Positions 1 through 64,000 of a stretch of 64,000 nt of DNA are shown here, piece by piece. The DNA lies in NCBI GenBank assembly GCA_021234155.1, contig JAJEKV010000003.1, forward strand, positions 29,557,166 through 29,621,165. Direction: 5' to 3'. The stretch comes from Isoetes taiwanensis (lineage: Eukaryota; Streptophyta; Lycopodiopsida; Isoetales; Isoetaceae). Under the pieces are notes generated by a model. The model was not told where the DNA came from and searched no databases. It was given only the letters and a program-made list of their open reading frames with translations. The position numbers and the translations under genes were made by a program. How positions within the stretch are numbered: position 1 is the first letter of the stretch; each line of letters begins with the position of its first letter.

Positions 1-22
1 CCAGAATTGTTCTTCCGCCTTT

Positions 23-500
23 GAGTGCGCCCAGACCAAATCCGCCATTCTCGGATTTGCTCCTCGCGCACTGTGTGAGTGGTCGAGCACTGATCTCTGC
101 CGGTAATTGGCCAAATGTAGAAAGTAAGAGCACCATCCAACTTAACTCATTGTGATTATTAGTAGGATTTGACCCTTAGATTGTAGAAATTGGCCAACCT
201 AGACCCAAACAGAGCCCCACCCCTCATAGAGTGCGCCCAGACCAAATCTGCCATTCTCGGATTTGCTCCTCGCGCACTGTGTGAGTGGTCGACCCCTAAT
301 CTATGCCAAAACTTGACCAAATGAAGAAAGTAAGGGCACAATCCAACCTATCTCGACGAGATGAGCAGGATTTCATCCTTAGTTTGCATGTTTGGCATTA
401 TCCTCGACCCAAACAAGGCCCCACCCCTCACAGAGTGCGCCTAGACCAAATCCACCATTCTCGGATTTGCTCCTCGCGCACTGTGGTAGTGGTCACACCA
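23..500. repeat. Tandem repeat, ~205-bp unit, 2.4 copies
   Basis: Units start at 23, 229 and 433 with the same block GAGTGCGCCCAGACCAAATC, so the spacing is 206 and 204 bp. Each unit continues with a conserved CTCGGATTTGCTCCTCGCGC core. The third unit is cut short near 496. The array runs to the left edge of the window and may be longer outside it. It looks like a satellite or the sub-repeats of a larger element. No credible protein is encoded. Confidence 0.85.
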
Positions 501-2089
501 TAATTGTTTTAATTTGTTCTAATTTTCTCCAAATTAGATGAAATTTGTTGCAATAGGATCCTTAGGATGCACTCTTCAACATAATTAGCCTGTGAATTGC
601 ATAGCAATACCTTAGAATCTCTCTTCTCAAGCCCTTTTTCCGTTCCTTTTCTCCAGTCTAGTCAAGTACATCGTACGTCCTCCAACGTACTATATGTTTT
701 CCGTACCTTGAACCTTTTCGTACTTTAAGTATGTAATTTATGAGTTGTCTCAATTGAGGTACAATACATACTGTACATTACGGACATACAATAGTACTTT
801 ACATGTTTTAAATATTTTTCTAGATCCATCTTAATCAGTTAAATAATTCTATTATTTTATTGCTTGTGTAGGCACATTGCAAAAGAACATCATATAAGTA
901 TTATGTTGGCAAATTGTAGAAGAACATAGACATTATGCAACTTTAAAGTTATGTAAGTTAATTATTATGAAGACGTGTGTGCGCATACAATTAACAGTCA
1001 TCTAAAACAGAGACATCATTTTCCAAATTTCAGATTCTAGTAAGTTTTATAAAATTCTGCTTTCCAAAATTTCAGATTCTAGTAAGTTTCAGAAATTTTC
1101 AAAATAATTAAAGTTCTATTTTTTCAAGAACTTAAATTATAGTAAGTTTCATACCATTATGTTTTTCAATTTCAGATCATAGCTTTTCCACAATCAAACA
1201 CTTCAAGAGAAAAATATAAATTCGGTTAGAAACTTTCAGAAGTTTTAAATGTGCAAGATTTAAATTTTAAACGTATAACCAGCAATATTCTATGATGAAA
1301 TGACCATCTTATTTGAGATTTACTATCATAAATCATAACCAGCAATATTCCATGTTAAAATAACCATCTCATTTCCGTTTTACTGTCATAAACCAGACTT
1401 TATGTAATATCAAAAACTTTGAGCATATGAAATGCATTTACCTAAATGCTTTGGTCGAGTTGTTTTAGCATCTACAGAGTAGAGCACACAAAGAAACCCC
1501 TGTATAGAGGACTGATTTACCTGTAAAAAATAGCCCAACTTCTTTATCTTATTGCTCTACTTTCAAGAAAAAAATAGAAGTTTTAGTGGTCTATAAATAT
1601 AAATTTGAGCCTAATATGCTTCACATGCTTAATATGCAGTAGAGCATGACAAATATTTTGAGAGTGTCGCATGATAAATATAGTTACAAACTACGTAGCT
1701 TGCAAGACATCATTTCACGAACTCGATCCAAGCTTTCTTAATAATACAATAGCCATGTTAAAGTCAACTACTCCCGGCTGATCCATATCTTTTATCTATT
1801 ATCTTCTCAAAGCATAACATGCCTTTTGATAGTATTTACTCTACAATGTGACTCAGATTTAATTTCAGAATGCTGCATGTGAGACATAGATCTAATTTCG
1901 TTATTGCACCACTTAAGCTATTTCTTGTTCAGTTCCTTCCTACTCTAATAAGGATGCAAATCAATTGAAGCACAATTTCAGGGTTTTTATTAATGCACAT
2001 TATGTCTATGTTGGGAGATGAAAAATTCAGGACTTACAAATTTAAAGCAGACTCCACATTTTGGATGGAAAAGGTCTCTATAAAAACTG
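501..2089. other. AT-rich spacer with short local duplications
   Basis: I see no gene here. Two small direct duplications are present: a ~28-bp block (TTCCAAATTTCAGATTCTAG) at 1021 and again at 1062, and a ~58-bp block starting AACCAGCAATATTC at 1277 and again at 1337. The rest is unstructured AT-rich sequence. Confidence 0.6.
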
Positions 2090-3925
2090 TGACAAATGAA
2101 AAAACTGTGTAGACCTGTAACCTTGCCCTCTTTTTACAATATTTGTAAGAAAAAGTTTCTAGACGTCAGCATAGAAAAAAACACAGCATTCTCCAAGTGT
2201 AACATATGTGTAGTCATCAAGCAGAAATTGGAAAGAACAAAAGATACAAGGGAGAGGCGCAACCTTTCAATTCAACGGCGGGCACATATGTTGGAACAAC
2301 GTTCCTGTAGGAGTCCATATTGGCATTAGCATGCATTATCACATCATTCACCAGAAAGTCACCTTTGGATAATACATGACAAAATGGATCAGGTCAAAAC
2401 ACTCACGCCAAGAAGTCATCATCTCGTAAAGTCTGTTTGGAGAGGAGATCGCTCAAAGAGCAGCTTGACCAGTGCATTGACACATGGTCATGGTGGACGG
2501 GCTTATGGTCATTTCTCTCTTGATCTTTGAAAAGATGTTGGATCACTTTCTAGGATCCTACACTATCTTGAGTTGCCGGACGAAGACAAGTGTGGTGATT
2601 TGTGTGGAAGCAGAACTACCGATTATAAATTGATGAAAGCCATAAAAGACACTCGACCACTACAGCATAAGCTAGCACAGACACAAGAGATGATGCCCTC
2701 ATCTTCTAGTGCAAACTTAGAAGGCTTCAATCCTCTTCCTCGAAATCTCTACTTGCAGTTGGATAACGCATCTGGTCAAAATAAAAATAGATGCGTGTTC
2801 TCCTACCTCTCTTATTTGACATGGCTTAAGGTATTAGATGAGATTCAGGTTTACTTCATGATGGTTGGGCACACTCATGACGATATCGATGCATTGTTTG
2901 GGAACTTTTGGACGTTAATGAGTCATTGGATGCTCTAACTTTGCCTTAGTTGCTTTATTTGTTTAGCAAGTGCAATGCAAAGTCTCCTGTTTGATATTGT
3001 GTGGATGAAGTTCCAGATTGGAAAGGCTTAAGGGATATATCCCTGATAAAAACCAACGTCTAATAGGCCATACCGACCCATTACTATTCCGATTTAAAAT
3101 GAATGGGAAATGGTCCATTATGCAATATAAGATGCGGCCAACCCATAAAGAGTGGATTCCAGAAAAAGGAATAAGAATGTGGAAGGGGGATGAAAATGGT
3201 GAGCCAATGTTACCAATAGGGGTGCCTAAAATATCTCTCCTAGGAAGACATTAAAAGATCTCCCTGGCATGGCAGACAGCATCAACATATACATAGTATT
3301 AAGCAACTCCTTCTGCAAAAATCAAGAAGACAGTGTGTTTGCATGACAGTACAAAGCAACTATAGATTACTGGACTGATATTCTTTTATGTTTGGAAGAT
3401 GTATCTCAAGGATGACCTCAAAATGATAACTTTTGGTTGCGTACAATGCAAAGCTGCCTTTACTCCGAAGGTCGATGAAGCCGCCGTGCTTGTAAGACCT
3501 TTGCCTTCTTATTGTGGGCCAGGAGATGGGTGTCCAGTGTTGCCTATAGATGAGTTCGATCCTCGTGCACATGTTACGAAAGGTATGTTTGTTTTAGTCC
3601 GTTCTGGAGACGATGAAACTCCAACATGGTTGGGCTAACAGAAGAAGATGCCATCTTGGATCCAGAGTCTACCAATTATGGTCATATTTATGTATCATGC
3701 TAGATGCCCATTGGTCGTGACTATATAGGTTGCTTAACTAAACGTTGGTGACCCAATCTATCAGATCCATCAAGGTATGAGAAGTTAGATGCTATACATT
3801 ATCCATGGAACGCAAATGGCAAAAGATCGAAGACTGTTCAAATTCCAAAATACATTGTTGACATGTGGGGGGATATAGCATTAGCTAAAGGCTCTCAATC
3901 TCAGTCATGTTCTCGATAATCACAT
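2090..3925 (+). pseudogene. Decayed DUF7869-like gene, probably transposase-derived
   Basis: Several open segments in one order resemble the widespread plant and animal DUF7869 proteins, which are thought to come from DNA transposons. The first segment (2096-2329) carries FSKCNICVVIKQKLERT, like the N-terminal Cys-rich part of that family. The second (2573-2938) has the two best signatures: LYLQLDNASGQNKNR and VGHTHDDIDALF. The third and fourth (3018-3254 and 3399-3638) match the usual C-terminal layout (HKEWIPEKGIRMW; PLPSYCGPGD). A last segment to about 3925 reads IHYPWNANGKRSKTVQIPKY. The segments lie in different frames and are split by stops, so no full protein can be made. The family assignment rests on remembered motifs; calling it a transposase is inference. 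Confidence 0.6.
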
Positions 3926-5205
3926 TGTATGTAATTTCTCTTTTGACAATAATGATAATGCATCAATAGCTATATTTAGTTAGCATTATTGGCATTATTG
4001 GTATACTTATGCATTTTGGCATTCATTTGTATACTTTCAGCGTTATGGAATTATTGGTATACTTTTAGCATTATTAGCACACCAGCCCAACCAACCCTAC
4101 AACCTTCCTTGCAATTCTAAGCTATCCACCTAACACTTCCACCTAAGCAAAATATGATATGGCAATATTTTAGCCATTAGATTTTAGATTTTTGCATCCT
4201 ACGGTTATGAAAATTAGAAACTCATCAAAATTTGGACACGGAGATGTCGAAGGACGTAGGATTGTTGTGCTTGGATTCCTTCCATGATTTCTTCGAGGAA
4301 CAATAATCTCCTCCTATTCCCTCTGTCTTGTTTCAACTTTTTCGGCTTCTCCCGACCTCTTCTTCTCCGGCAATCACTCTAATCTGGTAGTCTTATTTTA
4401 TGAAAATCTTCAGCTTTCATTTGTTTCTTTCAATTTCTATCTCTAGTTTAAGACAGCAAACTTCAGGGTTTTCTTAGCTTCTATTTATCGTAGCTTTATC
4501 CAGCCTTAAAGATCATATTCAAAATCATATTCGTCAGGTTTTTATGGATTTTATACAAGGAGAACTCAGTTTTTTATCTCTGTCCATTGTCTCTCGGTTT
4601 GTTGGGTTCATGGCTGCCAGTCCCTGTTAAAATATACGTTGGGATCATGCCGACCGTTTTGCCCAACAAGTTCAAAGCATTTTACGACAGAGTTTTACTG
4701 CATGCTAGCCTTTTCTACCAGACCTAGCAAAGATTCTTATGCTGTGCATTCTCTGCCCCTTTCTTCTAGTGGCCAATATCTTGTTCACAATACTGCTTTA
4801 TCGGGTATGTTACAGAGTTTGACGGCCGATTTTTTTAAGCTTCATTCTAGCTGATTTAGTCTGTTATCAAGTCTGTCTGGGGAGCCCTTCAAGCTTTATT
4901 CTTCCCTTTCTTAAGCTCATGTGTGAAGCCTATTGTGCTTATATTATTCTCTGGTTGGATCAAGATAGATGGTACTTTAACTTGCGTTCTTTGGAATCAC
5001 ACGGTCTCTTAACTGGCAGTTCTTGGTGTTTATTAGACAATCACAGATATCAGGATAGCAACCAAGTTATATATAGAACTCTAACTTGAAAAATTATTCT
5101 CCACTTTTTTTACTTTTGAAAGGCGTGAGACTTACATGTGTAGTAGACATTCACCTGCAGAGTTTTAACTTAGGATTTACTTTGGATGCTGGTGAGTTAC
5201 AATGA
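3926..5205. other. Spacer; possible flank of the NDPK relic
   Basis: A run of degenerate short repeats built on GGCATTATTGGTATACTT lies at about 3960-4080. A pyrimidine-rich stretch at 4290-4400 could be an old 5' UTR. The 71-codon open frame at 4639-4854 resembles nothing I know and is treated as chance. Because the nucleoside diphosphate kinase exon lies immediately downstream, this stretch may be its former upstream region, but no other exon of that gene could be found. Confidence 0.4.
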
Positions 5206-5319
5206 ACATTTGCTATGATCAAACCAGATGGTGTGGCAGCTAACCACATAACGAGCATAAAAAATACTATTTACAAATCAGGTCTTGCAATTGTTGAGGA
5301 AATTTACCTTATAAAATAG
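5206..5319 (+). pseudogene. Nucleoside diphosphate kinase exon relic
   Basis: The translation begins TFAMIKPDGVAANHITSIK and runs on to GLAIVEEIYLIK. The start of every nucleoside diphosphate kinase is a (T)LAMIKPDGV-type strand followed by a helix, and the plant NDK5/NDPK-like proteins continue with a similar G-x-x-IV-x-E segment. The enzyme moves the gamma-phosphate between nucleoside di- and triphosphates. Only this first ~37-residue segment is present. It is bounded by a TGA at 5203-5205 and a TAG at 5317-5319, and the catalytic-histidine region is missing. The copia fossil begins just downstream, so the insertion may have cut the gene. It could also be a captured exon. Confidence 0.6.
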
Positions 5320-8300
5320 TAGCTTGGGCCTGAAATAATTACATCTCAACATCATTGGAGGCTTTATGGTATTACATCATGTTCTTATGATGGCCTCTTC
5401 TTGCAATAACTTACGTTGAGATTGCAGCTTGTGCTTCTCTCCTTCTTATAAAAACACGCAGCTTGAGTAGTGATGAATAAGTAGTTATAACTAACTACAG
5501 AATCTTCTGCTCATAAACGTTGTACAAATGTCATTCTGTGATGCATGTATTCATTGTATATTTTGTTATAAATTAAAGGACCAGAAAACCAAGAGGTTTA
5601 TGGCTTCCATAGTAGTTCTTAGTATCTTGGTGTTGGTTTCCAGTTCTCTGAGTCGATCCATCTCGCTTCATGGTATCAGAGCCTTGGTGAAGAGAGAAAG
5701 GGTCTGAGAGATCCAGAGAGTGCAAGGGTCTGAGAGATCCCAGAAGAGAACATGGGAGGAAATTGAAGCAAAAATGTCAAGTCTACACATCGATTTGCAG
5801 AATGTTGATAAACTGGATAGAACCAATGCACTGTATTGGTTTTGGAGGATGTAATCCATCTTGGAAGAGCGTGAAGTATGGGATATTGTCATCGGAGATG
5901 AACCCATACCAGGCACAGAAGTTGAAAACGGAAAAGGGTCCAAGGAGGAAGGAGCCCAGAAGAAAGGGAAATCCGAATGGATAAGGCCAAGACCACCATT
6001 ATCTTTGGCCTGAAAGATGCACAGATCCCACTTATCAGACTAGCCAAGACCTCTCAAGAGAGGTGGGAGTGCCCAAGAAAACGTTTCTGCAGAATGCCAC
6101 AAGCCAAAAGATGCAATTGTGGAAAGCCTTTTTTAATGCAAAGATGGGAGAAGGAGTTGATCCCGCTGAGCACATAAGCAAGATGCAATCCATGGCCACA
6201 CAACTAGGCGCCCTCAATCATACTGTAAGTGACGAAGATCTTGCTATGGCCATCTTGGTAAGCTTGCCAGAATCATATGCATCGTTGAAGCAAATGATAG
6301 GCTGCCAAAACAGAAGGGTAGAATCTGAAGTTGTTATCAGGGCAATTTTAAATGCTAACTCAATGACAGGTTCCATGGGAGATGGTACAACCTTTTTAGC
6401 TAAAGGACCTGAAAATCAGCGAAGAGAACCTTCAAAGTGTTGGGTGTGCCAAAAAATGGGTCACATTTCTCGAAACTGCTCCAAGGCCGTCGAGGAGAAG
6501 ATAGGCATTGGAGGGAAGGTGATTCTAGCAGGAACAACCGTAAGATGGATTACAAAGATTTCAGAAGAAGAGAGGGAACTAGGGATAACAGGAGGGAAGG
6601 AGGATTTAGAAGGGAGATGGATAGCAGGAGGGAAGGAGGATTTTGTAGAGATGGAGACTCTCGCAAGGATCAAGATGTCCGACACACAAAGAAATGGGCC
6701 AACAGTAGGGCAGCTAAAGCTCATGTTGCTGATTGTGATGTGTCAACAGAAGAAGAGTATTCCAGTGGACCAGAAGGATGTATGGCCGTCTTTGACAATG
6801 ATCTTGAACAAGACTCGAGAATGTGGATAGATGAACACTTTTATATGGGCATTGACGATTCTGAAGACACAGATGTGGAGGATTTGGTTGAAGATGTCTC
6901 AAAGGCAGCACTCATGGAGGATCCTCTTGAAGACGTCTCAGAGGCAGCACTCGTGCTCCAATTTCTTCGAACTCTGATGGCATCGTGTACATATGGACGA
7001 ATCTGCAGAAGAGCTTGATGTTCAGCCAAGAAGTTTGATTGCTGAAGTTGCATCTGAGGTCTTTGAAGCAGATGGCACAGCCAATTCCCCAAGATGTTGG
7101 ATCATGGATTGTGGAGCAACTCATCTAATGACACCCAACAAGGAGTGGGTCGTGAATCTTCAAGAAATACAAGGAGATCAATATGTTAATGGGATTACCT
7201 CTGGTTTCAGTATTGAAGGAGCAGGATCTCTCAACCTTCATCTTCAAGAGGGGATAATTACTTTGCATAAGGTACTGTTTGTCCCAGAGCTTAAGCGAAA
7301 TCTGCTGTCACTTTCCCGATTATGTGATGTTCGCATTCAATCCTTCATTACGGCTCCCACGATTTATCTCATCAGCAAAGAGAGAAGGATAATTGGTAAG
7401 GGCATTAGAGAAGGATATTTGTACAAGTTTCAAGAGTATCTTTCTGTAGGAAGTTCTGCATTCATAGCTTACAGTTCAGATGAAGCCATTCAGCTTTGGC
7501 ACAGAAGACATATTAGTGAAGGCAAAATTGCATCAATTGTCGAATGGACATACGGTTACCGGAATTCCCTATCCATTTTCTGGCAGACTCAGAGTTTGTG
7601 AAAGGTTGTGACATGAAGCAACATAAGAAAGCCAGATCAAAACACAAAGGGACGAGAGCAACTAGACTTCTTGGGTTAGTCCATATTGACATCAACGGCC
7701 CTGTGGCAGTTCATTCTTTCAGTGGGGCTCTCTATTTCATGGTCATTATCAATGATCACTTACGGTACACCACTGTGTACCCTCTAAAGAACAAAGGAGA
7801 AGTATTTCACAAGTTTCAAATTTGGAAGCAACAGGCAGAACGTCACGCAGATCTCAAGATCCATACACTTCGTTGTGATAATGAAAAGGAGTACCTCTCC
7901 AAGAAATTCTTCGAGTACTTAGAAGCAGGTGGCATTCAATGGCATTTAAGTTTGCCCTATGAACACCACCAGAATGGCTTCTCAGAGAGGAAGATCCGCA
8001 CGCTCAAAGAATCAGCTCGCAATATGTTGAAATTTGCCGGCCTATCCGATGGATTCTGGGAGGAGGCCATTCTCACCGCTACCTACCTCTCCAACAGGGC
8101 TCCCATTGTAGCTATTAAGGGGAAGACCCCAGCTGAAGTATGGCTTGGCATCCAGCCAGACCTCAGTCATCTACAAATTTTTGGATGTCCTGCCTATGCT
8201 CACAGCTCATCCGAGGTTCGTACCAAATCTGCAGATCAACGATGTATTTTTGTTGGGTACTACAGCGAAAGCAAAGGTTACAGGTTATTGGATGCGGCTT

Positions 8301-8640
8301 CTAGGTTGATCATAAAAGCTTGTTCTGTTACCTTTGACGAACAAGGGATGGAAGCAACCAGTTTTTTTCGTTATCACGTGGACACCAGTCTGTTTCAAGC
8401 TCCAGAACAAAACCAGCTTTGGCTGGAAATCCCTCTGGTTCACTCATCTCCTGTTGTTATGCCCATCACCATCCCAAGTGCAGTCACACCCACCATCATC
8501 CCAAGTTCGTCTCATTCCCCTTCATATCTACCACAACCATCTTCTAGTTGTGCACCTGTGCCCACTATGTGCTTGTAGCCTCTTGGACCTGCATAGACAG
8601 AGGTGTTACCAAATGCTATATTGAATGAATTGTATATAAA
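5320..8640 (+). mobile_element. Ty1/copia LTR retrotransposon fossil, 5' part only
   Basis: A primer-binding site of the initiator-Met tRNA type (TGGTATCAGAGCC) lies at 5671-5683, directly after a CA that would end the 5' LTR. The LTR's left edge is not fixed and is set here just after the NDPK relic. Parts follow in copia order. The gag region spans about 6060-6990, with the zinc knuckle CWVCQKMGHISRNC near 6438-6480. A protease-like segment has WIMDCGATH near 7100. The integrase core spans about 7660-8300 (LVHIDINGP; HHQNGFSERKIRTLKESARN; FGCPAYAH). Sequence related to reverse transcriptase/RNase H and a 3' LTR are not seen before the minus-strand transposon begins. The element is broken, with several breaks. 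It is old, but recognisable at protein level. Confidence 0.85.
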
Positions 8641-8645
8641 AAGAG

Positions 8646-8948
8646 TTATACCTCTGCCATGTCTGCTTTCCAAACCTTGAAGAAACCCTCGTCCATGCTA
8701 CGTCCTGTTGCAAGGGCTTGGGCATCTACTCCTATTTCAGCCACCTCCCTAATGTGCCTGGCCTTGTCAATTGCAGGCACACCTTCATTTCCTGGCCCTG
8801 TGTTGGCTGCAACATAGTTAATCCAACCTTGTACATCCATCCTCAAGGAGCGTGCAAGGGGGCTGAATTGTCTTTGACTGCTAGCAAGTTCCCATCTCTT
8901 CAAGGGGCTTCTAATGTTGCTTACCTTGCTTGCTGCAGGTCTGACCAA
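8646..8948 (-). CDS. Unrecognised ORF downstream of the pogo-like transposase
   Basis: A 100-codon open frame on the same strand as, and just downstream of, the pogo-like C-terminal half. It includes SPLKRWELASSQRQFSPLAR and VPAIDKARHIREVAEIGVD. I do not recognise a family. Codon use looks protein-like rather than random. A GT donor-like site (GCAAGCAAG then GTAAGC) lies close to its start, so it may be one exon of a longer protein. It could be an accessory part of the transposon or an unrelated captured exon. No membrane or signal segment is apparent. Confidence 0.3.
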   Translation of the reverse strand: MVRPAASKVSNIRSPLKRWELASSQRQFSPLARSLRMDVQGWINYVAANTGPGNEGVPAIDKARHIREVAEIGVDAQALATGRSMDEGFFKVWKADMAEV

Positions 8949-9116
8949 AGGAATACACCCTTTTATGCTGATTGACTGGGGGTTGACCTCGTCTCCCTCA
9001 CATAAGTGAATGTCTTCGAGACTGCACTTTACATCTTGTGTCTCTACTAGGTTGTTTGGTTGGCTGCTCGGAACATAGGCCCAGAATTATTCTCATCCAC
9101 ATTAGGTCTAGGTGCA

Positions 9117-10372
9117 CTACAATGATAAACCCTGTCTGCCTTTCAGCCTGAGCCTAACAGCCAGCTTCCTTTGCTTTGTAGCCTCGTTCAATGGTCTATG
9201 GCAATTAAATATAGCCCGAACTCTTGATTGGCCAGCTGGATACATGAAATCCCTCAGCCTCTTAGTAAAGGCCTCATGCAAAGCCTCTGCTTGCTTTGTA
9301 CTCTCCCTTTCTGCCCTGTTTGCAACAGCCCTTCTGCTGGCCTCCTTTTTCTCTACCCTCCTCTTTGCTGCCTCAATCTTCTTGAGGGCTACCTGCTCCC
9401 TCTTAAGCCTTTCAGCCTCTTCCCTTCTTGTCTTCTCTACTGCAAGAGCTTGGCAGAAGCCATCACTGCTGATATGAACTCTGCTATGTAGATTAGGAGC
9501 AATGCCCCTCCTTCTCGAGGATGTCCCTTGTGTACTTGGCTCTGCTTGGACCTGTGAAGTTTGGCCACAATCATTTCCTATACCCTGCTGTAGGAGGACC
9601 GGTTGCATGGTCCCATGTGTAGCACCAAGATGTTCATGTGATGCATGGACATGCTCCTCCCATTGTAGATCCACTTCTTGCATGTTGTAACCCTCTACAA
9701 CATTGGTTTTCGTATCCATGCCCTGCATACAGCCCTCGAATTGCTCCAATGGTTCATGCAAGACATTAGGTATAACATTCTCATGTTCATCTACAACCCC
9801 ATTTGATGGTTTTCCAAAGGGTGGTGCTGGCATATACACATCTTCCCTTGCAAACCTCGATCCTTCCCTTCCAGGAATCACCTTTGTTGGGTTAAATGGC
9901 CATATTCCAGTTGCTATGAAACCTGCCTTTATGTTGGAGACAGTTAGACCAGCTGCAATGGCCTCAAAAATGAGTTCAACTATGTCTTCCCTCTTTGGTT
10001 CAGTCCCACCCTTCCTCACCATATAGTTAGCCCTTAGTCTTTTGAATGCATCTTTTAATGGTGCAAAGCAAGATAGTGGTTGTAGCCTATGTGATGTGTG
10101 AGCAGGTAGTAGGGCAAAATGTATGCCCATCTCATTGGCAGCAAGGATGACATCTAGTTCCACATGGCTACTATGGCCATCCAGCAATATGAGATGAGGT
10201 CGATCAAGTGATACCCCTCCAGGGACTCTAGACTGAAAATGAGATAGCCATGACTTGAACAATTCAGTGGTCATCCAAGCTGATTGCTGCGCTGGCTGAA
10301 TTGCTCCCTCTGCACACATTGCTATGTTGTCTTGACTCATCCTTGCACCCTTGAAATATCTAGCATTATAAC
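9117..10372 (-). CDS. Pogo/Tigger-like transposase, C-terminal half (broken)
   Basis: A 407-codon open frame (9117-10340) whose homology starts slightly upstream (NARYFKGARMSQDNIAMCA). It is the second half of a pogo/Tigger (CENP-B/jerky-type) DDE transposase, which cuts and pastes the element by a two-metal-ion mechanism. The second acidic motif HLILLDGHSSHVELD lies around residues 45-62. The segment ALLPAHTSHRLQPLSCFAPLK lies around residues 75-95. In this family the LQPL motif is normally followed by the third catalytic Asp, and here it is Ser, so the protein should be inactive. The C-terminal third is charged, with many K/R/E/A residues (EAAKRRVEKKEASRRAVANR), and is probably a coiled coil. 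The N-terminal pieces are displaced to 12.6-12.9 kb and 14.6-15.3 kb on the same strand. Confidence 0.75.
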
Positions 10373-10520
10373 AGGGGTCTTTTTTTTTAGTTTTGTACGT
10401 TTTTTCTTATGGTTTTCATATGATTTGAAGGGCGTATTCCATGAGGTCTACTAATCAGTACAAATAGAGTGCGCACCATATTTTCTTTTGCTTCCTCTTT
10501 TTTTTCATCAGTTTTCTAAT
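10373..10520. repeat. Dispersed repeat fragment, related to 50,510-50,640
   Basis: This stretch (ACAGGGG, a T-run, then TTTTGTACG, GGTTTTC and ATATGATTT) aligns roughly with 50,510-50,640 in the same order, including GAGTGCGCACC compared with GAGTGCACC. It abuts the broken edge of the transposase exactly where the reading frame stops making sense, so it marks one side of the insertion that split the transposon. Confidence 0.55.
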
Positions 10521-10812
10521 GGTCTAGTTAGGTATGTAGACATCATCCCATGCAAACATCGGCCCGTTCTGTTTTAGGGCAACAAAAAGGGCTGCCGAAT
10601 TCATCTGTCTCTCTGTTGGGGTCGTTGTTGGCACGATCGGCTGTTGGATGGTTGGGGAAATGTTGCAGTCGGTGACATTCTGCTTGAGGCGTTTGTTGCA
10701 ACAGGAGTTTCTTCTGCAAGTTCTTTCATGCTCTGTTATTTGCTTGTAATTCCTCTCCGACTCTGCTATTACTCTCACAATCTGTGGCAGTGGAGCAGTA
10801 CACAAGAAGGCT

Positions 10813-11640
10813 TTGCTATCTGTAAAAGGTCCGCAGGTCCTTTGGGTGCCATCTCCAACCAGGTATGTCTCCAAAGTGTCAGAAAAAAGTTGTAATTTAG
10901 TGCCTATCTGCTCAGATCTTGTGGCAATGCTAATAATCTTGATGAGGATAGACGGATTCATGAATGCATTGCCAAATGGGCAGGTAAAGAATGTCTTTCT
11001 GGCTAACCTTCTCATAGAGATGTATGGTAAGTGCGGCAGCTTGCAAGATGCACAGGCTATATTTGAAAAATTGGAGGACAAGAATGTTTATAGTTGGACA
11101 ATAATGATTGGAGCATCTATGCAGTGTGGGTCTTGTAAGGCTGGAATCTATTGTTTTGAGGAAATGCAGCTACAATTGGCACCAGATAAAGTTAGCTTTC
11201 TCAAAGTATGTGATGCCTGTGCTGGCCTTGGAGCCCTTGCACATAGCAGGCTACTTCATTACCGCATTTTGCTTAGTAGGTTTCACTCTGATTTGGTCTT
11301 GAACACTGCCCTAATGAAAATGTATGGGCACTGTAAATCTGTGCAGGATGCACACCATATATTGAATACAATTACCAATAGGGATGTGATTGCATGGACC
11401 ACATTGATTAGTGTCTATACTGAAAATAATTGTTGCCGAGACGCACTAACTTTATATCAGCAAATGGAATTTATTGGCATTCCCCCTGACGCCATTACTC
11501 TTATCAGTATTCTTGATGCATGCATTAGCATTCTTGCCCTAACCCAGGGTAAGAGGATATATGCCAATTAGATGGCATTCAGAAACTTTCTTCACCTATT
11601 TTCATATCTGGTCGAAATGTACTGTGAGCTTCATAGGCTC
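10813..11640 (+). pseudogene. PLS-type PPR protein fragment
   Basis: Successive 31-36-residue pentatricopeptide repeats are visible: ANLLIEMYGKCGSLQDAQAI, then EDKNVYSWTIMIGASMQCGS, ALMKMYGHCKSVQDAHHI, and NRDVIAWTTLISVYTENNCC. Such proteins bind RNA in chloroplasts or mitochondria and direct editing, cleavage or splicing. The fragment begins in an L/S repeat that is read in another frame (LRSCGNANNLDE...RRIHECIAKW, about 10,915-10,990), so one frameshift separates it from the main frame. It ends at a TAG after GKRIYAN. The start and the C-terminal E/DYW part are missing. No intron is seen, as usual for PPR genes. It sits inside the sequence that splits the pogo-like transposase, so it was probably carried in or captured. 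Confidence 0.75.
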
Positions 11641-12337
11641 TGTGATGACAGATGTATTCAACATAATAATTGAAGGACGGATTTAAGTTATTTTTTTGGC
11701 AGGGACAGAATGACGTTGACTGCGCTAGCCAAGTAAATCTGATACCCAACTTGTTTTTGCAAACGTATCAGAAGGCTTGGAAGTAAGAATAGGATGCATA
11801 GCAGGCATTTCTGTACTTTTGATATGATTATGGAGCATGGGCTTGACAGCACAATTTGCAAAGTAAAAACCATCCAAAAATTAGGCCTTGGCACTAATCC
11901 ACATATTAGCACATTACATTATTCTGTTAAAGTGGTCTTTGTCAAACGTTGCATCTTATGTAGACGGACTTCAGTTTACTCCCACCATTCTTGTGGCAAT
12001 TGGAAGCTTCTATCTTACTGAAAGTTGTGTAGAACTCATATTTTACTGGAAGTTATGCTTGAAGGATTTGATTGAACACTTATGGAGCAAGTATCTTGCT
12101 TTTTGTTGCCAAAAAGCACAATGTTTCTTGATGCTCTTGTTTTAAGTTTTTATTTGTTGTTCAAGTTCTCAAAGGGTTGACACTTGTTTTAAGTTCTTAT
12201 TTGCCTTTCAAGTTCTTAAAGCGGAGCATTGCGAAACTTTTTTTTACTACTTGTATCATATTTGTATATGTGTGGAAGAGGTGCTTGTATGATATTTGTA
12301 ATACCAGACTGTATGCTATCTTCGAGAAGATATATGT
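11641..12337. other. Spacer without recognisable gene
   Basis: AT-rich sequence with several short open frames that match nothing I know. A short imperfect duplication (GTTTTAAGTTTTTATTTG, then GTTTTAAGTTCTTATTTGCC) lies at about 12,139-12,205. This is the remaining filler of the insertion between the PPR fragment and the foldback arm. Confidence 0.5.
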
Positions 12338-12614
12338 TAGGGCCCGAAGGGCCCAATTTTTTTTTTTAATATAACTACCATTAACATTAATAACACAAAC
12401 CCCCTAAAACCCTTTTTGGTTTGGGTGTATATTCACACGGGGGGTTACATAGGGCAACGAGAGCTGTCGGATGGGCATATTTGCCCTTTATTCTGGACCG
12501 ATCGTAGCAATCCTCGTTTGTGGGGTATGCCCGTACAAGTTTTTATACACTGTATATTGAGGTTTGCAAAATACTATAAGGTTTTAAAGGATACTTAATG
12601 GTGTTAATTTTGTA
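12338..12614. repeat. Half of a foldback element (same family as 51.5-52.1 kb)
   Basis: It starts with GGCCCGAAGGGCCC followed by a T-run, then TTGGTTTGGGTGTATATTC and CACGGGGGGTTACATAGGGC, matching the left arm at 51,490-51,720. The continuation GCAACGAGAGCTGTCGGATG through CTCGTTTGTGGGGTATGC to GCAAAATACTATAAGGTTTT matches the reverse complement of 51,780-51,925. It is therefore one arm plus part of the loop. The second arm is absent, and the fragment ends against the transposase piece at 12,615. Confidence 0.7.
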
Positions 12615-12917
12615 CATGTATTGTAAGTTATTAGGGGCGAGATAAAGATTAGGCAGCCTGAACCCTTCTGCATTGACACACACTAGAATAGTTACCCATT
12701 CCCTTGTATTCATCACTAGCTCGCTAACCCTATTCTCCCCTTTCCTGGCAATTATCCTCAAACCCTTTACTTTCCCAGCATGGATCCCTGTCTCGCCTGG
12801 ATTTCAAATTCTTGAGGGGGTAAGCCTAAACTCATCATACACTTCTTTCAAACCTCCAATATTTTGGCACTCCTAAGGGAGATCTCAGGGAGCCTTTGCT
12901 TGAAAAGCTTCCACCAT
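12615..12917 (-). pseudogene. Pogo-like transposase, middle piece
   Basis: On the minus strand this encodes KWWKLFKQRLPEISLRSA, then YDEFRLTPSRI, a GETGIHAGKVKG segment where the family has the first catalytic Asp (N-A-D-E-T-G), and RKGENRVSELVMNTREWVTI followed by LVCVNAEGFRLPNLYL. The first acidic residue is changed (PGETG in place of ADETG), and a stop and frame changes are present, so it is dead. The first 55 bases (12,863-12,917) duplicate 14,648-14,702 with three differences. Two partly overlapping fragments of this family, rather than one simply split copy, may therefore be present. Confidence 0.7.
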
Positions 12918-14319
12918 TTAATAGGTTTTACGTATCAGAGCAACAAAATCACTCAGCTAATTGCATCGTTCAAATGGTAGCTTGTGACCCTCGAAATACA
13001 CCTGAAAAGAAAAGAAAAAACGGACATCCACATGCATGGATGAATTCCATGTTACGCATTGGTTACTGTTTTATGTCTTTCAATGTTCTCAAGCAAGAAT
13101 CAGTCTTCTCAGTCAATTCCGTGTGCTAAATCACAGATACAATGCCTTAAAATCTTCAGATGATGAGAGTTTCCCCAAATAATCCATTGTATTTTGTCGA
13201 TTTGCTTGATTTATCATTATTCTGCATGTTTTCTTGGTTCAGGATGTTTTCCAGTTGGCATATAGGACGATTTAGGCGCATTTTAACTGAAAGAGTGGTG
13301 CATGATAGGTGGATTCAAGGTTTCTTGGAGTTTTTGGCAGATTTTGGTTTTAGAAAGGAGCAAGATTTATTCCACAGGTCTATTCAAGAAAATCAGGCCA
13401 AGCTATAAATACCAAACCACAAGCGAATTATTGCATGGCGCTTCACGTGGGATCTGGCATGTTGCCGATCCACACTTGAGTAGTTCCACGTCGCCTTGGG
13501 GGGGTGGGGGTGGGGGGATAGGTGAGACATAGGCATAGGTAGGCTAGGAGTAGGTACGCTAGTTTTGCCACCAAAAAAAGAAAAAAAAAAGAAGAGACTT
13601 GGGCACACATTTCAATAATCAAGTCTTGAAGGGCTATGTAAGGCCTTCTTTCATTTTTCAAAAGCATAGATATTTTTCCAAGCCATAACTTCTGGAAAAA
13701 GAATTTTCCAAAAACGAGAACTTTTAGTTTTTGGGAATAAAATGGAAAAGGGTCAAATGACATGGCAAAAAGACAACTTTGCAAGGGTGACATGATAAAA
13801 GGTGATATGGAAGTGACATGGAATAGTCCTTTTCCCATAAGTCGTATCCATATAATAATGAATTAACACTTTTGGGCTGGTGATTAGTCAAATCCTGGTG
13901 CCACATCATCACTTTCCCAATTTTTAGCGAGTCAAAGTATTTGAGAACCAACTTGGGACTTCTAGAAGAAATATACAAGATACCACGAGAGTATGGTGGA
14001 TAGGACGAAGGTGAATAAATTATGGTAGGCTAGGTGAATCCGGAATATGGAATATACCAACTTAAAACTATAAAGCAATGATGGAAAATCAAGCAAAATA
14101 CTATGCGCTCATATTCATGAGTGACTTCAACTTTGGACTCTGACTTGCATCCTAACATATTACCTCAAGCATGATCTTTGCACTTGAATCTTCAAACCAC
14201 AACCAACAACAAATTTGGCTTGTGTAAACTCCTCACTTTGTATCCTAGCACTGTCCTAAGCGTCAATGCTCCCAGTTGATCGTCTTCAACTGCAAGATGA
14301 TCATATTGCCGAAAATGGG
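12918..14319. other. Spacer, including a G-rich tract
   Basis: No gene is recognised. A G-run tract (13,498-13,517: seven, five and six Gs separated by single Ts) could form a quadruplex. The 77-codon frame at 12,896-13,129 crosses the transposase boundary and is not credible. This stretch lies between two pieces of the pogo-like transposon and may be the body of the CACTA-like insertion whose right end is at 14,647. Confidence 0.45.
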
Positions 14320-14647
14320 CAACAACTATATTTACTAAAAATATTTGCAACGCGTTATAAAATTCTAATATTTGTCACACGTTAGTTTCCATTTGCGACG
14401 CATTACAAACTTTAATGTTTGTCACATGTTGCAAATTGCATTTATAATGCATTACAAATTTTAATGTTTGTCACACGTTACGAACGGGGATATAAACAAT
14501 TTGGCAACGCATTACACATATTTAATATTTGCTACCCGTTACAAACTTTAATGTTTTTTGTCACATGTGACAAATTTAAAATTGCGTGGCAAACCAATAT
14601 GCATCACAAATCAGTATGTTACAAACCCTCATTAGCCCTTGTAGTGT
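14320..14647 (-). mobile_element. CACTA-like terminus with subterminal repeats
   Basis: The right edge reads CCCTTGTAGTG on the plus strand, i.e. CACTACAAGGG inward on the minus strand, the classic CACTA (En/Spm) terminal sequence. Next to it are six or so copies of a short subterminal motif built from TTTGTCACACGTTACAAA and GCAACGCATTACAAATTTT, as expected of transposase-binding repeats in that superfamily. TTG follows directly at 14,648 and would be one copy of the 3-bp target site. I could not place the matching left end, so the size and completeness are unknown. No CACTA transposase is visible. Confidence 0.6.
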
Positions 14648-15331
14648 TGGCACTCCTAAGGGAGATCTCAGGGTGCCTTTGCTTGAAAAGTTTCCGCCAT
14701 TTGCTCCCTGGCACACCATCAAAGGCTGAGTTACCCTCCCTTGCCATCTCGGCTGCACGGTCCTTTACAGCAGTCAGAGTCACACACATTCCCTACCCTG
14801 CCCGACCCATTGCCCAATCAACAAATTCCTTCTTTTGGGCTGGTGTCAGGATCTGGGGATGCCTTGCATTCTCCTTGGAAATTCGCCCATACAGCCAATC
14901 CCTAATGGACGACTCTGGTATGCCTGACCGTCTAGATGCTTCTCTAATTGAAATTCCATTTTCACTTACCTCGTCAAGTGCGGTCGACATCTCTTCCTTC
15001 GTCCATTGCCCTCGCTTTGTTGGTCTTCTTGGCATTGCAGGTGCAGATCCGCTAGCTGCTGCCCCTTTCTTCTTGGATTTGGGTGCACAAACCCGTTTGC
15101 TAGCCGATGCCGTTGGTCTGCCATTGCTCGGAACTGTGGCATCGATCTGTGATCGAGCCCTAGTCGACACCATCGCTCCAGTGTGCAGTGAAAACAAGGG
15201 ACATGCTCGATTCTTGGCCGGATTGAGGAATTGTCGATGGAATTGCTCGAGACAGCTGGGTAATCTTGATAATCCATCTCGTTCAAGGCGATTATGGCTG
15301 GAATTAGCCCGCCAATTCCAGCCCCCAGCAT
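14648..15331 (-). pseudogene. Pogo-like transposase, N-terminal DNA-binding part
   Basis: The open frame 14,793-15,197 (134 codons) contains a Psq/CENP-B-type helix-turn-helix: RGQWTKEEMSTALDEVSENG, then SIREASRRSGIPESSIRDWL and LTPAQKKEFVDWAM. This domain binds the transposon ends. After one TAG the same frame continues (CVTLTAVKDRAAEMAREGNS, VPGSKWRKLFKQRHPEISLR) up to 14,648, where the CACTA-like end begins. A basic Ala/Ser/Lys-rich leader precedes the domain (SKKKGAAASG). An overlapping frame to 15,331 shows no known domain. With the pieces at 12.6 and 9.1 kb it accounts for nearly all of a pogo-like transposase, but in pieces. Confidence 0.75.
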
Positions 15332-16109
15332 TGAATCATACCTGGTGCGAAGGATGGGTCCCTAGTACGGGGCACCGTGGGTTCAGATATGACGAATGAG
15401 CGACACTTGCCACACGTCAGGAGGGGGAATGGGACAGCGAGGAAAGGGATCTTTGGTACCACAGGGTATGGTACTTCCGCGGAAGCAGGCAACCCCACCC
15501 TACATAAGAAGGAAAAAAAAATGTAGACAACTTACTGAAAATTACCATTACATACTTAAAAATATTATGGTGTAAAAGTGAACGGACTAACTAGAATTGA
15601 AAGCCATGGGGACAAACCAAAACAATAAATCATCACTAAGAACTACATTGTGTAACTAGGCGTAGTTATTCACTACAACCACCCAAAAAGTAACATTATT
15701 TTCTTATAATGGCTTTAGACTATACAAAAACTGTTGCAAAAAACTAATGGCAATTAAGCCTTGGAGGCTTTGTCTACTTAGTTGTTTACTTTAATATAAT
15801 CAATATTTCGCTTTCCAAAAATATTCATCCTATTAATAAAGGTTGTAGAAAATAAAGCACGATGACCCAGCATGTTGTTTTACAACGTAAAAAGGCAACG
15901 TGTACCATTGACACCTTTTTTCCACGTTCCTCCTCTAATTAATGAATTAATTAATCAATAATCATTTTATACATATTATTTATATTTTCTTAGCATACTC
16001 TAACAATAAACTCGACAGGCCACTATTATTTTTTACTTTTATTAGATATAGATTATTTATATTTTTTTAGCATACTCTTTTTTTTACAACGTGATTTTGG
16101 CATTTGTTT
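15332..16109. other. Spacer
   Basis: Sequence upstream of the transposon N-terminus, then AT-rich spacer. No gene is seen. The 64-codon minus-strand frame ending at 15,304 is unrecognised. Confidence 0.45.
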
Positions 16110-16345
16110 ATTCTAATTTTTGAGAATTGTGCATCACGTTGACAAAATTGAAAACGCATAAAGCAGAGTTGTTTTACAACGTGATTTTTGGCCAATTGTT
16201 ACAGAGGACACGTTGTTGGGACAAGTTCTAATTTTTGAGAACTGTGCCTCTTCATTGCGGGCAAGTTGCAGCCTCTTCAATACATATATATAGTGATATT
16301 TCCTTGCTTCTCATCAATTTTATCGTCCGTCTATTCCCCGAATAA
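16110..16345 (+). repeat. Stray copy of the NLR-1 promoter/5' leader
   Basis: The blocks CGTTGACAAAATTGAAAACG, GTTGTTTTACAACGTGATTT, ACAGAGGACACGTTGTTG, GCGGGCAAGTTGCAGCCTCT and TATATATAGTGATATTTCC follow in the same order as at 21,672-21,970 upstream of NLR-1. The last part (TTTTATCGTC then GTCTATTC) also matches the NLR leader just before its ATG. After 16,345 the similarity stops and no NLR coding exon follows. It is a promoter without its gene, left by duplication or deletion. Confidence 0.75.
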
Positions 16346-17126
16346 ATTTGATTTTGAAAATAGTGGAGTGCCAAAAGAAAAGTTTGCCGCAAGTGGGAAA
16401 GGGAACGTCGCATGCGGCGTTACATGTGGCGTTCCCGGCATAGAACTCAACCCCCTGGCATTTTATTAATCATGTATGTTAGTATGTAAATGCAAGACCA
16501 CAATCGTGTATCCTGCCATTGCCACCTAAGAGGGGGATGCCAATTTTTTGTAGTAAGAATTTGGGAGTGTTAAGCAGTAAAGAATAATGCCACTACGAAA
16601 AAAAAAGAAACCCTTTAGAGATGACCAATGCCTATACAAATATACGAAACAACCTAAGCCATAGAATTTATTTTCTATGTGTTAGTATAAATGCAAGTTT
16701 TACCATGTGCCCTTCCTTCCTTCCTTCCTTCCTTCCTTCCTTCATAATGAGAAAACGTCAAGAAATGATCTTAGGCAATATTAGGGCTATCTTGTGGAAA
16801 TCTAGGTGCATCCCTTATACTTGGTGTGTTTTGCATGGAATTGTAGGAGGATCAATGCAAATCGTTCATGGCACAACCGCTCTTAGTTCAGTCATCAACC
16901 AAACAAAGCATGTTGAGAATTTGGTGTCAACATGCAGTTTTTTGTGTTCTTTTATCAATACAAACTAAAGATGCATGTCAAATATCACATTAGCGTAAGC
17001 ATAAGCATAAGCATAATGAAAACTTGGCGCTGGAACACAATTTTTGGTGTGCAATACCATACAATGAAATTGAAAAATGCAAGTACTTAAATATTCTCCA
17101 ACCAAACTTGCTTTGAAAGCTTGTGA
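16346..17126. other. Spacer with microsatellites
   Basis: A (CCTT)n tract lies at about 16,708-16,742 and an AAGCAT-type tract at about 16,994-17,018. An imperfect inverted repeat, GGGAACG with GGCGTTCCC around a GCATGC core, lies at 16,398-16,435. No gene is visible. Confidence 0.5.
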
Positions 17127-17675
17127 ATATGACATAAACTTAATTTCTTTGCAATACGAGTCAAAATATTACTACAAGCTCGACCCCGAGGAATATACCC
17201 GTGAAGTTTGGTTCTTTACTCCACCAAGGGTAGGTCCATATTCTATTCTGCATATACTTTTGGCATCATTGTTATGAACATTTGCAATGTTTGGATCCAG
17301 CTATTTCTAGAAAAAATGCAAATGGCGTCTTGATTACACAAACCATGTATGGGAATGATGCTTTAGTCCATTATTGGTTGTATATAAATAATTGATTTGC
17401 ATTTATGATTGCACATGCTTATTAATGCTATTGATGAATTATGCAAGAGACAACAAGCAAACATGTGACTTAGTAAAAAGCATTAGACAAAGCATTATCT
17501 AAAAAACAATGGTCAGGTTGTGCTATTTGTTGGTGACGTATCATATCTAGACCCTCCATTTGACAACAATAAAAGATTGGACACATGGGGACAATTTATT
17601 GAATTGAGTGCAGTTTATCAATGTTGGTTGTGGACTGCTTGTAATCATGCACTTGATTTTCAGCCTAATATTTTA
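17127..17675 (+). pseudogene. Purple acid phosphatase relic, two exons
   Basis: The first segment (about 17,140-17,255) reads LQYESKYYYKLDPEEYTREV then WFFTPPRVGP and, in another frame, AYTFGII. This matches the fibronectin-like to catalytic transition of plant purple acid phosphatases (YxxKYYY..FxTPPxxGPD..YTFG). The second (about 17,505-17,675) reads GQVVLFVGDVSY, then RLDTWGQFIELSAVYQCW and CNHALDF. It contains the GDxxY metal-ligand motif, but the family's GNH(E/D) has become CNHA, so a metal site is lost. Such enzymes use an Fe-Zn or Fe-Mn centre to release phosphate from organic esters, usually in the wall or vacuole. The intervening sequence, including an acceptor-like CAG before GTTGTG, fits an ancestral intron. 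Other exons are missing. Confidence 0.7.
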
Positions 17676-17689
17676 AGTAATACGAGGTT

Positions 17690-18010
17690 CATTAGAGAAT
17701 CTCGATGGAATCTTGGAGCATCTAGGGAAATCTAAGTGTAATCCATATAGAATCTTGGGGAATCTAGACTTTGGGAATCTAAGGGAATCTCAAGAGAATC
17801 TTAGGGAACCTATGAGAATCTCAGAATCTTTGGAAGTCTAGGGAAATCCAAGGGAATCTTCATAAAATATTTGAGAATTTAAAGGAATCTTGATAGTATC
17901 TTGGAGAATCTAGAAGAATCTTCATAGAATATAAGGGAATCTAGGCCAATCTACATAGAATCTTGGGGAATCTAGAGGCTCTTGGGACAATATTTGAAAA
18001 TCTAGGTGTA
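17690..18010. repeat. Degenerate GGGAATCTA/GAATCTTGG minisatellite
   Basis: About twenty imperfect copies of GGGAATCTAGG or GAATCTTGGGGAATCTA, spaced 10-25 bp apart, fill the stretch. It begins immediately after the phosphatase relic. It is non-coding. Confidence 0.75.
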
Positions 18011-19865
18011 TCTTTGTATAACCTTAAGAACCTATGAGCTTCATACAGCTCATCATAGTACAAACACAATGTAATAACTTTTGATGGATTGTCAACAAAT
18101 CCTTATTGAGTATAGTGAAATCAAAAAGTAAGATTTTTGAAAATCAAAAAGTAATCTTTGCACACAATGTCTTGGGCCTTAATAATGTTGACTCAAGGAA
18201 GCAAAACATCTTGCAGATGGTTGGATTTCGTGTTTAATCTAATCGTGATATTTTGATCATCAGGCTTCATTATTTTGCCAAATCTGGACCAAATTACGTT
18301 GGAAGGTATTTACTGCTTGGGTTGCCGTAAATTGTTTAGCAATACAAGAAACTTATCGCGGCGGCCAAGGCCGCCGCGAACGTTTCTCTTCCCCAACTCG
18401 TCTATACATGCCTTGTCAAAGAAATAAACTCTTGCAAATAGCATGTTACTTGCTACCTAAATTGTTTCAAATATTGCCTAAAATGCTTTTACTTGCACTG
18501 GTTCATGGAAACATACTATATTTTGCTCTCCACTTAGAGCTTGTGAAAGATAAAGTTGCATATCTTGAATGTGGTGATGTCCAAGGCTAGAAACTTTATA
18601 GAATAACTGGATGGCATCACCCCATGGCCATAGAACAAATGCCTTAAACTGTGGCCATAAAGTACATGCCTCAAACTAATGCATGTGACCTAGCATATAT
18701 ATAAAAAATTTACAGTATCATTTCCCATTTGACTTGTATCATTTCCCATTTGACTTATTCACTGCAAACTAGATTTGAAACATAGGTTGTGTCCGATAGA
18801 AATGAGCAACACGGTAGACTAATGTGGTGGATGGTTTAACCTAACTTAGGATGTACATTCCATCATTATTGCATAACAATGCACATAACGAAGCAATCAA
18901 CATAATAGAGATTAGAGAACTAGCTATATGATGCAAGTCTGTGGCAATTACCAAATCTTGCCGCTTAATAACGATTATCACATGAAATGCACAAATGTTG
19001 CCACCTTGTAAGTTAACCTATGACCTTAACTTTTCTTTAAACATTTGAATTGACAACACAATTTTCAAGATAAACATCTGCCATCATCTTCAACGTGAGA
19101 AAATACTTGAAGGGAACAGAAGCATGTTAAGGCTAGAAATGGTTTTATAGAGCAAGAGTTTTAACGAGACAAATTTACACACCGCTTTGTATCTTACCGG
19201 CCGCTTTCTATCTTACCAAATGCGCACAACCTACCATCATTTGCACTAGCAAAGAACCTCAAGATCCGTGCGCGAAATTGTAGCAAAAGTCAAGCTCACG
19301 GTTATTTAATTGTCTGGAAACATAATACACAGGCATAACATATCTACATTAATAAAAGCTAGAACATAAAGGGAAACAAAAAGAGAGGACAATAGTTCAA
19401 GATTGCCGGGCATAAAAAAAGTGAAATTTCTGAAGCTGACTGTCTTACAGCCAGCTTAAGAATCATGTTTTCAAAATAATGAGATCCCTTTCAACAAAGA
19501 GAAAATTGCATGTCTTTAGAAGAGAGAGCTCCACCCATTTTCCATTTGAAATTTGCCAGACAAACATTTTAAAAACTAAAGAGGAACTTGCCTCCTGTGA
19601 TCAGAGTACTCACAAATCCCACAAAAATCTTCTATTACAAATCTCACTGTGTTCAAGAACTTAGTTGCCTCAAGCAAGAAATTCACTGGCCTTGCCAAGC
19701 CACCTTCTTAAGAAATTTTAAGCTCGGAGCATTTATTCCCTAAGATCTAAAACAAAGACTACACATCAATTGAAGCTTGCAGGCCTTTCTATTTGCAACT
19801 TACCCCGGCATGTGATCATCGGGCTAAATGCCACGCTCTAAACAGTAAAGCACAAGGGAAGGCAT
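18011..19865. other. Spacer with a perfect GC palindrome
   Basis: No gene is recognised. At 18,358-18,379 lies a perfect 22-bp palindrome, CGCGGCGGCC and GGCCGCCGCG around AA. It is preceded by ATACAAGAAACTTAT, which resembles CACTA-type subterminal sequence and recurs as TTACAAGAAATTTATCGTGG near 26,067. It may be two transposon ends brought together. ORFs of about 60 codons here are not convincing. Confidence 0.45.
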
Positions 19866-21540
19866 GTGATCATCTCGCCTAAATGTTTGCAGACCAAGCC
19901 CCGTTTTGGGGTCTACAAATCGGTTCCATGGGCCTTACAAATCATGGCACACAAGCCCCGGTTGTGGGCAAAATTTCAAACCCTCATGTGTTGGAACCGA
20001 GTTGCGAAAAACCCACAACAAAAGATCCAAAGCACAACAGGTTTTGGGCTTACCATTTTCTCCGTCGGCATGATCAAATCGGCAAAGCCGTGTATAGCGT
20101 AAGCAATGTCCTTGATATAGATCTCAAATCCGGATCCCCCGCAAGAGTGCAATGTTTTAAATCAAAACGAGAAGCGTAAGAGTCCCTTAGCATTGCTTAT
20201 CGGCCGCCATAACCGAGCTTTAATTTCACGTAAAAAAAATAGAAGGGTTTCAGGTTCCGGTTGACAAATCGAACCCGAGTCCCGGCGAGAGAAAGCTTGC
20301 TTCGAGCCCAAAGCGTAAGAATCCAAAGTAATTTTCCGGCTCCTCTATCTTCAAACCTCTGTAGAGCTGATTTAACCGAAAAATAGCCGATTTAACCGAA
20401 AAAAGAGAGGGAAGCTTGCATCTCATTTCTCCTCTACAAAGAACAAATGCGGGGGAAGAGAAGAAACAATGCATGCGATTAGGGCTTGCCTACTCGACAC
20501 AAAATGCATTTATTTGCCTCACAAAATTCGGTCCACCTTGGGATGCTAATGGGACCGGTTCTCCGAGAGTCACCGGAAATGAGACTAGAATTAGCGTAAA
20601 ACAAAAATCCATCCATTGGGTAAACCTCGGCCCCTGCTTGGGAAAATTTCGGATGCTTTCTCTTGCTTGTAATTTGCCCCATTTTGCGTAGGGCGCGCCA
20701 GCAGATAATATGCAAATGGCGGGGCTTTTTTTCTCAAGCTCAAATCACACGGTCCTCAACATCGGCAACCCGGATCGCAGGGCTTGCTTCATATATTTCC
20801 GAAGCCCTCGTCCGAAACTGGGCCGGAAGCAATGGCCGGATTGCAGAGCAATGGCCCTTTTTGCCTCTAGATTTGACACATCTTCGACGCTGCTTCTATG
20901 CCTAATGAAGTGTAAATGAAGCAAAGAAGACCACCACGAAGAACCCTTGTTTCTTGATTCTTTTCCTCTTGTTCTGCTCCAAATCCGGCGATTCTAAGCT
21001 CCCGTTCTCTATTTTTGTCTGAATCGGATGATGCATGGAAAAATTTCCATGTGGGCGATGGAGATTTTCTTTCTTTTGGTTTCCTACCCAAAAATCCCAC
21101 ATCGCTGGTTTCGATTCTTACCGTTATGGGCGCAGGAAAGGCTGCCGTTGTTGCACAGAATCCCCATTCAAGCCGAAGTAATGAAAATGACGTTTCCGTT
21201 ACAGTCTTCGCTTTTCTAATATAAGGCTGAAAAGGCTACATATCAAGAAAACGTGCAGGAAATGCTATATACCAATATAGAACGTGCCAACAATATTATC
21301 CAAGAATGCAAAATTAGGAAAATGTTCCCCGAAAAAATTTTTTGACAATTGGCACACATGCAATGGAGCATCATGGAATCTTTGAGGAATAGAATCAAAG
21401 TGAATGACTTATATATGGTTTGATTGCCAAAAGACAGTAGGTGTAATTTCTTGTGTGCTTGCAAAATATCCAGCAGAGCAACAATAAAGGCTATTGATCA
21501 TTCATTCAATTATTGCTGGAAACATAGCTGTTTTTTCAGA
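19866..21540. other. Unannotated stretch with more balanced base composition
   Basis: Many short overlapping frames occur on both strands, none resembling a known family. A 20-bp unit (GATTTAACCGAAAAA) occurs twice at 20,370-20,402. The even GC content differs from the AT-rich flanks, so it may be an old gene or element body, but I cannot name it. Confidence 0.35.
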
Positions 21541-21553
21541 TTTTTACTGGAAT

Positions 21554-21660
21554 GAACATTCATTTCGCCATGTTATGTCTACTGAAACCATGTGAATTCT
21601 TCACATGGATGAAATCACGTGGATGCTTTTCAGTAGACATAATATGGCGAAATGAATGTC
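21554..21660. repeat. Nested inverted repeat (hairpin) upstream of NLR-1
   Basis: The left arm, about 21,555-21,587 (ACATTCATTTCGCCATG, then TTATGTCTACTGAAA), pairs with the right arm, about 21,628-21,660, over about 33 positions with one mismatch. Inside the loop lies a second perfect hairpin, CCATGTGAA-TTC-TTCACATGG, at 21,588-21,608. It could be a small MITE, a cruciform-forming element, or a small-RNA precursor. It ends about 315 bp before the NLR-1 start codon. Confidence 0.75.
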
Positions 21661-21974
21661 CATGCATATGCATCTCGTTGACAAAATTGAAAACGCGTAA
21701 AGCACAGTTGTTTTACAACGTGATTTTTGGCCAGTTGTGACAGAGGACACGTTGTTGCACATTTCTAATTTTTGACTGCATCTCGTTGACAAAATTGAAA
21801 ACGCCTCTCCAAATTTTGTGCGGGCAAGTTGCAGGCTCTTCAAATATATAGTGATATTTTGTGCCCTTTCAAATTTTGTGCGGGCAAGTTGCAGCCTCTT
21901 CAATATATATAGTGATATTTCCTTGCTTCTCATCACTACAATTTTATCGTCGGTTCTATTCTGTTCCGTTTGTA
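21661..21974 (+). promoter_or_regulatory. NLR-1 promoter with duplicated core
   Basis: Two 60-bp-spaced copies of AATTTTGTGCGGGCAAGTTG, each followed by a TATA-like ATATATAGTGATATTT, begin at about 21,811 and 21,871. The second TATA (CAATATATATAGTGAT, 21,901-21,916) lies about 60 bp before the ATG at 21,975. The upstream block CGTTGACAAAATTGAAAACG is also duplicated (about 21,675 and 21,784). It carries TTGAC cores, the minimal WRKY-binding W-box element common in immune-gene promoters. The whole arrangement recurs without a gene at 16,110-16,345. Promoter function is inferred from position and motifs. Confidence 0.6.
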
Positions 21975-24900
21975 ATGGCTTCGTCCACTTCAGTTCCAAT
22001 TCCTGCTGATAACGATTATGCTGATGAACTAGTTATAATGAGCTCAAAATATATGAAAATCATCCAAGAGGTTGGGAAGGTAATAAGTTACCCAGCATTT
22101 CATTCATTTCTTCTTGTTTTGCTTTAATTACTTTGATTAAATTTTCTATACGAACGATTTTCACAGGAGCTGACTGATCATGTAGACCCTGCTCTGATAC
22201 AAGCAGCAATGGATGAGATATGTAAACTTTTTGGCAACGTACCAGTGGCCGGAATATGCGTCAGAGTTCTTCGTTTCATCAGCGTACAGGGCTTAGCTTT
22301 TTCTGAAAATACAAAGAAGAGGGAGCAGATTTTAAAGGATGCTGAGTTCCTTACAAGCTCTATTATGAAAATCTCATCTACTGTCGGGGACGATGTTGAA
22401 CTCCTTAGGGAATGCATGGCAACGCTCACTAAAGTGGCCTATGACATTAATTCTGAGAATTCCAGGTATGTCTTTATTTCTTTTTTGCAGAATAACTTAG
22501 ATGTTTTTGTAAGATTATACTTGGAGCCTGCCTGCTCAACAGTTTTTGGAATACCTTACTTGAGTTCGCTTCGCATATTTCTGTATAGAGCATAAACTAT
22601 ACTGTCGTGGTTCAGGAAAGAGGGTTTTTTTTTTTCTTTCTTTTAACAAGAAAAAGAGTTGGATGGATTAACCGAAACGGCTGTTTTGGTTCAGGAAACA
22701 GAAATGGGAAAGCTGCCTTTATGACTGTATGTGTGGTTTCATTAATGCCAAACGAGAGGCTAAGGTGTTTGATGGCATTAGCACCAAGTTAACAAAGATG
22801 AGGGAAAAAGTTTCCCTATTCTGTGAAAAAGAAATTCTGGTGCGTGTTGGAGATATTTCTAATCAGATCCCTACAATAAGTGCAGCCCCATTTGCGGATC
22901 CTGATATCAAGCTTGAGATGGAAGAAGAATTGCTGGCATTTATAAGGAAGCCAGAAATCAGAATCCTTGCTGTATGTGGGATGGGGGGAATTGGAAAGAC
23001 TACTTTGTTGCAGAAATTATATGACAACGAATTTTCAAAGGAAGGCAAGCAAGTGAAAGCTTTTGTAGAGGTGGGCATGAAAGCTAGTATAACGGAAAGT
23101 CAAAAGCAGATCTTGTGGGGATTGGAAAACAAAGCTGAGATATTCACAAACGCTCAGCAGGGTCGGAATGGACTGCGCGATTGCCTGCTACGTTTAAAGG
23201 CAAAGGGCTTTTCGTTGTGCCTATGCATCGACAACGTCTGGAAGACAAGAGATCTGAAGGACTTATTGCCATCAGATGTATATGATTGCCTTCCAGGCTC
23301 AAGCTGTGTAATGTTATCCACACGCTCCCAAAAGGTAGCTAATGCGGTTCGTGCACTTTGCACTCAACAAAATGCAAATGCATTTAGACTTTTTGAGCCC
23401 ACTGTGATGGGCATCCAAGAAGCAGAACAACTGTTCATGCATTGCGCACACATTGAGGATAAGAATAAGGAATTGAATCTGCTCAATGCAATAATTCCTC
23501 TGTGCGCTGGGCTTCCATTAGCAATCAAAACATACGGCACTCACTTTAGATTGCCAGAAAGGCGGACAGAAACATACTGGAGGGAAATCTTAACACGACG
23601 GATCTTGAATTGTGATGTTAACCCATCAAATGCGGATGACGAGGATGGTGAGGTTTTAGAATCGTTAGAACCCAGCATTGAATTTCAATCCAAAGATGTG
23701 CAAGATGCCTTCATCGATGCTGCTCTTTTCTGGCGTCGGAGACCAGTGGAAGAAGCTAGATATGCTCTATACGTCGGAGTTAATGATATTTTGCAAGTTT
23801 TATTGGACGAATCCATCTTTTATTCTAGGAAAGATGACTGGGGATTTACAATTCTAGAATGCCATGATCTATTTCTTCCTATTGCTCAAAAGCGCGCAAA
23901 CTTCAACAACTGGAAATATCTAGGGGCAAGTGCTTATCTGTTTATAGAAATGTCTCTCTTTTGTTTCAACTTTAATTTATTAACTTTCTTGAAAAATATA
24001 GTGGAGAGAAGCAATACCAGTAGGAATGGGACCTAGATTGGAAGAAATTCTTGAGGCAAGTGCTTATCTGCTTATAGAAATGCTTCTCTTTTGTTTCAAC
24101 TTTAATTTATTAACTTTCTTGAAAAATATAGATAAGACAAGCATTATCAAAAGGAATGGAAGGAATTCGCGGACTACAAGTTGATGAACTACCAATTCAA
24201 ACATTGCAGAATAAGCTATCATCTCTCAAGTACCTATATTGTGATGCTCCTTTTGGTCGTGTGTCTGACATCTCACAATGTGAAACGCATGATCTCAAGT
24301 TTTTGCAAATATCTCATCCCCTCGATTCAAATCATCTACATCTCCAGGTTTTCACTTTATCATCCCTCTTATTAGAAGAAGATATTAGATGTGTAAAAAT
24401 CAAGCTAACTAATTTATCTTCAATATTTGGGACAGTTTTTTTCAAAAATACAAGTCTTCATCATCCGTAAAGGCTTCCAATATGGAGTACACTCAACCTT
24501 GGTACGTAAGCTTACCTCTTTATTTGAAAATAATAGGAACTTGCTTGTCGTGGACATTGATGGAACAAACAGCACACTATCTAAGTTACCAGCCGCTTTT
24601 GGCAACATGGTGCATTTGCAAGTAATCAGATTTCGAAATTTCTCTTATTTGAACATGTTTCCTTCCTTTTCTAGGCCCTTGAGTTCAAAATGCCTTCACC
24701 TCTCGGGGTCCTCCCAAAGACGCTTTGCCCTGCCTCGGCCCACCATACGCCTGCGGAGCTCAACATCGCGGATGCTCCTAGCCGCCCACCGCTCGCCTTT
24801 CGCCTCATTTGCCCGCTCCGTCTCGACCTCTCAAAGTGCTGCTCGTGCTCCACCTTTGCCCGGAAGGCAGCTGATCATTTGCCGCCCTGCGGTGGCTCCA

Positions 24901-26002
24901 ACCTCAGGGGGTGCTACGACTTGGGCTGGCTGTTGTTGCCCGCCACGGAGGAGCTCCTCGGTGCTCCCGGCTTCGCCGCTTTGCCCGAACAAGCTCGGCC
25001 ATTTGCCTTCTAGCAGTGCTGTTCCGGGGAGTGCTCCCGGCTTCGCCCTTTGCCCGGCCCAGCGCTTCGGAACCCATTGCCCGCCCTACGTGCTGGTCGC
25101 CGGGGTGCTCCAATTTGGTCAGCCACCCGGCCAGCTTCGGTATTTGCCCATACTTCACGGTTGCTTCTGGCCCCTCACAGGACGCTCCGACCTTTGCTTT
25201 GCCCAAACAGCGCTTCGACGCATTGCCGCCTAGCGAGGCTTCGACCTGGCGGGGTGCTCCCGACTTCCTTTGCGTACGGCGGCGTACCCACCACTGCAGA
25301 GCTGACCTCGGGTGCTCCCGGCTCGCCGCCTTCCCGAACCTGGCGCTGGACAGCGCATACTGGAAGGCTCGACCTCTCGCGGGGTGCTCCCGGCTTCGCG
25401 CGCCTTCCCGGAAACTGGCTTCGGCCCATTTGCCGCCCTGCCGAAGGCCTCGACTCGGTTACTCTACGGCCGCTGCGCTTTGCCCAGGCTTCGCTTCGGC
25501 CCGATGCTGCCATCGCGGGAGCTCTACCGAGGTGCCTCGGCTACGCCCACGCCCGACTTCGCTCGACCCCATTTGCCTTCGCGGCTGACCGATGCCTCGG
25601 TGCCGACTGCTGCTTCCTTGCGGAATCGTTGACGCGCCCCTTCTGTGGCGGCAGGCCTCGGGTGCTTCCCAACTCTCACCCCTTTCATCAGGGCACTGCG
25701 GCGATTCCCTCGAGGCGGCATTTACTTTTGGCGCTGGACTTTTCGTGGCTTATGCTCGGGTTATTTCTTTCGCCTGCGTGGCGGCTCGATGTCTCGAAGT
25801 GCTCCAAGCTTGCCGACCTCCCAACGCGCTCGAAGCGCTGCTCGCCTTGGAGGTGCTCCGCATCATGTGGTGCTTCTAGCTCTCCTGCTTGCTCGACGCG
25901 CTCAGCACGCTGCCCGCTGTGGAGGAGCTCAACCTCTCGAGGTGCTCCCAGCTCCCGCGCCTGCCCGAGGCGTTCGTCGTTAGATTCCCTTGGCTTAAGT
26001 AA
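21975..26002 (+). CDS. NLR immune receptor (NLR-1): helical N-terminus, NB-ARC, LRR; LRR frame disrupted
   Basis: NLRs sense pathogen effectors and switch by ADP/ATP exchange. Exons read from splice sites: 21,975-22,079; 22,167-22,465; 22,695-23,925; 24,002-24,055; 24,132-24,347; 24,436 onward. Exons 1-5 join in frame. Residues 1-~190 are helical without TIR signatures (MASSTSVPIPADNDYADELV). NB-ARC: P-loop GMGGIGKTT at ~229, Walker B LCLCIDNVW at ~308 (N where DD is usual), RNBS-B GSSCVMLSTRS at ~335, GLPL at ~406, and ECHD in place of MHD at ~523. Linker and first LRR-like segments follow (VHLQVIRFRNF; CLHLSGS). From ~24,690 a GC-rich degenerate LRR block loses frame. A TAG after MWCF (~25,876) is shared by all copies, and the last LRR ends in RFPWLK and a TAA at 26,000-26,002. 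It is probably a pseudogene in the LRR, or an assembly of a difficult GC-rich repeat. The start is the only in-frame ATG after the TATA that gives a sensible N-terminus. Confidence 0.8.
23926..24131 (+). other. Tandem exon-intron duplication with GC-AG introns in NLR-1
   Basis: Introns 23,926-24,001 and 24,056-24,131 are both 76 nt. Both start GCAAGTGCTTATCTG instead of GT and end AAAAATATAG, and they are nearly identical. The small exon between them (24,002-24,055; REAIPVGMGPRLEEILE) is an in-frame partial copy of the start of the next exon (IRQALSKGMEG). The same arrangement occurs in NLR-3 (introns 39,696-39,771 and 39,838-39,913, exon 39,772-39,837). GCAAGT is the normal form of the rare GC donor class, so splicing is plausible. 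Confidence 0.7.
24690..25985 (+). repeat. GC-rich degenerate LRR block of NLR-1
   Basis: This block is strikingly GC-rich compared with AT-rich sequence on both sides. It is made of imperfect repeats of about 72 nt based on CTCGACCTCTCGGGGTGCTC, i.e. LDLSGCSRL, the consensus strand of a plant LRR. Phase shifts between repeats are frequent. Equivalent blocks lie at 31,690-32,985 and 40,480-41,630. Confidence 0.75.
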
Positions 26003-26067
26003 TGTATAAAACTAGCCCCAAGGAAGTGACCCAACATATGCATGATAATACAAAATTGTTTAGTTAT

Positions 26068-27110
26068 TACAAGAAATTTATCGTGGCGGCATGCTCTACA
26101 GTTCTACTCTAGCCAATTCACAAACACAAATTAACGAAAATCAATGCATTACAGAGAATCTAAAGGGAAAACTGAGTCTCGAATATATCCACAAAACAGA
26201 GCAGAAGCACAAATCTAGGGAATTATGAGGTCTGCAAATCAATGAGGAAGTAAAGTCGACTGGTCACTGTCAAAATGAGGGACAATACTTCTCATGCTGG
26301 ATCATATCTTCAGTTCATATGGCTTGGCTGATCCAGAGAGATTATAGCAAAGAGATTATAGAAGACAGCCATGCAAAGATTAAGTCCAAAAAGATTGTAG
26401 CAGAGAACCACGCATTTGAGATAGACAACACATTGCCTTGATACCAAAAATGTGATGTGCAAACAGAGAAAACACTATAGAAGCGAGAACCCATTCAGCA
26501 TCCCATTGCTGTTTGTATGCAGCAATGCACATAGAAATAGAATAGAAGAAATGTCAAAGAAGTACGCTTCTATAGGAAGCAAGATATCCTACTCCGGCGA
26601 ATCCAAAGCTTGAGAGCTCCACAGCAGAAAAAGTTGCTTGATATGGAAGGAAAACAACGCCAAATCAGAAAATCGTGGGCTACGCAGCAACAGAGTATTA
26701 TGATGACTTAGATTCTTCTGGCCGAGCAGGGAGGGCATCTCTGATATTCGGCTAGAGCTCAAAACAGGGGTTTTCTAATATTTGTCATCTCTAATCTCAT
26801 AACAAAGGCTTTCAGGGTCCTCATAGTTAGTAACACCGGATCTGCACCTTGCCCTTTCGTAATCACCTAAGAAACGATCCAGAACTGGTGGTGATCCAAG
26901 AAATCTCGGAAACCAGGATCGGCGCAATACCGTGAAGTTTGCAGAGCAAGAATGGGCTTGCTTGCAGCGAAAGAAAAGGTCACATCATTCTGTCACTCCT
27001 TTTAGTTTTTTTTAGCTATATTTTTCAAGTACACGTGGTGCTCTTAGTTTTTTTCTTGAGACGGAAATATTCCATCAAACAAAAAAGGAAGCTGCTTTAT
27101 ATATGTTAGG
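26068..27110 (-). mobile_element. 1-kb insertion specific to unit copy 1, possible retroelement relic
   Basis: Compared with units 2 and 3, where TTTAGTTATTATAG runs straight into TATGTTATA, copy 1 has about 1,040 extra bases. On the minus strand, TGGTATCAAG (26,446-26,437) resembles an initiator-tRNA primer-binding site, so this may be an old LTR-element fragment in reverse orientation. The left edge, ACAAGAAATTTATCGTGGCG, instead resembles the CACTA-type sequence at 18.34 kb. No coding sequence is recognised, and the family is unsettled. Confidence 0.45.
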
Positions 27111-28741
27111 ATAGTATGTTATATACACATTCACTATTATGATGCAATGTCTTATGCATAACCAAGAAGCCATTGTGCTTGTCAGGGTTTTTTTTTTTTT
27201 TTTTTTTTTTTTTTATTGAGATAGATTTTATTTCAATATGTGCTCTCTAGGATTTGCTGTGGAGTGGAAGAAAGACTAAGTGATGGTTGTGGTTAAATAC
27301 TGCAATCCATTATGTTTGCTTCATTTACTTGAAAATACTTCAAATACTATTCATTTTTATTCTTAGTGTTATGTAGATTTAAACGTGGGAATTTGATTCA
27401 CGTCCAAGACATTTTCCGTGTGCTATCATGTGTCAAGTCAAACATATCACCTTCCATGTGACCCCACTAATTATGCCTATTCGCAATGAGTAACTTTTGT
27501 CCAAAATGAAATTCTTGAAAGTTGAATGCTAGTTACACCATCAGGGTCACAATATTATACCATATAATTGTTTGTTACCATCTATATTAGCACTGCTTGA
27601 TGTTTAGTAAAAAAATAAGGGCAAACAATGGAAAAGGGGGCACTGAGGTGAAGAACGAGAGTGCCAACTTGTCAAACTTGCCAAGACTCCGCATTATATC
27701 TTGGAGCTTATGACATATTAAAAGCAAGAAGTTTCTTATCATGTCTTGGTCTGCATATCAATGCATCGTTGTCTGTTATGTCATATTCGACTTGGTAAAT
27801 TTGTTACCTTTTGGTGGAAGCAAGCCAAAGACAGTGTTGCATTCAAGGCAGATATAGGTTGCAAACGAATTAGAGAACTAGTTCTCAAATGGAGTTAAGC
27901 AAGAGAATCGAAATCTCTCGAGTTTGGAAACCTTTTCAAAGGACCGTTTTCTATTGCTGAAGAAGCTGGTATGAATTATTATTGATTGTAAATACACAAC
28001 CAACATTCTTTATTTGAAGGTATCCTACTAGCAACATGTACCCTTAAGTTTATTTGCTTAAAAATGTTGCTTAGGTATTAGTAATTAGTGTTATACATTT
28101 TTGGTTTTGTGCATTACATTTTATTTTTGGCATTGTTTTATTCTAAAAGGCTAAAAATTTATTTAATCGTTCTATTAACATCAGATTGCATTGACAAAAC
28201 TATGAAGTCGCTAACCTCTAGTTATGATCGCTTAAAATTCAAATTGTGTGATAATGTTCTATTCATCTTCCTATGAGCTGTTCTTCTATCCATTTCCCTT
28301 TGTTTCTTTTCACATTTTTCTCCTGCAAAAGCTACAACTCACTATTCTATCAAATCGCTGCCATTATCTTTTTAACCCTATTTTGTTTTCCATGTATAGG
28401 GTCAACTGCATATCATACTTTATTCATATTTTCTTTTTCTCACCTCATTCTCCTAATTCTATTGTTATACTATATTTTCTTTTTACATTTTTCTCTCGCA
28501 AAAAAATTATTTTGTCAATTTGATGTCATGTTTTCGTTACAGGTACTCCTGATTATGCTTCATTCATATTGTCATTTCTCATCTCATTTGTCTTTTTTCC
28601 ATCTTAAAGTACTATTCTTTTTACAATTTTCTCTTGCGAGGGTGACATGATTCTATGTTTCCATCTACAGGTTCACTTGATTATGATTCATTTATATCTC
28701 CATCTTGCTGATATTTATATAACAAACTCCCTTCTGTATAG

Positions 28742-29257
28742 AAAGGGAAGATTCATTTCTTCCCTGATAATAATTACACCAGGTTCGCCGCTATAAAATC
28801 AAAGCAGACAGGTCTGATCAGCAATGAGACAATGGACTTGGTGAAGCAGGGGTTGAATGTAATTACACATGGTCCATGCAAGTGTATTTTTTGTCTGATT
28901 CTGCACATGGAGCACCATATGCAGGCCAAGCATACAAGTTCTGAATTCATAGAATGGGTGGCAAGTTCCCGAGGGGACACTGATGGGGTAAGTTTTGCTG
29001 ATATGCATTTGGTTTTTTGTTCTACAAACATCTAATGAATCCCCACTTGCAGGCTTCATTCACAGGTGATAAATCAATTGTTTGCTGGTAGCGATAGAAG
29101 ACAGATTGATGTCATCAAGAGCAACATGGTTCTGAAAGTGCAGACTCCTAAAGTGTCTCGACAGGAGGACATTACCAATTGTGGGCTCTATGTCATGGCC
29201 TACATGGACATGTTTCTAGAAGACCTCACGTGTCGAGGAGCGGCAATAAGTTTATAA
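28742..29257 (+). pseudogene. Ulp1-like (C48) cysteine protease relic, copy 1
   Basis: After an acceptor-like TATAG, the reading KIHFFPDNNYTRFAAIKSKQ leads through ETMDLVKQGLNVITHGPCKC and EFIEWVASSRGDTDG to VSFADMHLVF. A second segment reads RQIDVIKSNMVLKVQTPK, then RQEDITNCGLYVMAYMDMF and LE. The last segment carries the oxyanion Gln and the nucleophile Cys context (Q...NCG) of Ulp1/SENP proteases, which cleave SUMO-like tags and are often carried by plant MULE and CACTA transposons. The catalytic His-Trp region between the two segments is not found and a stop lies between them, so it is dead. It ends at a TAA at 29,255-29,257. Confidence 0.6.
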
Positions 29258-31325
29258 ACTGTTTTCCTATATGTGTAGAGATGTATTTGCTGCCATGCTA
29301 TGGCAGCATGGAAGAGCAAGACACACTTCATATTCTCATGCTCATGCTTTGATTTGAACTCAAACATACAAGGAGGATGCATCTTTGCACACTTGGAAAA
29401 CTTGAAGAGCAAAGTGAGGACATTTGACTCAGGTCACACAAGCAAGTCATGAAGATGAATCAAGCATGTTTGAAGATTTGAAGACCCCTTGAAGAGTTCT
29501 TGGTATGTGATGCTACTATTCGAGTTCTTGGCATAATTACATTCTTTGATTCCCATATTATACCCTCCACACCCTTCACATGAAGATATACTCATGAGAT
29601 CCCAAGTTCCATGCCTACATTTCATCTCCCAAGTCAAATTTGGCCTTGAAGATTTTTTCTAGTCAAAACTTCTCCTTTACATGTCATTCACATTCCACAA
29701 ACTTGCCATGCCATCACCATTTCATTCAAGCACAAAAACTTCACTTGACTTGGTCATACGACATGGTCAAAGTTCAACTTCCTCTCTCTACAAGTCAAAG
29801 ATGAGAGAGAATGCAAAAATTCCTAAGGGAAGCATCTAAAGTCAAAATTTGCCTAGAAAATGCAAATTATATGCATTGATGCTTAAATTGACCTATCACA
29901 ACACTCAAAAGAATCCAAGTCACCATACATGTCATCCACATTGCCATGTCATACCATGCACATGTCACCCCATTGAAATTCTATTTTGCAAAAGTTCTTC
30001 AAATTACATGGTTAAATCCATAAGAGAGACACATCATCATGCCACATCATCACCAACACCTCCACATCATCATCCACATGTCATACACATCATGTCCACC
30101 TCATCCAAAGTTTTGACTAGAAAAAAATATTCTTAGCCAAGTTGTTTGACACCTCACCACCATTGTTTGCTATGTCACCCTTACGTTGCCAACTCATCAT
30201 GCCCCCATGCCACGTCACCTTCGATATACACCTTTTTAAGGCCGAAATCCAAAAGTGTTCATTTGCAAAAAAGATTCTGGCATCTTCTAGAGCATAAAAA
30301 AAGGTCCTTTTGCAAAAAAGAAAATAAAAAAAATCGTTCATTTTGGCCCTCAAATATAGCTTCTTGGGAATCGTGCCTTAGCCTATTTTGCAAAAAAAAA
30401 ATTCCTACCCCCAAAACCTAGATTCCTTAGCCACTCACCCCCTGCCACGTGGAACATCCAAGCATGTGTGGCAGTGGAAGTACCGAGGCCCACGTGGACA
30501 TTACAAGTAAATCTCAATAATATTGGATTTATTTTTTGTTATATACCCTTGTCTTCCAGATCGAATTGGATCGGTGGGATATTTCATCAGAAGTGCCAAG
30601 AACCCTAAATACGGGAAATGCCAAGATCCGTCTAATTCGCCCGAAACAACCATGCAATCATGACTCTAAGCTGCCGAATTATCTTGTAAATGTCAAAAAT
30701 GCATCACGGAGGCAAAAAGACAGAGAATCAAACCGAATTAGCCAAGAACGGAACAAAACATGGAATCTTTTAAAAGGGGCTTTTGTACTCAGAGAAATTC
30801 TGAGGGCTTTGAGGTGAAAGAGAGATTGATTACCTTGAAGAAGGACCGGCTCACATATTGGGAGCTTGATTCTGCCTTCTAGACCTGATACTTTGCTTGA
30901 ATTATTGATAAATTCATGCTATTTCTTTGATTGTGTACCTATTTGATCCTGTGCCTAAGACTTAGAGCTTGCGATTGATATTGTTTGCCTGTATGAACCT
31001 GATTTAAATGAAAATTCGAGCCTTGTTGTCAAATTTATGAGTATTTCCTATCGATCTTGTGACGGAAGTTATTCTCCTTGCATTATTTTACCTTTGCACA
31101 TCATTCTGAGCAAAAGAGAAGTAGAAGCATTGCATTTAGACACCCTGAAGACAAGCATATGGATGCAATATTTGCTTGATTAATTGAAATAGATCTGAGC
31201 CTAGCTCCACATTTTCACATTGCTCAAATAGTATTCACCAATTCATAGGCAAGTCATGGTAGGCATAGATATTGCATGAAAAGGCAAAAAAAAGTGCACT
31301 TAAACTCCCAGCAAACCCAGATTTC

Positions 31326-32991
31326 TCTGCTCAATCCAAGTCATCTCCAGGTTTTCACTTTATCATCCCTCTTATTAGAAGAAGAATTAGATGTGTAAAA
31401 AATCAAGCTAACTAATTTATCTTCAATATTTGGGACAGTTCTTTTCAAAAATACAAGTCTTCATCATCCCTAAAGGCTTCCAATATGGAGTAGAATCAAC
31501 CTTGGTACGTCATCAGCTTACCTCTTTATTTGAAAATAATAGGAACTTGCTTATCGTGGACATTGAAGGAAGCAACAGCAAACTATCTGAGTTACCAGCC
31601 GCTTTTGGCAACATGGTGCATTTGCAAGTAATCAGATTTCGAAATTTCTCTTGCTTGAACATGTTTCCTTCCTTTTCTAAGCCCTTGAGTTCAAAATGCC
31701 TTCACCTCTCGGGCTCCCCAAAGACGCCTCGCCCCCCTGCGACACGCCGCCCCATCAGCCTCACCTGCGGTGCTCGACCTCTCGAGAGTGCTCCCGGCTC
31801 GCCCACCTTCGCTTCTGCCCCCCCTTTTGCCTCAGAACTCAACCTCTCAATGTGCTCCCACCACCCGGCTTTGCCACGCTGACCGGCCTGACCGCCCGCC
31901 CTGTGGCTCAGCCTCTCATGGTGCTCCGGCTTCGCCCACCGCGGCGCTTCGGCCCGGCTGCCGCTCTACTTGGCCTCAACCTCTCGAGTGCTCCCGGCTT
32001 CGCCCGGCACCTTTATGGCCTTCGAAGCCCGGCTACGCTACCTGGGGCTTCGTCCTCTCGGGGGTGCCGGCTAAGCCCTCTTTGCCCAGGCTTCGCTTCG
32101 ACGCTGGGCTTCGGCCTCTTGGTGCTCCCGGCTAAGCCCATCACTTGGGCTAAAACAGGCATTTAGCCACTCGAGGAGCTCAACCACCTGGCGGGGGTGC
32201 TCCCCGGCTTCGCCTTTGCCCGAAGCCTTCGACCAGTACGCCACAGGCGCTCGGCCCCTCAGTGCTCCCGGCTTCGCGCACGCCCGGCCTTTTCGGCCAT
32301 TGCCGCCCTGCCAGTTCTGTACCCTCTGGGGCACTCCCACGGCCTCGCCCCTTTGCGGCTTAGCGCTTCGGCCCAGCTGCTCGCCCCTAGAAGGCTTTCG
32401 ACCTCTGAGTGCTCAAAGCTTCGCCGCTGCCGGCGCTATTGTACGCCCTGCCCAGCTTCGACCTCTCGGGGTGCTCTCGACTCTCTCCGGCACACTTGCG
32501 GCCTTTTCGGCGCTCTGCCCGCGCCCCGAAGGAGCACCGACCGGGGTCGCTGATATCACTGCTCAAGGCCCTCCTTGGTAAATTCCACGCTTGCACAGTG
32601 GCCTGGATTCTCAACTTTTAGGTGACATGCTTTCCGGCCCTCTGCTCGCCACATTGGCGACCTCGGTGCTCCAAGCTACAGGCACGCCTTGGCAGAACGC
32701 TGCAGCCTGAGTGCTCCACCTCGTGTGGTGCTTCTAGCTCTCGCGCTGGCGACGCCGAGCACGCTTAGCCGGCGGAGGAGCTCAACATCTCGAGGTGCTC
32801 CCAGCTCCCGCGACGCGCTCGGAGCACTGCCCGCCCTGGAGGTGCTCCACCTCATGTGGTGCTTCTAGCTCTCCTGCTTGCTCGACGCGCTGAGCACGCT
32901 AGCCGCTGTGGACGAGCTCAACATCTCGAGGTGCTCCCAGCTCCCGCGCCTGCCTGAGGAATTCGTCGTTAGATTCCCTTGGCTTAAGTAA
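31326..32991 (+). pseudogene. NLR-2: 5'-truncated NLR (LRR part only)
   Basis: The join to unit copy 1 falls at CTCTGCT/CAATCCAAG. From there the sequence follows the end of NLR exon 5 (AAGTCATCTCCAG), its intron (GT...GGGACAG), and exon 6 from 31,439: FFSKIQVFIIPKGFQYGVES, then RNLLIVDIEGSNSKLSELPA and VIRFRNFSCLNMFPSF. The GC-rich LRR block then loses frame as in NLR-1 but with quite different repeat content. The end is shared (MWCF, TAG; later LPRLPEEFVVRFPWLK, TAA at 32,989-32,991). It has no N-terminus or NB-ARC and no promoter. Confidence 0.8.
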
Positions 32992-33725
32992 TGTATAAAA
33001 CTAGCCCCAAGGAAGTGACCCAACACATGCATGATAATACAAAATTGTTTAGTTATTATAGTATGTTATACACACATTCACCAGTTTTTAACCTTTAACA
33101 TTATGATGCAATGTCTTACGCATAACTAAGAAGCCATTGTGCTTGTATATTAGTCAAGTGGTTTTTTTTTCTTTTATTAAGATAGATTTTATTTCAATAT
33201 GTGCTCTCTAGGATTTGCTGTGGAGTGGAAGAAAGACTAGGTGGTGGTTGTGGTTAAATACTGCAATCCACTATGTTTGCTTCATTTACTTGAGAATACT
33301 TCAAATACTATTCATTTCTATTCTTAGTGTTATGTAGATTTAAACGTGGGAATTTGATTCACGTCCAAGACATTTTCCGTGTGCTATCATGTGTCAAGTC
33401 AAACATACCTAGTTACACTATCAGTGTCACAATATTATACCATATAATTGTTTATTACCATCTATATTAGCACTGCTTGATGTTTAGTAAAAAAATAAGG
33501 GCAAACAATGGGAGAAGGGGGCACTGAGGTGAAGAACGAGAGTGCCAACTTATCAAACTTGGCCAAGACTCCGCATTATATCTTGGGGCTTATGACATGT
33601 TAAAAGCAAGAAGTTTCTTATCATGTCTTGGTCTGCATATCAATGCATCGTTGTCTGTTATGTCATATTCGACTTGGTAAATTTGTTACCTTTTGGTGGA
33701 AGCAAGCCAAAGCCAGTGTTGCGTT

Positions 33726-33800
33726 TCATGACCTATTGGTCTCCGTGGACGTTAAAAAATCTATTCTATTCTATTCTATTCTATTCTATTCTATTCTATT
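33726..33800 (+). mobile_element. Tiny non-LTR retroposon tail with (TCTAT)n end and 4-bp target duplication
   Basis: This 75-bp insertion is absent from the collinear sites in copies 1 and 3 (GTTGCGTTCAAGG in copy 3). It is flanked by CGTT on both sides (33,722-33,725 and 33,801-33,804). It reads TCATGACCTATTGGTCTCCG, then TGGACGTTAAAAAA, then seven TCTAT repeats. This is the form of a 5'-truncated LINE or SINE with a simple-repeat tail. Confidence 0.65.
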
Positions 33801-34711
33801 CGTTCAAGGCAGATATAGGTTGCAAACGAATTAGAGAACTAGTTCTCAAATGGAGTTAAGCAAGAAAAGAGAAATCTCTCGAGTTTGGAAACCTTTTCAA
33901 AGGACCGTTTTCTATTGCTGAAGAAGCTGGTATGAATTCTTATTAATTGTAAATACACAACCAACACTCTTTTTTTGAAGGTATCCTACCAGCAACATGT
34001 ACCTTTAAGTTTGTTTGCTTAAAAATGTTGCTTAGGTATTAGTAATTAGTGTTATACATTTTTTGTTTTGTGCATTACATTTTATTTTTGGCATTGTTTT
34101 ATTCTAAAAGGCTAAAAATTCATTTAAGCATTCTATTAACATCAGATTGCATTGACAAAACTATGAAGTCGCTAACCTCTAGTTATGGTCGCTTAAAATT
34201 CAAGTTGTGTGATAATGTTCTGTTCATCTTCCTATGAGTTGTTCTTCTATCCATTTCCCTTTGTTTCTTTTCACATTTTTCTCCTGCAAAAGCTAAAACT
34301 CACTATTCTATCAAACCGCTGCCATTATCTTTTTAACCCTATTTTGTTTTCCATGTATAGGGTCAACTGCGTATCATACTTTATTCATATTTTCATTTCC
34401 TCAACTCATTCTCCTAATTTTATTGTTATACTATATTCTATTTTTACATTTTTCTCTTGCAAAAAAATTATTTCGTCAATTGATAGCACTTGATGTCATG
34501 TTTTCATTACAGGTTCACCTGATTATGCTTCATTCATATTGTCATTTCTCATCTCATTTTTCTATTTTCCATCTTAAACTACTATTCTTTTTACAATTTT
34601 CTCTTGCGAGGGTGACATGATTCTATGTTTCCATCTATAGGTTCACTTGATTATAATTCATTTATATCTCCATCTTGCTGATATTTATATAATAGACTCC
34701 CTTCTGTATAG

Positions 34712-35220
34712 AAAGGGAAGATTCATTTCCTCCCTGATAATAATTACACCAGGTTCGCCGCTATCAAATCAAAGCAAACAGGTCTGATCAGCAATGAGGC
34801 AATGGACTTGGTGAAGCAGGGGTTGAATGAAATTATACATGGTCCGTGCAAATGTATTTTTTGTCTGATTCTGCACATGGAGCACCATATGCAGGCCAAG
34901 CATACAAGTTCTGAATTCATAGAATGGGTGGCAAGTTCCCGAGGGGACACTGATGGGGTAAGTTTTGCTGATATGCATTTGGTTTTGTGAACATCTAATG
35001 AATCCCCGCTTGCAGGCTTCATTCACAGGTGATAAATCAATTGTTTGCTGGTAGCGATAGCAGACAGATTGATGTCATCAAAAGCAACATGGTTTTGAAA
35101 GTGCAGACTCCTAAAGTGCCTCGACAGGAGGACATTACCAATTGTGTGCTCTATATCATGGCCTACATGGACATGTTTCTAGAAGACCTCAAGTGTCGAG
35201 GAGCGGCATTAAGTTTATAA
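34712..35220 (+). pseudogene. Ulp1-like protease relic, copy 2
   Basis: Same two segments as copy 1, with KFVPD-type start HFLPDNNYTRF and QGLNEIIHGPCKC. The active-site segment reads VPRQEDITNCVLYIMAYMD, so the glycine after the nucleophile Cys is changed to Val. The catalytic His region is absent here too. It ends at a TAA at 35,218-35,220. Confidence 0.6.
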
Positions 35221-37270
35221 ACTGTTTTCCTATATGTGAAGAGATGTATTTGCTTCCATGCTATGGCAGCATGGAAGAGCAAGACACACTTCATATTCTC
35301 TTGCTCATGCTTTGATTTGAACTCAAACACACAAGGAGGATGCATCGTTGCACACTTTGAAAACTTGAAGAGCAAGGTGAGGACTTTTGACTCAGGTCAC
35401 ACAAGGAAGTCATGAAGATGAATCAAGCATGTTTGAAGATTTGAAGACCCCTTGAAGAGTTCTTGGTATGTGATGCTACTATTTGAGTTCTTGGCATAAT
35501 TACATTCTTTGATTTCCATCTTATACCCTCCACACCCTTCACATGAAGATATACTCATGAGATCCCAAGTTCCATGCCTACATTTCATCTCCCAAGTCAA
35601 ATTTGGCCTTGAAGATTTTTTCTAGTCAAAACTTCTCCTTTACATGTCATTCGCATTCCACAAACTTGCCATGCCATCACCATTTCATTCAAGCACAAAA
35701 ACTTCAAAGGTCAACTTCCTCTCTCTATAAGTCAAAGATGAGAGAGAATGCAAAAATTCCTAAGGGAAGCACCTAAAGTCAAAATTTGCCTAGAAAATGC
35801 AAATTATATGCATTGATGCTTAAATTGACCTATGACAACACTCAAAAGAAGCCGAGTCACCATACATGTCATCCACATTGCCATGTCATACCATGCACGT
35901 GTCACCCCATTGAAATCCTATTTTTCGCAAAAGTTCTTCAAATTACATGGTTGAATCCATAAGAGAGACACATCATCATGCCACATCTTCACCAACACCT
36001 CCACATCATCATCCACATGTCATACACATCATGTCCACCTCATCCAAAGTTTTGACTAGAAAAAATATTCTTAGCCAAGTTGTTTGACACCTCACCACCA
36101 TTGTTTGTCATGTCACCCTTACATTGCCAACTCATCATGCCCCCATGCCAACCTTTTTAAGGCCAAAATCCAAAAGTGTTCATTTGCAAAAGAGATTCTG
36201 GCATCTTCTAGAGCATCAAAAAAGATCCTTTTTGCAAAAAAGAAAATAAAAAAAAAAACTCAAATATAGCTTCTTGGGAATCGTGCCTTAGCCTATTTTG
36301 CAAAAAAAAAAATTCCTATCTACCTCCCCCTCCCCCCCAAAGCCTAGATTCCTTAGCCAATCACCCCGTGCCACGTGAAACATCCGGGCATGTGGGGCAG
36401 TGGAGGTATCGAGGCCCACGTGGACATTACACGTAAATCTCAATAATATTGGATTTATTTTTTGTTATATACCCTTGTCTTCAAGATCGAATTGGGCCGA
36501 TGGGATATTTCATCAGAAGTGCCAAGAACCCTAAATCCGGGAAATGCCAAGATCCGTCTAATTCGCCCGAAACAACCATGCAATCATGACTCTAAGCTGC
36601 CGAATTATCTTGTATAATGTCAAGAATGCATCACAGAGGCAAAAAGACAGAGAATCAAACCGAAGAAGACAAGAACGGAACAAAACAGGGAATTTTTTAA
36701 AAGGGGCTTTTGTACTCAGAGAAATTCCGAGGGCTTTGAGGTGAAAGAGAGATTGAGTACCTTGAAGAAGGACCGGCTCGCATATTGGGAGCTTGATTCT
36801 GCCTTCCAGACCTGATACTTTGCTTGAATTATTGACAAATTCATGCTATTTCTTTGATTGTGTACCTATTTGATCCTGTGCCCAAGACTTAGAGCTTGGG
36901 ATTGATATTGTTTACCTGTGTGAACCTAATTTAAATGAAAATCCGAGTCTTGTTGTCAAATTTATGAGTATTTCCTATCGATATTGTGACAGAAGTTATT
37001 CTCCTTGCATTATTTTACCTTTGCACATCATTCTGAGCAAAAGAGAAGTAGAAGCATTGCATTTAGACACCCTGAAGACAAGCATGTGATGGATGCAATA
37101 TTTGCTTGATTAATTGAAATAGATCTGAGCCTAGCTCCACATTTTTACATTGCTCAAATAATATTCAGCAATTCATAGGCAAGTCATGGTAGGCGTAGAT
37201 ATTGCATGAAAAGGCAAAAAAAAGTGCACTTAAACTCCCAGCGAACCCAGATTTCTCTGCTGCTCACTTT

Positions 37271-39065
37271 TTGTGACAGTCACTCATTCAAAAAATCAAA
37301 ATCTCAAAAGAGTTGGCCTTATTTTGCAAAACACAGTGTGGAACATTGTGTGCAGACATCTTAGAGGAAGATCAATGCATCAGATCTCAAAAAGAGACCA
37401 CCTGCATCGAGTTTGAAAATTCCGCTCTCTGCCAGGGACATTGACCAAAAACTGACTTGGTCAGGAGTGCTTATTTGAAAAATCTTCCCTCATTAAAATC
37501 CTTCTGACTTTTGGCCTAAGATACTTCAAGGTCTTGTGCAGCTTTAGAAACAAGAATCATGATCAAAATCCCTTTGGTTTGCATTTGAGATAAATTCTTG
37601 CAAGGCAGACTTTTTTTCCTTCAGGGAAGGCTATTTTAATCAATTGCTTGAGCATTCTTTTTGGATTTTTCTCACTCAGAGTGGTTGCCTCAAGCAACCT
37701 GGAGGTTCTAAACCACTGCGGTTGAAGGTTTGCCAGGAACACCTTCAACATTTTGGAGGTTCTACCGACATCTTTTCCTGGAGTTTGAACTCATGGCTCC
37801 TAGGAGAACAAATGAAAGATCACAGGAGAATCATGAAGCCTCTGCTGCGTCACTTACTTTGACTATACAAGCAAACTCAGGTATGCCTTGTCATTACATT
37901 GAGTTGAATATGCCAATTCCTGTTCCTACTTTTGATCCAAGCATGAATGCTAACAATTTTCTAGAAACTTTTGAGGAGTATTACCAAGAATACACAAGAA
38001 AGGTTGCAAATTCTCTGAGTTTAAAAAATGTTTCAAGAATGATGAGGTTAGAGCTTGACTTGAGTATGTTATGCATTTAGGAGCTAACTCCTGGGATGAA
38101 TTGGTCAAGAAACTTGGCAAGGTTTGGTAAGCTTTTGGATCTTCAGGATTTGATTTTTGAACTGCAAACCTTTCATATAAAGCATGGTGAGAGTGTTCAC
38201 CAATATGTGGAAAGGTTTAATCTTTATCTTGTCAAGTGTCAGATTAATCAAGTTCCTAACCATACTTTGCATCTTGTGGCATCTTTTATCAGAGGTTTAA
38301 GTAGTAGACCAAGAATACACAAGAAAATGCTCAAGATCCGAAAACAAGAAGGCCACAATACATAAGGCTTTCACTAAAGCTACTGAAATTACAGATATGA
38401 TTTCTTACTTACCAGATGATATGCACTCACCTCATGATCCTTTTTTTTTTTTAGATTATGAACAAGAATACATGGGACCAGGACCTGTACCAGTTTATGT
38501 TATTCAAAAGGAGAAGAAAAAGACAAAGATGGAGGATGCTAAGGGTCCTGTAGCAGATGTGAAAGCTGAGATTACCAAAGTGTCAGAGGCCTTAGTCGAG
38601 GTGACCAAGCAACTCCAAGAGATGAAGAACTCCAAATTTGAAAAGAAGATTTATCCACCTTGAGCTCGTTGTTCAAGAAATTCTCATTCCTCTCATTACT
38701 GCTGCTATAGGCCTTGTACAAAATGTGGTAAAAGGGGGAATTTTGGTAAGGAATGCCCTGTATGTGCCTTTTGCAAAGCTGTGGAACATTATGAAGATAG
38801 GTGTAGTGTAAAGAAATATTTTGCTAGGCAGGAAAAACCTAAGCCTAATGAACCAAATGCTTCCATCAGATTTGTGCAGGAAATTGAAGAACAGGAGGAG
38901 ATTGTAGATGTGCATACTAGAGGAATGAACAATGCAAAAGGAAAGGAGTTAGCACGAGCTAATGAGGAAGTCAATGCTATAAAACACAAGGAAGTTGATC
39001 AAAATATGGTTGTACCTCCTCCCCCTGCTTAGAAATATTTGAGAAAGGATAAAGATAGTGAGTAT
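37271..39065 (+). mobile_element. Ty3/gypsy fossil, leader and gag part (copy A)
   Basis: A leader of about 520 bp is followed by gag. The gag start is near 37,794 (MAPRRTNERSQENHEA), with a retrotransposon-gag core (NNFLETFEEYYQEYT; LIFELQTFHIKHGESVHQYV; FNLYLVKCQINQV), an acidic/coiled segment (VSEALVEVTKQLQEMKNSK), and a Cys/His knuckle region around 38,690-38,820 (CTKCGKRGNFGKECPVC). The 2 kb before it (second half of the downstream unit) may be its LTR. It is broken, with several breaks, and ends abruptly against NLR-3 at about 39,066, so protease, reverse transcriptase and integrase are absent. It is similar to copy B at 45.9-49.7 kb, so the pair spread by local duplication rather than by independent insertion. 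Confidence 0.7.
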
Positions 39066-41640
39066 TTTGAGTATTTGAAACGCTCCCAGAAGGTAGCTAA
39101 TGCATTTCGTGATATTTGCACTCAACCAACTGCAGCTGCAAATGCATTTAGACTTTTCGAGCCCACTGTGATGGGCATCCAAGAAGCAGAACAACTGTTC
39201 ATGCATTGCACACAAATTGAGGATAAGAATAAGGAATTGAATCTGCTCAATGCAATAATTCCTCTGTGCGCTGGGCTTCCATTAGCAATCAAAACATACG
39301 GCACTCACTTTAGATTGCCAGAAAGGCGGACAGAAACACACTGGAGGGAAATCTTAACACGACGGATCTTGAATTGTGATGTTAACCCATCAAATGCGGA
39401 TGACGAGGATGGTGAGGTTTTAGAATTGTTAGAACGCAGCATTGAATTTCAATCCAAAGATGTGCAAGATGCCTTCATCGATGCTGCTCTTTTCTGGCGT
39501 CGGAAACCACTGGAAGAAGCTAGATATGCTCTATACGTCGGAGTTAATGATATTTTGCAAGTTTTATTGGACGAATCCATCTTTTATTCTAGGAAAGATG
39601 AGTGGCATAATGAAACATATCTTCTAGAATGCCATGATCTATTTCTTCCCATTGCTCAAAAGCGCGCAAACTTCAACAACTGGAAATATCTAGAGGCAAG
39701 TGCTTATATGTTTATAGAAATGTCTCTCTTTTGTTTCAACTTCAATTTATTCACTTTCTTGAAAAACATAGATAAGACAAGCATTACCAGAAGGAATGGA
39801 AGGACTTCGTGGGGAAGAATTGGAAGAAATTCTTGAGGCAAGTGCTTATCTGCTTATAGAAATGCTTCTCTTTTGTTTCAACTTTAATTTATTAACTTTC
39901 TTGAAAAATATAGATAAGACAAGCATTACCAGAAGGAATGGAAGGAATTCGCGGACTACAAGTTGATGAACTACCAATTCAAACATTGCAGAATAAGCTA
40001 TCATCTCTCAAGTACCTATATTGTGATGCTCTCATTGGTCGTGTGTCTGACATCTCACAATGTGAAAAGCATGATCTCAAGTTTTTGCAAATATCTCAAT
40101 CCCTCGATCCAAGTCATCTCCAGGTTTTCACTTTATCATTCCCTCTTATTAGAAGAAGATATTAGATGTGTAAAAAATCAAGCTAACTAATTTATCTTCA
40201 ATATTTGGGACAGTTCTTTTCAAAAATGCAAGTCTTCATCATCCCTTACGGCTTCCAATATGGAGTAGAATCAACCTTGGTACGTCATCATCTTACCTCT
40301 TTATTTGAAAATAATAGGAACTTGCTTATCGTGGACATTGATGGAGGAAACACCGAACTATCTGAGTTACCGGCTGCTTTTTGCAACATGGTGCATTTGC
40401 AAGTAATTAGATTTCGAAATTTCTCTTGCTTGAACATGTTTACTTCCTTTTCTAAGCCCTTGAGTTCAAAATGCCTTCACCTCTCGGGATCCTCCCCCGC
40501 CCCTGACCACCACCGCCTCGGCCTCTCCGCCATACCTGGTGCTCGATCTCTCGGTGCTACCGGCCGGCCCTTTGCCCGTCGCGCTTTCGGCCCTCATGCA
40601 GCCACTGAGGCGGCTTAACCTCTGCGGTGCTCCGGCTTCGCCCGCCTTGCCCCGCCGCCCCGGGCAGCCCCCCTCCCCGGGCCTGGCTCGGCCTCTCGGG
40701 GTGCTCCCGGCTTCCTGCCTGTCCCCCTTTGCCCCTCACGGCTTCGACCTCTCGGGGGTGCACCCGGCTTCGCCCGCTTTGCCCAGCCAGCTTTCGGTCC
40801 CGGCGCCACTGCGGCGGCTTCGACCTCGGGGTACTCCCGCTCTCGGCCTGCCCGGCCAGCGACCCCGGCCGTACTTTCACGCCCTCACGGGGCAAACCTC
40901 TCGGTGCTCCCGGCTTCGCTTCGCTGCAGGCGTGCTGACGACTCGACCTACAAAGGGTGCTCCGGCTTCGCCCTTTTGCCCGAGCAGCGCTTGGCGTTGC
41001 CCTTGAGGTACTCCCTCCCACCGTGGGTACTCCCGGCTCTCCGATACGCTTTCGGCAACAGCGGATTGCGCATACAGCCAGGATGAGCCTCTCGGGGGTG
41101 CTCGGCCTCGCCTTGCTTCACGCGCTCTGACGTTGCCCTTCCTGGCGTACCATCTCTCGAGGGTGCTGTTCGCCTTTGCCGGCTTTCTTCCGGCGGACGC
41201 GACACAGGGTGCCACTCCTGGGTGGAACGCTGACTCTCCGGCCTCCCGGCCTCCCTCGGCACCCTGCCCGCCCTGCGACGGCTCGACCTCTCGGGGTGCT
41301 CCCAGCTATCCTGCCTATCCGAGGCCCTCCTTGTTAAATTCCCTCGGTATTTTGCTTGCACTGGCGCTCGTTCGAGCTTTTAGTGGCTTATGCTCGGCCC
41401 ATTGCTTTCGCCATGCAATGGCGGCTTCGATGTCTCAGTGCTCAAGCTTGCTCACACGCCCAAGCGGCTTCAGTCTTTGCCCCACTGGAGGTGCTCCGCC
41501 TCATGTGGTGCTTCTAGTTCTCCTGCTTGCTCGACACGCTCAGCATGCTGCCCGCTGTGGAGGAGCTCAACCTCTCGAGGTGCTCCCAGTTCCCGCGCCT
41601 GCCCGAGGTGTTCGTCATTAGATTCCCTTGGCTTAAGTAA
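39066..41640 (+). pseudogene. NLR-3: 5'-truncated NLR (half NB-ARC plus LRR)
   Basis: The NLR sequence starts inside exon 3 at RSQKVANAF, just after RNBS-B. The P-loop and Walker B are therefore absent and it cannot bind nucleotide normally. GLPL (CAGLPLAIKTYG) and the CHD motif (LLECHDLFLPIAQKRA) are present. Exon 3 ends at 39,695, and two 76-nt GC-AG introns flank a 66-nt exon (IRQALPEGMEGLRGEELEEI, then LE), longer than the NLR-1 version. Exon 5 starts at 39,914 and exon 6 follows the GGGACAG acceptor at about 40,213. The GC-rich LRR block (40,480-41,630) is out of frame. One of its better repeats is LRRLDLSGCSQLSCLSEALL near 41,275. It ends in RFPWLK and a TAA at 41,638-41,640. An open frame from 39,039 runs from retroelement sequence into the NLR part. 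Confidence 0.8.
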
Positions 41641-43371
41641 TGTATAAAACTAGCCCCAAGGAAGTGACCCAACACATGCATGATAATACAAAATTGTTTA
41701 GTTATTATAGTAGTATGTTATATACACATTCACCAGTTTTGAACCTTTAATAACATTATGATGCAATGTCTTACGTTTAACCAAGAAGCCATTGTGCTTG
41801 TATATTAGTCACGTAGTTTTTTTTATTTTATTTTATTAAGATAGATTTTGTTTCAATATGTGCTCCTAGGATTTGCTGTGGAGTGGAAGAAAGACTAGGT
41901 GGTGGTTGTGGTTAAATACTGCAATCCACTATGTTTGCTTCATTTACTTGAGAATACTTCAAATACTATTCATTTCTCTTCATAGTGTTATGTAGATTTA
42001 AACGTGGGAATTTGATTCACGTCCAAGACATTTTCCATGTGCTATCATGTGTCAAGTCAAACATATCACCTTCCATGTGACCCCACTAATTATGCCTATT
42101 CGCAATGAGTAACTTTTGTTCAAAATCAAATTCTTGAAAGTTGAATGCTAATTACACCTTCAGTGTCACAATATTATACCATATAATTGTTTGTTACCAT
42201 CTATATTAGCACTGCTTGATGTTTAGTAAAAAAATAAGGGCAAACAATGGGAGAAGGGGGCACTGAGGTGAAGAACGAGAGTGCCAACTTGTCAAACTTG
42301 GCCAAGACTCCGCATTATATCTTGGGGCTTATGACATGTTAAAAGCAAGAAGTTTCTTATCATGTCTTAGTCTGCATATCAATGCATCATTGTCTATCAT
42401 GTCATATTCGACTTGGTAAATTTGTTACCTTTTGGTGGAAGCAAGCCAAAGACAGTGTTGCGTTCAAGGCAGATATAGGTTGCAAATGAATTAGAGAACT
42501 AGTTCTCAAATGGAGTTAAGCAAGAGAAGCGAAACCTCTCGAGTTTGGAAACCTTTTCAAAGGACCGTTTTCTATTGCTGAAGAAGCTGGTATGAATTCT
42601 TATTGATTGTAAATACACAACCAACATTCTTTATTTGAAGATATCCTACCAGCAACATGTACCCTTAAGTTTATTTGCTTAAAAATGTTGCTTAGGTATT
42701 AGTAATTAGTGTTATACATTTTTGGTTTTGTGCATTACATTTTATTTTTGGCATTGTTTTATTCTAAAAGGCTAAAAATTCATTTAAGCATTCTATTAAC
42801 ATCAGATTGCATTGACAAAACTATGAAGTCGCTAACCTCTTGTTATGGTCGCTTAAAATTCAAGTTGTGTGATAATGTTCTATTCATCTTCCTATGAGTT
42901 GTTCTTCTATCCATTTCCCTTTGTTTCTTTTTACATTTTTCTCCTGCAAAAGCTACAACTCACTATTCTATCAAATCGCTGTCATTATCTTTTTAACCCT
43001 ATTTTGTTTTCCATGTATAGGGTCAACTGCGTATCTTTCTTTATTCATATTTTCTTTTCCTCACCTCATTCTCCTAATTCTATTGTTATACTATATTTTC
43101 TTTTTACATTTTTCTCTCGCAAAAAAAATTATTTCGTCAATTGACAGCACTTGATGTCATGTTTTCGTTACAGGTTCACCTGATTATGCTTCATTCATAT
43201 TGTCATTTCTCATCTCATTTATCTATTTTCCATCTTAAACTACAATTCTTTTACAATTTTCTCTTGCAAGGGTGACATGATTCTATGTTTCCATCTACAG
43301 GTTCACTTGATTATAATTCATTTATATCTCCATCTTGCTGATATTTATATAACAGACTCCCTTCTGTATAG

Positions 43372-43872
43372 AAAGGGAAGATTCATTTCTTCCCTGATAA
43401 TAATTACACCAGGTTTCCCGCTATCAAATCAAAGCAGACAGGTCTGATCAGCAATGAGGCAATGGACTTGGTGAAGCAGGGGTTGAATGAAATTATACAT
43501 GGTCCGTGCAAGTGTATTTTTTGTCCGATTCTGCACATGGAGCACCATATGCAGGCCAAGCATACAAGTTCTGAATTCATAGAATGGGTGGCAAGTTCCC
43601 GAGGGGACACTGATGGGGTAAGTTTTGCTGATATGCATTGGTTTTGTGTTCTACAAACATATAATGAATCCCCGCTTGTAGGCTTCATTCAATTGTTTGC
43701 TGGTAGCGATAGCAGACAGATTGATGTCATCAAGAGCAACATGGTTCTGAAAGTGCAGACTCCTAAAGTGCCTCGACAGGAGGACATTACCAATTGTGGG
43801 CTCTATGTCATGGCCTACATGGACATGTTTCTAGAAGTCTTCAAGTGTCGAGGAGCGGCAGTAAGTTTATAA
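43372..43872 (+). pseudogene. Ulp1-like protease relic, copy 3
   Basis: Same protein segments as the other two copies. Here an open frame of 136 codons (43,462-43,872) runs through both halves: DLVKQGLNEIIHGPCKCIFC, then RGDTDGVSFADMHWFC and VPRQEDITNCGLYVMAYMD. The nucleophile Cys and oxyanion Gln are kept. The usual HW-containing segment between them is still missing, so activity is not expected. Confidence 0.6.
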
Positions 43873-45419
43873 ACTGTTTTCCTATACGTTAAGAGATGTA
43901 TTTGCTGCCATGCTATGGCAACATGGAAGAGCAAGACACACTTCATATTCTTATGCTCATGCTTTGATTTGAACTCAAATGCACAAGGAGGATGCATCTT
44001 TTCACACTTTGAAGACTTGAAGAGCAAGGTGAGGACATTTGACTCAGGTCACACAAGCAAGTCATGAAGATGAATCAAGCATGTTTGAAGATTTGAAGAC
44101 CCCTTGAAGAGTTCTTGGTATGTGATGCTACTATTTGCGTTCTTGGCATAATTACATTCTTTGATTCCCATCTTATACCCTCCACACCCTTCACATGAAG
44201 ATATACTCATGAGATCCCAAGTTCCATGCCTACATTTCATCTCCCAAGTCAAATTTGGCCTTGAAGATTTTTCTAGTCAAACCTTCTCCTTTACATGTCA
44301 TTCACATTCCACAAACTTGCCATGCCATCACCATTTCATTCAAGCACAAAAACTTCACTTGACTTGGTCATACATATGGTCAAAGGTCAACTTCCTCTCT
44401 CTATAAGTCAAAGATGAGAAAGAATGCAAAAATTCCTAAGGGAAGCATCTAAAGTCAAAATTTGCTTAGAAAATGCAAATTATATGCATTGATGCTTAAA
44501 TTGACCTATCACAACACTCAAAAGAAGCCAAGTCACCATAAATGTCATCCACATTGCCATGTCATACCATGCACATGTCACCCCATTGAAATTCTATTTT
44601 GCAAAAGTTCTTCAAATTACATGGTTGAATCCATACGAGAGACACATCATCATGCCACATCATCACCAACACCTACACATCATCATCCACATGTCATACA
44701 CATCATGTCCACCTCATCCAAAGTTTTGACTAGAAAAAATATTCTTAGCCAAGTTGTTTGACACCTCACCACCATTGTTTGCCATGTCACCCTTACATTG
44801 CCAACTCATCATGCACCCATGGCACATCGCCTCCCATATACACCTTTTTAAGGCCAAAATTCAAAAGTGTTCATTTGCAAAAAAGATTCCAGCATCTTCC
44901 TGAGCATAAAAAAAGATCTTTTTTGCAAAAAATAAAAAAAAAAAAAAACGTTCATTTTGGCCCTCAAATATGAATCGTGCCTTAGCCTATTTTGCAAAAA
45001 AAAAAATCCTATCTACCCCCCAAAGATTTATTTTTGTTATATACCCTTGTCTTCCATACCGAATTGGGCCGGTGGGATATTTCATCAGAAGTGCCAAGAA
45101 CCCTAAATCCTGGAAATGCCAAGATCCGTCTAATTCGCCCGAAACAACCATGCAATCATGACTCCAAGTTGCCGAATTATCTTGTATAATGTCAAGAAAT
45201 GCATCACAGAGGCAAAAAGACAGAGAATCAAACTGAATTAGCCAAGAACGGAACAAAACAGGGAATTTTTTAAAAGGGGCTTTTGTACTCAGAGAAATTT
45301 CGAGGGCTTTGAGGTGAAAGAGAGATTGATTACCTTGAAGAAGGACCGGCTCGCATATTGGGAGCTTGATTCTGCCTTCCAGACCTGATACTTTGCTTGA
45401 ATTATTGACAAATTCATGA

Positions 45420-45444
45420 TAAAGGCTCAAGTCCTTCAAAAAAA
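45420..45444 (+). mobile_element. 25-bp retroposed scrap with 10-bp target duplication
   Basis: Compared with units 1 and 2, copy 3 has an extra TAAAGGCTCAAGTCC-TTC-A7 flanked by AAATTCATGA at 45,410-45,419 and 45,445-45,454. An A-tail and a ~10-bp target duplication are the marks of LINE-type target-primed insertion of a very short 3' end. Confidence 0.6.
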
Positions 45445-45880
45445 AAATTCATGATATTTCTTTGATTGTGTACCTATTTGATCCTGTGCCCAAGACTTAG
45501 AGCTTGGGATTGATATTGTTTACCTGTGTGAACCTGATTTAAATGAAAATCCGAGCCTTGTTGTCAAATTTATGAGTATTTCCTATCGATCTTGTGACAT
45601 AAGTTATTCGCCTTGCATTATTTTACCTTTGCACATCATTTTGAGCAAAAGAGAAGTAGAAGCATTGCATTTAGACACCCTGAAGACAAGCATGTGATGG
45701 ATGCAATATTTGCTTGATTAATTGAAATAGATCTGAGCCTAGCTCCACATTTTCACATTGCTCAAATAGTATTCACCAATTCATAGGCAAGTCATGGTAG
45801 GCGTAGATATTGCATGAAAAGGCAAAAAAAAGTGCACTTAAACTCCCAGCAAACCCAGATTTCTCTGCTGCTCACTTTTT

Positions 45881-48800
45881 GTGACAGTCACTCATTCAAA
45901 AAATCAAAATCTCAAAAGAGTAGGCCTTATTTTGCAAAAAGCAGTTAGGAACATAGTGTGCAAACATCTTAGAGGAAGATCAAAGCATCAGATCTCAAAA
46001 AGAGACCACATGCATCGAGTTTGAAAATTCAGCTCTCTGTCAGGGACATTGACCAAAAATTGACTTGGTCAGGAGTGCTTATTTGGCAAATCTGCCCTCA
46101 TTAAAATCTTTCTGACTTTTGGCCTAAGATACTTCAAGGTCTTGTGCAGCTTTAGAAACAAGAATCATGATCAAAATCCTTTTGGTTTGCATTTGAGACA
46201 AATTCTTGCAAGGCAGATTTTTTTTTCCTTCAGGAAAGGCTGTTTTAATCAATTGCTTGAGCATTCTTTTTGGATTTTTCTCACTCGGAGTCGTTGCCTC
46301 AAGCAACCTGGAGGTTCTAAACCACTGAGATTGAAGGTTTGCCAGGAACACCTTCAACTTTTTGGAGGTTCTACCGAGATCTTTCCTGGAGTTTGAACTC
46401 ATGGCTCCTAGGAGAACAAATGAAAGATCTGAGCATGCTGAAGCAAAGGAGAATCATGAAGCCTCTGCTGCAGCACCTACTGTGATTATACAAGCAAACT
46501 CAGGTATGCCTTGTCATTACTTTGAGTTGAATATGCCAATTCCTGTTCCTACTTTTGATCCAAGCATGAATGCAACCATCATTCATTTAAATTCGGATTA
46601 TGTCATAATTTTTAGAATTTTGAATACGGAAGATTTGCGTGCGTTTTACTGAAATTTTCTTGTTTTCAGAAAACGCGTTTCCCGCCCGCCCTCAAAAAAT
46701 TCCCCCCAAAATTTTTCCTCTCTACGCGTTTTGGCTTTTCTCAAAACGCGTCCCGCCCACTTTTATATTTCTCTTTACATTTCTTTTCCTGATGGCGCTG
46801 CCCTAAAATAGCGAAGCGGCCCCAAAAGGGCAAAGCTTTGCTTCCGGCTACATTCTCATCTCCGGCTGTGGCTCTGCTACACTTTCGGCTGTGGCTCTGC
46901 TACTGCTCTCAATCTTGCTGAGGTAAGTAGCCCTTTCCGGATGATTTGATGTTAGTATTACATGCATACAATATTCTGACTTGATGCTTTGTTGAACAGG
47001 GTATGGAGATAACAAAAGGGGTCGCTGAGAGGTCGCTGGAAGGTAGCTGTTCTTCATTTCTGGCATCTAGAACTCCATAAAGTACGCTTTCACAGTACCT
47101 TACAAAGCTTATTAGGTTTCTGATAATGGCCAGGACTTCTATATCCTCAACTAGTTTCTTATTCTAACAGGTGGAGCTCATTTCGGAAATCTGCTGCAGA
47201 ACTGTGATGAAGCTTCGATAGGAGATGCATTTGCTCTATGTCTCTCATAGCTTCCATTCTCGAAAGCAATCGAAGCTCTTGATAATATTTCTTCTTCTCC
47301 TTGCCCAATGCAGTGCATATTTTGCTGGCAGGGATTCAAAGTGCCAAATTAGTTTCCAAGCATTCAACTGCAGTGAATAGCATTGTAAAATGTTTTTCAA
47401 GGGTTAATGCAAGCATCCAATAGCTTCCATACTACTTCCAGACCGTCAGATTGGAAGTTCCATGCTACTCTGGCTTTGGAGAAGCATTTTAACAGTTTCA
47501 AGCTTAAAGATTTTAAGAAAGACTTGGATCAAATAGCTTCTTCATCTATCAGTGCTATTTTATAGTTAATAAAGGCAAGACTGATTTTGTGCTGTAAGTA
47601 TATATGATCCCCTGCAGATTGTAAATTGAAGCGTGCTTAGTATTGAAACGACAGATATGGTAAGATAGAAATGCTTTGAGCATGGGTTTACTTCTGCTTA
47701 TAAGGTGAATGAAAGGAAAAAGCCATAAGATGTTAGTGCGCTCTAAGATGAATGGCAAAAGCCCTAAGATGTTCTACAGAATTATCTGCCCTTTGCTGGA
47801 AAGGGTGAAGAAACAGGGGTTTAGAACTCCCTGCAGTTTTCACACAGCTTGAGAAATTGCGCCAGGCGCGATTTAACACGGACGCCACTTATCAAAATTG
47901 TTTATTTTAAAGCATTTATAGAAACGTCAGTTACTAAAATTGTCTACTTTAAAGCATTTTTGTAAGGCAACTCATTTATTAATTGTATAGATATTCCAAT
48001 TTTATTGGCCTAAATACCATAACTCTAGATTTAAATTTGTTAAAAAGAAGTGAATATTGAAGCAATATTATTTTTATGTATTGTAATATTTGCTTGATTT
48101 CGTTAAGTAAGTGTTATTTTGTTGTGAAGTTGTGATGTTAATTTCAAGCAAATAAGTACCTTATTTAAAGTAAATATGAAAAAATAACTATATATGCAAC
48201 ATACACTACACTTTTTAAATGCCAAAAATAGAATTGAAAAAACACTAGATGCCCTAAAAATAACGCTTATTTGGCGCGATTTTGGAACAGACATAATCCC
48301 AATTTAATTGAATGATGGTTATGCTAACAATTTTCTAAAAACTTTTGAGGAGTATTACCAAGAATACACAAGAAAGGTTGCAAATTCTCTGAGTTTAAAA
48401 AACGTTTCAAGAATGATGAGGTTAGAGATTGGCTTGAGTATGTTATGCATTTAGGAGCTAACTCCTGGGATGAATTGGTCGAGAAATTCTTGGCAAGGTT
48501 TGGTAAGCTTTTGGATCCTCAGGATTTGATTTTTGAACTACAGACCTTTCATATAAAGCATGGTGAGAGTGTTCACCAATATGTGGAAAGGTTTAATCTT
48601 TATCTTGTCAAGTGTCAGATTAATTAAGTTCCTAACCATACTTTGCATCTTGTGGCATCTTTTATCAGAGGTTTAAGTAGTAGACCAAGAATACATAGGA
48701 AAATGCTCAAGATCCAAAAACAAGAAGGCCACAATACATAAGGCTTTCACTAAAGCTACTGAAATTACAGATATGATTTCTTACTTACCAGATGATATGC

Positions 48801-49725
48801 ACTCACCTCATGATCCTTTTTTTTTAGATTAAAATATTTTGCTAGGCAGGAAAAACCTAAGCCTAATGAACCAAATGCTTCCATCAGATTTGTGCAGGAA
48901 ATTGAAGAACAGGAGGAGATTATGGCTGTGCATACTAGAGGAATGAACAATGCAAAAGGAAAGGAGCCAGCACGAGCTAATGAGGAAGTCAATGCTATAA
49001 AACACAAGGAAGTTGATCAAAATATGGTTGTACCTCCTCCCCCTGCTTAGAATATTTGAAAAAGGATAAAGATAGTGAGGACGCGCTCGGCCCGCTATCT
49101 AAAAGTTCTAAAATCGGTGTTGACTTGCTAACTCTGCTCAAGATAGCTCCATCCTACAGGAAAAAGGTGCTCAATTTGACCAAAAAAGATGAGTTTGCTC
49201 TAACTAATCATATTGAGGAACACATGCTTACTTAGGAGGATTATGACCCAGGGGCTTTCAGTTGTGTTGCCAGACTGGGCAAGAAAATCTTGACCAAGTC
49301 CTATTGGATGAGGGATCACCTCTGACTATGCCTCATCATGTCATGAGATTGTGTGGCCTTGAGATAGATAAGAAAGCTCCAATGGTTTTAAAATCTTTCT
49401 CAAACACAAAGATTAGCCATGTAGGAATAGTCAGCAATGTATCTATTGATGTTGAGGGTATAATTGTTGCAGCTAACTTTGTTGTCGTTGCTTTTGAAGG
49501 GATAGAAGACAAGTCAGACATTTATGATCTACTTTTGGGAAGGAAATGGCTTTCTACAGTTGATGCCAGGCCTGTTTGGTCAAAAGGAAAATGCACTATT
49601 TCCAATGGTAAGAAAAAGGTAACATTATACAATAAAGTTGGGGAATTTGAGGCCTTAAATTTTATAGAAGAAGAAATGCTGTTGTCAAACCCATGTGGAG
49701 AATTTGAATTAAATGCAAATATGTA
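45881..49725 (+). mobile_element. Ty3/gypsy fossil, leader, gag and protease part (copy B)
   Basis: The leader matches copy A. The gag start is near 46,401 (MAPRRTNERSEHAEAKENHE), and the gag continues after a DNA-transposon insertion (46,574-48,320) with WDELVEKFLARFGKLLDPQD and FNLYLVKCQIN. A retropepsin-like part follows at about 49,262-49,726 (DQVLLDEGSPLTMPHHVM; SDIYDLLLGRKWLSTVDA), typical of Ty3/gypsy protease. It is broken, with several breaks. Reverse transcriptase and integrase do not follow; dispersed repeats begin at about 49,726. It is similar to copy A. Confidence 0.7.
46574..48320. mobile_element. 1,747-bp TIR DNA transposon (non-autonomous) inside the gag fossil
   Basis: The ends are inverted: AACCATCATTCATTTAAATT at the left and its near complement at the right (TTAATTGAATGATGGTT), about 31 bp with two mismatches. 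ATGC occurs at both sides (46,570-46,573 and 48,321-48,324), while the uninterrupted site in copy A has it once (CATGAATGCTAACAATTTTC). This gives a 4-bp target duplication. The interior has no transposase. It has CpG-rich stretches (AAAACGCGTTTCCCGCCCGC near 46,670) and otherwise AT-rich sequence. A 4-bp duplication excludes hAT (8), Mutator (9), CACTA (3) and Harbinger (3). The superfamily is undetermined. Confidence 0.8.
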
Positions 49726-49841
49726 GCAAAATAACAGGGGATTCCAGGGGGATTTGATATCGATGTAAAAATAAGAATTCCTGAAACTATAGACCATATA
49801 TCCCTAAAACAATTGACTAGGTTGTTATAAAGAAAAAAAGA
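49726..49841. repeat. Dispersed ~115-bp repeat (TAGCAAAATAACAGGGG family)
   Basis: The unit reads TAGCAAAATAACAGGGG, then TCCAGGGGGATTTGATATCG, ATGTAAAAATAAGAATTCCTG, ACCATATATCCCTAAAACAA, TTGTTATAA. Further copies lie at 50,165-50,255 and 52,199-52,312, with starts only at 50,475, 50,510 and 57,066. It often abuts the SINE-like family on either side, so it may be part of the same composite or a preferred insertion target. Confidence 0.65.
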
Positions 49842-50164
49842 TAGATTCAAGATAAAAAATAATTACATTAGCTCATTAGGTATATTGGTTAAAGTGGTAT
49901 TATTAGGATATTGAAGATTTTTGGTAGAGGTTCGAGCCTCCGTATTTCATATTCTAAAATCTTAGGCAAAGCCGTATAGAGGTTTGATATTCCCTCAAAA
50001 CCTTAGGCGAAATCGTATTTCATATTTCAAAATCATAGGCGCCTCCAATCATAACTGACTATAAGCGAAACGAGAGGTTCTCACAGGCCCCAACATACGA
50101 TCTGGGTCGTAGGATCGACGAATCCGACGACTGTGGTAGTCCAGGGTGCACCCGTTTAGAATAT
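49842..50164 (+). mobile_element. SINE-like repeat with tRNA-type A and B boxes, copy 1
   Basis: The head has an A-box-like TAGCTCATTAGG (about 49,869-49,880) and a B-box-like GGTTCGAGCCTC (49,929-49,940), the internal RNA polymerase III promoter of tRNA-derived SINEs. The body continues with ATTCTAAAATCTTAGGCAAA, GTATAGAGGTTTGATATTCC and GACGAATCCGACGACTGTGG. A second full copy lies at 56,750-57,080, and a headless one at about 50,262-50,490. The A-to-B spacing (about 50 bp) is longer than in a plain tRNA. No clear A-tail was found, so the class call is tentative. Confidence 0.55.
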
Positions 50165-50261
50165 GTAGCAAAATAACTGGGGGTTCTAGGGGGATTTGAT
50201 ATCGATGTAAAAATAAAAATTCTTGAAACCATAGACCATATATCCCTAAAACAATTGAATT

Positions 50262-50490
50262 CATATTCTAAAATCTTAAGCAAAGCCGTATAGAGGCTTG
50301 ATATTCCCTCAAAACCTTAGGCAAAATCGTATTTCATATTTCAAAATCATAGGCGCCTCCAATAATAACTGATTATAAGCGAAACAAGAGGTGCCCATAG
50401 GCCCCAACATATGATCTGGGTTGTAGGATCGACGAATCCGACGACTGTGGTAGTCCAGGGTGCACCTCGTTTAGAATATGTAGCAAAATA
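50262..50490 (+). mobile_element. SINE-like repeat, copy 2 (headless)
   Basis: It begins at ATTCTAAAATCTTAAGCAAA and follows copy 1 to GTAGTCCAGGGTGCACC with a handful of differences. The tRNA-like head is absent, as in a 5'-truncated copy. It joins the dispersed repeat that precedes it at AACAATTGAATTCATATTC. Confidence 0.55.
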
Positions 50491-50509
50491 ACAGGGGGTT
50501 CCAGGGGGA

Positions 50510-50880
50510 ATATGTAGCAAAATAATAGGGGTTTTTTTTGTGTTTTTGTACGCTTTTCACTAAGGTTTTCCTATGATTTCGTGATGTATTCAAATGGATG
50601 TACTAATGCGTACATCTAGAGTGCACCATTTCTGAGCCATTGATTTTAGCCTTTTTTTTTCAATGGTCAACAATCAATGGCTCACAACAAAAGCCCTTTT
50701 TTTTGTGCGTGTGGTGCATAATGGGCACATGAAGGGCCATTGATTTTAGCCTTTCTTTTTCAATGGTCAACAACCAATGGCTCACAACAAAAGCCCTATT
50801 TTTGTGTGTGTGGTGCATAATGGGCACATTAACGGCGTGAAAGGCGCATGTAGTGCAGTTTTCCAACCGGCAACACATTT
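50510..50880. repeat. Repeat with two tandem 100-bp units
   Basis: GCCATTGATTTTAGCC starts at 50,636 and 50,736, each followed by a T-rich run, TTCAATGGTCAACAA, AATGGCTCACAACAAAAGCC and GTGTGGTGCATAATGGGCAC. Within each unit, CCATTGAT and ATCAATGG are inverted, so each unit can fold on itself. The 5' part (50,510-50,635) is related to 10,373-10,500. Confidence 0.75.
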
Positions 50881-51476
50881 CTTATCATAACTTTTGATCC
50901 AGAGCTCTGTTTGAGATGATTTTTTATTGCGTTGGAAAGCTCTCTCCGATATTTTTTTGACAGTGTATGATATGAATATGTTTGGTTAAGTTATCTATGC
51001 TAAAACAACAATTTTTCGGCCGGGTTTGGTAGGCTTTCACATCCTACCAGCTGGTTAATACAGGATTGTGCTATTGGATATTGTTTTATGACTCATTCCG
51101 AATGAAGCTTGCAAAAAATTACCATGCATTTTTAGATTTTGAGGCAGTTATTAAGCAAATTCCAAGGCTTCTAGATCCTTGTGCTAACAAGCAGAAAAGT
51201 TTTCCACTTTGGTTTCTCACCACAAGAATCCATGGAGGCCAAAAGCTGCTGTTAAATTCCAGTTGAAAAATGTTTGTGTATGGGTGTTGCAAACTTTATG
51301 ACTTTCAGAATGATGGGATCAATCTGCTCTATCTTTATGGTAACATTTACTTATGTTCTATTTGTTTTATTGTGATCAAATTCAAAAGCTATAGGTGATG
51401 AAAGCCTCAAATGAATTCTAGTTCTTTTCTGGTTTGAATTCTAAAATTTTTGTCACACGCAGAGGGGGGGGGGGGA
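50881..51476. other. Spacer with one unrecognised ORF
   Basis: A 66-codon frame at 51,066-51,266 ([40 protein letters not shown]) has protein-like composition but no family I can name. A G12-A-G4 run at about 51,464-51,480 marks the edge of the foldback element. Confidence 0.35.
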
Positions 51477-52142
51477 GGGGTGACGTCCCTAAGGCCCCGA
51501 AGGGGCCAATTTTTTTTTTTTGCAACACAAACCATTAACATCCAACATATAACAATTAAATCCCCCAACACATAACAACCATTGACATTAACAACCAACA
51601 CATAACTACCATTGACATTAATCAACACAACCATTGGGTCCAACACATTTAAATTAAAATCCCCCTTAAACCCCCTTTGGTTTGGGTGCATATTCACACG
51701 GGGGGTGACGTAGGGCAGCGAGAGCCCTCATAATTGTATTTTGCACGTATGAAATCAACACCATATAGTATTCCGCTTGAAATCTTATAGTATTTTGCGA
51801 ATCTTGTTATACCGTATAGCAAATTTTGTACTTGCATACCCCACAAACGAGGAACTTTACGTACGGTGTAGATTAAGGAATAAAGGGTGAATATGCCTAT
51901 CCAACAGCTCTCGTTGCTCGGAGTCACCCCCCGGGTGAATATGCACCCAAACCAAAGGGGGTTTAAGGGGGATTTAATTTAAATGTGTTGGACTCAATGG
52001 TTGTGTTAATTAATGTCAATGGTAGTTATGTGTTGGTTGTTAATGTCAATGGTTGTTATGTGTTGGGGGATTTAATTTTTATATGTTGGATGTGCAAAAA
52101 AAATAAATTTTGGCCACTTCAGGGCCTTAGGGACGTCACCCC
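51477..52142. mobile_element. 666-bp foldback element
   Basis: The outer ends GGGGTGACGTCCCTAAGGCC and GGCCTTAGGGACGTCACCCC are inverse complements. The arms extend inward for more than 200 bp, with imperfect pairing: TAACAACCATTGACATTAAC, CAACACATTTAAATTAAA and CTTTGGTTTGGGTGCATATT all recur inverted. A loop of about 190 bp separates the arms. There is no coding sequence. A half copy lies at 12,338-12,614, and a further scrap of arm (GAATATGCACCCAAACCACA) follows at 52,150-52,190. Target duplications are not obvious. Confidence 0.8.
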
Positions 52143-52345
52143 CACGTGGTGAATATGCACCCAAACCACAGGGGGTTTTAGGGGGGGATGTTAATGATTA
52201 TGTAGCAAAATAACAAGGGGTTCCAGGGGGATTTGACATCGATGTAAAAATAAGAATTCCTGAAACCATAGACCATATATGCCTAAAACAATTGAATGGG
52301 TTGTTATAAAAACAAGGTGCTGCGCACGAGGGGTTGCCCTCCGGT
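52143..52345. repeat. Repeat scraps: foldback arm, dispersed unit, CAAGGTGCTGC unit
   Basis: A foldback-arm scrap is followed by a copy of the TAGCAAAATAAC unit (52,199-52,312) and ACAAGGTGCTGCGCACGAGG with GGTTGCCCTCC, which also occurs at 60,043-60,085. Confidence 0.55.
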
Positions 52346-54692
52346 GGCTCGAGAGTGTGTTTTCATGGGTCCTATTTTGTTCTTTTGTGTTGAGTCTTGT
52401 TTGTTTTGTATGTAGCCGTGTAAATGCTATGAACACAGGTTGCCTATATCGGGCATTTCGTCAGTAAAGGCACCGACAATGCTGGCACACTCAGTGGCAC
52501 ACTCGTGGCTCTGGATTTGGCGGTGCATGCGCTTGCTTGCCTGGAGCCTTTAATGGGCAGAATGATCCTCCTCAGGGCAACTACCCATAATAGGTCATCT
52601 TGTTGTAACTCAAACCAACTAGGGAAGATACATTCATTGCATTGTGATGAAAACCATTATATACACCATGAAACGTTCATAACATTTAAGCAAACACTAT
52701 GCTTAATCCCTCATGCCACTTCTAAACTACATGCTTCTTCTTAAACACATGAAAAGAACCAGTATGTGTTAATTTCTAATTAGCCTTGAAGATACTAAAA
52801 CTCTTCATTCTGATTATGGACATGGCATCCAACCAATTTACAAAATAAAATCTACTTTTAAAAACAGTCTACAACAACTTCTTATCTATCTCACTTAATA
52901 CTTGAAGAAAAATGGCACCTAATTTTGCGTCTTCATACTAAGTCTATATTGCCAAACTAATTGCATAGAGTTATCTGATGTTCCTAGAAGCGCTACATAG
53001 TGCTTTGACAGCATATATGGTGTGATCGAAAGGCTCTGTCATATGAGTTCACAAATTTTCAGAAAAAAGAGTAGAATAGGAGTAATAAAATACATGTGGA
53101 GGTATTAAATCTGGAATATAAGAAAACAAATAAAAAAATAAAAAAACATGCTTTCTCAATAAAAGGACTTTCAAATCCAGGAAAGTCAGGAAGTGCTTTG
53201 TTCATTCTCTGCATCCTGATGTACTGCTCAAGAAACACTTGCTCATCATATAAGCATTTTAACATTAGAGTTGTCTCAGGGACCTGTTTGGGTTCATCAA
53301 CCCGTATGGGTCCCTCAATCCCTTCTCCATATTAGGGCCTAGTTCTTCATGATACTTATGAGATTTTAAATATGAACACCTGAATTGTAAGATTAACTCG
53401 AAGTTGTACCACCATATTCAATGGCAAAATAAAATTCTTCACAAGTTTGGCACAAATCGCACCTTGAAATACACGCAATTCAATGGTTTCGATGATATGA
53501 TATAATCTCATGACATTCAACATGGGATACAAATTTCAAGATAACATTAATTTTCTATGAACGTAGCCTATAAATGCTACTCATTTTTCAAATTTCATGT
53601 GATTTTACAAAAAATTGATATATCAATGAGCAAATCATAATTTCAATCCTTGAGAGACCCAGTCGGGTCCCTAAGGAATTTCTGAAAAAACAGACATCCA
53701 GGAACCATTTCATATCGATGATATTTGAAATAGAATAAGAATATGAAGGTACTATTAATTTTCAATGGAAATAGATACTAAGTACTACACGTCTTGCTAA
53801 ATGGATTTCATTTTTCCAAAAAGTGGAGTAGTACTATGAATTTTCAAAATTTTGACCCTCGGGGGACCTAATTGGTCCATAAAGAACTTCTGAACTTTAA
53901 ACTTTAAGGAATTATTTCTCGAAAATTCTACCATAGATTTTTCTAATTCTTCTTGTGATAGATTTTTCATCTCATGAATTACAAGATGGAAGAATTAGAA
54001 TTCCTAGAAAAAATCGTATTTGCAAAATAATGTGAGAAATGTTAAAGACTTTGAGAATAAACTTGACCCCTTTGCATTTGGCTCCACATTATGGCTGGTA
54101 ATAGAAGCTTTCTATATTTTTCATAAATTTTTCCTTATATGTACACTCATGGAGGACAACATATTGTGAGTATGTAGACAAATTCTTTATCCCGTAGCTA
54201 TAATAGAATTTCAAAAAAAGTGTACGAATGAACCCGGGTTCATCAAGGGACAACTCTAGTGTTAAGTGAAAGCATTACAATATGCGAAAGCACTGATGGC
54301 CCCAGAGAAGATGGAATAAAAATTAACGAAGAGTTGCTATGTAAAAACTGGAACAACATTTCTTTTTCAGGTCACCTTTTTGTGAAAGTTATTTCAATGA
54401 ACTTGCCATGATATGTGCTGCAGAAATTACAACAACTTTTCTTTATATTGTGAAACTCGAGCTATTTTGTTACTTCAAACTCTAATTGTTAAGTTCTCTA
54501 TTAAACTTTGTTAAAGTTTTACAAGCTTTATTATGATGCATAACCACAGCAATCCCACCCAGTCATTTATTACGCAATTTTAGAATTCATTTTTCATTAA
54601 AAAATAGCCACATAACAACTCTCTCAAATGGGAGCACTGCTATTGTGCTATTGCAGAAACAAAAACGTAGAAACAAAGCTCCAGAGTTACTG
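52346..54692. other. AT-rich spacer
   Basis: No gene is recognised. GGGACC/GGGTCCC-bearing phrases recur loosely (GGGTCCCTCAATCC near 53,310; CGGGTCCCTAAGG near 53,665; GGGGGACCTAATTGG near 53,862), suggesting an old repeat of a few hundred bases. Short frames at 52,505 and 53,096 are unconvincing. Confidence 0.4.
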
Positions 54693-56490
<1,798 letters not shown>

Positions 56491-56749
56491 CTACACAATT
56501 CCAAGCCCATTAAAATAAATTAGCCGAGTTCACCGCACAACAAGTTATCAGCATCTTCGGACCCGTAAGCACAGGGCACAGCCCGTTGGAACATCTACAA
56601 GTTCTTTACCAGGTGACCGCCAGTTTACATGAAATAGGAGGTTTTGAGCAGTCACCAGCATATCCTAGGGATATTCTAGCATATACCTAGGATATGCCAA
56701 AAGCCCACATAAACAAGGGTTTGCCCCCCTAGGGGTAACCCAAAAAAAC
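56491..56749. other. Upstream flank of the ADH pseudogene
   Basis: This should hold ADH exon 1 (about a dozen residues) and promoter, but no convincing ATG with the family's start was found. A small doubled phrase, GCATATCCTAGGG / GCATATACCTAGG, lies at 56,658-56,692. Confidence 0.4.
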
Positions 56750-57085
56750 ATAGATTCAAGATAAAAAATAATTACATTAGCTCATTAGGTATATTGGTTA
56801 AAGTAGTCTTATTAGGATATTAAATTATTTTGATAGAGGTTCAAGCACCCGTATTTCATATTCTAAAATCTTAGGCAAAGCCGTATATAGGTTTGATATT
56901 CCCTCAAAACCTTAGGCGAAATCATATTTCATATTTCAAAATCTGGCGCCTCCAATAATAACTGACTATAAGCAAAACGAGAGGTGCCCACAGGCCCGAA
57001 CATACGATCTGGGTCATAGGATCGACGAATCTGACGACTGTGATAGTCCAGGGTGCACCTCGTTTAGAATATGTAGCAAAATAAC
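56750..57085 (+). mobile_element. SINE-like repeat, copy 3
   Basis: It starts at ATAGATTCAAGATAAAAAAT and carries the same A-box-like TAGCTCATTAGG and a weaker B box (GGTTCAAGCACC). The body is collinear with copy 1 to TTTAGAATATGTAGC, after which a start of the TAGCAAAATAAC unit follows. Confidence 0.55.
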
Positions 57086-58560
57086 AGGGGATTCTGGGAA
57101 GGGACTCGCAAGAGACACAAAACCGGCTAGGATAGATAGATAGGCTTATCATTCATCACAGCAGCAGTATACCATGTTTTGAAGAATAGAGAGGGGTAGC
57201 CGACCATAGGAACAATATCGGACTACCCCGTAAAAAAGAAATGTGCACAGGCAGTATAGAAGGGTAATGGCGACAACTTTTCTTCGGGATAAAAAACCCC
57301 GCCCTTTCGGGTTTTCGAGGAAAACCCTAATGAGAAATGGATGCCAACAACCTGGAATGTGTTGCCTGGAGAATCGAAGAAGATGGGTCGATGGCGAATA
57401 GAAAAAGAGAAGGGTCCCCGCAAGACGGCGTAAAACCTGCAAGCAAAACAGAGAACCCCAAGAAACACCCATAAATGGTTAGAGAGAATCAAACACGCAT
57501 GGCAGTGACGCAGCAATCTGTACAACAACAAGCACCCCAATGATGTGAACGATGAAGACACATGAAACTAACATTGCAGAAAAAGAGGATAGCATCACCC
57601 GTAGGGTGGAGAAGAGCGTCACCCCACGAGTGGAAGAACAACCATGTGAAAAGAGATGTGCATCACCCTCAAGGTGGAAATAAACAACATCACCCGTAGG
57701 TGGAGAATAATGCGACATGATGACGAAAAAAGAAAACATTATTATAGCAACACCCAAGGTGAATAACAACAAAGAGTGCCTGAACAAACATATGTGAAAA
57801 AATGACGTGCGCCCCTAATAAGCAAGGCGGGAAGGGAGGGAAGCAATGAGAATGGAAGAAGTGTTGTTGTGAGAAGACACCGATAACCGGTCCCGAATGG
57901 AGAAGAGCCTTATATAATGGCTCTTCCCTGCCCAGAATGACGATCCGATGGCTCGGATCGATGTGATTCTGGGAAAGGACTCGCAAGAGACACAAAATCG
58001 CCCGACTACCAGAGAACTTTCTAAACTATAAGCCCAGCCGCCACGAAACCTCCAAGTGTTGAGTCGGGTCACAAAGCACGTAGCGAGAGTGAGAAGAAGA
58101 GGAGCGCCAGCGACCGTGAGCGCGAGAAGAATTGGAACATATAAAAGGCACCCACTAGCAGTTAAGGAGAACAAGAATGTGCAGGACAGTGAAGCGGCAA
58201 GCTGCACAACAACAAGCACTCAAATCGATGTGAGCGATTAATAATGAGAAAAAAATCAACTGTACCTGAAAAAAGAGAAGATAGCATCACCCGGAGGGTG
58301 GAGAAAAAGCGTCACCCAGCGGGTGGAAGAAAAAACATGAGAAATAGAAATTTGCGTCACCATCAGGGTGGAAATTAACAGCACCACCCACAGGTGGGGA
58401 CTAAGGCATCACCATTGAGGTGTAGAAATAGGATTATAGCAACACCGAAGGTGGACAACAATAAGGTATGCATGAACAGAAACACATGTGCAAAAATAGG
58501 ACATTGACGTGCCTGACAAGCACAAGGCGGTCAAACAAGAAAGCCGAGGCGAAAAAATGA
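57086..58560. repeat. Direct duplication of a ~0.6-0.9 kb unit
   Basis: Both units begin GATTCTGGGAA-GGACTCGCAA-GAGACACAAAA (57,090 and 57,965). They share in order GCACAACAACAAGCACTC-type sequence, AGATAGCATCACCCG-AGGGTGGAG, AAGCGTCACCC, TTATAGCAACACC-AAGGTG, and GACGTGC-CAAGCACAAGGCGG. The first also has extra sequence. On the minus strand the spacer near 57,900-57,925 has a TATA-like CCATTATATAAGGCTCTTC followed by a pyrimidine-rich leader, which suggests LTR-type or other element promoters reading leftward. No protein domain supports a family. Confidence 0.6.
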
Positions 58561-60039
58561 ATAGAAAGAGATCAACCTAACAATAGGACATGGAACTAAT
58601 TCCGTTAATGGAAAAAGATCTCGGGCAAGTTAACTAAGTAAGTGGGAGCAAACTAGCAAGATTGACTCTCGAAAAGGTTGATATAAGTAAAAAAATCTCA
58701 ATAGCCAGCTAGAAATGAATTCCCCAAGACAACTAGAATTAGCCAGGACTAGCGCAATGCACAAAATTAGGATGCGCCCAAAATAATACCTCATGCACAA
58801 CAACGCAGTATACTCCACGTCTAGATAAAGATAAGCATCAAAAATAAAAAATGATCCAATAAAAACGCATGTCACAAAATTGCAATGGAGTGCCAAACGC
58901 AATATTCGGCATATCAAAACGCTAAATAGCAAATATGCAAATGATATATAATGATAGTGCTGGAAAACCTAAACTGTAAAGAATAGCTTCAAGAACATGA
59001 CGTCAAACTGCAACTTGCCAAAATAGGACACGTGTGCGATGAATAATGCAATGCAACGCATGTTCGAAAACAATATGAAAATGTGGAATAAACAGGAAAT
59101 GACAGTGTGAAAGGTGATGTCAGAAGGAAAAAAGTACCACATGCCTAGGGCCATGAATAGATGTGCAATATGAATAGTATAGTTAAAATATAAGAGAGGA
59201 GGTTAAGGTAGAAGGAGCAGATGTATCAGCACCAATCAAGAGGAAGGTCAAGAAGGGAAGTTAAATTTGGATCACATCGCGGATCAGACAAAAAGGAGGC
59301 TGAAATCTGAAGAAAAGTATGACGGCTATGCACAACCAGTTGGTCGATTGCGAGGCCGAAGTAAAGGGGAAGTTAGGGCCAAGATAAAAGAGGAAATGAA
59401 GGTCAACAGCGTTGAGGTCCCCGTTGAGTGCCAGGCAGTTAGTCATATGGTGTAATGAGAAAAGAAAAGGACAAATGACATTATAGTAACTACGTAAAAT
59501 GACGTATCACTAGTAAAGCTAGTCCCATACAAATGGTCTGCAATAAAAAATCAAAAGAGATAATGTACATGTGAAATGAAAGAAAAACAAAATGATTAGG
59601 TGAAGTGATATTGTAAGGAAAGCTTGCACGAAAAGAGGGATGCAAGCCCATGAAACAAACGCAACAAGAAAATAACCACATACAAGATTCCAAAAATATA
59701 TATGAGCCAAAAAAATACCTGCTGGAAAGCATATGGCGTCACCTAAAAATGAAGAAAGGAGCCGGAAAAGTGTGGTTCCCAAAGGTGGCTCGACGGGATA
59801 GGATTAGAGCGAAAAACGAGAAGGGTCAAAGTGCCGACGTTGGTCATCCAACTAACAAAATGTAGTTGAGCAATGTAAAACTCGAAGCCAAATCATGATT
59901 CAAAGAAAGGTGGGGTTGAGGGAAAGGCTAAGGTCGGGTCCACTTGGGTTCAACATTGGGAGAGAAGGAAAAAGAAGACGAATGTTAGATATAGAAGACA
60001 TAATAGAAGCCAGATGATATAAAACGTGGGGAATTCATA
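58561..60039. other. Purine-rich spacer
   Basis: Long A/G-rich stretch without recognisable coding content. The minus strand is pyrimidine-rich and gives Phe/Leu-rich chance frames. The plus frame at 59,267-59,455 (LRGRSKGEVRAKIKEEMKVN) is unrecognised. It is possibly the non-coding body of the element whose ends lie at 57.1-58.5 kb. Confidence 0.4.
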
Positions 60040-60984
60040 CACAAACAAGGTGCTGCACACGGAGGGTTGCCCTCCATGGCCAGAGGGTGAAGTGGCTTAA
60101 ATCATAGTTCAAAGTCATATTTTGGCATGATTGGATTACTTCATTATGTAAACATATATACTACAAGTTACGCACCGATGTGGTGGTGCAAAGATGGACA
60201 GGTACAAATTCAGTGTGTTTATAGAGTGTTAGGCATTGTTGTTTTAAATGTTTCTGTCAATCAGGGCGCGGGTAAATGGCAAAGTTGTGCCAATTCGAAA
60301 TTTTTTGAAAATATTGGTGTGAGTGGTTGTTTATTTGTTGTTAATGCCTTTTTAAGGTTATATTAGATCCTTTTTATGATTCATGCTTATAGTCAAGGTA
60401 GTTGTTTATTTTTTAAAAAGACTCTCAAACAATGTAAGGTGATTATTCACTGTTCTAAAAATTTTATCATTGAGCAAATAATCATAGTCTCAAAAATCTA
60501 TCATCGAGCAAAGGGCAAGTCCAAAGAATGTAAGATGGATAAAGAATTTGAAACGTTGCGGGTGTTGCGTATAGGGATACATGCATTTAAGATTTGGACT
60601 TGATGGAGCACAAGGCAAGCGCAAAGAATGTTAGGTGGATGGGAAGATTACTTATGCTTGGATTACTTTATTCATATAGTGTAAGTTTAGGTCAACTTGT
60701 GGGCAATGTCTAGGATTCAAACATGTCTAAAGTTGAGCAGTTAAGTACATTTGCTTAACTTTCAAAACATTTTGAAGCATCGCTTGCTCTTAACTAAAAC
60801 AATAATATTACAATGCTTAAGGGTGCGATGATAAGACTTTGTCCTTATGTAGGCCTTTAATGTTAGATTGCTCACGTGAAATTACCATCCATTTACTTCT
60901 AAAATGTAGGAATATATTAGATTGTGTATGTATAATGCGTTATTGATGTTCAGTGCATAAGAAATGTTGTGTTATGAAATTCTA
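60040..60984. other. Spacer with small repeats
   Basis: It opens with the CAAGGTGCTGCACAC and GGGTTGCCCTCC scrap shared with 52,310-52,345. Phrases such as ATCATCGAGCAAAGGGCAAG, CAAAGAATGTAAGATGGAT and CAAAGAATGTTAGGTGGAT recur between 60,470 and 60,640. No gene is recognised. Confidence 0.4.
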
Positions 60985-61530
60985 GACACTCAAGATCGCA
61001 TGCATTTGACAATTTCAGCAGTTATAATGGATGGGGGTGTCAAGATTACATGCATTTGACAATTTCAGCAATTATAATGGATGGTAGGTAGTATAGGTCA
61101 ATTGCTAGCTAATGTAATCTGAGCATTTAAAGGATATCTTATGCAAGCTTGTCCAATGTGCCTTTGGAGTCAAAGATTGGGTAGCTATTATAGGTCAATT
61201 GGTAGGTAATGTAATTTGGGCACTAAGTGGTATGTTACCGAAGCTTAATACATTTTATTTTGAAGTTTGAGTTTAGGCAAGGAGGGTATATTTATCTCTA
61301 GTGGCTATAGAGGTGAAGAAGCAATACATCATGCATTTGATGCAATGGTTTATTTGTTGTGTTTGATAACTTAGCCTGCATGTTATTTATCGAGGGTTGA
61401 AATGAATGTTGAATTTTTCAATAAATGGTGCGTTATGCAAGCTTGACAAATTTTGGTTAGGTAGGCATGATAAGCCAATTAATAGCTAGTTTAATGTGGG
61501 TATCAAATGGTGTGCTACTCAATGTTGGTC
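60985..61530. repeat. Degenerate tandem repeats (~50 bp and ~95 bp)
   Basis: GCATGCATTTGACAATTTCAGC followed by ATTATAATGGATGG-type sequence occurs at about 60,998 and 61,049. TATAGGTCAATTG-TAG-TAATGTAAT occurs at about 61,094 and 61,190, with a weaker third copy (AAGCCAATTAATAGCTAGTTT) near 61,473. It is non-coding. Confidence 0.6.
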
Positions 61531-63494
61531 TTTAATTTTATAAAGGCTTAGCTAGTTTTCAAACCTTTAGATAAATACATGGTATTTGTTGAATATTCGA
61601 TACTACATCCTTATGGTTCATGCCCTAGTTCACAAACAAAGCATCGGTTAATTTTGTATATTACGTAGTACAAAGAGCCCTAGTCTGGTATTTTTGCAAT
61701 GTAATATAAAATACACTGGATTTTCACAATTCATCAACAAAAATAAGAATTCAGCTGTCATACACAGCACGATGCACTGTAGCACGACTTCAATTCACTC
61801 ATGGTAAATTCTGGTATTGCTTTCAGATAATAAACAATGAGCTTCTGCACTGTGAACCCATTTAGAAGAACCACGTCAGGTTCTCGCTCATTATCCAAAT
61901 TGAAAATAGAGCAAAATGTATCGGCTCAGACCTTATCCAGACTCCAAACAGTGTTTGCATGACATAGCTGGGTTCAAGAAAGGTAGGGCCCTTGGGTGAT
62001 AATGCCTCCAAGCATGTGTATGCGAACCAACAATGTACAATATTTTGCTTCATAAATAAAGCTCCACACTCTGCTTGTCTGCACAATAGAGAGAATGAGA
62101 TGCAAGAATTAGCAATAGTGCACAGGAAAGTATTTCTTTGCAAAAAAATAGAGGCATTCAGAGATAGATTACACTTTAGTATAGCCTTGTGCTCTACATC
62201 ATATGTTAAAAGGAAATAAGGACCTCTCAGTCTATTGTGCACTGTGCAATCAGGCGTTCAAGCAACTCAGCAGGGAGTGTAGATCCCAGTGATAAAGACG
62301 CATGTCGGGTAAAACTTATCAATTTCTCCAAATAGAAGACTAAATGTTTTTTGCAGCAAAATGACATTGCACATATTTCAGAAATCATCCATGTGGGTGA
62401 ATACAACAATACATCGAAAAAAAACCGTGAGGAGACTTTCAAACCATGAGCTATTTAGCACAACTCCTTGTGGTATTCCCAAGACTGCAAAAGCTTTTAC
62501 TCATGCTTTACTTTATAATAATTGTAAGGCAAATAACTATTGAAACCAACGAATGCACTCTCTAAAAAAATAACGCTTGATTTTAGAAGTTATGGTGATA
62601 TACCTAAGCAGCTCTCTAACTGTGGCAGCAAATATATTTCCCCCCATTTGACACCATTACCTTAATTATTTCTAAAATGTGTGCCTAACATCCTTTATGG
62701 GTCCTTTAGCAAGCTTTCCAACTAATTATCTTACAAATGGTGAAACTTGTTTAAGAGAGTTACCTGCACCATTCAAAATCTGCAGATGGAGGGTTTATAG
62801 TTCTAAACTAGGTGGGTCATGGAATTCACAGTATATGGCCTTGAGGTAAAGATGGCTTCCAATACAACTAACTTTCAAGACCTCTATATATCTAGAAGAA
62901 TTTGCTTAACAATTCTTGGCAGCTACCAATTCCTTGTGTAGAGACGGCACGATCATATATAGAGATGATGAATTTAATACAACACAAGAATTCACTTAGT
63001 ATAACCAAGAAACGAACACATCCAAACTAGTTATTCAAATGCACAAGCTAACCTGCGAGTGCTCAATTGAAGATGCGCACTGCTTTGTGATCAATTGAAG
63101 GTGTCCGCTCCATGCAGCATAAATCTGCTTGCTCTGTTTACATCCTGTTGAAACAACATGGTGTACTTAAGTTTTTTCTAGAACACGGCTCCATGTCTAA
63201 ACTAATGTGCAGATGCTAAATCAATATGATGCATATTTCATAAGTTTAAATCTTCCTCGCTCTTTAAAACTCCCATACAAACTCTGCGATAGGCCCAACC
63301 CACAAGAGACCCATTAGAAGATCCTTCACAGAGTTGAATAACTTGCATAACTCTAATTCCTATCCACAGATTACAGGCCAGCTTCCTAATGTTCTTCACT
63401 GAGTTTACAAATATTTGTCATATCCCATCTTCTGTATTACATGCTATAGGCCTTTCCTGCAGCAACTTTGCAGGGTAACAGAAAGAGTATCGGT
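61531..63494. other. AT-rich spacer
   Basis: Frames of up to 126 codons on the minus strand (61,862-62,242) show no domain that I recognise. Nothing else stands out. Confidence 0.4.
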
Positions 63495-63731
63495 CTAAAG
63501 CAAATGAAGGTTTCCATGATTCTGGTGCAACAATGCGGCAAGACCATAAGCCTTTGCCATAGAACAGGGTTTGGCTATGAAACCTGAAGGGTCCTTCGAT
63601 TCTTCTGCAGTTGGGTAAAATACAGTTGCTTCTAATTCCATATCTCTTTCTTGTTTCGAAGTCAACCTTCTGTTTTCCAACAGCCTTAGCCCTGAGTCTT
63701 CCCTTAACCACTCTGCCATTAGCAAAGCCAA
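63495..63731 (-). CDS. Unrecognised small ORF near the window edge
   Basis: A 78-codon frame (MALLMAEWLREDSGLRLLEN; ERDMELEATVFYPTAEESKD; AKAYGLAALLHQNHG) with protein-like composition. A second frame (63,418-63,711) overlaps it, so at most one is real. It may be an exon of a gene extending beyond 64,000 on the minus strand. Its start also overlaps TGGCAGAGTGGTTAAGG, which looks like a tRNA A-box, but no matching B box follows. Function unknown. Confidence 0.25.
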   Translation of the reverse strand: MALLMAEWLREDSGLRLLENRRLTSKQERDMELEATVFYPTAEESKDPSGFIAKPCSMAKAYGLAALLHQNHGNLHLL

Positions 63732-64000
63732 ACCCCTAACATATGTCAGACTTAAAACAAAAACCTGGTTTTACTCTGAATCTCGAGACCTGCAGCATGC
63801 TCCGGAGCAAAATCGCGGAAGCAAAGTCAGTCTCGTAGCAATAGTATTTATCTCTTTACCGTGGAGCCTATGTTCGATGCTCTGCCGACTAACCATAAAA
63901 CAGGAGACATCCTAAAGCCACAAGCTTACAAACAAAAAATAGCCTGCATCTACAAATCACACGGCCACACTCCTGCTCCACTGGCAATCCGGCACACTTC
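63732..64000. other. Window-edge sequence
   Basis: No feature can be supported. It may belong to a gene or element to the right. Confidence 0.3.

Follow-up and report, generated by a model that had tools for sequence, protein, structure and literature searches.

A duplicated NLR-Ulp1-retroelement unit with two non-homologous joins in the lycophyte Isoetes taiwanensis

The window, a stretch of 64,000 nucleotides of Isoetes taiwanensis DNA (C1034:29557166-29621165), was compared with itself and with the genome assembly (1,658,258,908 bases in 1110 contigs). Self-BLAST (hits >100 bp) revealed three collinear units, U1 (21976-31331), U2 (31332-39077), and U3 (39080-49721), whose identity to each other was ~92-97% over kilobases, far above chance. 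Among the tracts, alignments joined 27842-31331 of U1 with 33803-37261 of U2 (93.6%, 3.5 kb), 27136-30415 of U1 with 41755-45024 of U3 (94.5%, 3.3 kb), and 36452-37950 of U2 with 45025-46573 of U3 (92.8%). In each unit, the 3' end of an NLR receptor gene was followed by a 3' flank, a Ulp1-like relic, and the long terminal repeat (LTR) of a retroelement; gag came afterwards only in U2 and U3. The original prediction, made from the sequence, had claimed three collinear units repeating the order NLR, flank, Ulp1, LTR, and gag. The three units were borne out, and their order held through the LTR, but U1 has no gag, and the run Ulp1-LTR-gag occurs only twice; as an observation, the prediction was thus partly confirmed, with corrections. 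No Ns were found in the window. The v1 assembly was described as based on ONT R9.4.1 reads with miniasm, racon, and pilon, Bionano scaffolding, and gap filling by LR_Gapcloser (PMC8566536), a history that bears on the trust to be placed in joins and in GC-rich stretches.

The receptor, Ulp1, and element parts all lie on the forward strand. The NLR of U1 (21976..26005) retains a full 5' end, with an ATG at 21976 and a 5' flank common to two related units elsewhere in the genome, A and B (BLAST of the window vs fetched regions), with which it is collinear. Reading the frames, with exon limits judged by eye, placed an NB-ARC exon at ~22695-23924, exon 5 at ~24438-24672, and a GC-rich LRR exon, its frame broken, up to ~26005. 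The NB-ARC domain was recognized by a Pfam search (PF00931, E=6.9e-21), and matches in the PDB included Sr35 (4.5e-8) and RPP13-like protein 4 (1.8e-6). In U2, self-BLAST and frames delimited a remnant (31332..33000) made of the final ~19 nt of the exon preceding exon 5, exon 5 itself, and the LRR block. The remnant of U3 (39080..41644) starts in mid exon 3, near the end of the NB-ARC domain, and continues through exons 4-5 and the LRR block; its first base corresponds to U1 position 23322, within exon 3, and its partial NB-ARC match (E=3.6e-4) was below the Pfam cut-off. These truncation points, with U1 complete, U2 starting at exon 5, and U3 in mid exon 3, are those originally predicted. Judged as a plant NLR, U1 possesses the NB-ARC domain and lacks an open LRR domain. 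Purifying selection on exon 3 was considered and set aside, the dN/dS between U1 and A being ~0.7 (dN 0.056, dS 0.076), so that constraint is weak at most. The copies in the window are NLR genes or relics that, from their reading frames, look mostly defunct as receptors.

The LRR exon has a GC content of 64-68%, and was frame-broken in 6 of 6 units with LRR motifs hopping between frames; its counterparts in the related genes L030 and L031 look broken as well. U3 and B were ~97-99% alike on both flanks, yet the 600-800-bp LRR block between them was largely unalignable. When the U3 block was used as an 821-base query, no close match was found elsewhere in the genome, and a gene-conversion donor was rejected, since, of 16 matches, the 15 that were not the block itself covered only 35-186 bases at 71-95%. 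On the same scaffold, a related array (L033) with a GC content of 52% was open over 488 aa. The scrambled exon is possibly an assembly fault in GC-rich repeats, which is the reading that we favor. It is very improbable that the block is true sequence rather than nanopore consensus error and was scrambled, far faster than its surroundings, by a targeted, LRR-confined hypermutation or reshuffling in this lycophyte; in that case, the same break-prone DNA could also have given rise to the LRR-derived patch in U3 gag (see below). Be it artefact or biology, conclusions drawn from the LRR exons of this assembly need reads.

The Ulp1-like (C48) relic occupies 28742..29260 in U1 and 34712..35230 in U2, frame-broken in both, and 43372..43869 in U3, where a single 166-aa frame, homologous to the U1 relic, is open. 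Its match to Peptidase_C48 was weak (E=0.01, 16.1 bits) and below the Pfam cut-off of 20.7. U3 is the exception; the relic was frame-broken in the five other units of six. An NLR-Ulp1 fusion protein was rejected, because the relic is broken in those five units, is positioned past a broken LRR exon, and is also present in three 4-kb stretches (L025, L026, and L027) without an NLR match in them.

The element beside the receptor is a Ty3/gypsy-type retroelement with a ~2.45-kb 5' LTR, which begins directly after the Ulp1 relic. Judged by the starts and ends of genome copies, this LTR extends over 29288..31331 in U1, where it is cut at the first join (J1), 35251..37741 in U2 (end approximate), and 43903..46358 in U3 (end approximate, 46348-46360). 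Its 5' edge was located with a query made of the U3 relic and its right flank, for which the best 40 of 563 candidates were scored. Among the 41 matches listed, 5 covered the whole query (U1, U2, U3, A, and B), 13 were inside the relic with none extending past query position 553, and 23 elsewhere began at positions 551-554 and reached or nearly reached the query end. Since 23 matches start at this point and none of the 13 goes beyond it, the edge of the element was placed at 43903 (29288 in U1, 35251 in U2). Three loci that carry the relic (C, L025, and L027) matched exactly to the edge at 43902/43903 and L026 ended 54 bp short of it, with no element match after. At the other end of the LTR, 6 of the 43 genome matches listed stopped at 46348 or 46358, and one genome copy (L028) retained portions of two LTRs that are 94.1% alike over 1321 bp. 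Sharp boundaries and, in L028, a second LTR in the element were thus found through the genome copies, and the copies in the window keep the 5' LTR only. The predicted LTR was confirmed by the edge in the 23 genome repeats and by the double LTR parts of L028.

In U3, the LTR is followed by a stretch read from the sequence as a primer-binding-like site and leader (46363..46400), with TGGAGG at 46363, which we take to be of the tRNA-Gln type. The gag ATG is at 46401, and gag with a protease-like remnant extends over 46401..49721, the point to which L028 matches. The Retrotrans_gag domain (PF03732) was detected in U3 (1.6e-9) and, just below the Pfam cut-off, in U2 (8.4e-5), so the element has the gag domain of a Ty3/gypsy-type retroelement; a Ty3_capsid match (0.013) was below the cut-off. 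The U2 gag (37793..39077), with a zinc-knuckle-like stretch seen by eye, is frame-broken and cut at the second join (J2), and L028 and L029 matched the U2 element up to 39077. No Pfam match was obtained for the protease-like stretch of U3, which was seen by eye, and the window copies end before the reverse transcriptase. The gag that had been claimed for all units was therefore found in U2 and U3, while U1 ends inside the LTR (31331, equivalent to U3 45869). The U3 gag is without ~355 bp present in U2 and is interrupted by a transposon-like insert of 1747 bp (46574..48320), which has 31-nt terminal inverted repeats and a flanking target duplication of 3-4 bp, ATG(C), and whose site is uninterrupted in U2.

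At J1 (31328..31335), the LTR meets the end of the exon that precedes exon 5 of the NLR, with 2-4 bp shared. Its breakpoint, set by eye, is at ~31331/31332, where the LTR ends in ...TTTCTCTGCT and the NLR continues with CAATCCAAGTCATCTCCAGG; 2 bp are shared, or 4 if one GCT may contract, and 8 bp were lost between short repeats. J2 (39077..39080) connects gag to mid exon 3 with 0-2 bp shared and ~2 nt of filler; by eye, its breakpoint is at ~39077/39080, where gag ...GAGTATTTG is followed by about two A's and then by exon 3 ACGCTCCC. Abrupt joins had been predicted at 31,325/31,326 and 39,065/39,066; they are indeed abrupt, but the true sites lie 6-14 bp farther right. A genome search that allowed up to 3 mismatches gave a single place for each join. 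Both have the retroelement on the left side and the NLR on the right side, but at different element sites (inside the LTR at J1, in the downstream part of gag at J2) and at different NLR sites. Identity is lost abruptly and without a homology tract at both, as at junctions of the non-homologous end joining (NHEJ) type. The 0-4 bp shared and the two different sites support the view that the joins were made by end joining rather than by homologous exchange.

A homologous unequal exchange in which LTR or gag copies of the element paired, as the wording of the prediction might also be understood, would be in keeping with the element DNA on the left of both joins and with the many relatives of the element (the best 40 of 2783 and the best 40 of 1694 candidates were scored for two queries). 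It would, however, give seamless element-element junctions, whereas both joins run from element to NLR, share 0-4 bp, and use two element sites; moreover, the window matches to the element copy L028 all fell within U1-U3. The join sequences are inconsistent with exchange between LTRs, and we consider any such homologous exchange extremely improbable. Because the element and NLR sites differ and the partners have no homology, the element appears to have been the place of the breaks and not a substrate of homology. The original prediction had proposed unequal or illegitimate exchange with breakpoints supplied by the retroelement; it is partly supported, in that the joining is non-homologous, and unsupported in so far as element repeats would have mediated an exchange.

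It is also conceivable that one or both joins are assembly artefacts, with real but dispersed copies brought together by gap filling or in a chimeric contig. The ONT R9.4.1, miniasm-based, and gap-filled assembly (PMC8566536) and the error-like noise in the LRR exon and in the 5' half of B speak for such a fault. On the other hand, the window is free of Ns, each copy has its own substitutions and thus represents a distinct locus, and the flanks beside the joins are clean. In 200-bp comparisons, the mismatch was 0.5-3.0% in four of five cases (left of J1, 2.5% for U1 vs U2 and 0.5% for U1 vs U3; right of J1, 2.0%; left of J2, 3.0%); in the fifth case, to the right of J2, U3 and B had 19 differences in 200 (9.5%) at a place where B itself looks noisy. 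We regard artefactual joins as unlikely.

Related units were identified by BLAST against fetched regions. Unit A is located at C1034:29.338-29.350 Mb, with its NLR ~240 kb upstream of the U1 NLR and in the same orientation; unit B, which retains the NLR 5' end, is on another scaffold (C974:15.379-15.388 Mb); and locus C, on C867, has NLR and Ulp1 without an element match. An NLR query (9 candidates scored) gave 15 matches, all at A, B, C, or the window, or, for one weak match, on C951. The possibility that B is the window's allelic haplotype was rejected, because in 40 kb the matches were confined to the unit and a single short repeat (hits of at least 100 bp). A further 5'-truncated NLR fragment was noticed ~0.95 kb after A; it is split by a ~30-kb insertion that, by eye, has CACTA-like ends and an AAT duplication.

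U3 and B were sisters in all 6 segment trees (UFBoot 94, 93, 90, 87, 98, and 88), the sixth of which was built on a distorted alignment. In the first five segments, the K2P distance between U3 and B was 0.013-0.028, vs 0.034-0.068 between U1 and U3; in the four segments that U2 has, U1-U2 distances were 0.037-0.040 and U2-U3 distances 0.033-0.041. The sixth segment (S5) was distorted by the 1747-bp insert of U3, which made its 16-23% distances to U3 wrong, and it was redone piecewise. The leader then gave 2.7% for U3-B and 5.0% for U2-U3, and gag was equidistant (U2-U3 2.6%, U2-B 2.3%, U3-B 2.6%). The concatenated tree united U3 and B with a UFBoot of 100, and its other nodes were weak (35-42). 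AU tests were run under TN+F+G4, the tree model chosen by BIC being HKY+F+G4. Three arrangements that group U1, U2, and U3 without B were rejected (p 8e-14, 7e-9, and 3e-72), and ((U1,U2),(U3,B)) was compatible with the data (p=0.44). A sister relation of U1 and U2 was allowed but unfavored (p 0.44 and 0.16, vs 0.80 for the best tree), and a U1-A pair was allowed (p=0.13). A 4-bp gag deletion common to U2, U3, and B and not found in A, L028, or L029 suggests that A lies outside U2, U3, and B. The 5' half of B is more divergent than its remainder (K2P 0.113 to U1, 0.130 to A, and 0.171 to C, vs 0.064 for U1-A). This divergence is clustered in bursts, which extend beyond the J2 point as far as ~23,520 (U1 coordinates); we read it as noise or decay, the alternative being a separate origin.

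The idea of one locus amplified three times is too simple: U3 is closest to a unit on another scaffold, one more unit lies ~240 kb upstream, and neighbors are not each other's closest relatives, as they would be in a simple tandem array. From anatomy alone, the most economical history would be two successive tandem duplications with one non-homologous join each, first from exon 3 to gag (J2) and then, within the first copy, from exon 5 to the LTR (J1). The anatomy of U1, U2, and U3 would follow exactly and no deletion would be necessary, with the NLR 5' end only in the first copy and the element past the J2 point only in the last. Such a history nevertheless predicts that U1, U2, and U3 group without B, which the AU tests reject and which the U3-B pair contradicts in all 6 segment trees (one on the distorted alignment); in addition, B has the NLR 5' end, which under this history U3 would have lacked from the start. 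We thus judge two tandem duplications unlikely.

We consider it fairly probable that non-homologous repair acted on a duplicated NLR-Ulp1-retroelement unit. The Ty3/gypsy-type element would have inserted directly after the Ulp1-like relic downstream of the NLR, and the composite of 5' flank, NLR, Ulp1 relic, 5' LTR, and gag would have been copied several times in a short period, giving A, the window units, and B. Two separate non-homologous repair events in the window would then have produced the truncations. J1 would most simply be one tandem duplication of the stretch from exon 5 to mid-LTR, after which U1 retains the complete 5' end and U2 the complete 3' end. Since B, the sister of U3, has the NLR 5' end, the ancestor of U3 most likely had it too, and a later deletion or an ectopic copy is then a likelier origin of J2 than the join of a tandem duplication. 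In the first case, the end of the U2 element and the front part of U3, until then full-length, would have been lost; in the second, a B-like template would have been joined to a broken U2 gag, as modelled for the common bean Co-2 cluster (PMC6102362). Several points weigh against this non-homologous repair history. The joins could reflect assembly errors. The U1-U2 pair predicted by the tandem model of J1 is allowed but unfavored in the AU tests, and over the 200 bp that end at J1, U1 differs less from U3 (0.5%) than from U2 (2.5%). The poor match of U3 to B in the first 200 bp after J2 (19/200) and the equidistance of gag likewise tell against it, a separate history of the B 5' end might weaken the J2 argument, and the sister relation of U3 and B could be imitated by gene conversion.

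U3 gag also carries a small scar. A patch of 17-20 bp (49080..49099, forward strand), at the position homologous to J2, is derived from an LRR: its bases 49080-49096 are the LRR-coding 17-mer GACGCGCTCGGCCCGCT, which recurs exactly in the A and B LRR blocks (4 of 29 loci, as two overlapping pairs) and expected 0.00 times in window shuffles. A 26-mer of patch and gag context had a single genomic match when up to 3 mismatches were allowed. The 251 bp around the patch matched 39 other scored places at 83-90% (the best 40 of 466 candidates were scored), and L028 and L029 have ordinary element sequence at the patch position. Two NLR-derived scars in neighboring copies, within ~16 bp of one element position, point to one shared event or to a break-prone spot. 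The spot homologous to J2 may therefore have been broken twice, which counts in favor of the predicted role of the element.

Comparable NLR systems have been described in other plants. In the account of the Co-2 NLR cluster of common bean, segmental duplications have several junctions with abrupt identity loss assigned to NHEJ and one assigned to homologous recombination, LTR retrotransposons are many and solo LTRs frequent, and in the model an ectopic donor invades a recipient that has been broken (PMC6102362). The Isoetes array resembles Co-2 in its NLR segmental duplication, NHEJ-type junctions, and LTR retrotransposon DNA, but differs in its few copies and in a unit that combines a 5' LTR-gag remnant with a Ulp1 relic. 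For NLR copy-number variation in cacao, which involves tandem and proximal duplicates, a role of transposable elements was considered; according to that report, a link with them was absent genome-wide and the pattern was consistent with unequal crossing over, which its authors did not test (PMC12405883). Isoetes shares the neighboring NLR duplicates with cacao, whereas both of its joins are non-homologous. An account of non-angiosperm CC-NLRs of ferns and lycophytes, including a Cbl-N group, used Isoetes sinensis (PMC12512272), and the window likewise holds an NB-ARC NLR in a lycophyte. Our literature search found no lycophyte case of an NLR cluster changing by non-homologous repair. The array is a new example of ordinary NLR-cluster evolution, and it offers a clear and small lycophyte example of such a cluster growing and breaking by non-homologous repair. 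Adjacent truncated copies need not be closest kin; here it is phylogeny, not anatomy, that argues against the simplest tandem duplication.

The GC-rich LRR exon was scrambled and frame-broken, with sharp edges, in the NLR copies of the three collinear units of the window (U1, 24675-26005; U2, 31680-32990; U3, 40455-41640), and likewise in A (the related unit ~240 kb upstream), B (a unit on scaffold C974) and C (the NLR and Ulp1 locus on C867). In contrast to the exon itself, its flanks were ~90-99% alike between copies. This scrambling represents either assembly error or real hypervariability. A 130-bp tandem duplication in the U1 NLR (23913-24159), common to U3, A and B, looks like a doubled small exon with a GC-AG intron, judging the splice sites by eye.

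Upstream of the U1 NLR, a ~5.4-kb stretch missing at A (16251-21669) was bordered by direct repeats (77%; 16130-16301 and 21669-21859). Downstream of A, an NLR fragment was interrupted by a ~30-kb insertion with CACTA-like ends and an AAT duplication (C1034:29351281-29381540, loci L011-L015). The U3 gag contained a 1747-bp insert (46574-48320) with 31-nt terminal inverted repeats and a 3-4 bp target duplication, ATG(C), for which U2 provided the uninterrupted site. It also carried an LRR-derived patch (49080-49099) at the site homologous to the U2-U3 join, and this patch with its gag context occurred once in the genome. The right end of the U3 element was adjoined by a separate repeat family (AATATGTAGCAAAATAAC...; 49718-52310 and 56742-57098).

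Besides U1, U2, U3, A, B and C, the Ulp1 relic (28697-29287 in U1) had 11 further family places among the scored genome matches (75-87% identity), and all three relatives inspected (L025, L026 and L027) were frame-broken.
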